Of a stretch of DNA of 64,000 nt, positions 1 to 64,000 are shown in pieces. A program made the position numbers and the translations under genes. Source of the DNA: Kappaphycus alvarezii (lineage: Eukaryota > Rhodophyta > Florideophyceae > Gigartinales > Solieriaceae); NCBI GenBank assembly GCA_002205965.3, contig NADL03000525.1:62001-126000 (forward strand), written 5' to 3'. The notes under the pieces are model-generated. The model made no database searches, was not told where the DNA came from, and saw only the letters and a program-made list of their open reading frames with translations. How positions within the stretch are numbered: position 1 is the stretch's first letter; every line of letters begins with the position of its first letter.

Positions 1-1440
1 AATGCATCAAAATGCGACTTTACCTCTCATTTTACCGTTTATAGCCCAAAGCAATGGCCTTTCATTGCTCCTTTTTGTTCACAACGAGACTCAAGACGGC
101 AAGTCTCTTGTGGATGCCCATTTTGCGATTGCCATGAGGAACGTGAGCAAGATTGTATCACAAGGGATGGATGTAACAACACCATTAACACTGTTCTCAG
201 CCTTGAATTGCGGTGGAGGGCTTAAATATGCCGCGTCTTAGCTTTTGAGAATAGACAGAAAGAACCCCAGTCTTTTAGGTTGGGCCGCAATCAAGAAGAG
301 GGAACACAACGGGCATCAGTGGATAGGCCGCAACAATGATTATGTTTACGAAGGATGATCTGCAGCCTGGTAAAAATGTAAGTGTCGTTACGTATCGTTA
401 CTCTGGGCATGGAATTGGACGGCGCTGTCAGTTCTCGAAAACTGGTGTACGTAAGCCTCTGGCACCTGGAGATGTTGTCCTATGAAAGGAGAGGAGCTGA
501 AGCGGTTCAATAGCTTAGCAAACTCTGGCACCGCCTCAGCTGCTCAGACTAATAGTATCGGATCAGAAACTGGTGTCGTTGTACTCTCACAGGCTGCCAT
601 AACTCGCATTCCGTCTCGAAGTATAGTGAAAATGGGAGAGGAAAGTCATGGTTTCTAACGGCAGCAGTAGAGTGTAAATCTGCAGAATCGTCTAACGACT
701 CCGAATCAGAAACTGATGGGATTATTGGGATAATGTGTTCGAAGTGCCGCCGTTGTTTTACGTCCGAAGGAAGACTGTTGCAGCACATGAAGACGTGCTC
801 ATCCTCAAATCCAAGCGAGGAATCAAAATCTGTGTTGGGTAGGGCCGTCAGACTTGCAAACAGTCTGACTCAGTCAAAGAGTATTTGGATACTGTCAGCA
901 GACGATGAACAAATCGTGAGCTCTATCTCTGTAAATGGTACTGAACTACAAGAATTTCGATCTGGATGGGCAAGAAGAGATGCCATCAAAGACCAGACGG
1001 CAAGCTACATCAGTAAGCACAAGGCGTCACTTGAAGCTCTCTTTAATCGTGGTGCGAATGATAAGTCTATGAAAATGAGCTCTTCAGCCATGCGTGAAGA
1101 GCTTTTGCACACGTACGGAGATAGGTTTTATATTCCAAGTGAGACTGACATCCAGATGTTTATACAGTCACTGTTCGCGAGATCAAGAACTGGGGGTGCA
1201 GTTTCACAGCCGAGAGCTGGTTCAATGTCGCATGTGTTTAGGAATGCAATTGATTTTCTTGATCGGGACTCTGAGTTTACCATATCTCCGTATAAAGCAG
1301 TGCGACTAGTACAAGCTCAATTTCTCAGTGGCGGAAGCCTTCCTGCAGGGTTTCCATCAGAGTCACAGATCAATAATAGAGTGTCATCATTGAAGACCTC
1401 TCATAAGAAGGAAACCTGCCTCCTAGATGACTTGGATTGA
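1..1440 (+). pseudogene. Broken C2HC zinc-finger gene, 3' part; repeat-associated family suspected
   Basis: Coding traces run in from the left edge in several frames. The first block (to a stop at 239-241) reads NETQDGKSLVDAHFAIAMR and later ALNCGGGL. A second frame continues with LLRIDRKNPSLLGWAAIKK (about 245-300), a third with a stretch starting DLQPGKNVSVV (about 358-480). The longest piece, 733-1440, holds a zinc-finger-like motif, C-x2-C-x12-H-x3-C (CSKCRRCF...HMKTC, about 735-800), and ends with a block reading MSSSAMREELLHTYG then DRFYIPSETDIQMFIQSLF (about 1075-1170). The order looks like one ancestral protein cut by frameshifts. The GKS..DAHFA block and the C-terminal block recall uncharacterised, often transposon-linked eukaryotic proteins; that is a memory of the family's look, not a search result. 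Function unknown. The 5' part lies outside the window. Confidence 0.5.
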
Positions 1441-3176
1441 TCGCTGGTTCATGTGTTGCAGCTTATTAAAGTGGTAAAAGGAGAATCGTATTTTTTAGAA
1501 TTTTAGTGCCGTTCAGGATATTATAGAAATCATCAAAAAGAAATGTTTGATTATTTTTATCGATGTACATCTCCTCAGATAGCTATTCTTTAGCAGCCCG
1601 TAACTCGTTTTTCTTTAAATTCTGAGTTCATATCTGGATTCTGCACTTTGGAATCTACAAACTACATCAGTATCATAAAAGGTTGCGAAAAAAAGTTCCT
1701 TACATACCTCGTAAGTTCCTCAAAATCAGCCAAAAAAGACCTCTTGAGTCGCGAACTGGGTGTTAAAGCAAACTAAAATTCCACGAGGATCCTAATCTGC
1801 ACAAGCGAGCTGTACAACGGCAGTTCGAGCCGCGAGGCTTACACTGCCGGACGTGTCACCGTTGGTTTCCGAGTGATCATGACCTTACGAACCACAAAAA
1901 CATTACTCCTCATTGTCACCGACTTCGTTACTTTAGTTACTATTTTCTGTTATTTTGGCGTACAAAAGAAGGAAAAGAAGGGAAAGAAGGGAAAACATCA
2001 AAATAAATCAAAAAAATCAAAAACAAACAAACATCAAAAACAAATAAAAAAATGCTGTCCAAAATGTTTTATTGTCCAAATTGCAGTGCAATACACGGTG
2101 CGCAGCTGTTCTCGTCTTGGTACGTATTCCCTTCAGACAATGAGAAACCCAACAAAAGCACATCAAGACTCACGGGGTTTTCTCTGTCCCTCCTTTGTCC
2201 TTAAGCACCCTGCGATGCATAGCAAAGCTTGCCGACCGCAAGCATAAGTGGGGTGGGAGAGCGGGGTTGATTACTAGGGAAGCTGGACGGTGTATTTTCC
2301 ACTCGGTTGTAAGGCCGGGCTGTGCTCCGGGAATGCTAGAACCTTGAGAAGAATCGATTCCAAAGAACTGTGGACACCAGGCGGGAAATTTGGACAAAAA
2401 GAGAGGTAGCATGAGTGAGTAGTGCTGATTATCTCCTTTGGAGATAAGGTTGTTATCACCAACGACAACCTTAAAGTTCCTATTTGTATAAAGAAGCCCG
2501 AGCTTTGGCTCCAAGTTTAAGAAAATGACAAAAACAAAAAAATCAAAAAAATGGTAAAATATGGGGCAAAGAGGGGAGAGTAAAAGGGAAACCCGGCCGG
2601 ATAAACGAGGCAACAGCTAAAGTTTCCGTTGGAAAGGTTGCTCCAAAGGCGAATTTTTAGGGTCAAGTTCAGAGCCAACACAGGCGTTGTTGTTTATTCT
2701 CAGGCCCCAGTGGCCAGGTAGGTATAAATATTAGTTAGCTAGGATAGGGATATCTACAAAGGCGATGTAAGTAAATTTAATGTCAGCTAAGTACTAGAGA
2801 TCCAAGTTAGAGATATGTAAAGTCGACAATTGGCCCAATAGGTGCCTTTCACCTGCGAAAATATCAGGTCTAAGTTTGGGTTCAAGTGGTTCGGACTGGT
2901 AGCCCTCAGGCGCTCCCGGGTTGTTACGCATTACCAAGAGTAATGGTGGGTGATAATCGAAAATTGCCCTTACTGTACTTTACAGTACAGTGCCTGTTGG
3001 TAGCAGTGTGCCAGTATAAGTTAAAATTGAATCATAAGAAAAGATCACTAAAATCAGCTCTGACGGTGGCAGTACAGTACGAGTTCCAATTGCACAACAC
3101 AAATTACTGAGTGATGTACGGTAGTGTACTGCTCTAAAAATATCGATGTTGTGTCTCCACGCAAAATCATCCGTCA
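1441..3176. other. Non-coding stretch
   Basis: No convincing coding region. It contains an A-rich low-complexity run at about 1965-2055 that translates to a lysine-rich string, and two AGTAC-type motifs near 2978 and 3070. The open frames here have no recognisable domain and no consistent codon use. Confidence 0.5.
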
Positions 3177-3240
3177 ACCCTCGGCGGCCCTCATTTATGG
3201 ACCCTCGGCGGCCCTTATTTACAGTATTGACCCTCGGCTG
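3177..3240. repeat. Three short direct repeats next to the hAT relic
   Basis: The block ACCCTCGGCGGCCCT followed by YATTTA occurs at 3177-3197 and 3201-3221, and its first nine bases recur at 3230-3238. Period is 24 bp for the first two copies. They lie about 150 bp upstream of the BED-finger coding trace, where hAT elements often carry subterminal repeats, so they may be remains of a hAT end. No matching inverted copy was found after 5180. Confidence 0.5.
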
Positions 3241-3390
3241 TCACACATTTAATTACAGTAGCTAACAGTAAAATTATAGCAGGGTAATCTTTCGTGGTCC
3301 AAGCCACATTTTGAGAACCCCATCTTCAGCAATGCAAGCCAATCAAGCACCACTCCTCCTCAAGCCTCTCACAGTGCTTCCGACTCACAG

Positions 3391-5180
3391 GTTGCTGCGG
3401 CACGGAAGAAACGCAAACATACAAGTGATGTTTGGGAGTACTACACGAAACTATCTGAAGGCAGAGTTGTCGTGATAAAATGTGTTCTATGTTCTACAAA
3501 AATATTCAGTATCAATAACTCAACAAGCACGCTGATGAGGCATGCAAAAAAGCATGGGTATCTTCGTTCCACTAATCAAACCAAACTGGACTACTTAGAG
3601 GTATCATCAAAACAAATCCCACGCCTCAAAAGGAAAAGAACTTTCGATTCACGAAGAAACTCATCGAGTGGATAATCTCAAGCACGCAAGCGTTTTTGGT
3701 TGTGGAAACGAAGACGTTCAAAAAAATGATATCTCATCTCGATCCAGATGTATACGTGCTTTCCTGAACCACTATTCAACGTCACGTTATTCTGGAGAAA
3801 GGAGAAATGATGGTGCATGTTCAAAACGCCCTGAAAAATTCAGAATCAAAAGTTGCTCTAACTGCTGACGCTTAGAGTTCCGTTGTTATGAAGGGGCACT
3901 TATGTGTTACCGGTCATTTTATGGGCTCTAGCTGGACTTTAAAAAACCTTGTCCTGGTTTTTGTTAGATTTAACACGCCCTACACCGCTGAAGCTTTTGC
4001 TACCTGTTTAGAAGAAATTATCGACAAGTGGGGGCTACGCACAAAAATATCAGCCGTCACAACCGATAACGCTAGTGATGTGGCTGCTTTGATTACCATT
4101 TTGGAGAGACGCCTTCGAATCACACAGGAGCAAAGAATCAATGATGTGCAGCACGAAGGTTGCTAGCCCATGTTGTTAACCTTGCTATTAAGGACTGCCT
4201 TAAGGAAGTTTACTCCGAGATCGCTGCCATAAGAAGTGCAATTTCGTCAATAAGAGCTTCAGCCAAACGACGAGACATTTGTTAAAGAGTTTGCATTGAG
4301 CTTGGACAACAAAAAAATCCCCTTCCCTCCCTGGACTGCGAGACTAGATGGTCTTCCACATTTACAGTGATAAGAGCTGCGCATAAGGCACGCAATGTTC
4401 TGAGTGCATTCATGTACCGTGTTCTTGATTTAAATACATCAGTTGTATCTGAATGCGATTGGGATCGCGCGTACACCATATGAGAATTCTTATCAACCGC
4501 AGCCACAGTCACGGACGCATCTTCTGGGCAGAGATACGTTACGTTGAGTTCAAGTGTGATGGCTTTTCGTTTGTCAGTTCAGAGGTGTCAGTAATTTACA
4601 GGAAGGACTGGTAACATGTTGCAACCCATTGCAAGCATCACGCTCACAAAGCTAGAGAAGTACAGGCCAAGTGTTCTCTCAAGGGTCGCGAATTTGGCGA
4701 AGACCCTAGACCCGCGATTTGAAAATGATGTCTTAGAGGATGATCATGTGCATAGACAGCATGTTGTGCAGTAGATCAGTACAAATGGTGAGGGTAATCT
4801 TGCCTCTGGCTCTGAAGTAGTGCAGCCTGCTGAAAGTCCGGTTTCTAGTACCCGTCCACTCAAGTCTCTAATGAGTCTAATTCTGGAACAAGAGCGAGGG
4901 CCAATTGGCGGTCCCTTCGATGTAACTGCACGATTTTTGTCCGCAACTGCAACTGAAAACCGTCACATCGATGTTCTGCAGTCGTGGCAAACTAATGAGA
5001 AAAGTTTTCCGAACATTGCTCAACTTTCAATGGACGTATTGGCAATATAGACAACGTCAGTGCCTAGTGAACCTTTTTTTCGGAAGCTGTAAGTATCGTT
5101 TCTGCAAGGAGGGTAGCTTTTGGACGAATCCATCACTACATCCATTTTACTTCGATCGTGGTATCGCTTTTTGAAGTTAT
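3391..5180 (+). pseudogene. hAT-family transposase relic
   Basis: The trace is split by stops and frameshifts but keeps hAT order. A BED-type zinc finger (about 3400-3570) has CVLC then HAKKH, preceded by basic RKKRKHTSDVWEYY. The middle part (about 3850-4110) reads VALTADA, then TGHFMGSSWTLKNLVL and SAVTTDNASDVAAL, the catalytic-core region where the middle acidic residues lie. Next come DVQHEGC/AHVVNLAIKDCL (about 4145-4200) and LDCETRWSSTF (about 4330-4365). The C-terminal dimerisation block is at about 4960-5130: LQSWQTNEKSFPNIAQLS, TSVPSEPFF, IVSARRVAFG. At least five frame changes or stops are needed to read through it, so it cannot make transposase. No terminal inverted repeats or 8-bp target duplication were identified. 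Family assignment is secure; subfamily is not. Confidence 0.85.
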
Positions 5181-5689
5181 GTGAGGAACTCATAGGACTC
5201 TTGTAGTTGATTTGCTATGTTTCATTAAATTATTGATTCCCCCTTGAATATTACCACCTCCACTCCCACATCGATCTTCTCATGTAGACCCAGATCAATA
5301 TAGATACCCCACCGAATCACCTGCGGAGTGCAGATGGGGGACTAAACCAAGATTCATGCTCAAAACAGACATCCCCTAACAATCATAATAGTGCAATTGC
5401 CCATGAGGAAGGATCCAAAGTCGCGTCTGCCTTACGAAGAGGACTAAGAATTCGTGGCTCATTAGAGTCTAGTAAATGAAGTCAATTGACTAGAATTTCT
5501 CTTAACGTACATCCATTCAGGCATTGCAGCACTTCTATGTGGTATCCAAATCCCATTTATGTATTTCCTTCGTTAATGATCTACGTTTTGCGTTTTGGGA
5601 GATAAATTGTGCTGTGTTTGTTGGACTTCCAGCCTTGATGGTAGGATGAAGAGCATTTGGAAAATCACTGCTATAGATTGGCGGGCGTT
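5181..5689. other. Non-coding stretch
   Basis: Nothing recognisable. The sequence after the hAT stop is AT-rich, with short frames only, and may include the 3' end of the transposon. Confidence 0.4.
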
Positions 5690-5944
5690 ATGAAGAAAAA
5701 TCAAGGTTTATCGGACACCATGTCGAAAACGTTTTATGGTGATACGCAGTTTTTCTCAAAGGCGCCGTTGCTTACAAAGTTTCATAATTGTCAAACGGTT
5801 ATGAAAGAACTTTTTCCTGAGTTTAGAGAATATCCGGATCTTTATTATAACATAATGCGCGAAATAAAACCCCATACTAGCAATAGAAAGCGTCGAAAGA
5901 GTAGCACAACTGCAGAAAGAAAATCATCAATGCTCCGCCGATAG
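5690..5944 (+). CDS. Hypothetical small basic protein (84 aa), doubtful
   Basis: An ATG-initiated frame of 84 codons starts MKKNQGLSDTMSK. It has a middle part rich in aromatic residues (FPEFREYPDLYYNIMREIK) and a strongly basic tail (NRKRRKSSTT). No domain is recognised. It sits alone between a hAT relic and a non-coding stretch, and no TATA box or polyadenylation signal is evident. The composition is less random than most open frames nearby, which is the only reason to list it. It may be a decayed transposon fragment with a nuclear-localisation-like tail. Confidence 0.2.
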   Translation: MKKNQGLSDTMSKTFYGDTQFFSKAPLLTKFHNCQTVMKELFPEFREYPDLYYNIMREIKPHTSNRKRRKSSTTAERKSSMLRR

Positions 5945-7979
5945 AGATCCTTCTGTAGGATTTTTTAGTGCTTACTGAGTACTTGAATGGGCTAAGTAAC
6001 TTACAAACGAACCCAACTTCTCAGATGAAGTACTCTTGCCCGAGGAGCCAAAATAGAAGACGGTAGAGGCATAAATCGTATATGCCACCCCATTTACAGG
6101 GATCCGATTTGGAACTTGCAGACCTACGTGCCCTGCTGCATGTCATAAAGATATAACAACTGGGATGGAGAGAAGTGTATTTAACTCTAAGACGGGAAAG
6201 TAAAAACGTTGAAGAAACAGTGAATTAGACGTTTGGCGAATTCAAAACTGAATACCAGGCAGCATTGAATAAAAGCGAATAGGGACTGAAGGCGCTAGCG
6301 AAGGAGGAAAACATCACATAATGGCTGCGAATAGAAATTTTAATTGAAACAGAAAATATAGTGAAGAAAATACTTTGGGGAAAAGAAAAAGGCTTAGTTG
6401 CTACAGAAAAGTGAATCTGTGGGCCACGTTAGGAGTTTGCAGGACGGTAGGGGTGTTTGGCATGAATTGTAGCACGGCAGGGAATGGAGACAACCGAAGC
6501 GGCAAAATATGGAGTTCGAATGATTTACAAAGGTAGATAGAGGCGAACCGTTTGTGGGAACGAGAGCTGAACGGGACATTGCAAATTTACTCATCATGGT
6601 ATGTTTATGTGCACTTGTGGTTAGTTATTCAGATTGGAGAGCTCCGTTTTAAAATTTTATGGTAATCAAACAAGCTAGGGGAATACGAAAGGGAACAAAC
6701 GGCAGTATTTCGGTTGAGAACATACAAGGGAGACGTTTCGGGAGGTGAAAAAGAAGAGGAAGAGTGGGATCAAGGAGGGGTTGGGGGAACGTCCGTAATG
6801 AAAAAGAGTATCAACTAGAGTGTTGTTGCTGTAACTCGCTGTGCCGAGAAAACGAACTGAGGGGGGTTGGTGAGAGAGATTAGAAGAAGTAGTCTGGAGC
6901 TAGACATGATGGGTATCTATAGAGAGTGCGAGAAGTGGGAAGCGGAAATCCAGACGGAGTAGATTCTCAATGCTTCTTGACAATGTGTCCCAGCAAGTGG
7001 GTAACATGAAGGGCGTGAATTTTACGAGCACTGTACGGTTGTGTGCAAACTTTGCAAAGTTTGCATACCCCGTACAGTATTACAGATGTCATGAAATGTT
7101 ACACGTACTGCGTAGTGCGGTTCGGTCCTGCAGTAAGGGACCATGGTTCGGTCCAGTTTACCCTTCGAGCCCTAACGTCCGGTCTTTCGTAGGAAACGAA
7201 TTGTTCAACTTGATCCTTGCAATGTGTCGCTAAACTCAATCCGGTCCGCTGCTGTATCAATAACAGGAGGTTTAGTCTCAATTTTTTTGAAATTTATGCA
7301 GTTCAGCCCAGTAAGGGCATTTTTTTATCATACCGGACCGTTACCGTACCGTGAACAGATCTAAAGGACGCTTTGCCCACTCTGTACTGCGCAACGTTGG
7401 ACTTTCATTACAGTTTGAACGTACACTATGATCTACCCCAAAAAAAGTAAGGGCCAAAACGGGAACAGCCACATGTTAAACACTTGATGCAGGGCTTCCG
7501 CATTCCAAAGCATTGGTACCGCCAAATAGCCTCCTCTCCACCAGCTGAAACATGGAAAATTTACCCCAACTCAGGAAACTAACCCGACCATCCACCCACT
7601 TGCTACTGAGTTTTCCAACATATTCGCATCTGAAACCCCTCCTCCCTCCCAGTCGTTGCTACCAATGGCTCCACCTTCTGTGATGACCCCACTTAGGGAC
7701 TTAAAAAATCAATACCCATTAATTCAAGTCCCGGTCAGATTAATCGTCCACCTCGCTCATCCCCAGCTCAGCCCCTCCCCGTCAACAACAAATTATACTG
7801 CAGCCACCTTCGTATGGAAAAAAACCCGTCCAAAAAGTTAATGTCTCATCTGCTCCCAATTTGCTTTGCTAATCCGTCCTGTTTTCCCAGTTGCCATGTA
7901 TTCCCATCTGGATCTCTTCCTCCCCCTTAACTACATCATGTTAATAATTAACATATTTTTTTCTGCCCAGGAGTAGCCT
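5945..7979. other. Non-coding stretch with one large palindrome
   Basis: No coding trace is recognised between about 5945 and 7979. It contains the palindrome at 7030-7078, followed by several copies of a GGTTCGGTCC-like motif and its complement (about 7118-7345), which hints at a decayed inverted-repeat element. The right-hand part, from about 7400, may be the 5' end of the copia relic, but no LTR could be delimited. Confidence 0.45.
7030..7078. repeat. 49-bp nearly perfect palindrome
   Basis: The core at 7044-7065 is a perfect 22-bp palindrome with half-sites TGCAAACTTTG and CAAAGTTTGCA. Outside it, ACTGTACGG (7030-7038) pairs exactly with CCGTACAGT (7070-7078), leaving only a few unpaired bases between the inner and outer arms. 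The whole block could form one hairpin or cruciform. Confidence 0.9.
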
Positions 7980-10900
7980 TGGCTAATTCAGAGCAATGTA
8001 ACTTCGTCGACACGATTCGAGGCCATGCCTCTGACACGAACCTCATGGGAGGAAACTATGCGACATTTTTCGCGAAAAATTGAAACACACATTACTGTTC
8101 GGATTTAAAAACTCTCTAACCCTTCATTTGGGCAAAATTCAAATCGTTCCGCCAAAGCCGTAATTTTACTGTTGCTGGGAACTTCGATAAAATTTTTGAG
8201 AACATTGAATACGCAATTTTCCATGGCCAAGAATTGGTTACTTGTTTTACACACCTCAAAACTCTATTATCCTCCGGTCAGAATCCTCCAGATCCCCTTT
8301 CATCACCACCCTCTCCTTTTACCGGAAACAACCGTGATATCCAAATATTGTCCAGCAAGATGTCCAACGTTTTAGCGAGGCCGCTAGAAAATATTCAGGT
8401 GCTGGAAATTTATATTCCTTTGTCACTTAATATCAGTATTCTGCTAGTGATTTCCTCCTATTAAAGAACAGACAAAGAAATTTCTTCACCTGTCGATTCG
8501 TGATGATGCCCCGGTCTATTACCGGAATGTCGTTGAGGTTCGTTTCTCTGATCATGGCACAGCCATAGCTACAATCAGTAAGCACTTAAATCCGATCTCG
8601 CGTCAAATCTGTTCTACCAGCACCTTTGAAAACTTGCACGTTGAAGATTATCTCGCGTCCTCTCCTTCATTTTCTTCCGCCCTGGACAATATCAATTCAA
8701 TTATTGCCAAATACGAGCCATGTCAAATACGAGCCACGCAAGCCTCGCCACAAGCGAAGTGAAGAAACAAAAACTGGATCCCTCCAAGGAGAGTACTAGG
8801 ATGCTCTTGGTCAACGCACGTCCTTACTTACTCGGAAAATTATCAGATCACATACCAATATCTACTTTCAAAACTTCTCGGGTCAATTCAGGCAGGGGAG
8901 GAATCTTCACTTGCACGCAATCGCCGCTCCAAACCTATAGGATCATCCTCAACATACTTGGCTTCAGGGCGCCGATGTACTCTCGTTCCCTTCCTCCGCA
9001 TACAAACTCCCGAAACAATACATCCTGCTTACATTCAAGTCACTCCCCCTGAATCCCTCCCTGCAAAACTATTTTCAATGCTAGAATTACAGAAAATCCA
9101 TTTCCTCAACAAATGCCCTCACCCGAAGGACATCAAAAAAAATTACCAAAAATAGTTTTCGCTATATTCAAAGAAGTACCTGATCAATAATTCAGTGCTG
9201 AAACTGGTTCTTTCGAAAATACCGACAGTTTCACCGATTCTGATAATAAAATCCGTAGTGATACCCGTTTTCTTGAAATCCAGAGACAAAAATTCTCAAA
9301 AAGACTCATCCTCGCCATTATTTCGATCCATTACCCTTAGGCAAAGTCACCCGAGACCAATCTTTTAATTCTATGCCACTCAATGACACTAAAACTGAAG
9401 CGACGGATTTTGACCGGGGGATCCACCAACAAGTCGCAGTCAGATCCATTCCTCCAATTATCTGCTCACCAAAAGACACAGATATTCCCCTTTCTCTCTC
9501 AGACTGTTGCCAAAATACTCTACACCAAGACTTCCGATTTCACACCTTCTTCCCTTGTCATGTTTATTGGTGCTTGTGTTTAATTCGGCTCCCAAAAATC
9601 AGTTGTAGGAAAAACAAAAGCCGCTGTATACAGCCTAATTACTAGACTTCAGATAACTCCCAACCAGTCAAACAGTCTTCGGTTTCGAAGGTGATACCTT
9701 CGCTTCGGTCGGGACTATTCCAGTTCGCATATCGTTCCCTAATCGTTCCTTCATATAAATAAGTATAGATGTCTTCGCCGCAGATATTCCTTTGCTGCTG
9801 GGTCTCACTATTTCATAAAGGTAAAATCTAGTCACCGACAACTTCCAAAATGTCTTTTTGAGGGATATTTTCGGTTGTCGCTGCCCCTCACGCACAGATA
9901 TGTACGTCTGTACCTCTAATGGTACTACGCTTCCTTTTTCTCCTCCCAGTGTCGGTTTCATCGTCTTCATTACTACTTTTATCCCTCCACCCAAAATTTC
10001 TATAACCTCGTAGCAAGGTTGCAACTAGACAAAGAAACTCCTGAAACGAAATGACTTCTACAATAAATCCGGATTCGATTGTCAGCATGTCTCTCTAAGC
10101 CCCCAAACATTCAATGTCTCCTCCACGGATGAGATAGTGTTCAACTCAAAATGAACTTAGATATAATGTTCCTACATGTCAAAATGTCCTGAGACCACTC
10201 GTTCACGTTGTGGACCTTGGTACAAATCTTTCGGCAGACTGCTTCTTACAGGGATGATCATTTGAAGACATTTGGTACACTTTCCTTCAATGTTGGGCCA
10301 ACTTACACTGGTTGGCCTGACGCTATTCAAACTGACCAAGGCTCCGTCTTCACTTCGCCTTGCCTCTAAGGCATTGCGTCAAAGGCATGTATGAAACTTG
10401 ATATCTCAGGTGCTCAGAGCATAACTCTCTGGGAGATGCCGAAAAGTACCATGACCCTCTGCGCCTAATCTACCTCAAAGGCTTCCTAAAGTACCTATAT
10501 CTAGACCTTCATGTCATTCTTTCCTTTCTGTCAAAGCAATGAACAACACTATGAACCAAGAGTCTTTGGCTTTTCTAAGGGATCCTCGCTCGCTTCCCTT
10601 CCGTCGCTACTTCCCTCCTAAATCAAGCAGAAATTATGCGCGCGCTTATCTCTTTCCGGGGCAGAAATATAAACCATTACCTCCCGGCTCCTTATCCAAA
10701 AATCCCTTCTGGCCAACCTTCCTTTCTCTTGTACAATTTAAATCGAGCCATGGCAAGAAGTACTTTCTATCGTGAATAGTAACATATTAAGCGGGATGTA
10801 CCTTTAAAACCCTTACGTCTTGAAGGGAAACAAGTTTCCATCGATAAGAACGGAACTGAAGCAACATTCTCAGTCACTAGTCCCGTCCGTACGCAAAGAA

Positions 10901-12499
10901 CTTGGATTTTTTTTGTCCACAAATTAAAAATCGCCGCAATACTGTGCTCCATGCTAAAACCCTTCATTCATACCTCTCCCCACACATTTCCATTCTGTCT
11001 CTCGGAAATCCCTCGTCCTAAAAATTGTCGCAGGAACCTTCCGCAAATGTCTGGATGCCACTGATACATAATACAAGGACTGCTGGATGGCAAAGTATGG
11101 GCTATGGTTTCTATGTCGGATATTCCGAAGAATGCGAACATTCTAAATGGTTGATTCTTCTGTTCCATCAAAAACGTTGACATACCTGTCTTCAAAGCTC
11201 TATTCATCGCGCAAGGTCATCTTGGCAAGGATAAAAACCTTCTAGTCCATAACTATACAAATTTGAGAAAATATTCGACTCAATTCCTCTCTTCACTCTA
11301 GTAAATTCACAAATTCCGCATTTGGAGCACCGGTGGCAGCCAGGTTTACCTTTAATCATCGAAATTATTTGCTAAAATTTCCACTTACGAATCCCCCCTC
11401 AGTTGGTACTACCATATGACAAAATAATCAAATAAGTCAAACCCCTCTACGCCCTTCCATATGTCGCAGATTACTTTAATCGTAAAACGGCTTCACATTT
11501 AAAAGAAAATATCGGATTCATACCGACCTTTACGATCTTTAGCGACATTGATCTCTTTTCTTCAGGTAATTCTGATTTATTACAAGCACTCTTTTTGTTC
11601 CTTTGTCTGCGATACCATCCTATAGGGAAATGATACCTTCCTCACACCTTTGAGACAAACTCTCGAGAAATTTGATTCAAGAAAATCGTAGTTCAAAAAT
11701 ATCACGTTCGCAGGGGTTTATATCTCTTCCCAGACAATTTTGTCGTTCTGTAGCAAAGCTCATACATCTCTAAGCTTCCAATCTTCCTGAAGGAGCATCT
11801 TTCGAGGAATACCGATCTCTTTGCGCAAAGCTTGCTTTTGCTACTCAAATTTGCCAGTATATTTCTTGTGCCATTTTCATAGCCGTTCCAGTTACAGAAA
11901 AAAAAATCCGTTCCGAAAAAATGTCAACTTTGATAAAAAAGTTAGCACCTGAATAGCAGTCCAAACATATCTCTATCTTACTCTTCTTTGAATACCAACT
12001 CTCCCCACATTGCCGTCTACTCAGGTTCTGCTTTTTCAAATAAAGAACATTTCAACTCACGGCTGTGATTTACTTACTTCTTATGGATGGCTACAAGTTC
12101 CATATTCTTAAACTACTCTAGCAAAAATTCATTTATCTGCTCAGTCCTCGCATCCTAACTTATAGCCTTTGTAGATGTATTCGATTTCTCATATACCCCT
12201 CAGAAAGATCTTTTGTCATTTCTGCGTTAAACATACTCATCACTCCAAGTCCCCATTCGACGTGTTTACGAAATTCTCGTCTACGGCCGAAATTTTATGA
12301 TTGACATCACCGCAATCAAAGATGCTTAAGATCGTAAAGAAATTTTAAATATCGGATTTATTCGCCCAGCTGCCAACCGAACTGACGCCTTCACGAAATT
12401 TAATTTCTGCTCCGCTTTGACTACTATTCTGGAAACCCAACACTTGTCCACTCCAATCCCACACAACCGGTTGAACAATGCATTATACGTCAAATTTTG
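7980..12499 (+). pseudogene. Ty1/copia relic, distant relative of the tandem-array family
   Basis: Blocks match, in order, the element that forms the 20-41.7 kb array, but on the opposite strand. Gag-like: FLHLSIRDDAPVYY (about 8475-8520), against array LHHGLRDHALQFYY. Protease: FIGACV-stop-FGSQKSVVG (about 9560-9615), against array FVGMCLDGGAQRSVCG, with the stop at the catalytic Asp; then ISIDVFAADIPLLLGL (about 9755-9805). Integrase: VVDLGTN then GWPDAIQTDQGSVFTS (about 10208-10365) and VKAMNNTM (about 10530). RT: VKPLYALPYVADYF (about 11435-11480). RNase H end: FMIDITAIKDA, IGFIRPAANRTDAFTKFN (about 12295-12410), ending near 12499. There are many stops and frameshifts. Composition has drifted to AT. 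No LTRs were found, so the true limits are unknown. Confidence 0.8.
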
Positions 12500-13924
12500 A
12501 ACTCTGTACCTGACATATCTAGGACCAGATCACTGGAGAGTGTTAAACATATCAGATTAGGTGACCTATTGTCGATTCGACGCAAATACAGGAAGATAGT
12601 AATCAACATACTATGCGCGGGTAACACAGCCACCCGCATAATACACAGTCCGGTCGTCAATTATGCAATACCCTTTTAGGTATCAATTCCTTTCTTGATC
12701 TCCGGTTATCGGGGCAAGGCCTACTTTCTGTTCTAGTATTCCTAGTTGTCGTACTTGGCTAGGTGGCAAATGGTAGAATTTGCTATATTTCAAGGGCCGC
12801 AGGGCATCTACAGATCTGGGCCTGCTAAATTTACTCTATGTAGTTTTTTTCTTTCGTATTTTAGTCAATTCAAAACAAATATAGCGGTCCGGCCGAGTAG
12901 CGACTTGAACCAGCCACCAGTTTCACAAAATTCTATCCAACCGTTCATCTCAAAGCAAACAGCCCCTTTTATCCGGACAGAAAACTTTCAAGTATATGCT
13001 CATGAACACTGCACAAGTTGACTATGTATCAGCATTTGTGCGCTTCTTTTTCAACGCATACCGAAAAGAACCACTACTTTCAGCGGTTATTGTGGATATT
13101 GGTAACGCAATAGGGGTCATACCAAGGACGTAGGGGTATTAGTGGCTGAAAATTGCCATCAGTACCCTAGGTACTATAGTACTGGAAATCACCGCCATTG
13201 TAGCTGTTGTCGTGCAATAGTTTTTATCCAAATCCGTTTTTTCCTACCCCTAGGGGTAGTTTGTCGAACTGGAGAGAAGTCGAGCTTCTGTCGTATTTTT
13301 CCTGTGCCTATAGCTTTCTGAGAGGCTGGTTGGGATGCGCTTTTGAGACTCTTTTCAGGTAGAGAATATTATATTTACTCATTACTTATCATAGTGTGTA
13401 CCGACTGACTGACTGTAGTCAAGAGCCAACTGTAAGGACCACGTTGGCACAACTAGTTTGAGAAAACCCTGTAGGATATTCCGGGCCACAACCGACCAGA
13501 TCTTTAAAATATTAAATCACCCCACATTTACCCCCGTTTGCGAAATAAATGGTAGTGAAAATTTTGGGTGTGGGAGTTCTATCCCCCGTTCCACTTCCCG
13601 AAATACCGTTGGAACGCTATTTTATGTAAGAGGATGCTGCTGATCCAACTGTAAGGTCAATTTACAAAAGTCAATTCGCCCTCCAATACCCGTTGAGGTA
13701 ACTTGTACTGTAAATACTGGCGCATTTTCGAATTAATTTAGTTCGGCACCTGCTGATCCAACACATCAAGGTGTTATTGCATTTTACATGTACGGTATCA
13801 GGCGATATGAATCATCCCGGTCGCAGAGTCGACTTGAGAAGCGCAAGCATGTAAAAGTCGATTCATTTCACTGCTTTCTCGGAATGTACAGTATTGGTTC
13901 CAATACAGCACTATTAAAATAGTG
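12500..13924. other. Non-coding stretch
   Basis: No supported gene. It holds a perfect 16-bp palindrome at 13244-13259 and a neighbouring near-palindrome around 13170-13190 built on TAC/GTA steps. It ends at the target site of the gypsy element. Confidence 0.5.
13244..13259. repeat. Perfect 16-bp palindrome
   Basis: CTACCCCTAGGGGTAG reads the same on both strands. The half-site motif TAGGGGT also occurs as a direct copy upstream (about 13130). It is short enough to arise by chance, but it sits among other small palindromes. Confidence 0.7.
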
Positions 13925-13929
13925 AAATC

Positions 13930-14172
13930 TGATGGGGACGAATTTTTGCATTCTAGGTTGTTTTTAATTATCTTTAAGTACAGTACAGTACAATACTGTA
14001 CTGTACGAGTTATCTTGTATTTATATTTTTAGACTACAGTGCTGAAATTTATTTGCTTTCTAGGAACCGCCGGCCGCCCTTTGGCCACATGCATTTCGGC
14101 GCTTCCCTGTATATGTAGGCTAGGCGTCAGATGCGCGTGAGTAAAGAGAAAACACAACGACCGACACCAACA
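13930..14172 (+). repeat. 5' LTR of the gypsy element
   Basis: 243 bp, TG...CA ends, matching 19747-19993 over its whole length with scattered substitutions and small indels. It contains a perfect hairpin, arms GTACAGTACAGTA (13978-13990) and TACTGTACTGTAC (13994-14006) around CAA. The copy in the 3' LTR is degraded there. Confidence 0.93.
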
Positions 14173-14190
14173 TGGTACTCCTGTGGAGCG
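14173..14190 (+). promoter_or_regulatory. Putative primer-binding site of the gypsy element
   Basis: The sequence right after the 5' LTR begins TGGTACTCCTGTGGAGCG. The TGG start and zero spacing are as expected for pairing with a tRNA 3' CCA end. The donor tRNA cannot be assigned without the host tRNA set. Confidence 0.6.
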
Positions 14191-15168
14191 TCCAACATGG
14201 TACGCTTACGCAGGGCTGAAAACTCCCGGCGCCAGTGCGGCAGTGTTCGACGGCACTAGCGATGTCCGCAGATTCTTCTTTTTCTATGAAAACGTCGTTA
14301 TGGCCTTTAGACCCGATCCGGAGAAAGAACTTACTCTTCTTGGACATCTAGACGGCCCAGCTTTTGATTTCTACTACGAGACATTCGCCTCGAATGGAAA
14401 ACTCGTAGATGAGGCAAAAGACTACTCCTCCGTCAAGCAAAAATTCTTCGAGCATTTCGTCAAGGGAAGATCTCCAAGACGTTATCCGACAAGCTTTAGA
14501 AGTTGGAGTCGATATTGAAGAAATTGCTGGCTCCCTGAAAGAGATGGATCGCCTTTACGAGAAGCCGGATTAGACAACATTGCAGGACTTGGACTTTTAC
14601 GCACCGCCGCCTTTCGTCACGAGGAGCTACAGTTTTCTTAGATTTCCGTGGGCCTTGAGACTACTCAGGCCTCAGACAGGCTCTAAAAGACTTTCAATCG
14701 AATCGCCTCACGTTTATTGGCCCTTTAAGCCGAGTTTCAGACGTCCCGCCCGCCAAGTGGTTAGTTTGTCCAGACAAGAAGGGGTATAACGGTAGAGGAT
14801 CTTCGCCAGCACAACGGGGCAAAAAATGTTCGTCCGTGCTCTTATTGCAACGAAATAGGTCACAACTCCATGAACTGCGAGAAGAACCCCCACCGCAATA
14901 CGCGTTGCTCTTATTGCGGAAAGACCGGTCATTCGGAAGCCACTTGTTGGTCTGCCGCGAATGACAGGTGTTAGGGGGCTCAAGATAAAAAAGAGAAGGA
15001 GGAAGATGGAAAAGAAGTCCAGGTTAATGTAGTCTGTGAAAGCGATTCAGACACCGATTCTGCTATCCAAGAAGTCGCTAATGAAACGAAAAGAACAGCC
15101 GAGGGCGAGGCCTTACCGAAAAAGCGTCGCCGAGGAAAACTACAGAGAGAGATTCCGATATCCGTCTT
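14183..15168 (+). pseudogene. gag: Gypsy gag with two CCHC zinc knuckles, broken
   Basis: The N-terminal part (14183-14515) reads FDGTSDVRRFFFFYENV and LLGHLDGPAFDFYYETF, a gypsy capsid-like region. A frameshift near 14475 moves to a frame with RQALEVGVDIEEIAGSLKEM and FNRIASRLLAL. Two zinc knuckles follow, CSYCNEIGHNSMNC (14837-14878) and CSYCGKTGHSEATC (about 14908-14949), both perfect CX2CX4HX4C. An acidic and lysine-rich tail leads to pol. Gag would package the element RNA in the cytoplasm. At least one frameshift and several stops make it non-functional. Start is uncertain; the ATG at 14183 lies 10 bp after the LTR and overlaps the primer-binding site. Confidence 0.8.
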
Positions 15169-17460
15169 GTGAATAACCTGCAGCAAGTCCGAGCTATTCA
15201 CTCAGTCCATCCGGTAGAAGAATTCCGTAATTTGAACCTCAGGAGGAAGCCCAAGAAGAACAACCGCGCGAAAAAGAACTCGAGCAAGATCAAAAAGTAC
15301 GTTGGCAAATATGACGTCGTGTCGGAACTTGCGAATGTCAACTGCGATCTGACGTTTGGCCAGCTCCTTCTTGGAGATGCAGATGGAGCTACCAAGATAA
15401 TGCGCCGTTTGCTCGGGAAGCAGTCAGTACCCGCGTCGCGGTCGTGTCTAACCCGGAATCTCGCCTATTATGAGTCGTACAACTTCAGTTTATGGCATGA
15501 CGTTTGGGCATTGCTAGACTCTGCGGCAGTACCCAACGTCATGTCTGCCGTCTTGTCTCAACGCTTATATTTATCGCCGAATTTTACGTCAAGGAAGAGA
15601 ACAGTGGCTAAGAAATGGAGAAATTTCATCTTGCGTCGGCTCGTTGCTGAATTTTCCTACTACTTTCGGAGAACAAGGGGTCAAGCTGGACTACCTTGTT
15701 TCGAGAAGTCTCCATTTGACATTATTATTGGACTTCCAGCACTCACATCTATGCGCGCGAGCCTATATTTGGAGCACAGAGTGTGCGCCTGTACACGGGT
15801 CCGAAGAAGTCGTGCTACCGCTCGAACCCGACGCGAAAGCGACCGAGAAGTGGCTCGTCGAAGCCGAAGATATTGGTACTCCCAGCGAAGATTTCACATC
15901 CGATTCGAACGCTGGGCCGGAGTCATCGGATTCATCCGAAGAAGAACTTGTTTTTTCATCCGCGGAGACGTCGCGGAACAAGAAGATGAGAAGCATCCCG
16001 GAGGAGAAGCACCACCGATGAAGAAGAAGAAGTTCTTGGCGCTCTGAGGGCTCGTCTAGCACATCTTCGAGAAGTAGACCAAGCGCGAATAAACGATTCC
16101 CTCCAAAGCAATGGTATAGTCGCCTCGAAGATTGACGAGCTCCGTCCCGCCACAGTTTCATTGGAACACACGTTTTAGCTAAAGGACCAAAATCCAGTTT
16201 ACCACAGAGCTCGTCGCCTGGCTCCGCGTCACAACGATGCGGTCCGAAAAGAAGTTTATAAGATGCTGGAAGCAGGAATTAATACCCTAGAGTCTTCATC
16301 ATGGTCCTCTCCTGTAGTGATCGCCTCCAAGAAGGACTTAAAGCCCAGATTCTGCGTGGACTACCGCAGTTTGAACCGTAAGATGAACGCCGATCGTTGG
16401 CCTCTGCCCAAGATACAAGAAATATTCGATGACCTAAATGGTAGTTCGGTATTCACTACCCTCGATTTGTTCGCAGGATACTGGCAGGTTTGCATGAGCG
16501 AAGATTGTAAGGAGATGGCTACCTTTATTTGCAGTTACTGGTCTTTAAAATTTGAGGTTATGCCCTTTGGTCTCATGAATGCGCCGTAAACTTTTCAGCG
16601 CATGATGGACTATGTTTACGGGACATCCCTTTGCTCGCGCTTATCTGGACGATGTTGTCGTCTTTTCTAACTCCATCGAGGAGCACATTGATCACTTAAA
16701 TAGAATTTTCGACGCTATCGGAAAGGCGGGCTTGAAGCTCAAGATCGATAAGTGTGACTTTGCGAAACCAGCTTTGAAGTTACTGGGACACAAAGTTCCC
16801 AAAAACGGAGTTCACTTCGACGAATAGAAGATTAAGGCCATCAATGAATCACGGGTTCCGAAGGATACGACTGAGTTGCGAGGTTTTCTTGGCCTTGCCG
16901 GTTGTTGCCGCCGTTTTATTCGTGGCTTCGCCGAGAGTTCAGCCGCATTATATTCCTCTACGTCTGCCATAATAAATTCAACTGGATAGAAGAAATGATG
17001 GAGGCATTCGAAACCTTGAAAGAGAAGCTCACCACTCCACCGGTTCTGACATTTCCAGACTTCGATTCCCCATTGAAAGCGGAAACTGATGCTTCAAGCG
17101 TCGCAGTAGGGGTAGTCCTCGCCCAGAAAAAGGAAGACGGGAAATGCACCCCTTGCAGTATGCTAGCCGCACTATGAATTCGGCTGAGAAGAACTATTCC
17201 GCATCTGAGAGGGAAGCTCTGGCAGAAATTTTCGCTTTGCGGAAGTTTCGGGTATACCTGTTGTCTACAAAGCCATTCAGGTTGGCTACCGATCATCAAG
17301 CCCTCCGCTAAGCTTTTAAGAAGAACGAAATACATGGAAAGTTGGCGTGGTGGATGCACTTTCTTGCGGAGTACGAGTTCGAAGTAGAGTATAGGCCGGG
17401 CGCAAATAACGGCGCCGCGGACTACCTATCGCGGGCCGTCCCTGGTTCCTCACCACCCAC
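15169..17460 (+). pseudogene. pol: Gypsy pol: protease, reverse transcriptase and RNase H, broken
   Basis: YDVVSELANVNCDLTFGQLL (about 15310-15370) is the pre-protease block common to many gypsy elements. The protease reads WALLDSAAVPNVMS (about 15507-15550), so the active-site DSGA is DSAA, and DIIIGLPAL (about 15718-15744) is the flap-distal motif. RT: WSSPVVIASKKD, FCVDYRSLN, TLDLFAGYWQV, PFGLMNAP then a TAA stop, TFQRMMDY, and YLDD at 16642-16653 in another frame. RNase H: TDASSVAVGVVLAQKK (about 17085-17130), SAEKNYSASEREALAE, LATDHQALR, and YRPGANNGAADYLSR (about 17390-17435). Several stops and frameshifts interrupt the frame, so no polyprotein can be made. Domain order places it before integrase, as in Ty3/gypsy. 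Confidence 0.9.
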
Positions 17461-17519
17461 AGGGGTCGACGAAGGAGATTTGGTCGCAACAGTTGGTTCA
17501 ATCTCTGTCGCGGAGGGCG

Positions 17520-18775
17520 TTCATTGGAATCCCAGCTTATCGATGTCGCTAGTCATCTGCAGAAGTTTGAGATCGAAGAAGAAGACGAAACCAAGAGGCG
17601 TGCAGTCAAACGTATGGCGAAGCGTTTCATGGTTTGGGAGGGGAAACTACTACGACGTACGAATATGGGACTCAAGACTGTCCCTTTCCTTGAGGGTAGC
17701 ACGTCGATACTCCACAGCTTCCACGACGATATTGAACACTGGGACACTGAAACAACGAAACAGTTCATCTCTGACCGCTACTGGTGGCCGTATATGCATA
17801 GGGACATCCAAAACTACGTTAAAAGTTGTGAGGGATGTCAGAAGACCAAACAGATCCCTTACCGTAAAAGCCTGAAATTACCACTCTCAAACATATTCGA
17901 GACTTATTCGATCGATTTCGCCGGGCCGCTCCGAAGTCGAAGGGCGGGAAGAAGTTTTCGCTCATTGCGGTAGAGCATTTAACGGTTGGCGAACCGCTTT
18001 GGCCACAGGAGATTCGTCAGCCAGGACTGTTACTCAGTTTATGGAGAAGGAAATTTTGTTCCATTTTGGTCCCCCAAAGACCATTGTATGCGACAATGCT
18101 GGATGCTTCACTGCTGTTTCTCAAATCTCCTTTTTGGAGAAATACAGAATGTCTTGGACCACTGTTCTGGCCTACTCCCCCATGTCGAATGGTAGGGTCG
18201 AGGGATGGTACGCACCATCAAGACTGCCGTCAAGAAGATGGTTCTAGGTCAGGGAATGTATTGGGAGGAGAGCTTGCCGAACGTTTTGTATGGATACAAT
18301 CCCCGTCGTCTCGCCTCCGGAGCGTTCGAGTTGATGTACTGAGTTGTGCCGCACATGGAATCATCAGATGCGATAGCTCTAATTTACAACGCCTCGGAGA
18401 GCCATCGACGATTGGAGTTGTTAGCAAACGTGGCACTACGAGCACGAAGAAGGGATGAACAAGAGCTTTTATTGAGAAACAAAGCTTTCGCGGAACCTGT
18501 AGGGTTCAACGTAGGCGACTGGTCCTCGTAGCACATGGGACGGCCTTGCCGACAACAGTTAAATGGTCATCTTTCAAATCAAGATACTTTGGGCCGTGCC
18601 AGATATGGAAAGGGGATCACCCGAGGTATTGACTGACCTCGTATGGTGGACGTCACTCCCGATGTGGTATCTACGGAAGTCGTTTGGTTCCTTTTGTAGT
18701 CCGCCCCAGAAACCTGCAAAATTAGTGCCCTCCATTCTCGACGAACATAGTGGTCTAAAAGTGACCCTTTAGCAG
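17520..18775 (+). pseudogene. int: Gypsy integrase and C-terminal tail, broken
   Basis: The zinc-binding HHCC region is clear: HSFHDDIEH, then RYWWPYMHRDIQNYVKSCEGCQ (about 17712-17845), giving H-x3-4-H and C-x2-C. The catalytic core starts with SIDFAGPLRS (about 17910-17940, first Asp) and continues in another frame with GPPKTIVCDNAGCFTAVS (second Asp, about 18070-18125) and YSPMSNGRVEG (glutamate region, about 18172-18205). Later blocks LIYNASESHRRLELL and GFNVGDW (about 18380-18525) look like the C-terminal DNA-binding part. Frame changes at about 17940 and 18240 break it. No chromodomain was recognised. Confidence 0.85.
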
Positions 18776-19746
18776 AACTTTTCTTCTGTCTGTTTGAATA
18801 TGTCTTTTTCTCGTTGAGTAACACATTTGTTTTGTTGATTTCAGACACATGTCTACAAGATCTTAATTGGTCACTTTCTCATTTTTGATGGATAATCTTC
18901 TACAAAGTATCAAGGCCGCCCGAAATAACTACAAGAAATGAGCATGACGTAGAAGGCAATCGATTGGTGGAAAATGCTGAATCACCGTAAACCCTACCGC
19001 TTAGCCCTACTGCTTGAAGCTACTCACATGACTCGTCACCTTCGATTGCGCTCCACCGCAGCCACGATATGCCCTTGTGTTCGGAAATAACTTGGACTAA
19101 ACTTCAGCGTCCATTTCCCTCACATTCTCTCCGATCTTCTCCAGCGATGCTTTGCATTAGTTCTGTGCTCAACCTAGCCAACTGCTTCGTCCGCGCCATT
19201 GTGTTGTTTGTGTACAACTAAGGATTAGCTTCCACGAGTATACGGGCAGTCTGAAACTGCACCTCCGTACTTCTCAGCTTCTACGTAACCGTAGTTGCCA
19301 CCGCAATGCTGAGGAGAATAAGATGACGAGGAGAGGAACTAGCCAACAAGGCTCTCGAGAAAAGAAGGCGCACTAGCCGAACAGGCGTACAAACTTGCAC
19401 GAGATGCAAGGCACACAAGCCCAAATGGTACACGAAACACGAGGCGCACAAGCCGAGGAGCCGCACAAGCCGGAGGAGCCGCACAAGCCGAGGAGCCGCA
19501 CAAGCCGAGGAGCCGCACAAGCCGAGGAGCCGCACAAGCCGAGGAGCCGCACAAGCCGAGGAGCCGTACAAGCCGGGGAAGCGCACAAGCAGAGGAAGGC
19601 ACACAGGAACACAAGCCGGTAACAAGGCCGGGGAAGCAGGAGTGGTGGTGTCGAGGCTCGGGTTGGAAGGGCTGGCTGGCTGTTATTTGAAATACTGAAA
19701 CGTACAGTACAGTATGCGGCCCCGTGGTCCGTTTTGGGCGGGGTGG
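18776..19746. other. 3' non-coding part of the gypsy element
   Basis: There is no coding trace between the end of integrase and the 3' LTR. The segment holds the 17-bp minisatellite (19440-19590), a GTACAGTACAGTA motif near 19703, and the terminal purine-rich tract GGGCGGGGTGG at 19736-19746, the likely plus-strand primer next to the LTR. Confidence 0.6.
19440..19590. repeat. 17-bp minisatellite, about 8-9 units
   Basis: The unit is CGAGGAGCCGCACAAGC, repeated almost perfectly with CACAAGC recurring every 17 bp (one unit is 18 bp), then degrading on both flanks. Because 17 is not a multiple of 3, all reading frames through it look like repetitive proteins; none is likely real. It lies inside the gypsy element, between integrase and the 3' LTR. 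Confidence 0.92.
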
Positions 19747-19993
19747 TGATGGAGACGAATGTTGCATTCTAGGTTGTTTTTAATTATCTTTAAGTACAGT
19801 ACAGGACATTACTGTACTGTACAGTACGAGTTCTACTGTATTTATATTATTAGACTACAGTGCTGAAATTTATTTGTTTTCTAGGAACCGCCGGCCGCCC
19901 TTTGGCCACATGCATTTCGGCGCTTTCCCATATGTGTAGGCGAAGCGTCAGATGGGCGCGAGTAAACAGACAACACAACGACCGATACCAACA
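19747..19993 (+). repeat. 3' LTR of the gypsy element
   Basis: 247 bp, TG...CA, paired with 13930-14172. It is preceded by a purine-rich tract and followed by the TSD copy AAATC. Differences from the 5' copy include the eroded AGTAC hairpin and several single-base changes. Confidence 0.93.
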
Positions 19994-20010
19994 AAATCCT
20001 GGTCCGACTG
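19994..20010. other. Remnant of the empty target site between two insertions
   Basis: AAATC (19994-19998) is the right TSD of the gypsy element. CTGGTCC (19999-20005) is the only original sequence left between the two insertions. GACTG (20006-20010) is the left TSD of the copia array; its right copy is 41697-41701. Pre-insertion sequence therefore ran from 13929 through these 12 bases to 41702. Confidence 0.92.
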
Positions 20011-20426
20011 TGTCGTTGAAATCGGTTGATTTAGAACACTCTATCAGGATGCTTATCCTGACACTCCAGAGAGTGACGAGTATTGTTAGATGAAGGCAAC
20101 GGCACAAGTACTCCAAGAGTCCTGCCAGATTGGAGCGTAACCCCGTTCTGTTGCAAAAGTAAAACCTTACCCTTTTACTCAATTGAAGACCTAGAGAATA
20201 GACAGCCTAAGTATTCAATGCGGCGGCAATGCGGCGAGAGTTAGTCTGATGGTGGGCAGTCAGTTGCATTCTGACTGTCGGTCTATAATTCCAATTGAGT
20301 ACGTATGGGAAAGCGACGACCTTTCACGGAAAGAAGGCCATGTATACAGTAAATATTAGTGTCAACATATGACGAAGAAGAATCTTACAGTATGGACATT
20401 ACAGTTGACTTCCAGTTGCTTTCACA
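20011..20426 (-). repeat. LTR1, 3' LTR of unit A (left end of array)
   Basis: 416 bp, TGTCGTTG... to ...TTTCACA on the + strand. It differs from LTR5 by one missing A in an A run (CCAAGAG for CCAAAGAG, about 20116). The left flank is the TSD GACTG. Confidence 0.95.
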
Positions 20427-20436
20427 CTCCGCCCAA

Positions 20437-23400
20437 TCAGGACGTGAAAGTCGTGGCAGTACGATCAGGATGAGAATCCAATTCTTCAATGCGCGGGGTA
20501 CGCACAACCCACTGCTCAACGGTTCCTGACCAGCGACCAGTGTCCAGCAGCTCCTCCAGCGCAATACATCGGTTACGCTTTGTAAGACCATCGGCCGGGT
20601 TAACGTCGGTACGGATCCAACCAACGTTGCTAATTTCTTGTGCGGCGTAAGCTTCCCTAGCAGCACGAATGTCAATCATCAACCGTTTTTCAGTTGTCGT
20701 TGTGTTCTGACGATTATCTTGAAAAGAGCTTCCGAATCAGTCAACATGTTGAGCGGAATCCGTTGAGAGGTGATACTCTCCAGATCGTGGCGCAAGAGGT
20801 ACGAATAATCAAATCCATCCGCGAAAGAGTACATCTCGGCTCCCATGCTTGATCTGACCACCCTTTTCGATTGTAACTAGAGAAGTGCATAATGTTGTAT
20901 CGGTCAGTGTCATCAGTCAGGGTGATCAGGTATCCAAGTTGGGAAGAGTCATCGGGTTGTTAGCAAATGAAGCATCTACAAAGGCAACAACCTTCAGCTT
21001 ATCGCGATGGAGACGGTGTTGGCGAATACCTCGATTGGGAGTCGCGTGAATGCGACGAATAATCGAATTGAGGTCGAGAACATCCTGACGACGCCATGAT
21101 GTCACCGTGACTTGTGCGGCGAAATTAACAGCAGAAGCGATGTCGGGTCTGGTATGCGTTAACCACGCTATTTCATGGCGCTTAGATCGAAACTCGGTGA
21201 AGCTGCAATCTTTGGGAAAACTGTAATTTTGCCGGCATAAGTGGATTGATGCAAGAGGTAGCCATCCTCAAAAGGCTCGATTTCAATTCCTGCAAACGTG
21301 AAAGAGTCATACACCCGTGGTTTCGACTCAAATCGGCGTTCCGTGAGCGTGCTGTCCGACCGAAAAACGTTCAGTACCAGCGCTGAGAGAATCATCAACA
21401 TAGGCTCCAACCAGTCCTACAAGCTCGTCGTGAACGTGTTTGACAAAAAAGGATAATCACCAGTAGATGGCTTCATCATCAGATCATGCGTGAGGTGGCG
21501 GAGAATGTCTGGTGCCAGTAATCCCCGGAGTCAGCCAAGCCATATAAAGGCTTCAGAAGCTTGAGAAGCTGGTCTTTGTTCAGACGAAACTCCTTAGTCG
21601 GTCGCGACATAAACGTCGCGCATCAGTCGTTGAGAGGATTGCAGTATGCCTGCGACACGTCCTGAGACCAAATACGAAATCCGAACACGGCGGCAAGCGC
21701 GATCAGAGTGCGGATAGAGCTTTGGCTATTGTGTACTAACATGTTCTTCTCAGCGTCAGTATGCCCTTGCACGACGAAACGTGCTTTGTACACCTCATTG
21801 CCAGTTCCAACATGCTTTATCGACAATACGAATCTCCCACCGAGGACGTTACCAGCAGGAGGGACGTCCTCTCGACATACGACTTCAAACACACCGCGGT
21901 CCATAAGGCCCTGTAATTCCTTCTGTATCGCATCAGAAAAGGATGCAGAATGACATCTAGGATCGCCAGGGTTGAGGACTTCTGTGATAAAGATCCCATG
22001 TACTGCAGGAGTCTGGAACTGGCTAGTAGCAGCAAGCAGCCGCTGGAGGTCCTTATCACCCCGTTCATGCGGGTCGGGCAGTATGTGAGAGATATTGTAA
22101 TCAGCGACTTTGTCAGGTCTTAGGACTGAGACCATTTTGCCCAATCTTAGTGACACGATATGGGCCGACGTAGCGCCCAGCGCGACGGCCGCCGCCAGAG
22201 GATTCCTCCTTGTAAACCAACACGTTGTCGCCTGGTTGTATATCATAGTGGGTAGCGGGAGGTAGTTTAGATTTGAGTGCACGCTGCACTCGCAACTCAG
22301 CAGTGATTGTCGCCATCTCACGGCGAGCCAAAGCGAGAGCCTTCATACGCGCCTTTTGCTGCGGCACGTCTGATGAGCGAACCGGGAAGGATGGGAACAT
22401 GCCATAAACAAGGTAAGTAGGGACGAGACCCTCGGGACCCATCGTATCATTGATCCCTTTGACCGCACACCGTAGGGCTACAGCGTCACGCATGTCAGGT
22501 AAGGATGTTTTGATGACTTGGTAGACACGACGGAGTGGGGCGTGATACCGTTCACCAACCCCAATGGCGTTGTGGGCCTCAACCCCAGCCAATTGCAGTT
22601 CAATACCATGTAATGATGTTAGCTCCTTCCATTTGGCAGAGGTAAACACAGAGCCCTGGTCCGTCTTGAGTTTGTTCGGATAACCGACGTACACTGATGC
22701 CCATGCAAGGATAAATGCGTCCCATATGGCCTCCGTGGACTGATTCTCCAGGAAAACGGCATTCTGGTAGTGTGTGCCAACGTCCACAACATGGAGAGCC
22801 GGACGATTACCAAGCCAAAAGACGTCTACGGCCACTTCGTGATTGAAGAGGATTTTGTCAGGCGGCATAGATACACGGAAACGGTATGGGCCCGTGGAAT
22901 GCGTCTGGCAGCCACGACATTGAGCACTAATCTTCTCGAGAAGACGGAGGGTATCGGGAGTAGTATCCGAGGGTCTAGCACGCTTCAGGAGTTTGTACAA
23001 TTTCCGGGAGGAAGGGTGGAAAAAGTGAAGGTGAAGCTTTCGCAATTCCGATGATGTGAAGAGGACTGCAGAGTTATCAAGTTCGACGAACATGTGACCC
23101 AGCTTACGGACAATAGGCAGCGTCCAGCCACCCGATTTGCAGAGCAAGACGTTGTCGACATTGTCGGCAACAAGCTGAGCCTTGTCCATGAGGTCCAAAC
23201 CTAATAAAAGTGGAATGTCGGCACCCACAACATCAATATGTATAGGAAGGAAGCCACCGGAGGGAATTGGAATCCTGAATTGCATAGTACCCAGGCTGTT
23301 CCTGTATCCATCCCCGAACTTGAATGTACGATGGGAGGTAGTCAAGCGAAATTTGATTCCCAGAGCACGAGCATAGGCTCGCGCCTGCCGTAGGCCACAA

Positions 23401-23660
23401 ACTGAACGTTGTGCCCCGCCATCAAGGCACATGCCAACAAAAGTCCTGTCATCGTAACGACGAACAGCATTCGTAGCCTTGACATGTAGTGCTTCATAAA
23501 CAATCCGTTGAGTAAAGCGTGGTACTATACGTTTATGTGCAATCCGACGACCTTGGACGCGGAGAGCTGGGAATGCGACTGCAGAGAAGCGTCTGTCGGG
23601 CGGTTTCTTAGGCCTAATGAACGAAGTTGGACGGCCATTGCAACTTCGACTTAAAAAACT
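20437..23660 (-). pseudogene. pol: Unit A pol, frameshifted
   Basis: This region corresponds to the unit D pol described at 36379-39620 and has the same domains: protease with CLDGGAQRSV, integrase with KTDQGSVFTS, RT with an intact YVDD codon run (21391-21402), and RNase H ending ...TFTS then TGA. Small indels relative to unit D break the frame at several places, including about 21495 (a missing base shared with B and C), about 21210-21225, about 20708 (TTCTGACG for TTCTTGACG) and about 22140. A 12-bp stretch (ACTGGTG-containing, about 21725) is also missing, removing a few residues of RT. It cannot give full Pol as read. Some indels may be consensus errors, because they are almost all one base in homopolymers. 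Confidence 0.85.
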
Positions 23661-25277
23661 TCATCTTCAGATGTTTCCGGGGTGGATGACTCAGAGCCCG
23701 GTGAGAGAGCGTTAGCCAGCGACGGTGGAGCGCCGCGATCAAAGTGAGAGGAGCTGTTGATGGCCAGTGAGTGGTAGGTATCGGAGATAGGCCGATCTGG
23801 CTCATCAGCGTCCGCGTCGGTATCATCATCACCAGATTCTTCATTTACGGGCAATGAGGGCCTCGTTTAGTTCGGTAGCAAACTCGACCAACGCGTCAGT
23901 GAGATTGATCCTAGACGAATTGCGACGACGTTCAAAAAATTTCGCCTTGTTACGTGCAATGCGTTCGTAGTCAAGCGGCTTCTTACAAGATCGAAGGGTG
24001 CAGCCCTTCTCCTCACAATTGAAGCATGAGTATGACGAGGACCGAGAATACTTCTCATCGACAGCCACTTGGCCCCAGTGAACCTTCTTACTGCGAGAGT
24101 GACGAGATGAAGGCTGTCTTGCAAAACGCCCCTGACCGCTGAAGTTGATATCGGTTGCAGGGGCAGAGCTGCCATCGTCAACCACGGAAATGTTAGTACC
24201 GTTCGACCATCTGTTCGGGCGATCTACTTCAATGGCGGGTGACATAGGGTGAGGACCATTTTTAAAACGATTAAACGTTTCAAATTGCTGTTGAGCCCTG
24301 CAGAAGGCAATTTTGGCCTGTGGATAACTCAAAACGTGATAATCATGTGCACCGGTGACGAAGACAGAAAATTGCCTACCGAGAGTGGCCTTTTGTAAAA
24401 CCTTCTTCATGTTATCATCGCCTCGAGAGGCGGGAATAGCCATCGGTGAAATTCTCTCAATTTCGCGCATAACTTTGTCGAGAGAATGAGCTTCATCCAA
24501 GCCTTCATTTTCAAACTGGCTGATATGAAGGGCATCCAATCGGTCTGACATACGTTGCATCTTATCAGGAGAAGCGAATGTGTCAGCAAACAACCTGGAT
24601 GTTCCCCCAATTCGTCTCTCCTTTGTCCGCTACATGATTATATAGTAGAACTGTAAAGCATGATCCCGTAGTCCATGATGCAAGTATTCGCCTCTCTGGG
24701 ACACCGTAGCTTTAACTTCATCACATATCTTTTGGTAACGGGAAATGAATTGGCACCAATCTTCCTCCATGCCACCAGAAAACATCATGTGCTTACTCTT
24801 GTATCTATGAGATATGGCGTTGGCCACCTTGTTCTCATACTGAGCGTCCGGGTGAGGTGGTGCCCCGGACAATCCTGTACGTGGTGCTTGGGGCATGGGC
24901 ATAGGATTGAATCCACATCGCCTGCCCTGATCAAATAAAGCCAATGCAGTCTTCCTGTCTTGCAAATGTTCAGTACCAGGCCATATCGCACATATGACTC
25001 TCCTCCCAATCAGTTTCGTAGACTCCACAGTACGTTCACAACTGATATTACGACTCTCAGAAAAACTCTCATTTTTTTTGTACAATTCATAATGGATGAC
25101 TACATCTGGACTGGCAATCAGTGATGGTGCTATTTCTTCACGCATTAGCTCCAACAGCTCTTGCCCTCTGTGTTCTTCTGTATCCTGAGCGTATCCTTGA
25201 AATATGTCGTACAGTACCCTTTGAGTAGGATTGTGGACCTCAATGGGTCCCCAAGGATGATCTTCGTTTGACGGCAT
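23651..25277 (-). pseudogene. gag: Unit A gag, frameshifted
   Basis: Same protein as the intact gag of units B, C and D, but broken. A 2-bp loss near 24598 (ACCTGGATG for ACCTGCGGATG), a 2-bp gain near 24640 (GATTATATAG), changes near 25063-25080 in an A/T run, and a one-base gain near 23845 (CATTTACGG) split it into pieces. The zinc-knuckle-like block and the terminal GTTTTTTAA are unchanged. The ATG would be at 25275-25277. Confidence 0.85.
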
Positions 25278-25320
25278 TTCTGGTAAAGTCAATACCAACC
25301 TATGCAACTTGATTCCGGAA

Positions 25321-25736
25321 TGTCGTTGAAATCGGTTGATTTAGAACACTCTATCAGGATGCTTATCCTGACATCCATAGAGTGACGAGTATTGTTAGAT
25401 GAAGGCAACGGCACAAGTACTCCAAAGAGTCCTGCCAGATTGGAGCGTAACCCCGTTCTGTTGCAAAAGTAAAACCTTACCCTTTTACTCAATTGAAGAC
25501 CTAGAGAATAGACAGCCTAAGTATTCAATGCGGCGGCAATGCGGCGAGAGTTAGTCTGATGGTGGGCAGTCAGTTGCATTCTGACTGTCGGTCTATAATT
25601 CCAATTGAGTACGTATGGGAAAGCGACGACCTTTCACGGAAAGAAGGCCATGTATACAGTAAATATTAGTGTCAACATATGACGAAGAAGAATCTTACAG
25701 TATGGACATTACAGTTGACTTCCAGTTGCTTTCACA
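25321..25736 (-). repeat. LTR2, shared by units A and B
   Basis: 416 bp. It has a private variant at about 25370-25380 (GACATCCATAGAG where the others read GACACTCCAGAGAG), so it is not a copied consensus of the neighbouring LTRs. Confidence 0.95.
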
Positions 25737-25745
25737 CTCCGCCAA

Positions 25746-28700
25746 TCAGGACGTGAAAGTCGTGGCAGTACGATCAGGATGAGAATCCAATTCTTCAATG
25801 CGCGGGGTACGCACAACCCACTGCTCAACGGTTCCTGACCAGCGACCAGTGTCCAGCAGCTCCTCCAGCGCAATACATCGGTTACGCTTTGTAAGACCAT
25901 CGGCCGGGTTAACGTCGGTACGGATCCAACCAACGTTGCTAATTTCTTGTGCGGCGTAAGCTTCCCTAGCAGCACGAATGTCAATCATCAACCGTTTTTC
26001 AGTTGTCGTTGTGTTCTTGACGATTATCTTGAAAAGAGCTTCCGAATCAGTCAACATGTTGAGCGGAATCCGTTGAGAGGTGATACTCTCCAGATCGTGG
26101 CGCAAGAGGTACGAATAATCAAATCCATCCGCGAAAGAGTACATCTCGGCTCCCATGCTTGATCTGACCACCCTTTTCGATTTGTAACTAGAGAAGTGCA
26201 TAATGTTGTATCGGTCAGTGTCATCAGTCAGGGTGATCAGGTATCCAAGTTGGGAAGAGTCATCGGGTTGTTAGCAAATGAAGCATCTACAAAGCAACAA
26301 CCTTCAGCTTATCGCGATGGAGACGGTGTTGGCGAATACCTCGATTGGAGTCGCGTGAATGCGACGAAATCGAATTGAGGTCGAGAACATCCTGACGACG
26401 CCATGATGTCACCGTGACTTGTGCGGCGAAATTAACAGCAGAGCGATGTCGGGTCTGTATGCGTTAACCACGCTATTTCATGGCGCTTAGATCGAAACTC
26501 GGTGAAGCTGCAATCTTGGAAGAACTGTAATTTTGCCGGCTAAGTGGATTGATGCAAGAGGTAGCCATCCTCAAAAGGCTCGATTTCAATTCCTGCAAAC
26601 GTGAAAGAGTCATACACCCGTGGTTTCGACTCAAATCGGCGTTCCGTGAGCGTGCTGTCCGACCGAAACGTTCATACCAGCGCTGAGAGAATCATCACAT
26701 AGGCTCCAACCAGTCCTACAAGCTCGTCGTGAACGTGTTTGACAAAAAGGATAAATCACCAGTAGATGGCTTCATCATCAGATCATGCGTGAGGTGGCGG
26801 AGAATGTCTGGTGCCAGTAATCCCCGGAGTCAGCCAAGCCATATAAAGGCTTCAGAAGCTTGAGAAGCTGGTCTTTGTTCAGACGAAACTCCTTAGTCGT
26901 CGGACATAAACGTCGCGCATCAGTCGTTGAGAGGATTGCAGGTATGCCTGCGACACGTCCTGAGACCAAATACGAAATCCGAACACGGCGGCAAGCGCGA
27001 TCAGAGTGCGGATAGAGCTTTGGCGGAGACTGGTGCTATTGTGTACTAACATGTTCTTCTCAGCGTCAGTATGCCCTTGCACGACGAAACGTGCTTTGTA
27101 CACCTCATTGCCAGTTCCAACATGCTTTATCGACAATACGAATTCTCCCACCGAGGACGTTACCAGCAGGAGGGACGTCCTCTCGACATACGACTTCAAA
27201 CACACCGCGGTCCATAAGGCCCTGTAATTCCTTCTGTATCGCATCAGAAAAGGATGCAGAATGACATCTAGGATCGCCAGGGTTGAGGACTTCTGTGATA
27301 AAGATCCCATGTACTGCAGGAGTCTGGAACTGGCTAGTAGCAGCAAGCAGCCGCTGGAGGTCCTTATCACCCCGTTCATGCGGGTCGGGCAGTATGTGAG
27401 AGATATTGTAATCAGCGACTTTGTCAGGTCTTAGGACTGAGACCATTTTGCCCCGAATCTTAGTGACACGATATGGGCCGACGTAGCGCCCAGCGCGACG
27501 GCCGCCGCCAGAGGATTCCTCCTTGTAAACCAACACGTTGTCGCCTGGTTGTATATCATAGTGGGTAGCGGGAGGTAGTTTAGATTTGAGTGCACGCTGC
27601 ACTCGCAACTCAGCAGTGATTGTCGCCATCTCACGGCGAGCCAAAGCGAGAGCCTTCATACGCGCCTTTTGCTGCGGCACGTCTGATGAGCGAACCGGGA
27701 AGGATGGGAACATGCCATAAACAAGGTAAGTAGGGACGAGACCCTCGGGACCCATCGTATCATTGATCCCTTTGACCGCACACCGTAGGGCTACAGCGTC
27801 ACGCATGTCAGGTAAGGATGTTTTGATGACTTGGTAGACACGACGGAGTGGGGCGTGATACCGTTCACCAACCCCAATGGCGTTGTGGGCCTCAACCCCA
27901 GCCAATTGCAGTTCAATACCATGTAATGATGTTAGCTCCTTCCATTTGGCAGAGGTAAACACAGAGCCCTGGTCCGTCTTGAGTTTGTTCGGATAACCGA
28001 CGTACACTGATGCCCATGCAAGGATAAATGCGTCCCATATGGCCTCCGTGGACTGATTCTCCAGGAAAACGGCATTCTGGTAGTGTGTGCCAACGTCCAC
28101 AACATGGAGAGCCGGACGATTACCAAGCCAAAAGACGTCTACGGCCACTTCGTGATTGAAGAGGATTTTGTCAGGCGGCATAGATACACGGAAACGGTAT
28201 GGGCCCGTGGAATGCGTCTGGCAGCCACGACATTGAGCACTAATCTTCTCGAGAAGACGGAGGGTATCGGGAGTAGTATCCGAGGGTCTAGCACGCTTCA
28301 GGAGTTTGTACAATTTCCGGGAGGAAGGGTGGAAAAAGTGAAGGTGAAGCTTTCGCAATTCCGATGATGTGAAGAGGACTGCAGAGTTATCAAGTTCGAC
28401 GAACATGTGACCCAGCTTACGGACAATAGGCAGCGTCCAGCCACCCGATTTGCAGAGCAAGACGTTGTCGACATTGTCGGCAACAAGCTGAGCCTTGTCC
28501 ATGAGGTCCAAACCTAATAAAAGTGGAATGTCGGCACCCACAACATCAATATGTATAGGAAGGAAGCCACCGGAGGGAATTGGAATCCTGAATTGCATAG
28601 TACCCAGGCTGTTCCTGTATCCATCCCCGAACTTGAATGTACGATGGGAGGTAGTCAAGCGAAATTTGATTCCCAGAGCACGAGCATAGGCTCGCGCCTG

Positions 28701-28973
28701 CCGTAGGCCACAAACTGAACGTTGTGCCCCGCCATCAAGGCACATGCCAACAAAAGTCCTGTCATCGTAACGACGAACAGCATTCGTAGCCTTGACATGT
28801 AGTGCTTCATAAACAATCCGTTGAGTAAAGCGTGGTACTATACGTTTATGTGCAATCCGACGACCTTGGACGCGGAGAGCTGGGAATGCGACTGCAGAGA
28901 AGCGTCTGTCGGGCGGTTTCTTAGGCCTAATGAACGAAGTTGGACGGCCATTGCAACTTCGACTTAAAAAACT
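25746..28973 (-). pseudogene. pol: Unit B pol, frameshifted in the RT half
   Basis: Protease, integrase and the start of RT read in one frame from the T6 shift site to about 27140, where an extra T (ACGAATTCTCCC) shifts the frame inside RT. Left of that there are many one-base losses, including one in the YVDD codons (ATCATCACATA, about 26690-26700), in the RNase H lead-in (about 26270-26450), and the base loss shared with A and C near 26795. The last 150 codons of RNase H are intact again to the TGA at 25746-25748. Errors are clustered in the 3' half of the element only. Confidence 0.85.
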
Positions 28974-30589
28974 TCATCTTCAGATGTTTCCGGGGTGGAT
29001 GACTCAGAGCCCGGTGAGAGAGCGTTAGCCAGCGACGGTGGAGCGCCGCGATCAAAGTGAGAGGAGCTGTTGATGGCCAGTGAGTGGTAGGTATCGGAGA
29101 TAGGCCGATCTGGCTCATCAGCGTCCGCGTCGGTATCATCATCACCAGATTCTTCATTACGGGCAATGAGGGCCTCGTTTAGTTCGGTAGCAAACTCGAC
29201 CAACGCGTCAGTGAGATTGATCCTAGACGAATTGCGACGACGTTCAAAAAATTTCGCCTTGTTACGTGCAATGCGTTCGTAGTCAAGCGGCTTCTTACAA
29301 GATCGAAGGGTGCAGCCCTTCTCCTCACAATTGAAGCATGAGTATGACGAGGACCGAGAATACTTCTCATCGACAGCCACTTGGCCCCAGTGAACCTTCT
29401 TACTGCGAGAGTGACGAGATGAAGGCTGTCTTGCAAAACGCCCCTGACCGCTGAAGTTGATATCGGTTGCAGGGGCAGAGCTGCCATCGTCAACCACGGA
29501 AATGTTAGTACCGTTCGACCATCTGTTCGGGCGATCTACTTCAATGGCGGGTGACATAGGGTGAGGACCATTTTTAAAACGATTAAACGTTTCAAATTGC
29601 TGTTGAGCCCTGCAGAAGGCAATTTTGGCCTGTGGATAACTCAAAACGTGATAATCATGTGCACCGGTGACGAAGACAGAAAATTGCCTACCGAGAGTGG
29701 CCTTTTGTAAAACCTTCTTCATGTTATCATCGCCTCGAGAGGCGGGAATAGCCATCGGTGAAATTCTCTCAATTTCGCGCATAACTTTGTCGAGAGAATG
29801 AGCTTCATCCAAGCCTTCATTTTCAAACTGGCTGATATGAAGGGCATCCAATCGGTCTGACATACGTTGCATCTTATCAGGAGAAGCGAATGTGTCAGCA
29901 AACAACCTGCGGATGTTCCCCCAATTCGTCTCTCCTTTGTCCGCTACATGGTTATAGTAGAACTGTAAAGCATGATCCCGTAGTCCATGATGCAAGTATT
30001 CGCCTCTCTGGGACACCGTAGCTTTAACTTCATCACATATCTTTTGGTAACGGGAAATGAATTGGCACCAATCTTCCTCCATGCCACCAGAAAACATCAT
30101 GTGCTTACTCTTGTATCTATGAGATATGGCGTTGGCCACCTTGTTCTCATACTGAGCGTCCGGGTGAGGTGGTGCCCCGGACAATCCTGTACGTGGTGCT
30201 TGGGGCATGGGCATAGGATTGAATCCACATCGCCTGCCCTGATCAAATAAAGCCAATGCAGTCTTCCTGTCTTGCAAATGTTCAGTACCAGGCCATATCG
30301 CACATATGACTCTCCTCCCAATCAGTTTCGTAGACTCCACAGTACGTTCACAACTGATATTACGACTCTCAAGAAAAACTCTCATTTTTTTGTACAATTC
30401 ATAATGGATGACTACATCTGGACTGGCAATCAGTGATGGTGCTATTTCTTCACGCATTAGCTCCAACAGCTCTTGCCCTCTGTGTTCTTCTGTATCCTGA
30501 GCGTATCCTTGAAATATGTCGTACAGTACCCTTTGAGTAGGATTGTGGACCTCAATGGGTCCCCAAGGATGATCTTCGTTTGACGGCAT
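28964..30589 (-). CDS. gag: Unit B gag, intact
   Basis: 541 codons from ATG (30587-30589), starting MPSNEDHPWGP, to TAA. It is essentially identical to gag of units C and D, with one substitution seen at about 29949 (ATGGTTATAG for ATGATTATAG). It would form the capsid shell around element RNA. It has the CX2CX4CX4C knuckle CFNCEEKGCTLRSC and an acidic, serine-rich C-terminus. An in-frame TTG lies ten codons upstream, but ATG is the better start. It ends in GTTTTTTAA, where a -1 slip gives access to pol. Confidence 0.88.
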   Translation of the reverse strand: MPSNEDHPWGPIEVHNPTQRVLYDIFQGYAQDTEEHRGQELLELMREEIAPSLIASPDVVIHYELYKKMRVFLESRNISCERTVESTKLIGRRVICAIWPGTEHLQDRKTALALFDQGRRCGFNPMPMPQAPRTGLSGAPPHPDAQYENKVANAISHRYKSKHMMFSGGMEEDWCQFISRYQKICDEVKATVSQRGEYLHHGLRDHALQFYYNHVADKGETNWGNIRRLFADTFASPDKMQRMSDRLDALHISQFENEGLDEAHSLDKVMREIERISPMAIPASRGDDNMKKVLQKATLGRQFSVFVTGAHDYHVLSYPQAKIAFCRAQQQFETFNRFKNGPHPMSPAIEVDRPNRWSNGTNISVVDDGSSAPATDINFSGQGRFARQPSSRHSRSKKVHWGQVAVDEKYSRSSSYSCFNCEEKGCTLRSCKKPLDYERIARNKAKFFERRRNSSRINLTDALVEFATELNEALIARNEESGDDDTDADADEPDRPISDTYHSLAINSSSHFDRGAPPSLANALSPGSESSTPETSEDEVF

Positions 30590-30632
30590 TTCTGGTAAAG
30601 TCAATACCAACCTATGCAACTTGATTCCGGAA

Positions 30633-31049
30633 TGTCGTTGAAATCGGTTGATTTAGAACACTCTATCAGGATGCTTATCCTGACACTCCAGAGAGTGACG
30701 AGTATTGTTAGATGAAGGCAACGGCACAAGTACTCCAAAGAGTCCTGCCAGATTGGAGCGTAACCCCGTTCTGTTGCAAAAGTAAAACCTTACCCTTTTA
30801 CTCAATTGAAGACCTAGAGAATAGACAGCCTAAGTATTCAATGCGGCGGCAATGCGGCGAGAGTTAGTCTGATGGTGGGCAGTCAGTTGCATTCTGACTG
30901 TCGGTCTATAATTCCAATTGAGTACGTATGGGAAAGCGACGACCTTTCACGGAAAGAAGGCCATGTATACAGTAAATATTAGTGTCAACATATGACGAAG
31001 AAGAATCTTACAGTATGGACATTACAGTTGACTTCCAGTTGCTTTCACA
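30633..31049 (-). repeat. LTR3, shared by units B and C
   Basis: 417 bp, apparently the same as LTR4 and LTR5 by eye. It is 3' LTR for unit C and 5' LTR for unit B. Confidence 0.95.
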
Positions 31050-31059
31050 CTCCGCCCAA

Positions 31060-34000
31060 TCAGGACGTGAAAGTCTGGCAGTACGATCAGGATGAGAATC
31101 CAATTCTTCAATGCGCGGGTCGCACAACCCACTGCTCAACGGTTCCTGACCAGCGACCAGTGTCCAGCAGCTCCTCCAGCGCAATACATCGGTTACGCTT
31201 TGTAAGACCATCGGCCGGGTTAACGTCGGTACGGATCCAACCAACGTGCTAATTCTTGTGCGCGTAAGCTTCCCTAGCAGCACGAATGTCAATCATCAAC
31301 CGTTTTTCAGTTGTCTTGTGTTCTTGACGATTATCTTGAAAAGAGCTTCCGAATCAGTCAACATGTTGAGCGGAATCCGTTGAGAGGTGATACTCTCCAG
31401 ATCGTGGCGCAAGAGGTACGAATAATCAAATCCATCCGCGAAAGAGTACATCTCGGCTCCCATGCTTGATCTGACCACCCTTTTCGATTTGTAACTAGAG
31501 AAGTGCAATAATGTTGTATCGGTCAGTGTCATCAGTCAGGGTGATCAGGTATCCAAGTTGGGAAGAGTCATCGGGGTTGTTAGCAAATGAAGCATCTACA
31601 AAGGCAACAACCTTCAGCTTATCGCGATGGAGACGGTGTTGGCGAATACCTCGATTGGGAGTCGCGTGAATGCGACGAATAATCGAATTGAGGTCGGAGA
31701 ACATCCTGACGACGCCATGATGTCACCGTGACTTGTGCGGCGAAATTAACAGCAGAAGCGATGTCGGGTCTGGTATGCGTTAACCACGCTATTTCATGGC
31801 GCTTAGATCGAAACTCGGTGAAGCTGCAATCTTTGGAAGAACTGTAATTTTGCCGGCATAAGTGGATTGATGCAAGAGGTAGCCATCCTCAAAAGGCTCG
31901 ATTTCAATTCCTGCAAACGTGAAAGAGTCATACACCCGTGGTTTCGACTCAAATCGGCGTTCCGTGAGCGTGCTGTCCGACCGAAAACGTTCAGTACCAG
32001 CGCTGAGAGAATCATCAACATAGGCTCCAACCAGTCCTACAAGCTCGTCGTGAACGTGTTTGACAAAAAAGGATAAATCACCAGTAGATGGCTTCATCAT
32101 CAGATCATGCGTGAGGTGGCGGAGAATGTCTGGTGCCAGTAATCCCCGGAGTCAGCCAAGCCATATAAAGGCTTCAGAAGCTTGAGAAGCTGGTCTTTGT
32201 TCAGACGAACTCCTTAGTCGGTCGGACATAAACGTCGCGCATCAGTCGTTGAGAGGATTGCAGGTATGCCTGCGACACGTCCTGAGACCAAATACGAAAT
32301 CCGAACACGGCGGCAAGCGCGATCAGAGTGCGGATAGAGCTTTGGCGGAGACTGGTGCTATTGTGTACTAACATGTTCTTCTCAGCGTCAGTATGCCCTT
32401 GCACGACGAAACGTGCTTTGTACACCTCATTGCCAGTTCCAACATGCTTTATCGACAATACGAATCTCCCACCGAGGACGTTACCAGCAGGAGGGACGTC
32501 CTCTCGACATACGACTTCAAACACACCGCGGTCCATAAGGCCCTGTAATTCCTTCTGTATCGCATCAGAAAAGGATGCAGAATGACATCTAGGATCGCCA
32601 GGGTTGAGGACTTCTGTGATAAAGATCCCATGTACTGCAGGAGTCTGGAACTGGCTAGTAGCAGCAAGCAGCCGCTGGAGGTCCTTATCACCCCGTTCAT
32701 GCGGGTCGGGCAGTATGTGAGAGATATTGTAATCAGCGACTTTGTCAGGTCTTAGGACTGAGACCATTTTGCCCGAATCTTAGTGACACGATATGGGCCG
32801 ACGTAGCGCCCAGCGCGACGGCCGCCGCCAGAGGATTCCTCCTTGTAAACCAACACGTTGTCGCCTGGTTGTATATCATAGTGGGTAGCGGGAGGTAGTT
32901 TAGATTTGAGTGCACGCTGCACTCGCAACTCAGCAGTGATTGTCGCCATCTCACGGCGAGCCAAAGCGAGAGCCTTCATACGCGCCTTTTGCTGCGGCAC
33001 GTCTGATGAGCGAACCGGGAAGGATGGGAACATGCCATAAACAAGGTAAGTAGGGACGAGACCCTCGGGACCCATCGTATCATTGATCCCTTTGACCGCA
33101 CACCGTAGGGCTACAGCGTCACGCATGTCAGGTAAGGATGTTTTGATGACTTGGTAGACACGACGGAGTGGGGCGTGATACCGTTCACCAACCCCAATGG
33201 CGTTGTGGGCCTCAACCCCAGCCAATTGCAGTTCAATACCATGTAATGATGTTAGCTCCTTCCATTTGGCAGAGGTAAACACAGAGCCCTGGTCCGTCTT
33301 GAGTTTGTTCGGATAACCGACGTACACTGATGCCCATGCAAGGATAAATGCGTCCCATATGGCCTCCGTGGACTGATTCTCCAGGAAAACGGCATTCTGG
33401 TAGTGTGTGCAAACGTCCACAACATGGAGAGCCGGACGATTACCAAGCCAAAAGACGTCTACGGCCACTTCGTGATTGAAGAGGATTTTGTCAGGCGGCA
33501 TAGATACACGGAAACGGTATGGGCCCGTGGAATGCGTCTGGCAGCCACGACATTGAGCACTAATCTTCTCGAGAAGACGGAGGGTATCGGGAGTAGTATC
33601 CGAGGGTCTAGCACGCTTCAGGAGTTTGTACAATTTCCGGGAGGAAGGGTGGAAAAAGTGAAGGTGAAGCTTTCGCAATTCCGATGATGTGAAGAGGACT
33701 GCAGAGTTATCAAGTTCGACGAACATGTGACCCAGCTTACGGACAATAGGCAGCGTCCAGCCACCCGATTTGCAGAGCAAGACGTTGTCGACATTGTCGG
33801 CAACAAGCTGAGCCTTGTCCATGAGGTCCAAACCTAATAAAAGTGGAATGTCGGCACCCACAACATCAATATGTATAGGAAGGAAGCCACCGGAGGGAAT
33901 TGGAATCCTGAATTGCATAGTACCCAGGCTGTTCCTGTATCCATCCCGAACTTGAATGTACGATGGGAGGTAGTCAAGCGAAATTTGATTCCCAGAGCAC

Positions 34001-34292
34001 GAGCATAGGCTCGCGCCTGCCGTAGGCCACAAACTGAACGTTGTGCCCCGCCATCAAGGCACATGCCAACAAAAGTCCTGTCATCGTAACGACGAACAGC
34101 ATTCGTAGCCTTGACATGTAGTGCTTCATAAACAATCCGTTGAGTAAAGCGTGGTACTATACGTTTATGTGCAATCCGACGACCTTGGACGCGGAGAGCT
34201 GGGAATGCGACTGCAGAGAAGCGTCTGTCGGGCGGTTTCTTAGGCCTAATGAACGAAGTTGGACGGCCATTGCAACTTCGACTTAAAAAACT
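31060..34292 (-). pseudogene. pol: Unit C pol, frameshifted
   Basis: Same architecture as unit D pol. The first break is a missing C at about 33945 (CATCCCGAAC), just after the protease active site. Others are at about 32771, 32207 (GACGAACTCC), 32118 (shared with A and B), 31843, 31697 (extra G), 31506 (extra A), and several near 31075-31260. The integrase core reads VVDVCTHYQ where A and B read VVDVGTHYQ, a substitution that sits exactly where unit D has a one-base loss (33410). YVDD is intact. Not translatable as read. Confidence 0.85.
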
Positions 34293-35908
34293 TCATCTTC
34301 AGATGTTTCCGGGGTGGATGACTCAGAGCCCGGTGAGAGAGCGTTAGCCAGCGACGGTGGAGCGCCGCGATCAAAGTGAGAGGAGCTGTTGATGGCCAGT
34401 GAGTGGTAGGTATCGGAGATAGGCCGATCTGGCTCATCAGCGTCCGCGTCGGTATCATCATCACCAGATTCTTCATTACGGGCAATGAGGGCCTCGTTTA
34501 GTTCGGTAGCAAACTCGACCAACGCGTCAGTGAGATTGATCCTAGACGAATTGCGACGACGTTCAAAAAATTTCGCCTTGTTACGTGCAATGCGTTCGTA
34601 GTCAAGCGGCTTCTTACAAGATCGAAGGGTGCAGCCCTTCTCCTCACAATTGAAGCATGAGTATGACGAGGACCGAGAATACTTCTCATCGACAGCCACT
34701 TGGCCCCAGTGAACCTTCTTACTGCGAGAGTGACGAGATGAAGGCTGTCTTGCAAAACGCCCCTGACCGCTGAAGTTGATATCGGTTGCAGGGGCAGAGC
34801 TGCCATCGTCAACCACGGAAATGTTAGTACCGTTCGACCATCTGTTCGGGCGATCTACTTCAATGGCGGGTGACATAGGGTGAGGACCATTTTTAAAACG
34901 ATTAAACGTTTCAAATTGCTGTTGAGCCCTGCAGAAGGCAATTTTGGCCTGTGGATAACTCAAAACGTGATAATCATGTGCACCGGTGACGAAGACAGAA
35001 AATTGCCTACCGAGAGTGGCCTTTTGTAAAACCTTCTTCATGTTATCATCGCCTCGAGAGGCGGGAATAGCCATCGGTGAAATTCTCTCAATTTCGCGCA
35101 TAACTTTGTCGAGAGAATGAGCTTCATCCAAGCCTTCATTTTCAAACTGGCTGATATGAAGGGCATCCAATCGGTCTGACATACGTTGCATCTTATCAGG
35201 AGAAGCGAATGTGTCAGCAAACAACCTGCGGATGTTCCCCCAATTCGTCTCTCCTTTGTCCGCTACATGATTATAGTAGAACTGTAAAGCATGATCCCGT
35301 AGTCCATGATGCAAGTATTCGCCTCTCTGGGACACCGTAGCTTTAACTTCATCACATATCTTTTGGTAACGGGAAATGAATTGGCACCAATCTTCCTCCA
35401 TGCCACCAGAAAACATCATGTGCTTACTCTTGTATCTATGAGATATGGCGTTGGCCACCTTGTTCTCATACTGAGCGTCCGGGTGAGGTGGTGCCCCGGA
35501 CAATCCTGTACGTGGTGCTTGGGGCATGGGCATAGGATTGAATCCACATCGCCTGCCCTGATCAAATAAAGCCAATGCAGTCTTCCTGTCTTGCAAATGT
35601 TCAGTACCAGGCCATATCGCACATATGACTCTCCTCCCAATCAGTTTCGTAGACTCCACAGTACGTTCACAACTGATATTACGACTCTCAAGAAAAACTC
35701 TCATTTTTTTGTACAATTCATAATGGATGACTACATCTGGACTGGCAATCAGTGATGGTGCTATTTCTTCACGCATTAGCTCCAACAGCTCTTGCCCTCT
35801 GTGTTCTTCTGTATCCTGAGCGTATCCTTGAAATATGTCGTACAGTACCCTTTGAGTAGGATTGTGGACCTCAATGGGTCCCCAAGGATGATCTTCGTTT
35901 GACGGCAT
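34283..35908 (-). CDS. gag: Unit C gag, intact
   Basis: 541 codons, ATG to TAA, apparently the same protein as gag of unit D. The leader from LTR4 is 43 nt. It has the same cysteine knuckle, acidic tail and GTTTTTTAA ending. Unlike the pol next to it, no indel is visible in 1.6 kb. This contrast argues that indels in pol are not simply random errors spread through the unit. Confidence 0.88.
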   Translation of the reverse strand: MPSNEDHPWGPIEVHNPTQRVLYDIFQGYAQDTEEHRGQELLELMREEIAPSLIASPDVVIHYELYKKMRVFLESRNISCERTVESTKLIGRRVICAIWPGTEHLQDRKTALALFDQGRRCGFNPMPMPQAPRTGLSGAPPHPDAQYENKVANAISHRYKSKHMMFSGGMEEDWCQFISRYQKICDEVKATVSQRGEYLHHGLRDHALQFYYNHVADKGETNWGNIRRLFADTFASPDKMQRMSDRLDALHISQFENEGLDEAHSLDKVMREIERISPMAIPASRGDDNMKKVLQKATLGRQFSVFVTGAHDYHVLSYPQAKIAFCRAQQQFETFNRFKNGPHPMSPAIEVDRPNRWSNGTNISVVDDGSSAPATDINFSGQGRFARQPSSRHSRSKKVHWGQVAVDEKYSRSSSYSCFNCEEKGCTLRSCKKPLDYERIARNKAKFFERRRNSSRINLTDALVEFATELNEALIARNEESGDDDTDADADEPDRPISDTYHSLAINSSSHFDRGAPPSLANALSPGSESSTPETSEDEVF

Positions 35909-35951
35909 TTCTGGTAAAGTCAATACCAACCTATGCAACTTGATTCCGGAA

Positions 35952-36368
35952 TGTCGTTGAAATCGGTTGATTTAGAACACTCTATCAGGATGCTTATCCT
36001 GACACTCCAGAGAGTGACGAGTATTGTTAGATGAAGGCAACGGCACAAGTACTCCAAAGAGTCCTGCCAGATTGGAGCGTAACCCCGTTCTGTTGCAAAA
36101 GTAAAACCTTACCCTTTTACTCAATTGAAGACCTAGAGAATAGACAGCCTAAGTATTCAATGCGGCGGCAATGCGGCGAGAGTTAGTCTGATGGTGGGCA
36201 GTCAGTTGCATTCTGACTGTCGGTCTATAATTCCAATTGAGTACGTATGGGAAAGCGACGACCTTTCACGGAAAGAAGGCCATGTATACAGTAAATATTA
36301 GTGTCAACATATGACGAAGAAGAATCTTACAGTATGGACATTACAGTTGACTTCCAGTTGCTTTCACA
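35952..36368 (-). repeat. LTR4, shared by units C and D
   Basis: 417 bp, TG...CA. It is 3' LTR for unit D and 5' LTR for unit C. Confidence 0.95.
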
Positions 36369-36376
36369 CTCCGCCC
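36369..36376 (-). promoter_or_regulatory. Polypurine tract of unit D
   Basis: On the - strand GGGCGGAG lies directly before the 3' LTR start TGTGAAAG and just after the pol stop. The spacing is right for plus-strand priming. Equivalent sites are in A, B (GGCGGAG) and C. Confidence 0.65.
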
Positions 36377-36378
36377 AA

Positions 36379-39300
36379 TCAGGACGTGAAAGTCGTGGCA
36401 GTACGATCAGGATGAGAATCCAATTCTTCAATGCGCGGGGTACGCACAACCCACTGCTCAACGGTTCCTGACCAGCGACCAGTGTCCAGCAGCTCCTCCA
36501 GCGCAATACATCGGTTACGCTTTGTAAGACCATCGGCCGGGTTAACGTCGGTACGGATCCAACCAACGTTGCTAATTTCTTGTGCGGCGTAAGCTTCCCT
36601 AGCAGCACGAATGTCAATCATCAACCGTTTTTCAGTTGTCGTTGTGTTCTTGACGATTATCTTGAAAAGAGCTTCCGAATCAGTCAACATGTTGAGCGGA
36701 ATCCGTTGAGAGGTGATACTCTCCAGATCGTGGCGCAAGAGGTACGAATAATCAAATCCATCCGCGAAAGAGTACATCTCGGCTCCCATGCTTGATCTGA
36801 CCACCCTTTTCGATTTGTAACTAGAGAAGTGCATAATGTTGTATCGGTCAGTGTCATCAGTCAGGGTGATCAGGTATCCAAGTTGGGAAGAGTCATCGGG
36901 GTTGTTAGCAAATGAAGCATCTACAAAGGCAACAACCTTCAGCTTATCGCGATGGAGACGGTGTTGGCGAATACCTCGATTGGGAGTCGCGTGAATGCGA
37001 CGAATAATCGAATTGAGGTCGAGAACATCCTGACGACGCCATGATGTCACCGTGACTTGTGCGGCGAAATTAACAGCAGAAGCGATGTCGGGTCTGGTAT
37101 GCGTTAACCACGCTATTTCATGGCGCTTAGATCGAAACTCGGTGAAGCTGCAATCTTTGGGAAGAACTGTAATTTTGCCGGCATAAGTGGATTGATGCAA
37201 GAGGTAGCCATCCTCAAAAGGCTCGATTTCAATTCCTGCAAACGTGAAAGAGTCATACACCCGTGGTTTCGACTCAAATCGGCGTTCCGTGAGCGTGCTG
37301 TCCGACCGAAAACGTTCAGTACCAGCGCTGAGAGAATCATCAACATAGGCTCCAACCAGTCCTACAAGCTCGTCGTGAACGTGTTTGACAAAAAAGGATA
37401 AATCACCAGTAGATGGCTTCATCATCAGATCATGCGTGAGGTGGCGGGAGAATGTCTGGTGCCAGTAATCCCCGGAGTCAGCCAAGCCATATAAAGGCTT
37501 CAGAAGCTTGAGAAGCTGGTCTTTGTTCAGACGAAACTCCTTAGTCGGTCGGACATAAACGTCGCGCATCAGTCGTTGAGAGGATTGCAGGTATGCCTGC
37601 GACACGTCCTGAGACCAAATACGAAATCCGAACACGGCGGCAAGCGCGATCAGAGTGCGGATAGAGCTTTGGCGGAGACTGGTGCTATTGTGTACTAACA
37701 TGTTCTTCTCAGCGTCAGTATGCCCTTGCACGACGAAACGTGCTTTGTACACCTCATTGCCAGTTCCAACATGCTTTATCGACAATACGAATCTCCCACC
37801 GAGGACGTTACCAGCAGGAGGGACGTCCTCTCGACATACGACTTCAAACACACCGCGGTCCATAAGGCCCTGTAATTCCTTCTGTATCGCATCAGAAAAG
37901 GATGCAGAATGACATCTAGGATCGCCAGGGTTGAGGACTTCTGTGATAAAGATCCCATGTACTGCAGGAGTCTGGAACTGGCTAGTAGCAGCAAGCAGCC
38001 GCTGGAGGTCCTTATCACCCCGTTCATGCGGGTCGGGCAGTATGTGAGAGATATTGTAATCAGCGACTTTGTCAGGTCTTAGGACTGAGACCATTTTGCC
38101 CCGAATCTTAGTGACACGATATGGGCCGACGTAGCGCCCAGCGCGACGGCCGCCGCCAGAGGATTCCTCCTTGTAAACCAACACGTTGTCGCCTGGTTGT
38201 ATATCATAGTGGGTAGCGGGAGGTAGTTTAGATTTGAGTGCACGCTGCACTCGCAACTCAGCAGTGATTGTCGCCATCTCACGGCGAGCCAAAGCGAGAG
38301 CCTTCATACGCGCCTTTTGCTGCGGCACGTCTGATGAGCGAACCGGGAAGGATGGGAACATGCCATAAACAAGGTAAGTAGGGACGAGACCCTCGGGACC
38401 CATCGTATCATTGATCCCTTTGACCGCACACCGTAGGGCTACAGCGTCACGCATGTCAGGTAAGGATGTTTTGATGACTTGGTAGACACGACGGAGTGGG
38501 GCGTGATACCGTTCACCAACCCCAATGGCGTTGTGGGCCTCAACCCCAGCCAATTGCAGTTCAATACCATGTAATGATGTTAGCTCCTTCCATTTGGCAG
38601 AGGTAAACACAGAGCCCTGGTCCGTCTTGAGTTTGTTCGGATAACCGACGTACACTGATGCCCATGCAAGGATAAATGCGTCCCATATGGCCTCCGTGGA
38701 CTGATTCTCCAGGAAAACGGCATTCTGGTAGTGTGTGCAACGTCCACAACATGGAGAGCCGGACGATTACCAAGCCAAAAGACGTCTACGGCCACTTCGT
38801 GATTGAAGAGGATTTTGTCAGGCGGCATAGATACACGGAAACGGTATGGGCCCGTGGAATGCGTCTGGCAGCCACGACATTGAGCACTAATCTTCTCGAG
38901 AAGACGGAGGGTATCGGGAGTAGTATCCGAGGGTCTAGCACGCTTCAGGAGTTTGTACAATTTCCGGGAGGAAGGGTGGAAAAAGTGAAGGTGAAGCTTT
39001 CGCAATTCCGATGATGTGAAGAGGACTGCAGAGTTATCAAGTTCGACGAACATGTGACCCAGCTTACGGACAATAGGCAGCGTCCAGCCACCCGATTTGC
39101 AGAGCAAGACGTTGTCGACATTGTCGGCAACAAGCTGAGCCTTGTCCATGAGGTCCAAACCTAATAAAAGTGGAATGTCGGCACCCACAACATCAATATG
39201 TATAGGAAGGAAGCCACCGGAGGGAATTGGAATCCTGAATTGCATAGTACCCAGGCTGTTCCTGTATCCATCCCCGAACTTGAATGTACGATGGGAGGTA

Positions 39301-39620
39301 GTCAAGCGAAATTTGATTCCCAGAGCACGAGCATAGGCTCGCGCCTGCCGTAGGCCACAAACTGAACGTTGTGCCCCGCCATCAAGGCACATGCCAACAA
39401 AAGTCCTGTCATCGTAACGACGAACAGCATTCGTAGCCTTGACATGTAGTGCTTCATAAACAATCCGTTGAGTAAAGCGTGGTACTATACGTTTATGTGC
39501 AATCCGACGACCTTGGACGCGGAGAGCTGGGAATGCGACTGCAGAGAAGCGTCTGTCGGGCGGTTTCTTAGGCCTAATGAACGAAGTTGGACGGCCATTG
39601 CAACTTCGACTTAAAAAACT
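36379..39620 (-). CDS. pol: Unit D pol: protease, integrase, RT, RNase H; one frameshift
   Basis: The frame opens right after a TGA at 39621-39623, nine bases before the end of the gag stop, and runs about 1080 codons to a TGA at 36379-36381. In order: a basic linker; protease with CLDGGAQRSVCG (about 39360-39390) and ADIPLLLGLDLMD; integrase with a zinc finger (LHFFHPSSRKLYKLL, QCRGCQTH) and DDE blocks VAVDVFWLG, KTDQGSVFTS and AIGVGERYHAPLRR; RT with [31 protein letters not shown] and YVDD (37336-37347); RNase H with FVDASFANN, SSMGAEMYS, MLTDSEALF and VNPADGLTKR. One base is missing near 38740 inside integrase (TGCAACG for TGCCAACG). Without it this would be the full replication enzyme set. 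The protease motif is DGG, not D-S/T-G. Confidence 0.9.
39611..39620 (-). promoter_or_regulatory. Gag-pol -1 frameshift site (T6 at gag stop)
   Basis: Read on the - strand, gag ends GAA GTT TTT TAA. In the -1 frame the preceding TGA (39621-39623) closes pol, so pol is open only from AGT TTT TTA AGT. The two frames share just this stretch, so any ribosomal shift must happen here. A P-site tRNA-Phe on TTT can re-pair on TTT one base back while the stop waits. The same sequence occurs in all four units (shift sites near 23651, 28964, 34283, 39611). Mechanism is inferred, not shown. Confidence 0.65.
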
Positions 39621-41236
39621 TCATCTTCAGATGTTTCCGGGGTGGATGACTCAGAGCCCGGTGAGAGAGCGTTAGCCAGCGACGGTGGAGCGCCGCGATC
39701 AAAGTGAGAGGAGCTGTTGATGGCCAGTGAGTGGTAGGTATCGGAGATAGGCCGATCTGGCTCATCAGCGTCCGCGTCGGTATCATCATCACCAGATTCT
39801 TCATTACGGGCAATGAGGGCCTCGTTTAGTTCGGTAGCAAACTCGACCAACGCGTCAGTGAGATTGATCCTAGACGAATTGCGACGACGTTCAAAAAATT
39901 TCGCCTTGTTACGTGCAATGCGTTCGTAGTCAAGCGGCTTCTTACAAGATCGAAGGGTGCAGCCCTTCTCCTCACAATTGAAGCATGAGTATGACGAGGA
40001 CCGAGAATACTTCTCATCGACAGCCACTTGGCCCCAGTGAACCTTCTTACTGCGAGAGTGACGAGATGAAGGCTGTCTTGCAAAACGCCCCTGACCGCTG
40101 AAGTTGATATCGGTTGCAGGGGCAGAGCTGCCATCGTCAACCACGGAAATGTTAGTACCGTTCGACCATCTGTTCGGGCGATCTACTTCAATGGCGGGTG
40201 ACATAGGGTGAGGACCATTTTTAAAACGATTAAACGTTTCAAATTGCTGTTGAGCCCTGCAGAAGGCAATTTTGGCCTGTGGATAACTCAAAACGTGATA
40301 ATCATGTGCACCGGTGACGAAGACAGAAAATTGCCTACCGAGAGTGGCCTTTTGTAAAACCTTCTTCATGTTATCATCGCCTCGAGAGGCGGGAATAGCC
40401 ATCGGTGAAATTCTCTCAATTTCGCGCATAACTTTGTCGAGAGAATGAGCTTCATCCAAGCCTTCATTTTCAAACTGGCTGATATGAAGGGCATCCAATC
40501 GGTCTGACATACGTTGCATCTTATCAGGAGAAGCGAATGTGTCAGCAAACAACCTGCGGATGTTCCCCCAATTCGTCTCTCCTTTGTCCGCTACATGATT
40601 ATAGTAGAACTGTAAAGCATGATCCCGTAGTCCATGATGCAAGTATTCGCCTCTCTGGGACACCGTAGCTTTAACTTCATCACATATCTTTTGGTAACGG
40701 GAAATGAATTGGCACCAATCTTCCTCCATGCCACCAGAAAACATCATGTGCTTACTCTTGTATCTATGAGATATGGCGTTGGCCACCTTGTTCTCATACT
40801 GAGCGTCCGGGTGAGGTGGTGCCCCGGACAATCCTGTACGTGGTGCTTGGGGCATGGGCATAGGATTGAATCCACATCGCCTGCCCTGATCAAATAAAGC
40901 CAATGCAGTCTTCCTGTCTTGCAAATGTTCAGTACCAGGCCATATCGCACATATGACTCTCCTCCCAATCAGTTTCGTAGACTCCACAGTACGTTCACAA
41001 CTGATATTACGACTCTCAAGAAAAACTCTCATTTTTTTGTACAATTCATAATGGATGACTACATCTGGACTGGCAATCAGTGATGGTGCTATTTCTTCAC
41101 GCATTAGCTCCAACAGCTCTTGCCCTCTGTGTTCTTCTGTATCCTGAGCGTATCCTTGAAATATGTCGTACAGTACCCTTTGAGTAGGATTGTGGACCTC
41201 AATGGGTCCCCAAGGATGATCTTCGTTTGACGGCAT
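39611..41236 (-). CDS. gag: Unit D gag, intact, structural protein of the array element
   Basis: 541 codons from ATG (41234-41236) to TAA (39611-39613). The N-terminal half has helix-rich, charged segments typical of capsid (TEEHRGQELLELMREEI, DWCQFISRYQKICDEVK). The knuckle CFNCEEKGCTLRSC is C-x2-C-x4-C-x4-C, with Cys where CCHC has His. A basic patch (RHSRSKKVHWGQV) precedes it. The tail is acidic and serine-rich (ESGDDDTDADADEPDRP). Start chosen at the first ATG, 43 nt from the LTR; an in-frame TTG ten codons upstream is possible. Gag should assemble cytoplasmic particles that hold element RNA and Gag-Pol. Identified by position, knuckle and linkage to pol; no sequence match to a named gag was made. 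Confidence 0.88.
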   Translation of the reverse strand: MPSNEDHPWGPIEVHNPTQRVLYDIFQGYAQDTEEHRGQELLELMREEIAPSLIASPDVVIHYELYKKMRVFLESRNISCERTVESTKLIGRRVICAIWPGTEHLQDRKTALALFDQGRRCGFNPMPMPQAPRTGLSGAPPHPDAQYENKVANAISHRYKSKHMMFSGGMEEDWCQFISRYQKICDEVKATVSQRGEYLHHGLRDHALQFYYNHVADKGETNWGNIRRLFADTFASPDKMQRMSDRLDALHISQFENEGLDEAHSLDKVMREIERISPMAIPASRGDDNMKKVLQKATLGRQFSVFVTGAHDYHVLSYPQAKIAFCRAQQQFETFNRFKNGPHPMSPAIEVDRPNRWSNGTNISVVDDGSSAPATDINFSGQGRFARQPSSRHSRSKKVHWGQVAVDEKYSRSSSYSCFNCEEKGCTLRSCKKPLDYERIARNKAKFFERRRNSSRINLTDALVEFATELNEALIARNEESGDDDTDADADEPDRPISDTYHSLAINSSSHFDRGAPPSLANALSPGSESSTPETSEDEVF

Positions 41237-41279
41237 TTCTGGTAAAGTCAATACCAACCTATGCAACTTGATTCCGGAA
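41237..41279 (-). promoter_or_regulatory. 43-nt leader of unit D (expected primer-binding region)
   Basis: On the - strand the LTR end ...AACGACA is followed by TTCCGGAATCAAGTTGC and then the gag ATG. There is no TGG directly after the LTR, so a standard tRNA 3'-end primer is not obvious. A half-tRNA or internal tRNA primer, as in some Ty1/copia elements, is possible. The same leader is found in all four units. Confidence 0.5.
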
Positions 41280-41696
41280 TGTCGTTGAAATCGGTTGATT
41301 TAGAACACTCTATCAGGATGCTTATCCTGACACTCCAGAGAGTGACGAGTATTGTTAGATGAAGGCAACGGCACAAGTACTCCAAAGAGTCCTGCCAGAT
41401 TGGAGCGTAACCCCGTTCTGTTGCAAAAGTAAAACCTTACCCTTTTACTCAATTGAAGACCTAGAGAATAGACAGCCTAAGTATTCAATGCGGCGGCAAT
41501 GCGGCGAGAGTTAGTCTGATGGTGGGCAGTCAGTTGCATTCTGACTGTCGGTCTATAATTCCAATTGAGTACGTATGGGAAAGCGACGACCTTTCACGGA
41601 AAGAAGGCCATGTATACAGTAAATATTAGTGTCAACATATGACGAAGAAGAATCTTACAGTATGGACATTACAGTTGACTTCCAGTTGCTTTCACA
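41280..41696 (-). repeat. LTR5, 5' LTR of unit D (right end of array)
   Basis: 417 bp and followed by the TSD GACTG. As transcribed (- strand) it holds an AATTATAG TATA-like element (about 41551-41560) and two perfect 7-bp hairpins: TCAGGAT/ATCCTGA with a 4-nt loop (41313-41330) and CAGTCAG/CTGACTG with a 7-nt loop (41527-41547). Transcription of the array would start here or in any of the internal LTRs. Confidence 0.95.
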
Positions 41697-41935
41697 GACT
41701 GCGCGCTACCCATGTCGCCTGGGACCTGAAATGGGCCTGTGTTATTTTTAATGCAAAGATAGGGTCTGAATGAACAAGAATCCGTTCAATGTATTGTACA
41801 GTAGTACACAGAAAACAAATGAGTACCCTGGCGAGCACGGTAAATCATCAGGCAGTAACTCGAGTCCAGTCCGAGCGCTCCATGCATCATGGCGGGACTA
41901 CGGGTTATTTCGGTACAGGGCCTCGCAATACTGTA

Positions 41936-41953
41936 CAGTACAGTACTGTACTG
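41936..41953. repeat. AGTAC-type palindrome, 18 bp perfect
   Basis: CAGTACAGTACTGTACTG is self-complementary over all 18 bases. It belongs to a motif family scattered over the window; see also 13978-14006, 43566-43579 and 46856-46894. Confidence 0.9.
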
Positions 41954-42228
41954 CACTATATATGTACTGTATAATTCCGAGGCCTCTCGCTTGACTTGAC
42001 AAACTGTAAGTTGCATGATTGCATATGAACCGGACGGCGGCCACGGAAGGACGCAAGAAGTTGCGCAAAAATTTGCGTCCTTCATAAAATCCCTGCGATT
42101 CGAAACTCCTGCTGTGAAAAAGGTTTCTTTACTCTCATCTAAAGATCAGAATAATTGTAACACAAGCTGGTAAATCTCTTACCAAAAGTACCAACAGGCG
42201 AGATTCTTGAATTATCATACAATTTGTT

Positions 42229-42699
42229 TCAGCAAAACAACGGGTGGTAAAGGAGGATGCATCCCTCATCACTAGTTTTCAATCGAAGCCCTGGTCTCTG
42301 CTCACAAATTACAGTTGCCAATAACCATAGCACGACTGCTTCATGGCGGCGCTGCATCCGCTCGTGAATAACTGCTGCACGTATGAGAGAATTTAAATCC
42401 TGATCTAGCGTGGAGCAGTATGTCCAGAGCATCAAGGATTCCTGCAAGAACACAACAGGCGCCTTTGCCGACGTGAAATGCCCATAGCCCGCAGTATTTC
42501 CAATAGGCAGCAAAGGACTGTAATGTGCGAGACAAATGACAAGTCTCGATAACCTGGCATGCTGCGGTGAGAATTTCAGATTGAGTACGTGGTCTCTGCG
42601 AATCGGTCCCCAATTCATTTGGATGGAGAGTGTTTTGACATTGCGCCAGGCCCCGCCAGCTGCACTGCTCCCTGGCGTGATACTAATTGCCGACGACAT
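42229..42699 (-). CDS. Hypothetical protein (156 aa), unrecognised
   Basis: ATG at 42697-42699, reading MSSAISITPGSSAAGG and ending in YHPLFC. It has regular alternation of hydrophobic and charged residues, with segments such as LVICLAHYSPLLPIGN and ESLMLWTYCSTLDQDLNSL, that look more protein-like than neighbouring frames. No domain or membrane segment is recognised. No neighbour suggests a role. It could be a last exon or a decayed duplicate of a host gene. The A-rich sequence around 42050-42180 lies downstream on this strand. Confidence is low because there is no homology or promoter evidence. Confidence 0.3.
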   Translation of the reverse strand: MSSAISITPGSSAAGGAWRNVKTLSIQMNWGPIRRDHVLNLKFSPQHARLSRLVICLAHYSPLLPIGNTAGYGHFTSAKAPVVFLQESLMLWTYCSTLDQDLNSLIRAAVIHERMQRRHEAVVLWLLATVICEQRPGLRLKTSDEGCILLYHPLFC

Positions 42700-43565
42700 C
42701 TATCGTTTCCTCTGCTTGACTGACAGTTGAGCACGAGACATTATATTTGTTGTGAGACACTTGAAGTTGATACCTTTCACGAACAGGATGCTGCCCTTAC
42801 ATAGCTTGCAGTAGCATCAGATACACAGTTGCAGAAGGGCTTGGCCTGGCGGAATTGTGAAAAGTAGAGCACAAAGGACTCAATGGCGTGCTGACTGAAT
42901 AGTGATAGTCAACAGTCACGGACATCTGATTAGTACATGTCATGTGCGGCTGTTGAAGTTGGCAATGGGGTTAGTCTTTGCTACTAGCATGCAAGGATGG
43001 GCTGGAGTGCCGTCGATGATTTCTCCGAGCGTCAAGCGAGTGGATAGTGGCATGCGGGCTCGTCATTTACATTGGAACCATTTGGCCGGAATTTGGGACT
43101 TGCGTGTGTGGAATGCGGTGTGCAACGCGGTGCTGACTGCGATGAGCTGGTGGTCTGTAAAGTTTTTCGGGGAAACGTGGTAGGAAGACATGGGAAGAGA
43201 ATGCGGGCGATACCGCGTTGCTACGCGATGCAGCACGGACCTTCCACTTGGGCTGGGTGCGGCAACTGCGATACTGGAAAGCTGTCGGACCTTTCGGTGG
43301 TGTGTGCATCAGTGCGAAATACTGTACTTTTATTCTCATTGAGAACCTGCACCGGTGCAGGGTTTAAAAAAGATTGAATTATAACGCCGAGACTAGTAAT
43401 TTATCGAATAGTGCAGGACCACAGCTTTGTATTATACAGATTGCAAAAATTTCATGTTTTTGGGGCGCTTGGGTTTTTTCCTTTTTTTTTTTTTTCAAAT
43501 CGAGGTTGGGTAAATTATTGTTGCGTGTGACATCGCCTTTATGTGATGTTTGCAGCACCTCGGGG

Positions 43566-43579
43566 GTACAGTACTGTAC
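43566..43579. repeat. AGTAC-type palindrome, 14 bp perfect
   Basis: GTACAGTACTGTAC is self-complementary. Another CAGTACAG/GTACAGTAC pair follows at about 43612-43637. Confidence 0.85.
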
Positions 43580-45703
43580 AGTATAGATACTCAATGAAAT
43601 AAAGTTTCATCAGTACAGTAAGTAACATGTACAGTACTAGCAAGCCCTCCTGGCAAGAATGTTTCTCGTTCTCGTACAGCACATCATACTGCTGTAATGT
43701 TTGCAATTTTTCCGCCGTCAGGTGGCCATCCAGTCCAAGCTCTAATCCAGTGAATCACCACTACACAAGAAAACCTGCAATTCACCATGCATGTCAACTC
43801 TGTGGTCATCAACACTGCGCCGCCACTCGGCTATTGGCCCGCTTAATTGTTGAATGCTCGACGTCAAGAAAATACTTACTTTTGCGCCTCTACACCCCAG
43901 TACTAACTCGCCACCCGAAATGTCTATGCAGACAACCGTGCATTCTTTACGCTCAAGCGCGGCGAAGCGCGTCCGTCAGCAGCCGCGAACATCTGAACCG
44001 TATCCTATCTCAATGCTGCCCGTCAACCTCACCTTCTTCTACATTCACCTTCATCTACTAGATTAGCAAGCATTTCTCTTTAGAGAGGCCTTCAACTATT
44101 TAGTCAACTAATCGTTTCCTTTGCATTTGCTGCAAGTCGACTAATTTCTGTGCATTATGTAACCATTGTAACCAACCAAATTCATCACGTGGAAACAAAA
44201 CACGCGTATTGCCCACCGAAAATACCACTCGCCTCACAGGGACCTGCGACATCTTTTTTCGAGAATTCGCTCAGCTGCCCTTTGGCGAGACAAGCAATCG
44301 CACTCCAGCGTCCGCATTCCACATGTTGCCTCCAGCGCACATCCAGATTCGCATGGTCTGCTTCCAACGATTTCTAACCGGGTCCCTCTCTAAATCGCTG
44401 GAATAGAAACAACGGCCTGATTGTTTTATTTGCGCTGCATGAAAGCGGTCGCCAAGTGCCGCCCAATGCAATGATTTTGGACTCGTATAAAGCAATGACG
44501 TGCAAGTCCGCCCCTTCGGTTACAGTCAGCGGTGCGGTATCAATCTAGGTAATCAAATAAATGTGTGTCTGGTGAGTCAATATCGCGTTATCGTCCGATG
44601 CAACGAATACGACTAAAGTTCGACAGGGCAAGCGGAGGGTAAAGTGGAATGAAAATCAGAGTACGTGGGTTGATTGCGTACTGGCTGAGCGGAGGCGGAT
44701 GTTATGTTTAGGAGAGAGGACGGGGAGATGTCTTAGAGGTGTTATGCGTTTGGAGATGCGGGGCAAGTTAACACATGATGGAAAGGGGGTAGGTAAATGA
44801 TGGGACATGCGTGGAAAGTTCGAATGGAAGTGGACAGGAGGAGGGTCCGAGTCGAGAATGCCATGAAAGTCAATTGTTACAGTAAGTGTGCCAATGATAG
44901 TGGGTGATTCTCATAAATGTTAGAGATGACGAGGAAGGAGCGGCATTGTTGCGGCAGTTGTAGAAGACAGGGCAAGACATCGGTAGAGTCCTGATGGAAT
45001 CCGCTGTTGAATGTTTACTCGAAATTTTGATGATAGTAAAAAAACAGTCAGCATTAACATTTGCAACGAAGCCTTTCTATCAAGTGTGTGTTTAGATTGG
45101 CATATCCGCGCTGACGGCTCGCCACCAGCCACAGCCGCTGTGCCTCGAGGGTTTTTTTCAACCATTCGGGAATGGCGCTGTGTTTCTGGTAATACTTACG
45201 TGCAGGGCACATTGTCCGTCAAGCCAATGCTTTACTGTGGACTACACGAGAGGATTATGACTAGCTGTTGGTGGTTGATGAAGAGGAGTTCCTTCTCTTG
45301 CCAGTAATGCTTCGATGGCTCACGTGGCATCCCACTGTCGTCATTTGTTATCGTTGAAACGGTGTCGTTTTGCAGTCGGTTATAGCGATGTGTTCTAGTT
45401 TCTTTCTTTGTTCGGCGAAGAGACAGTTTGATGTTGCACGTGTACAGACAAGCGTTGTGGTGCATTCTCCACTTGAGATGCAGCTACGTCGCCTGTTCAT
45501 TTTCACTGAAATCTGTCCATTTTGTGAAATTAGGGGTGACAATCCAATCTTGTATGGTGTCAACCTTTGTCCAGCAAAGTAGATGATGGTAACCTTTTTT
45601 CTGTAGCAATGCTGTAGTTGCATTGTTACTTTATGGATTGGGCCTGTTTTGATTTCGGTTCACCTCACTCTGTTTCTCCAAGCCATGGCTCCAGTGGCGC
45701 ACA

Positions 45704-45709
45704 TATAAG
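45704..45709 (+). promoter_or_regulatory. TATA box of the small lysine-rich gene
   Basis: CATATAAGC lies about 130 bp before the ATG at 45834. A start of transcription some 30 bp downstream would give a leader of about 100 nt, rich in C, T and A and free of ATG, which is a normal look for an expressed eukaryotic gene. Confidence 0.5.
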
Positions 45710-45833
45710 CAGGTCGATCTGAGCAATTCTCGGCCTGTCTCCTCACTCGACAAGCAAACCCGCAACTCAACTACTAACCGTCGACCCGACAAGACTCTTT
45801 ACTCTCAACAAATTTTCCTTTGCAATTAACAGA

Positions 45834-45974
45834 ATGTTTGTGCTACTTACTGGTCTCGAAGCCCCTGCCGCGTCGTGCTACTCTCAAGGTCGTCCGGATC
45901 GCAGCTCTGGTTACCCGTCGAAGAAGGTGAAGCTGAAGAAGGGCGACACCAAGAAGACAACGCCCGCCGCCTAA
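45834..45974 (+). CDS. Small lysine-rich protein (46 aa)
   Basis: ATG to TAA, 46 codons. The start reads MFVLLTGLEAPAASCYSQG; the second half is very basic (PSKKVKLKKGDTKKTTPAA). Codons in the basic half end almost only in G or C (AAG for all lysines), unlike the surrounding AT-rich DNA, which suggests selection on a real, well-expressed gene. A TATA box at 45704 and an ATG-free leader support it. PSKKVKLKK resembles a nuclear-localisation or nucleic-acid-binding tail. No family is recognised. It could also be the last exon of a longer spliced gene; no convincing splice acceptor was pinned down. Function unknown. Confidence 0.5.
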   Translation: MFVLLTGLEAPAASCYSQGRPDRSSGYPSKKVKLKKGDTKKTTPAA

Positions 45975-46855
45975 CTGAAGCCGATAGGGAGGTGTGGTAA
46001 GATGCAGAAGGCCGATGAAAGGGCGACTAGCGCCGCCTAGGGGAGATCTGTGTTTTCGCATTGGTCGAGGTGTTAACTTTGTCTAACTGTGGCATGGTCG
46101 TCAGGCGTATGACTAATGGGATTCGTAGAGGGGATGGATTGTTCTCAGGAAGGTTTTCATGGCGATACTGAGAACATGAAGCATGGTTGAGCTGTAGCGA
46201 AAAGAATGAGACGGTGATGGATTGGTTGGAGGATCTCTACGGGTTTTCTTGCAGATGAGGAGTTTCCATAAAACTTTTTTTGACTACTTACTGGATTGAT
46301 TAAGTTAATTAAAATGCACGACTAGAGACAACTTTTGTCAGAAAATTGCGACTTTGTGTAGTGATTTATTTCGACTGACGGGTACGGTAGACCGAGAAGC
46401 GAGGCCAATTCGGAGGGGGTTTTCGACAGATTGAGGTGGCCCGACGGTTGAGGGAATGGGTTGAGGGTTGGATGCTGTGATGGTGGCAGGATTGAACTTT
46501 GTTCTGCTTGAGACGCACAGGCACTGTAAAGTGGAAGGAGTGGGAGCATGACATGCGTGGAAAAGAGATCGATAGTGAAAATAATTTAGTGAGGGGTGGA
46601 AAGGTGGCGCTATACTGCACAGTACATTTTAAACAAATGTAATGATGGACGGTTCCAGCGGCCGTCGGACGTTGAGGTCACCGGTGCGGAAAACGTGCAT
46701 GTGAATTCTCTGAATTACTGTGCAGTATTACATTACTGTAAGGAGGGATGAAGCTCTAATGTACACAATGCACAGCCAACCGTACCTCACATGAAAATTA
46801 CAGTACGATAACGACATTGGAACCTAACGTCATACTGTACACTGCGCAAAGTACG

Positions 46856-46894
46856 GTACTGTACTGTACAATACAAGACAGGACAGTACAGTAC
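46856..46894. repeat. AGTAC-type hairpin
   Basis: Arm GTACTGTACTGT (46856-46867) pairs exactly with ACAGTACAGTAC (46883-46894) around a 15-nt loop. The right arm extends into further AGTAC units. Confidence 0.9.
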
Positions 46895-47074
46895 AGTACA
46901 ATGGACACGTGCGCATTCCAATAATCTTGCGACATCGTTTCTGGGGCAACAATCGAGTTGATCGCGCCTGCAGACAAGACCATTGGAGTACCAAAGGTGG
47001 TACAGTACAGTACTGCACTTTAGCAAGGAGGCTCTTTACATCATACAATTGCGAGAAATAAAAAATAGATACAC

Positions 47075-47095
47075 AAAAAAAAAAAAAAAAAAAAA
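47075..47095 (+). repeat. A21 homopolymer
   Basis: 21 consecutive A preceded by AAATAAAAAATAGATACAC. It may be a retroposed transcript tail or simple slippage; no parent transcript or target duplication was found. Confidence 0.7.
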
Positions 47096-47310
47096 GTCAA
47101 CAACCCCCTCCCTTCACCCCTATTTTAAACCGTATGTGTTTTCCTACCATCCTCACTTTCATCCAATTTCGCTCCCACTTTAAACAAAAAAAATTAACGA
47201 AACTTCCCTCTACAATCCTATCCGCACGATCAATCCCAACAATACCTCTTCTGCCTTCGTGTTCATCCTCGCTGCAAATGACGTGAACTCGAGTCCCTCC
47301 GTTCTTGATT

Positions 47311-48876
47311 TTACCCTCCGCCCCTCCGCCACCGCGGGCTGTTAACCCTTACAACTCGCTTCTCACACCTCACCTCCTCACAATACCTCCCCATCCTCAT
47401 TACCCTCCCATTCCAAATCACCATGTGTCCACTTGTTGCGCAGCTCCTCCTTCCATCACACAATACATTCGCCTTTACATCCCTCTCAAACACCAATTCG
47501 CTCCCATCCCACCCTCCAACAACTCCACATCAATACAAAACCCCTCACTCTCCACCGTCGCCTCCATAGACTCCTCACTCTCCACCGTCGCCTCCATAGA
47601 CTCCACCTCCATTGACGCCTCCACCTTTTCCGTCAAATCCTTCAACCTACTCGCCAAATCCGTCGACACACATACATAACGCGCCGCCTCATTGGGCCCT
47701 CCAAAACATCCCTCCCCTCCCCACAATCCGTGCCCCCTCACATCTACGCACCCCCTCCAAATACTGGCACGTACACGGCACCCCCGTCTCGCTCATACAA
47801 AGCGTCTCGGGGTCCTGAAAACATCGCCGTGGCATTCGACACTCCACATCCGTCTGGCATTCATCAAACGCCACACCACTCCCTGCCGGTCGCGGCCTTT
47901 CCGACGACAGAGGCCCATCCCGCACAGCCGTAATGTTCCCCTCTGCTCGAACCACCGTCTCCGACACACACATTGGCAGTCTGATAAACGACCCCTGTGC
48001 GCACAATTCCCCGCGACGACACCTCGTCTCGCATCCTTGGGGCCCTTCGGGGGAAAGCAACGACACACGGATCCCAGCACGCACTGCATCTCGCCGTCAA
48101 CCATGCAAACATAGCCCGCTGCGCAGGCCGCATCGTCGTGGCACAGGTCGTATGAAAGGCCGGATGGAGTGGGGCTACTGCTGGGGAACTTTGAGGTTGG
48201 AGCATGGCAACTGCAGCGACAAGTTGTGCGTCGATGCAAAAGGGGTTGTCAAAACTGGTCGAGGTGGCACAGATTTCACCGGATGGGCATTCATCGGAGG
48301 TGAGGCAAAGGCGGACGTGATTGGAGGCAGGGAGGCAGTGACATGGGGAGACGGACAGGTTGGGGAACGACCGTCTGTGCATTGAAGGGAGGCGATGCAT
48401 TGGGATGAATTGGTGCATGGGTAGTAGGTGTGACCTTGGCGAAGAGAGGTGTAGGTTGGAAGGGATGTGGCGGTTAGAAAGGGGCGAGGAGAAGGACTGG
48501 GATGAGGGGAGAGAAGAGCATAGGGAGGAGGGGGAGCGGAGCCGGAGTGATGAGGAAAATTACAGAGGTGAATGAAGTAAAGAAAATAGGGGGATTCAAT
48601 TTGACGGAAGGGGATGAGGTAATGAAACCGGGGTGGAAGGCGAGAGAAGATCAAATAAATGTCGACGGGGGGGGCTGGAAGAGGAGAGAAGGCTTTGAAG
48701 GAGGAGCGCGGTGAAAGGTGCGGACGGACAGAGGGTTGGAAAGGTGAGGAAATCGGTGGGAAAACAGCACCCGTCAAGGCACTTTGTGTGTTTGGACCAA
48801 ATGCAGACGACATGTCCAAATTATATGGGGCACATACTGATATTGATATTTTACCGTACTGTATTGTACTGTACAC
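47311..48876 (-). pseudogene. Cysteine-rich repeat protein gene, frame-broken
   Basis: Reading leftward, a low-complexity Pro/Ser part (about 48430-48870) leads into four or five cysteine modules of the pattern C-x5-C-x3-5-C: CTNSSQCIASLQC (about 48370-48410), CLTSDECPSGEIC (about 48265-48305), CHDDAACAAGYVC (about 48100-48145), CETRCRRGELC (about 48000-48035), and CQTDVECRMPRRC (about 47820-47860), often followed by a CxC pair. Each lies in a different frame or needs a shift of one or two bases near the link to the next, e.g. at a C run near 48052. An acidic, coiled-coil-like end with two 10-residue repeats follows (about 47540-47650). The modules look like disulfide-rich extracellular domains. 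So either it is a decayed gene or the consensus has several indels. No signal peptide could be fixed. Confidence 0.5.
47544..47603. repeat. Two perfect 30-bp tandem units
   Basis: The unit at 47544-47573 is repeated directly at 47574-47603. On the - strand it would encode a ten-residue repeat containing MEATVESE, in phase with the reading frame, so it is compatible with a coding repeat at the end of the cysteine-rich gene. Confidence 0.85.
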
Positions 48877-49354
48877 CTATGGCATGGAACGGTACCAGTC
48901 AATCCTTTTTCCACACCATCGCTGTTTTAGGGCAAAAATTACAGAAAGCCCCGGCCATCACAAGAAATGTCTCAATCCTGATTGGTGCAAGTCAACTGGC
49001 TTTGTGCCAGTTACGTACCGCTAATACCATATGCCAAGGGTGCACTGTACAATACTGTATGCACAGTTCAGGATGCTTTACACAGTGCTGTTGGCTGCCC
49101 ACATTCCAGCGTCTCTACGGCATGGTACTGTACGTCACCACCGCACTTTCGCACAGTACAGTAATGTAGAGTGTACAGAATTCTTTATTCGTCTTTTATC
49201 ATTGGTGTACAGTCCAAATGTGCAACGTTGCAAAGTACTTAAAATTAAGTTGGAATTGGGTGACTAAGCTCTGCGTGTTGCGGTGCGCGACAAATTACGG
49301 ATGCTGCACATGTTGACCAGATTGAGTAGCTAAGCTTCTGATACAGGCGAGTCT
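48877..49354. other. Non-coding stretch
   Basis: It contains several AGTAC-type motifs (about 48853-48875, 49045-49062, 49122-49167). No coding trace. It ends at the 3' side of the first non-LTR element. Confidence 0.5.
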
Positions 49355-51543
49355 TCACTCCCCAGTCGAGCATCCGCTACGAGACGCTACTGCTGCCGCG
49401 TATGTCTCTATAACCTTGGATGTTTCTAAAGAGGGTGTTCCTAACGAGTCGAAGGCTAGTGGTACAAAATCCCATCCTAGCCTTGATCGTCCCGGCATTG
49501 CCTCGCCTGGAATCGCTGCCACTTTCGTAGCTAAGTCTCTCTTCTTCCGCTTTCCTGCTGCGTTTGCAACAGCTCGCGCTTCTCGTGCTGCCATTGACTT
49601 ATAGCTCTCTTGGAACGGGGATGATACAGTCACGTCATACGCCACTGGGAGAGGGGACTGGGTGTTTGTTGCATCAGACCTTGGGTACACCAGAATGTCC
49701 GCGGGTCGCGCGTTCAGTCCAGGAAGTAGGTACTTCACTTCGTATTGAACGCTGACTCCTGCTGCCTTGAACAGCTCTCGGCCAAGTACCTTTACCACCG
49801 CTGTGTGACGATTGGTCCATCCGAGACCTTTGTTGCATAAGTCTGCTGCATGGTCTCCTAGAGCGTCCATGGGCCTGTGGCACTCCGCGCACCGCAGCGG
49901 AGCAGTGTCATCAAATACGGGCACTCCCAGATGGCGACGGAGCATTACTGTCCACATCTCGTCGTACGTTCGGTTGACCGCAGACGGATGCGCAGTCAGG
50001 AACGCTGCTGCAGTCGTCCCCATGTATGCTTGGCGGCGAATCCTTCGCCGAATATCTTCTTCCGAGTGCGTTGCGGGGTTGGGGAATCTCGCCCATTCAT
50101 CATCCTTCCAGAAGGACTTTGCTGCCGACTCGCACCAGGCTCGATATAGAACGTTGTGTGGATTATCGGGCTTGGCAGCAAGGCTGGCCGCTGTCAGTGC
50201 TTCTGGAAGACTGCCTTGTTCGTTCGGAAAGGATGCTTGGAGTTGTCGTACAAAGTCCCGAAGGTGTCCATCCGCTTCCGCGTACCTATACTCACGGTGT
50301 TCTAACGCATCGGGCTCGTCAGGGCATCGCAGTTGCTCGGCTTCAATAATGCTGCCGCATACGCTGCGATATTGAGCGTCGCAACAGGTGTGAAGCCATG
50401 GCCGCCATATCGCAGAGGTAAGGATACCTGCTGTCGAACTGCACCGGTCATCGGCACATTATTGGAGCGCGAGTAGAATTCCAACTGTTCTTCATCAAAT
50501 CTCATTGCAATGGCAGTGGACACATCCGGCGGCGTTAGCTTCATCTCATGTTGAAGCTTGCATGCCGAGGCACATACTCGGTGAAGATGAAACCGAGTAC
50601 GAGCGTCTCCGATACCGTCGATCAGCGATAAAGTGTTCTTACAGCCGCTGATTTTCTTAGTGAGAAAGTTTTCCATGAATTGGGCGTTCCAATCGGGGCG
50701 CCGAGGAGGTCGATGCCTTCAGTGGAAAAGTTATCTGTAGGAAGCGGTGCAATAGTGGCGATGTACGGTTGCAGGCTGGCGCGGCCAGAAGAGACGTGTT
50801 TTCGCCGGGTTCAAATGCAATCCGTGATCGGGTCCCCTGACACTGAGGATCTGGATTGCTTTGTCGAGCTCCGTATGAGTGCCTATGAGGGTGCAGTCAT
50901 CGGCATACCATCTGTGTAGACTGAGCTGAGTTCGCCCCGCAATTTCTGTTGCTAATGGATGCACTACAAGGGAGAACATGAGCATACTTGCCGGGTCCCC
51001 TTGTTGCATCCCTTCTTGGCTAGGGATGTCTTGTGCAGACGCCACAGGCAGAATTAGCGAAGGCTTGTTGCGAGCGTACACCATGTTCAGAAAACGACAT
51101 AGCGATGGTACCTTGGTCGGCAGCAAGTTTATCATGCGCTGTCTGGAGAACCGATTGAAGGCATTATGTGCATCCACGGACACTAGTGCGTACTCTTCCT
51201 TGTTGCCCTGGCACTGTACCAATCTCCGTGCATCGTGCACAATGGAATCGAGTCCGCAGGGCACGCCATTGGCCACCTGCAGGGGTGTAAGATATTCTCT
51301 CGTGTCTTCCAGTGCTTGTGGTAGAAGCACCTTTGTTACAAGTTTCCTCAGGGCCGTCCCAATGGCAATGGGGCGAATCTTATCTGGCCGAGGTTGGATG
51401 GGCAGCAGCGTCGCAGAGGAGATCAAAGGAATTGTGTCGTCTGGAAGGTCCCCATGGGCTAATCTCGTCACTACAGCAGTTAGCACCGAGATGCCTGTCA
51501 CTCCTGCTTCGGGACTCACAATGCGGTGTGCTGTGTCGCTTCA
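49355..51543 (-). pseudogene. Non-LTR retrotransposon copy 1: RT plus restriction-like nuclease
   Basis: RT starts near VSPEAGVTGISVLTAV (about 51520) and reads KIRPIAIGTALRKLV, VSVDAHNAFNRFSRQR (palm Asp), EGMQQGDPASMLMFSLVV and WYADD (YADD at 50896-50907), to about 50731. A second piece (50302-50676) holds the thumb-like LPLRYGGHGFTPV block. The last piece (49355-50023) has a zinc finger CAECHRPM...GDHAADLC (C-x2-C-x9-H-x4-C), then RPADILVYP and YDVTVSSPFQ, the PD-(D/E)xK-like pattern of the nuclease at the C-terminus of R2-type elements. That nuclease would nick the target and RT would prime from it. Frame breaks at about 50720 and 50100 and a missing 5' part make it inactive. Confidence 0.8.
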
Positions 51544-51559
51544 GTTGTTGATCGGCATT

Positions 51560-54107
51560 TCACGCCGTGTTTCACTTTCTAGAATTCGCTCCCAAATTCA
51601 CCCGTCGCCGTCACATCCCATCGCCCGCTCCCGAGGAACTCCTCCCACCACCCCACAACTCACGGAAGCCGCTGTTGCACAGGCCGCGCGCCGCATCCCG
51701 CGGGATATCACAGCGGGTCCCGACCGGACGCCCTCGAGGTGGTTCCACCTGCTTGCTAACACCTCTCTTAGCCCCGAGGCTGGCGTCACTGGCATCAGAG
51801 TTTTGACGAAGCTGGTCAATCGCATAGCAAAGGGAGACCTCTCCGATTCGGTTCTTCCCCTGCTGTCCGCAGTGAACCTCCTCCCCCTGCAGCCCAAGCC
51901 TGGGAAGATCCGTCCCATCGCGGTCCGCTCTGTCCTCCGACGCCTGGTCACGAAAACGCTGCTCTCGTCGGCTATTGATGACTCCCGTGCATTTTTGGCT
52001 CCCTTCAAACTGCAAATGGCATCAAGGCCGGCAATGATGCTATCGTCCATGACGTGTGCACCATGCTGCGAAGGGTGTCATCGGACCCAAACGTTGCCAC
52101 CGTCCTCATCGATGCCGAAACGCATTCAACTGCGTTGATCGGCAAGCAATGCTGGACATGCTGCCATCCCGTGCCCCCTCACTTGCCCGATTTGCAAACA
52201 TGGTGCATGGTCGCTCCTGACCACCGCTAATCGTCCCAAATCGGGACCAGACGATTCTTTCCAGCGCTCAGGGAACCCAGCAAGGGGACCCTGCGAGTAT
52301 GCTGCTTTTTCGTTGACGATACAACCGCTCATCCGGCGGGTCGCCGATGAGGAGGGTATCATTTTGAATCAGTGGTATGCTGACGACGGTACAATAATTG
52401 GGTCACTCGATAGTCTACGGCGAGCACTACGGTCCCTCGCGCCCTACGGCCCGTCTTATGGTCTGTTTATTAACCTCCATGAGACCCGCATCTCCTGGCC
52501 GCACACTTCGCCAGTTGACTGCGCTGCTTTCCTGGCGAGTTTCCCTTGCAGAATGCGCCGGCGACAGTTTTGAGCTCCGCGGGGCCCCGTTGGGTAACGC
52601 TGCCTTCACGAAGACATTCCTAGGCAGCAAGGTAGAGGGATGCCGTAGCACCCTTGCGTTGCTGGAAGGGTCCGAGACCCCAGGGCCCGCTTCCACAGGC
52701 ATCGCCTGTAAGACTCCGCATGCCGAGTGCTTCACGCGTCTCGGCTTGCTGACCCTCAGCACGCCGCGAAGCCTGCAGCGGAGTTTGACTGCCTGCAGCG
52801 ATCCGCCAACGGCGCGCTGCAGAACGTCCCCCTCACCGACGACGCCTGGGAACAAGCATGTCTCCCCCTCCATATTGGGGGGCACGGGTTTTCCAGAATT
52901 GGTCCCACACTGCTCGCGGCTGTCGCCGCCAGCATTCTGGGCGCTGCCCTCACCCGCTTACGCACAGCCGACTACGCAACACCCCGCTCCGTTGCCGTAC
53001 TCGGGAAACAGGCACGTGGTGATCGATACTTCCTGGTCAACCAGGCACGCCGGCTCCTGCGCAATTTCGTCCGCCAGATCCAAGGGGATCCGTTTGCCAC
53101 CGACCTAGGCGTCTTTGACCTCGCCTCCCTTGCTGCCATGCCCGTCAACCTGCAATCTCATCTAAATCGGGCACAGCAAGAGGCCAGGGCCAAGGAGTTT
53201 TGGGAGGACGACTTATGGAAGAGGGTGCCTCGTCCCAGCTGCCACTCCGAGATGTCCACACGTCGCCGGATCCGAGGCTTGGCCTTCCGTAACACCGGTG
53301 CTGCGGCGTTCCTATATGCCCATCCAACCACTGCGACGAAGGTGCCATCGGAGCACTGGAGCATCATGCTGCGCAGGCACCTCGGTCTCCCAGTCTACAC
53401 AGACTCGGTGCCATTGAAATGCCACCACTGCCAGCAGGACATGGATGTCCACGGTGATCATTCCGCCGACCGCTGTGTCTCAGAATTTGGACGCATTCAC
53501 CGCCACAACTCCGTTCGCAACGTGTTCGCGTGGCACGTCTTCCGCGCCGCCGGCCTTGGCTACGAGTGTGAAGTTGGGAATCTCCTCCCCGTACGGACTA
53601 CAGGCCCGCTGACATTCTCCACAAGAGCCAGCGCATGTGGCTCAGTGGTTAACGTTTTCAACACAAACCCCCGTGACAATGAAGCTGGCTTACCATACCG
53701 ACCCATCGCATGCGACGTCGCCGTGACGTCCCCTTTCAAGCAGTCCTCAATCACCAAAGCGACGCAAGTCGCGGTGGGGCTGCCGCCCTCACTCACCAAC
53801 GCAAGGTCCAGGACCTACAGCACAAGCTGTCATGGCGCCTGGTGCCCCCTCCCTGCCCTCCCGCGACCCAGGTTTCCGATTCCAGCCTCTGGTTTTCGAC
53901 TCTCTCGGTGCCCCTTCTCCGGAGACCGCATTATTCATCGAAGAGTTTGTACCACGTGTAGCCAGGAAATGCCACACCTCGGACGCTACGATTCGCACAC
54001 GCATCTACCAGCGTATTAGTTGCACTTTGTGGTCTTCAGTGGCTATGGCCATCATATCGCGCGCCCCACTGCACGTTACCGATGTGGTCCATCCAGTTAG
54101 TTCTTAA
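51560..54107 (+). pseudogene. Non-LTR retrotransposon copy 2: RT plus restriction-like nuclease
   Basis: Head-to-head with copy 1 and of a related but distinct subfamily (LSPEAGVTGIRVLTKLVNRI against VSPEAGVTGISVLTAVVTRL). Blocks: RDITAGPDRTPSRWF, KIRPIAVRSVLRRLV, then a frameshift near 52010 before VLIDAETHSTA (palm Asp), GTQQGDPASML and WYADDG (YADD at 52376-52387). From 52727 to about 53800 one frame holds LPLHIGGHGFSRIGP and the zinc finger CHHCQQDM...GDHSADRC. The nuclease RPADILHKS lies in a different frame (about 53603-53630) from the next motif CDVAVTSPF (about 53710-53736). The end (to 54107) is again shifted. GC-rich, unlike most of the window. At least four frame breaks, so dead. 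Confidence 0.8.
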
Positions 54108-54164
54108 CTGAATAGTCGGTCAGTCGGTGTACACTAAAGACAAGTAATGAGTATAGATCCTTTC

Positions 54165-55893
54165 TCGCCCTACGCCCCACACCGCTCACGTCCGCATTCA
54201 GGCTGATGTTCGAAACGCCTCTTAACTTCATCGAGCGTTCCGAAATTCTTTCTCTGGCCATCCGCCGAATCCCTGCAGCCGCACGTGGGGTCTACTTCCT
54301 CTATGGGGCTCCTTTCCGCCTTGCCTTCGGCCGTCACCTCATATGGAGTCGAACTAGCGCGCAACAAGGCGACCCCCTCGGCATGTTGCTCTTCGCTATG
54401 GCCCTTCACGTCCTTGTACAAGGTTTGGCATCCAATTTTGTCTCGCCCTCCCTCTTTACACATGGAACGCGGATGGTGGGACTCCCATTGTTCCCATGCC
54501 ACACGCCCGCGCCGTTCTCCAGTGGCTGCGCCTTGATGGCCCGAACTTCGGGTTCCATATCAACCTGAAATCCTACAACACATCGGCTTGGCTGCCCCCT
54601 CTCTCGCCTCACCCCCTCCTACATGACTTGCCATGCAACGTCCTCTCTTCGGATGTTATCACGGTTCTTGGTATCCCGATTGGCACCCCGGATACATGCC
54701 CTTCCTTGGCCCTCAAAGCCCTGCAGAAGGCGGAGTCGCTCTGGAAATTCCTCTCCTCCATGAACGAACCTCCGATCTCTTACCATATTCTCCGGTTCTA
54801 TGCCTCCTCGTGTCTGGTTATGTACTTGGTCCGCTCAACCCGCCGCACATTACCTCACCTTTTTGCCAAAGCTTTTGACAAGGGGTTGCGAACGGTTTTC
54901 GAGCAAGTTCACAGAAATATGTCCGACATCGCATGGCTTCAAGCCACACTGCCTTTCCGTCATGGGGGCCTCGGCCTCACGCCATGCACTCCCATCAACC
55001 TCATCGCGTACACAGCCTCAAGCGATACAAACGTGCCCCGCATTCGACGAGATTTCTGCACACAATCCCCACGCATACGCATGTCGCCAGGCTTCAGGCC
55101 CCATCCTTCGACACCCTGACCGTGAGTTTGGACCTCCCTGCAGTATTACGACTGAAGGCACTCTTATCACGCTCCAGTCACGTCGACCACAACGCCGCCC
55201 GCTCCCTCCAAGAAGAGATCACCCATCACTTCCACCTCTCCCGCCTCTCCCTGCTACACTCGTCGGTCTCTATCGCCTCTTCCTCGCACCTTTTTACTCG
55301 TCTGGTCTCTATTGCCTGCTCCACGGCTTCTGCCCCCTCTCAACACTCCTGCTTCCTTCCACCGACCTATACACCTCGGGGGAGATATGGCGCACGATGG
55401 TCGACCATCGCTTTGGCAACCCAATATTCTGCGGCCTCAAGCGCTTTCCTACCTGCCATGAAGATAGCTAAGCTGTTTCCCCTATCCTCAACACCATGGG
55501 CCATCACGAAACAACCTGCAAAGGTGGTGTGGGTGCGCCGCCACAAGCGTCTTCGGAATAGTATATACCGCGAACTTGCAAGCTCGGCCATTTCCCTCAC
55601 CATATTTTGGAGCGGGCCTTTGCCGCGAACCTCCACAAGAGCCCAGCCGAGCAGCGCGCACTGGACCTTTTCACCCGCGACCCTTTACTCGCGCCCACCG
55701 CACAGCGACAAGTTGCGACTATTGCCAGCCCTCATTCCGCGCCATATCGCAAACAGGCTGGTGGAGGTCTTTCAGCGCTGACCAGGGCCTTTAGGCGGAA
55801 AAAGAACACTATGCGATACCGTGTCGTGCCGGAGGCATTAACCTTCTACCAACGGTATCGCCATCGATATCTATGGACAAATCGGATAAACTG
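54165..55893 (+). pseudogene. Non-LTR retrotransposon copy 3, 5'-truncated RT
   Basis: Starts inside the RT palm: HIQADVRNA (about 54190-54216), then a frame change to LNFIERSEILSLAIRRI and SAQQGDPLGMLLFAMALH (about 54355-54410). The active site reads WNADGGT (about 54462-54482) where copies 1 and 2 have WYADDG/C, so the second catalytic Asp and the Tyr are gone. Downstream blocks: FGFHINLKS, VITVLGIPIGTPDTCPSL, LPFRHGGLGLTPCTP (about 54950-54995). The C-terminal part (to about 55893) is scrambled over three frames and no zinc finger or nuclease motif is left. 5' truncation is common for this kind of element, which copies from the 3' end. Confidence 0.7.
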
Positions 55894-57655
55894 ATTGCAG
55901 TCTCTTCACCTTGCCAGCTTTATAGCTGATCGTCGACGGAAGCACCCCCTCTCTGAATTCCGGAATCTCAAGCCATGTGTCTCGGCGATTTGTCTGCAGT
56001 TCACCGCCGTCATGCCGAATCACCAAAAACTGTGCACATACCCCACCAGCTGACCTCCAAGACTGGGCTCATGCGTGATCCACCCTTAACTCTATGAAAA
56101 GGTCTCGCTCCTCCACCCTCTCTACATGAGTAATGAGTAAACCTCTCTCACATTAATCGAGACACAGAGCCCAAACGCGACAATAGCCTTCTATGATCAC
56201 AGGAGGGAAAATTGGGGTGTTTAAATGATTGAAAAATAGGTTAGTCTATATTCCAAAGCGCATCAAATAATTGGTGCAAGTGGTCGGCATGGGGGAACCA
56301 AGAAACGGAATTAATCCGGTACGAAGTCGCTAGAAGGCTTGCGTGAGACCAGCCACCAGGCAGGCCGCGTTGGACGTGGCAGCGGCCGCAGCGTGCCTTT
56401 GCATGAATATCCGCGAACCTTCCCGTATGATTCCACGGCCTTGAATGCAACGCTTCTTGCCACTTCGGTTATGACGGCGTAAGCGTCTAGATGCCAACCA
56501 TCACGGTGAACTGTACTGTGCCGGAGAATCACAAACCACAACGATCAAAGCCAGTAGATGAGGTTATCATATGATGTTCCTTGCGGTATGCAGTAATAAC
56601 AAATTACAGGTCGATACGGTTCACAATTCATTATTGTCACAATTTACATGTACAGAGTTTACGAGGCATGATATCAGAGCTATGCAGAGTACCGAAGGGA
56701 CAGACTTCTTCGACATTACATTTGTGAATCCACCTGCTCCCTCAAACACACAGGCCCGATGTTTCAACTTGTTTTTGTTTCTCAACGGCGCAAAAGCGTC
56801 GAAGTTCAGAAGGTATCAAGATTTTATTACCACGCATGCTAGGTCCTGACGTGACTGATCCAAGTACCAACATCCACTCTTTACAGGTGGCACCCAAACG
56901 CATTCGCGGTGCTGACAGAAGTGGCCATTTTCGATGCCGTTCGATTGAAACGTGTGGACGAGGGTGAATATACGTAGGATACTTTCAATGTAAATGCTCT
57001 GGTATCATCCCTGGAGTACCCTCGTACCAGGTAGGAATGGAATTAATACGTTCCCTATACCGTAGTAGGTTTTTAGTATCCTGATTGCGCTTATGAGAAC
57101 ATCTCGGCGACCAATTTCATCAACTATTTCGAGCGCGTCAACTGCTTGTAAGAAAAGTTCCATGAGTTTGACTCGCTCAACCAAATTGAAAACATCACGC
57201 AACTTCAAAAACTGTGTAAAGGAGACCATTCTGTTTGTTACTCTATCCCGATATTCCATTGGCTCTTTATCTTCGCTGTCTTCCCATTTCTGTCTTCTAT
57301 ACTCATTTTGTACTCATTCGTGTTATTAGCATCATTAATTCATCAACAAGCGAGAGTTACCTCCACTAGCTGCGAGGAAGATGGATTTTTTGCTCATACG
57401 GAGTGGCTGCACCCCTCGTTGAGTCTCTGTTGTACGTATCTGTCCCAGATTGTCAATCGACAGTCCGTTGTACCATCTAAAGCGTTGCAATTAGAAAAAT
57501 GAACCCTAAATTGTAGTCCAGGCATAAGAGGTCAAAAAAAGCGCGATACTGTAAACTATTGTAGAGCTGCGAATCGCGGCTTGAAAATCTGTCACAAGGG
57601 AGAATATATGTTACACAAGGATATTGACTCAGGGAAGGTGAATGAAAGTCAATTG
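55894..57655. other. Stretch without a supported gene
   Basis: Several short frames exist, the most protein-like being 57005-57259 (-), which reads FLKLRDVFNLVERVKLMELF and LEIVDEIGRRDVLISAIRIL, and 56571-56849 (+). Neither has a recognisable domain. They may be remnants of host or transposon genes. No RNA gene is seen. Confidence 0.35.
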
Positions 57656-57660
57656 CTGCT

Positions 57661-57893
57661 TGTTGGCATGTGGCTGTAAAGCGGAGGCAGCTTTACTGAG
57701 TTGAGGACGAGCACGTCCTCACTTGGGCAATGCGGTCCATATCGGACAGATCAAGTGCCCGCACCTCGGAGTGAGCTCCGAGGTTAAAGACAGGCTGTTG
57801 AATTGGGCGAGTGGTTCTCTTTTGATATTACTAAGTAAATGACGCAAGGAGGTCCAAGGGTGGACAATTTCCAGGCTTGCACTTTTCGTTCCA
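57661..57893 (+). repeat. 5' LTR of the second copia element
   Basis: 233 bp, beginning TGTTGGCATG and ending TTTTCGTTCCA. Alignable throughout with 62337-62568. Confidence 0.92.
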
Positions 57894-57909
57894 TGGTAGC
57901 ATCGCGCAG
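57894..57909 (+). promoter_or_regulatory. Primer-binding site of the second copia element
   Basis: TGGTAGCATCGCGCAG directly follows the LTR. TGGTAGC pairs with a tRNA ending GCUACCA, the end found on initiator methionine tRNA of many eukaryotes, the usual primer for this superfamily. Confidence 0.65.
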
Positions 57910-57977
57910 AGTACGCACCTTACCCGTCTTTTATTGTCTGCATTTTTTACGTCTTCTTTGCCATTTTGCAATACACA

Positions 57978-58800
57978 ATGAGCGCTGATCAGGATTCTGT
58001 CACGAAGTTACCTAAGCTCAACACGTCCAAGGGCTTCATTCATTGGCGTTGTCAAGTTTACGCGTACATACGCAGGGATGACTTCGGGCTTGTATGCTTT
58101 TCGGATGAGCCGACCACCGGGTCAACCGCCTTCCGTAATCGCTGGCTTGAAGCCATGACCAAGGCCAAATCTTCTATAATTCTCAGCCTCGGATCTGCTC
58201 CGTTGGCACAGATGAGCGAAATTGTTGATGATGATTCTCGTACCGCAAAAGAACTTTAGGGTGGTTTTTCAAGACTTTACACTGCTTCAAACGCTCAAGC
58301 CACTCTCAATTTGCAAAATTATTTGCAGAATCTCCACATCGAAGATGATGGAAATTGGGAAGCTCACATTAAGAAAGTTTCATGAAATTCATGGAAAGCT
58401 CGCTGCCTATTACTCGCCGATCAAGGATGAAGACAAAGCATCTGAGCTACTTCGAGCGCTTTCGGAATCTTTTGCTCCGCTAGCTATGGTTGCCCAGACG
58501 AGTGAATTATCTTTGGAAAGTGTTATTATTGCCGTGAAAGGAGAGTTGTCTAGTCGCATAAGTATGAAAGCTAGTGAGAAGCAAGTTGAAAATGTACCAA
58601 GTGGAAATTCGGCCAAATATCGGGGAATTCTGGTGGTCCCGCTGTCAAGAAGTCCATCGACAAGAAGAAGAATAGTAAATGTCACGTTTGTGGGAGAAGA
58701 GGTCATTATGCCAGTGAATGTTGGTACAGAAAGTCATTTGATGAGTTTGATGAGTATCGAGCTCGTGACCGTGGTTAGTTTGGACCTGGAATAGGACGAG
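57978..58800 (+). pseudogene. gag: Gag of the second copia element, broken
   Basis: ATG at 57978 gives MSADQDSVTKLPKLNTSKG, then FIHWRCQVYAYIRRDDFGLV, a copia-type gag start. An in-frame TAG (58257-58259) interrupts it where related proteins have a Trp-like position in the block before LYTASNAQATLNLQNYL. A frameshift near 58380 precedes FHEIHGKLAAYYSPIKDED and LLRALSESFAPLAM. The zinc knuckle CHVCGRRGHYASEC is at 58680-58721 in yet another frame. A short Gly/Arg-rich tail (GRGRGLGRGRGYG) follows. Gag would package RNA; this copy cannot be made whole. Confidence 0.85.
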
Positions 58801-59079
58801 GCAGAGGGCTTGGACGAGGAAGAGGATATGGAAGATGTAATGAGCGACTATGGACCTGGATACAATCAAGGCTATAACCAACAGAGCAATTTTCCCGTTC
58901 CTATGCAGGATAGTAATCTTCCCTATGTTGGTGGTGGAAATCAAGACTGGAGGGCTCAATTGAGTCGCCAGAACGCTATGACACAGCCTGGGTAGACGTA
59001 ACCGCATCAGCCGAATCCAATTTCTAATGGAATCCAATTTCTAATGGTTTTTATGAATTAATGGTACGATTTGAAATTC

Positions 59080-62000
59080 CGAAGTGCTGTTGCCGTTTGT
59101 GAAAATCGCAAGTCAACATCGCTCCAATTGAATATGTTGGTACGCACCACTTCTTCTACAGTAAGGCACACTTCCTTCAATACGAACCTCTTCCATCTGA
59201 AAATATTTCATCAGCGTCTGGTATGTTTGCTCTAATTGGAAATGGTACTGTGTTTTTACCATTGGATGTTGTAATGTACGTTGAGGCGTAACTCGCCCCA
59301 GAATTTTCAACAAAAAATTTTATCAGTGGGTTGGCTCTCGGAATTCTTCAATATTTTGTTCACCTCGGATCCTCCAGATGCTAATGGAATGAGCACTTGT
59401 TTCATCTCAAGCCGCTCCACGGACAAAATGGTTTACGAAACTGAAATTCAGCACGGTCTTTACTCACTCAATTTGGACCCCGGTGGCCAACAGGCAAATC
59501 TTTCAATTACTAACCCGCAAGTCTTCATTTCCACAAATAGGATCTTGACAAAAGAGGGTTTTTCACTTGAATGGCATAGGAGACTCGGGCACCCAAGTTT
59601 CAATCGCCGTTTTAGGCTGGCACTCAAGTGTAAGGAAATTCATATGTTCCCTATCGAAACTTTGAAGAATTTTCCTTGTATTCCTTGCTTTACTGCGAAA
59701 ATGAGGCGATCGCCAATTTCAAATGTGCCTTGCACGAGCCAAGCATCTCTGGAACTGGTGCATGTTGACATGCTAGGGCCGATGCCTCCCTCGATTTCTG
59801 GATGTGCCTATGCCGTTGGTTTTGTCGAAGACAAGTCAGCAAAGCAGGATGTGTATTTCGGAAAAGAAAAGAGTGAAATCGGAAAAATGATGATGGAGTA
59901 CCAAGCACGCAGTGAAACGGTTACTGTATTTCTTTTGCAAAGCTTTCGTCTGGATGGTGAAAGAGAAAATCGAATTCAAGCATTGGAAAAATACGATCGT
60001 TCAATTGGTATTCAATTGCAGTATTCTCCCCCTTATGCACCCCAAAGCAACGGCGTCGCAGAACGCTTCATGCAGGAACTCGGCACTCGCTGCCGTGTGT
60101 TATTGTTTGACGGCAAGATGGAGCAGCACTTGTGGGCAGAAGCGATGAGGCATGGTAATTGGCTCAGGAATCGCCTGGCCTTCGATCGAATCAATGGTGC
60201 CATTCTGCTTCTTCAATGGAAACCATAGACTAACAAAAAAAATTTTAGCTGCAAAACTTGCCCCCCTTTGAACAGCCTAGTTTTGCTTTCAGGTATATGT
60301 AGCCAAGTGCACCTAAGAAGGAGTTGGCTGCACGTTCGGTCTTCGGGAATTTTGTAGAAGTTCACAGTTTTGAACTTTTGTTTCGCATTTATATCCCCGA
60401 TACACAGAATGTTCTTCTCGTTAGTCATCAAGGCTTTCATCCAATTAATCAATTCCCTTGGCCTGGTGTTTTCGCTCTACTTGATGGGCTTTCTTATCAG
60501 TCTCATATTGACTCCGTCGAACAAGGAAATGGAAGCGCTGAGGAAGACCTCCAACAAGCTCTTTCTGCTGATCACATTGCTGAGCTTCATGCGTTTTCCG
60601 GCACCAAGCGCAAACTGTTTGAACTACGCCTTCGTAAATCATTAAAAAAACCGTCAAAGATCCAGATTGGTGTCAGGCATTTGACAGGGAATATAATGCT
60701 TTGGTTACGCGTCGAGCTTGGCGTCATATTCAGCGCACCCTCACCATGAATCATTTGCCCTACACTTCGGTCTTTCGTCTTAAACCTTTTGATTCCACTG
60801 GTAGTGAATATCTTCACAAAGCACGTTGTGTTGTCAGCGGTGATTCGCAAGACTCTCGTTTCGATTACGATCCCGATTCCCTTTTTACACCAGTTGCTTC
60901 TCATGAGTCGATTCGGATTTTACTCGTTATGGCGGCCCGTGAAAACGTAATCGTCGAAGGAGGAGATGTATCGAATGCTTGCATTTGCGGAAAGATCGAC
61001 TTCCCTATCATCATGGAGCAACCAACCAACCCATCATGCAAAGAGGGAAAGCCCGGTCACGTGTGCGAACTTCTTAGTTCTATGTACGGGTTGAAGCGAA
61101 CCGGAAAAATATAGGTTTATATGATTTTCTAAACTTTCTTTCGTTGGGGATTGGAACAATCGCGCATTGACCCCCGAGTATTTTTCAAGGTTGTTGGAAA
61201 TCAGTTCATTATTGTCGTTGTTGTGGTTGAAAATTTGGATTTTGCTTCAAACTCCCCGAAGATTATGGGCTACTTCAAAGAAAAGCTCAGAGAATTTTTG
61301 GAGGTCAAGTTGTTTGGAAAGCTGAAGACATTTTTTGGTTGGGAAATAACGCAAAAAGAAACCGGAATTGGCATCTCGCAATCTAGATATGTCAAGGAGC
61401 TTTTGAACAAGTACGGACTTAGTAAAGCCAATGCCGTTTGGACACCTTTGCCGATCAACGATGATGTCACCCTAGCAAGAAATGGAGAGATGGTTTTGAG
61501 GAAAAAACTACATTCTCAGTACAGGAAATCGATCTATCGGCGAGCTTTTGTACTTGGCAACGTCTTTTCGTCCAGAATTTCGTTTGCTGTTGGTTCTATT
61601 GCCCGACATGTGCACGATCCTACCATGCGTTACATGAACTTGCTAAAGCGTGTCTTCAGGTGTTTGTATGGAACAAGAAACCTGGGCATAATGTATCATC
61701 GTGATGCAGACGGAATTTATGGATTGCAGGCACACGAAGATTCGGACTGGGCCGGTTGCCGAACAACTCGTCACCCAGCAACTGGTTTTTTATCACGCAA
61801 AATGGTGCAACTGTTTCTTGGAAGAGCATCAAGCAAACCGTCATTGCTTTGTCTTTCGCGGAGGCTGAAGAAGTGGCAATGTCATCATGTGCAAAAGAGC
61901 TGACTTGGAATCGCCGTTTGGTATGGGAACTAGAAAACAAGAAGCCTTTTCTTGACACCACATCGGTTCTCCGTATAATTATGTTCACCGATAACACGGC

Positions 62001-62203
62001 CGCGTTGGGAACGGCGAAGCATGAAAATATCAGTGCGAAAAGAAAGCTTATTGCGTGATCAGATTTAAAGTGATGTTTTGGAATTAAATTATGTTCCGAC
62101 TCAAGATCAAGTGGAAGACGTGTTGACCAAATCTGTGGGGGAAAGTGTATTGGAAAAGCATAGAAACAAAATGCTATGCAAGTTGGGCAATAAGTTTAAT
62201 TAG
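59080..62203 (+). pseudogene. pol: Pol of the second copia element, broken, catalytic RT residues lost
   Basis: The protease region is too decayed to name. The longest clean frame, 59281-60228, has the integrase zinc region WHRRLGHPSFNRR and CIPCFTAKMRRSP, then VHVDMLGPMPP (first Asp), and YAPQSNGVAERFMQELG (catalytic Glu); the second Asp block reads FRLDGERENR where DxGxE is usual. RT resumes at about 60700: VFRLKPFDSTG, KARCVVSGDSQ, VEGGDVSNACICG, SSMYGLKRTGK then a stop. The YVDD position is VVEN (61223-61234). RNase H: EDSDWAGCRTTRHPATGF, then in another frame LSFAEAEEVAMSSC and FTDNTAALG, ending LTKSVGESVLEKH with TAG at 62201-62203. Multiple stops; dead. Confidence 0.88.
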
Positions 62204-62327
62204 TTTCGACGATTAAGTTCGAAATAATTTTACTTGTTTGTGTGAGTTGGCCGCTGGTGATTTAGTATAGTTGGCTATTTGGTTTACTGGAGCGCCGAGG
62301 TTCCGAGTTCAGTTCTCCGCTGCTCCC

Positions 62328-62336
62328 GAGGAGGGG
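62328..62336 (+). promoter_or_regulatory. Polypurine tract of the second copia element
   Basis: GAGGAGGGG lies directly before the 3' LTR (TGCTGG). It is the expected plus-strand primer. Confidence 0.8.
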
Positions 62337-62568
62337 TGCTGGCATGTTGCTGTAATGCGGAAGCAGCTTTATTGAATTGAAAACGAGCAGGTCCTCACTT
62401 GGACAACGTGGTACATATCGGACAGATCAAAAGTCCGCACCTCGGAGTGGCTCAGAGGTTAAAGACAGGCTGTTGAATTGGGCGAGTGGTTCTCTTTTGA
62501 GATTAATAAGTAAATGGCGCAAGGAGGTCCAAGGGTGGACAATATTCAGGCTTGCACTTTTCGTTTCA
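62337..62568 (+). repeat. 3' LTR of the second copia element
   Basis: 232 bp, TGCTGGCATG to TTTTCGTTTCA, paired with 57661-57893. Confidence 0.92.
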
Positions 62569-62573
62569 CTTCT

Positions 62574-64000
62574 TTCATTTTCAAGGAGCATAAGCTTCAC
62601 TCTAACAGGCTCAATATATGAAAAATTAAAAAATTGTTGGTAAGACCTGTATTTTCTCAACTTAATTTTTTGAAATTAAAGATAAATATGTTCTTCTACT
62701 TGAAATTGTATTCCCTATCTGCCAATAAACTGCTTTATTCTCAAAATTTGCTCCCAGATTTATTTTGGTCCCGTGTACTGTCGACTTAAGGCAGTTTTGG
62801 GGTTAGTAAGTCCAAAGCTTCAACATAGCGGAAAGATAAAAGAAAGAGTTGCAGGCTTGGACCTCAAGCCACAAAAAGTTTTCGATCTGAAACAGAAGCT
62901 TTCTTAGACCGAAAAAACGCTTTTGATTCGCTTCCTGTTGCTCAAGAGTATACATGTACAGATAAAACTGTAACTTAAACTGCATCTGCAAAGTTATCCT
63001 GCGCACCAGCAAAAATTACAGATAGAAGAGGGATAAGGCATCTGAAAAAAATCAGAAATGGACGAAAAAGTGAACGAAGTTTACGGAAAGCCCCTTGAAA
63101 TGCAAAATACGACGACGTAATCGACCATAGCTGAGCAACCCACCAAAACACCGACTAGTAACGTAATAATACGTTATACATGAATTCTTCTACTTCATAC
63201 TTCTCTTGGAGGGGCTAAAACTTTTCAGATGCCTGCTTCTACGAAATCACATCATTTTTGTCTACTTCGAACTACAATGTCGTTTTGAGCAACGAATATC
63301 CTATTTTAATACTACAAATGCCAACAGTATCTTTCTGGAATTGAAAAATTTATCCTACTACATTCTTTATACTCCTGCGATAAAATTATGCAGCCTAAAC
63401 TATAAAATTGTAATCATCGCGCGATTTTTGACTGATTTATTATTACATGAGGATAAAATACCACGTGTATTTGAAAGAATCCTTAGCAACTTCTCCAACT
63501 TCTTCCAAAAAGCTTAGATGCAGTTTTCTAGCTACAATGTATTTCATAGAGAATAGTTCCGCAGAAGAGTGTAGTAAAATGAACTCTTCTTTGAGAAGGG
63601 CTACCGGCTACTAGACATGAACAGGGTGGTATAATACTCCCTAATGACACTAAAAGACCATATTAACCACTTTGCTGAAATAAAGATGAATCGAAAGCAC
63701 TTCCTACATGTATCGCGGAAAAAAGCGATACTTTTTTAGTTTACTAAAAATGTATCCATTGGAAAACTTTCAAAGGAAAAGTTGCGATTCAAACATCTAC
63801 TTATCCATTGTGCAACACGAAGGTAGCGAGATTCGACTTAAATACCACCCTTGACAGAAATAATGCGTGGAAAGGGTGTCTACACACTCTCATTGATTAC
63901 TCAAAAGCAATACTATTGGTTGAGAACCATGTATTTTCAAATTAAGATAATTTTCGTGTAAAGAGGAATTGAAATGTTTCTGGACAGTAGAGTCCCCATT
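62574..64000. other. AT-rich stretch without recognised features
   Basis: Short frames only. The longest (63206-63517, +) is rich in Ile, Leu, Tyr and Asn as expected from base composition and has no domain. No RNA gene or repeat was recognised. Confidence 0.4.

What the first reader, a model, noticed from the sequence alone, without database searches (positions are those of the whole stretch)
20011..41696. Four-unit head-to-tail copia array with one outer target duplication
Five LTRs and four internal regions alternate exactly, and the only 5-bp duplication (GACTG) is outside the 21.7-kb block. This is not four independent insertions. It must be LTR-LTR unequal recombination after one insertion, integration of a concatemer (for example from 1-LTR circles or rolling-circle DNA), or an assembly artefact. 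Real four-unit arrays with shared LTRs are unusual.
Basis: partly seen in the sequence, partly recalled or inferred. Interest (0 to 1): 0.85.

Follow-up and report, generated by a model that had tools for sequence, protein, structure and literature searches.

The report
Tandem array of one copia retrotransposon
Four head-to-tail copies of one jumping element sit behind a single insertion scar, a structure already known from other genomes, and the small differences between the copies look like leftover sequencing errors, so the exact copy number still needs long reads.

Summary
Five LTRs (416-417 bp) and four internal regions (4894-4911 bp) alternate from 20011 to 41696; the 5-bp duplication GACTG lies only outside. 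The element is Ty1/copia on the minus strand. Against unit 3, units 0-2 show 50 differences: 49 indels (43 of one base) and 1 substitution. Two older repeat pairs in the same window show 42 mismatches and 6 gap openings. So the units are virtually identical and the differences are most likely residual assembly errors, unevenly polished: 38 of 50 lie in the same third of the unit. Pol is broken in all four units, at different places.

Best reading: one insertion, then LTR-mediated expansion before the LTRs diverged. cDNA or circle recombination, multimer integration and assembly expansion are not excluded; the copy number four is unproven. LTR-retrotransposon tandems with shared internal LTRs are an established kind (PMC11899658: 266 candidates in a rice pangenome, the two detailed loci with an outer TSD; PMC7215508: Cassandra arrays of up to 12 units). 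The host is perhaps a red alga (weak). New member of a known kind.

The parts
20006..20010 (.). Target site duplication GACTG, left copy
20011..20426 (-). LTR 0 (3' LTR of the leftmost unit, read on the minus strand)
20427..25320 (-). Internal region of unit 0 (4894 bp); gag and pol frames broken
25321..25736 (-). Shared LTR 1
25737..30632 (-). Internal region of unit 1 (4896 bp); gag frame open, pol broken
30633..31049 (-). Shared LTR 2
31050..35951 (-). Internal region of unit 2 (4902 bp); gag frame open, pol broken
35952..36368 (-). Shared LTR 3
36369..41279 (-). Internal region of unit 3 (4911 bp); gag frame open, pol in two pieces, the fewest of the four
36379..38766 (-). 795-aa open frame of unit 3: part of the integrase core (rve, below Pfam cut-off) and copia-type reverse transcriptase RVT_2 (E 2.8e-21)
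38580..39620 (-). 346-aa open frame of unit 3; first part of pol by tblastn of P0001; no Pfam match
39611..41299 (-). 562-aa open frame of unit 3, gag-like (PF03732, E 7.3e-05, slightly below cut-off)
41280..41696 (-). LTR 4 (5' LTR of the rightmost unit)
41697..41701 (.). Target site duplication GACTG, right copy

Best explanation
A tandem LTR-retrotransposon locus. One copia element integrated at GACTG and made a 5-bp duplication (shown by the TG...CA ends and the outer TSD). While its LTRs were still identical, unequal homologous exchange between the LTRs of sister chromatids or homologues (417 bp of homology) gave LTR-int-LTR-int-LTR; further unequal exchange over the 5.3-kb unit gave the longer array (inferred). 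The small differences between units are mostly uncorrected sequencing errors, not divergence (strongly supported). That the array has two or more units is likely; that it has exactly four is not shown.
For: Exact alternation, shared LTRs, TSD outside only. The inner junctions keep the same LTR-internal boundaries, as homologous exchange requires. Near absence of substitutions: 0-3 mismatches per internal pair, 0-1 per LTR pair, so expansion followed insertion closely. Differences dominated by one-base indels, 36 of 43 next to an identical base against 43% of all bases; substitution:indel spectrum opposite to that of older repeats in the same window (p = 6e-20). Same architecture with an outer TSD at two rice loci, one of them spanned by 4 long reads (PMC11899658).
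Against: Without true variants between units, nothing in the sequence separates chromosomal exchange from cDNA-level formation. No reads, second assembly or host genome could be examined (genome search did not complete). The residual errors suggest that this block was hard for the assembler or polisher.
Confidence: 0.5

Rival explanations
1. A real tandem made at cDNA level after the first insertion: linear cDNA or 1-LTR circles recombined with the resident element through LTR or internal homology, without integrase, each event adding a unit.
For: Predicts the same anatomy: one outer TSD, shared LTRs, identical units. PMC11899658 cites yeast work for it (Ty5 LTR-mediated tandem elements, ref. 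22; integrase-independent pathway, ref. 23; neither paper read, ref. 22 not held).
Against: No direct evidence here for circles or active cDNA. As printed, all four pol frames are broken, though probably by sequencing errors.
Confidence: 0.17
2. One-step integration of a multimer (read-through transcript from a 1-LTR circle, template switching, or rolling-circle DNA) with a single TSD.
For: Explains a single TSD and identity of all units in one event. Transposition of tandem transcripts is proposed in the discussion of PMC11899658, concatenated cDNA in that of PMC7215508.
Against: Four units make 21.7 kb, a large load for a particle; PMC7215508 argues that compactness makes this less limiting for the small Cassandra. 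I saw no precedent for four full-length coding units in one step in the two papers read or in the listings, which is a narrow look.
Confidence: 0.11
3. Assembly artefact: one ordinary element was unrolled several times by the assembler, and the unit-specific errors come from thinly or unevenly spread reads.
For: Units are identical apart from probable errors, as an unrolled loop plus uneven polishing would give. Differences concentrate in the same third of units 0-2 (38 of 50) while unit 3 has few private ones (2 of 49 raw events), so reads seem to have been shared unevenly among identical copies.
Against: The differences are private to single units (47 of 49 raw events: 15, 15, 15 and 2; 2 mixed), so a finished unit was not simply copied. 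A 417-bp LTR is easily spanned by long reads, which should keep a single-copy element single (general knowledge, not tested).
Confidence: 0.2
4. The indels are real decay of old copies.
For: They break gag in unit 0 and pol in all four units. One 12-base difference is unlike a typical sequencing error.
Against: Two older repeat pairs in the same window have 42 mismatches and 6 gap openings; the six internal pairs of the array total 9 mismatches and 127 gap openings (pairs not independent). Counts against unit 3 (1 substitution, 49 indels) differ from the controls at p = 6e-20, and from the better-defined control pair alone (20:5) at p = 1e-12.
Confidence: 0.02

Closest known systems
Tandem LTR-retrotransposon loci of rice, Arabidopsis, almond and cotton (TLI1, TLI2, IDENTAM set; PMC11899658)
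   Same: Alternating LTRs and internal regions with shared inner LTRs; at the two detailed loci an outer TSD given as 5 nt; read by the authors as one insertion
   Different: TLI1 and TLI2 have two units. TLI1 units are less alike (internal 94%, LTRs 85-89%), TLI2 units 99%. 82% of the 28 clear rice cases are gypsy, and 10 of 28 have a perfect TSD. Here four copia units, not checked by reads
BARE1 three-LTR structures of barley (quoted in PMC7215508, its ref. 51, not read)
   Same: A full-length copia element in LTR-int-LTR-int-LTR form
   Different: Explained there by recombination between two neighbouring elements; two units
Cassandra (TRIM) long tandem arrays of plants (PMC7215508)
   Same: Alternating LTRs and internal domains, nearly identical units, up to 12 per array
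   Different: Cassandra is small, non-coding and carries 5S RNA sequence; here coding units of 5.3 kb. TSDs are not discussed there (0 occurrences of the word TSD)
Yeast Ty5 tandem elements made by cDNA recombination (Ke and Voytas 1997, cited in PMC11899658; not read)
   Same: Tandem elements formed through the LTR
   Different: A yeast experiment; no evidence of cDNA recombination here
KERV megasatellite of kangaroos (Koga et al. 2023, cited in PMC11899658; not read)
   Same: Provirus-like units repeated with shared LTRs
   Different: Megasatellite at centromeres; here a short array behind one TSD

Membership tests
Tandem LTR-retrotransposon (shared-LTR array) | Alternation that starts and ends with an LTR, neighbouring units sharing one LTR | tested here: met
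   5 LTRs, 4 internal regions, no extra bases at the junctions
Tandem LTR-retrotransposon (shared-LTR array) | TSD outside the block and none inside (single insertion) | tested here: met
   GACTG at both outer edges; the 5-mers at the inner junctions are different
Tandem LTR-retrotransposon (shared-LTR array) | Presence in the genome confirmed by spanning reads or independent assemblies | not testable with these tools
   No reads held; own-genome search unanswered
Ty1/copia LTR retrotransposon | Integrase upstream of reverse transcriptase; RVT_2-type RT | tested here: met
   rve (residues 10-72, below Pfam cut-off) before RVT_2 (316-533) in the 795-aa frame
Ty1/copia LTR retrotransposon | TG...CA LTR ends and a short TSD, as in LTR retrotransposons generally | tested here: met
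GalEa-like copia clade (known from red algae, PMC3587641) | Primer-binding site TGGTAGCAGAGC shared by GalEa1 and CoRex1-3 (not said to define the whole clade) | tested here: not met
   The bases after the 5' LTR are TTCCGGAATC (motif from passages of PMC3587641)
GalEa-like copia clade (known from red algae, PMC3587641) | RT/RNase H phylogenetic placement | not tested
   No GalEa reference sequences were fetched; the element is not filed there

The most novel reading that the evidence does not exclude
A four-unit copia multimer of about 21.7 kb that entered the chromosome in one integrase-mediated step, from a concatemer or a read-through transcript of a 1-LTR circle.
Probability: 0.11. Interest if true: 0.5.

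Novelty: new member of a known kind. Interest (0 to 1): 0.25.

Why it matters
If real, it adds a long copia example, possibly from a red alga, to a structure that PMC11899658 reviews from land plants, yeast, Drosophila and kangaroos. Its identical units make it a good locus in which to ask whether such arrays arise on the chromosome or at cDNA level. It is also a caution: in this block most differences between repeat units look like assembly errors and should not be read as divergence, age or decay.

Tried and rejected
Relatives in viral contigs: no match. In genome contigs: 11 pattern matches, none confirmed by tblastn. No tRNA gene by ARAGORN and no Rfam family at gathering threshold in the window. 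Ten flank open frames were scanned against Pfam: 3 gave an above-cut-off match (Integrase_H2C2, gag_pre-integrs, RVT_2), 1 a below-cut-off match only, 6 none; other flank frames were not scanned. No other copy of the LTR or internal region lies in the window (only 19- and 22-base LTR matches with E 0.26; the last query piece of that call overran into the right flank, an error of my script, and its rows are matches of the flank). Rejected: independent insertions (no inner TSD); real decay of the units (wrong mutation spectrum).

Counts that went through several versions: MAFFT gave 49 raw events, 11 of them read as substitution blocks, most of which I take for alignment shifts next to indels; pairwise alignment gave 7 substitutions among 135 differences over six internal pairs; for I merged events by hand to 42 and typed 3 substitutions and 39 indels myself; one search recounted by script against unit 3 (50 events, 1 substitution). 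In one search an event private to unit 3 is counted in each of the three comparisons. The second control pair (57661-57890 with 62337-62565) has no CA end or TSD at the match edges, so it is an older direct repeat that I take for LTRs; the first pair has TG...CA ends and a TSD.

Papers: eight searches. PMC11899658 and PMC7215508 were read as stated in the report, PMC3587641 in passages; all other papers were seen in listings only. The Ty5, Drosophila double-insertion and eccDNA papers are not held. The search on polishing of repeats gave nothing that I used, so that idea is inference.

Full report
Observation. Self-comparison of the window shows a block at 20011-41696 whose LTR starts lie 5310, 5312, 5319 and 5328 bases apart. 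It consists of five LTRs of 416 or 417 bp and four internal regions of 4894, 4896, 4902 and 4911 bp. All LTRs begin TGTCGTTGAAAT and end GTTGCTTTCACA. The four internal-to-LTR junctions are identical over the ten bases printed. GACTG lies directly outside both ends and at no inner junction.

What the element is. The coding strand is the minus strand. In unit 3 a 562-aa frame is gag-like (PF03732, E 7.3e-05, just under the Pfam cut-off), a 346-aa frame has no Pfam match, and a 795-aa frame holds part of an integrase core (rve, under the cut-off) followed by RVT_2 (E 2.8e-21). Integrase before reverse transcriptase and RVT_2 make it Ty1/copia. A search with the 795-aa frame found 154 proteins, 120 listed, among a capped set of 7999 candidates; the best, P0001, is 59% identical over 97% of the query. 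The only one listed with an organism name is P0022, called a Chlamydiota MAG protein, which I take for eukaryotic contamination of that bin. A neighbouring open frame (49355-50458) has 8 homologues; the only one with an organism name is from the red alga Chondrus crispus (43% identity over 46% of the query). The host may therefore be a red alga, but this is weak.

How the units differ. Against unit 3 the other three internal regions show 50 differences: 1 substitution and 49 indels, 43 of them of one base; 36 of the 43 stand next to an identical base, against 43% of all bases. In the six pairwise BLAST comparisons of internal regions there are 9 mismatches and 127 gap openings in all (pairs not independent). 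As a control for natural mutation, two older repeat pairs in the same window have 42 mismatches and 6 gap openings: 20 and 5 for 13930-14172 with 19747-19993, the LTRs of an older element with TSD AAATC; 22 and 1 for 57661-57890 with 62337-62565, which I take for LTRs. Fisher's test of 1:49 against 42:6 gives p = 6e-20, and against the first pair alone p = 1e-12. In a four-way alignment 47 of 49 raw events are private to one unit (15, 15, 15 and 2 for units 0 to 3) and 2 are mixed; 11 of the 49 were read there as substitution blocks, mostly alignment shifts by my judgement. This is the spectrum of residual long-read error, not of evolution. One 12-base deletion in unit 0 could be real.

Uneven polishing. 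38 of 50 events lie in the left third of the internal region (p = 8e-10 against an even spread): 10 of 17, 16 of 18 and 12 of 15 in units 0, 1 and 2, although these thirds recur 5.3 kb apart in the contig. A position effect along the contig would not repeat with the unit; polishing reads drawn to the cleanest of several identical copies would. This is an inference. tblastn with two related pol proteins gives 4, 3, 5 and 2 pieces (P0001) or 4, 4, 5 and 2 (P0003) in units 0 to 3, in changing frames and at different places. As printed, no unit has an intact pol, but the breaks are probably errors. The gag-like frame is open in units 1, 2 and 3 and split in unit 0.

Mechanism. A single outer TSD and shared LTRs mean one integration event at this site. 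Identity of all units means that expansion, whatever its route, came before LTR divergence. The most economical route is LTR-LTR unequal exchange from one unit to two, then exchange over whole units. Recombination of cDNA or 1-LTR circles into the resident copy predicts the same product, as does integration of a multimer, which I rate lower because of the size of four units. With no true variants the sequence cannot decide; the rice study could not decide either at its TLI2 locus (PMC11899658, discussion). An assembly that unrolled a single element or a shorter array remains possible: private errors speak against simple copying of one finished unit, but not against a wrong count.

Comparison with what is known. 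PMC11899658 (abstract, background, methods, results and discussion read) describes LTR-retrotransposon tandems with shared internal LTRs. Its two detailed loci have an outer TSD of 5 nt in the text (one figure legend says 4), and one is spanned by 4 long reads. It reports 74 candidates in one rice genome, 66 clearly LTR-related and 28 with a clear tandem structure, of which 10 have perfect TSDs; 266 candidates in a pangenome; 11 each in Arabidopsis and almond and 130 in cotton. PMC7215508 (abstract, discussion and passages read) describes Cassandra arrays of up to 12 units and quotes at least 4600 three-LTR structures of the copia element BARE1 in barley. The present case is a member of that kind.

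Scores. Interest 0.25: a clean and rather long example, with an instructive error signature, but of a known kind and with an unverified copy number.

Noticed in passing
window 13930-19993: Older LTR element: LTRs 89.5% identical, TG...CA ends, TSD AAATC on both sides, Integrase_H2C2 domain in the frame 17410-17973. A 17-bp minisatellite at 19441-19596 lies before its right LTR. The copia array begins 17 bases beyond its right end.
   Followed up: partly
window 57661-62565: Remains of a second copia element (gag_pre-integrase in the frame 59275-60228, RVT_2 in 61133-61903) between direct repeats 90% identical; no CA end or TSD at the repeat edges.
   Followed up: partly
window 49355-55800: GC-rich stretch with several overlapping open frames on both strands whose letters resemble non-LTR reverse transcriptases (my reading of the letters; no Pfam match for the four frames tested); homologues of one frame include a Chondrus crispus protein.
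   Followed up: partly
window 21725 (unit 0): A 12-base stretch present in units 1-3 is missing from unit 0; its length is a multiple of three, and unlike the other differences it may be a real variant.
   Followed up: no
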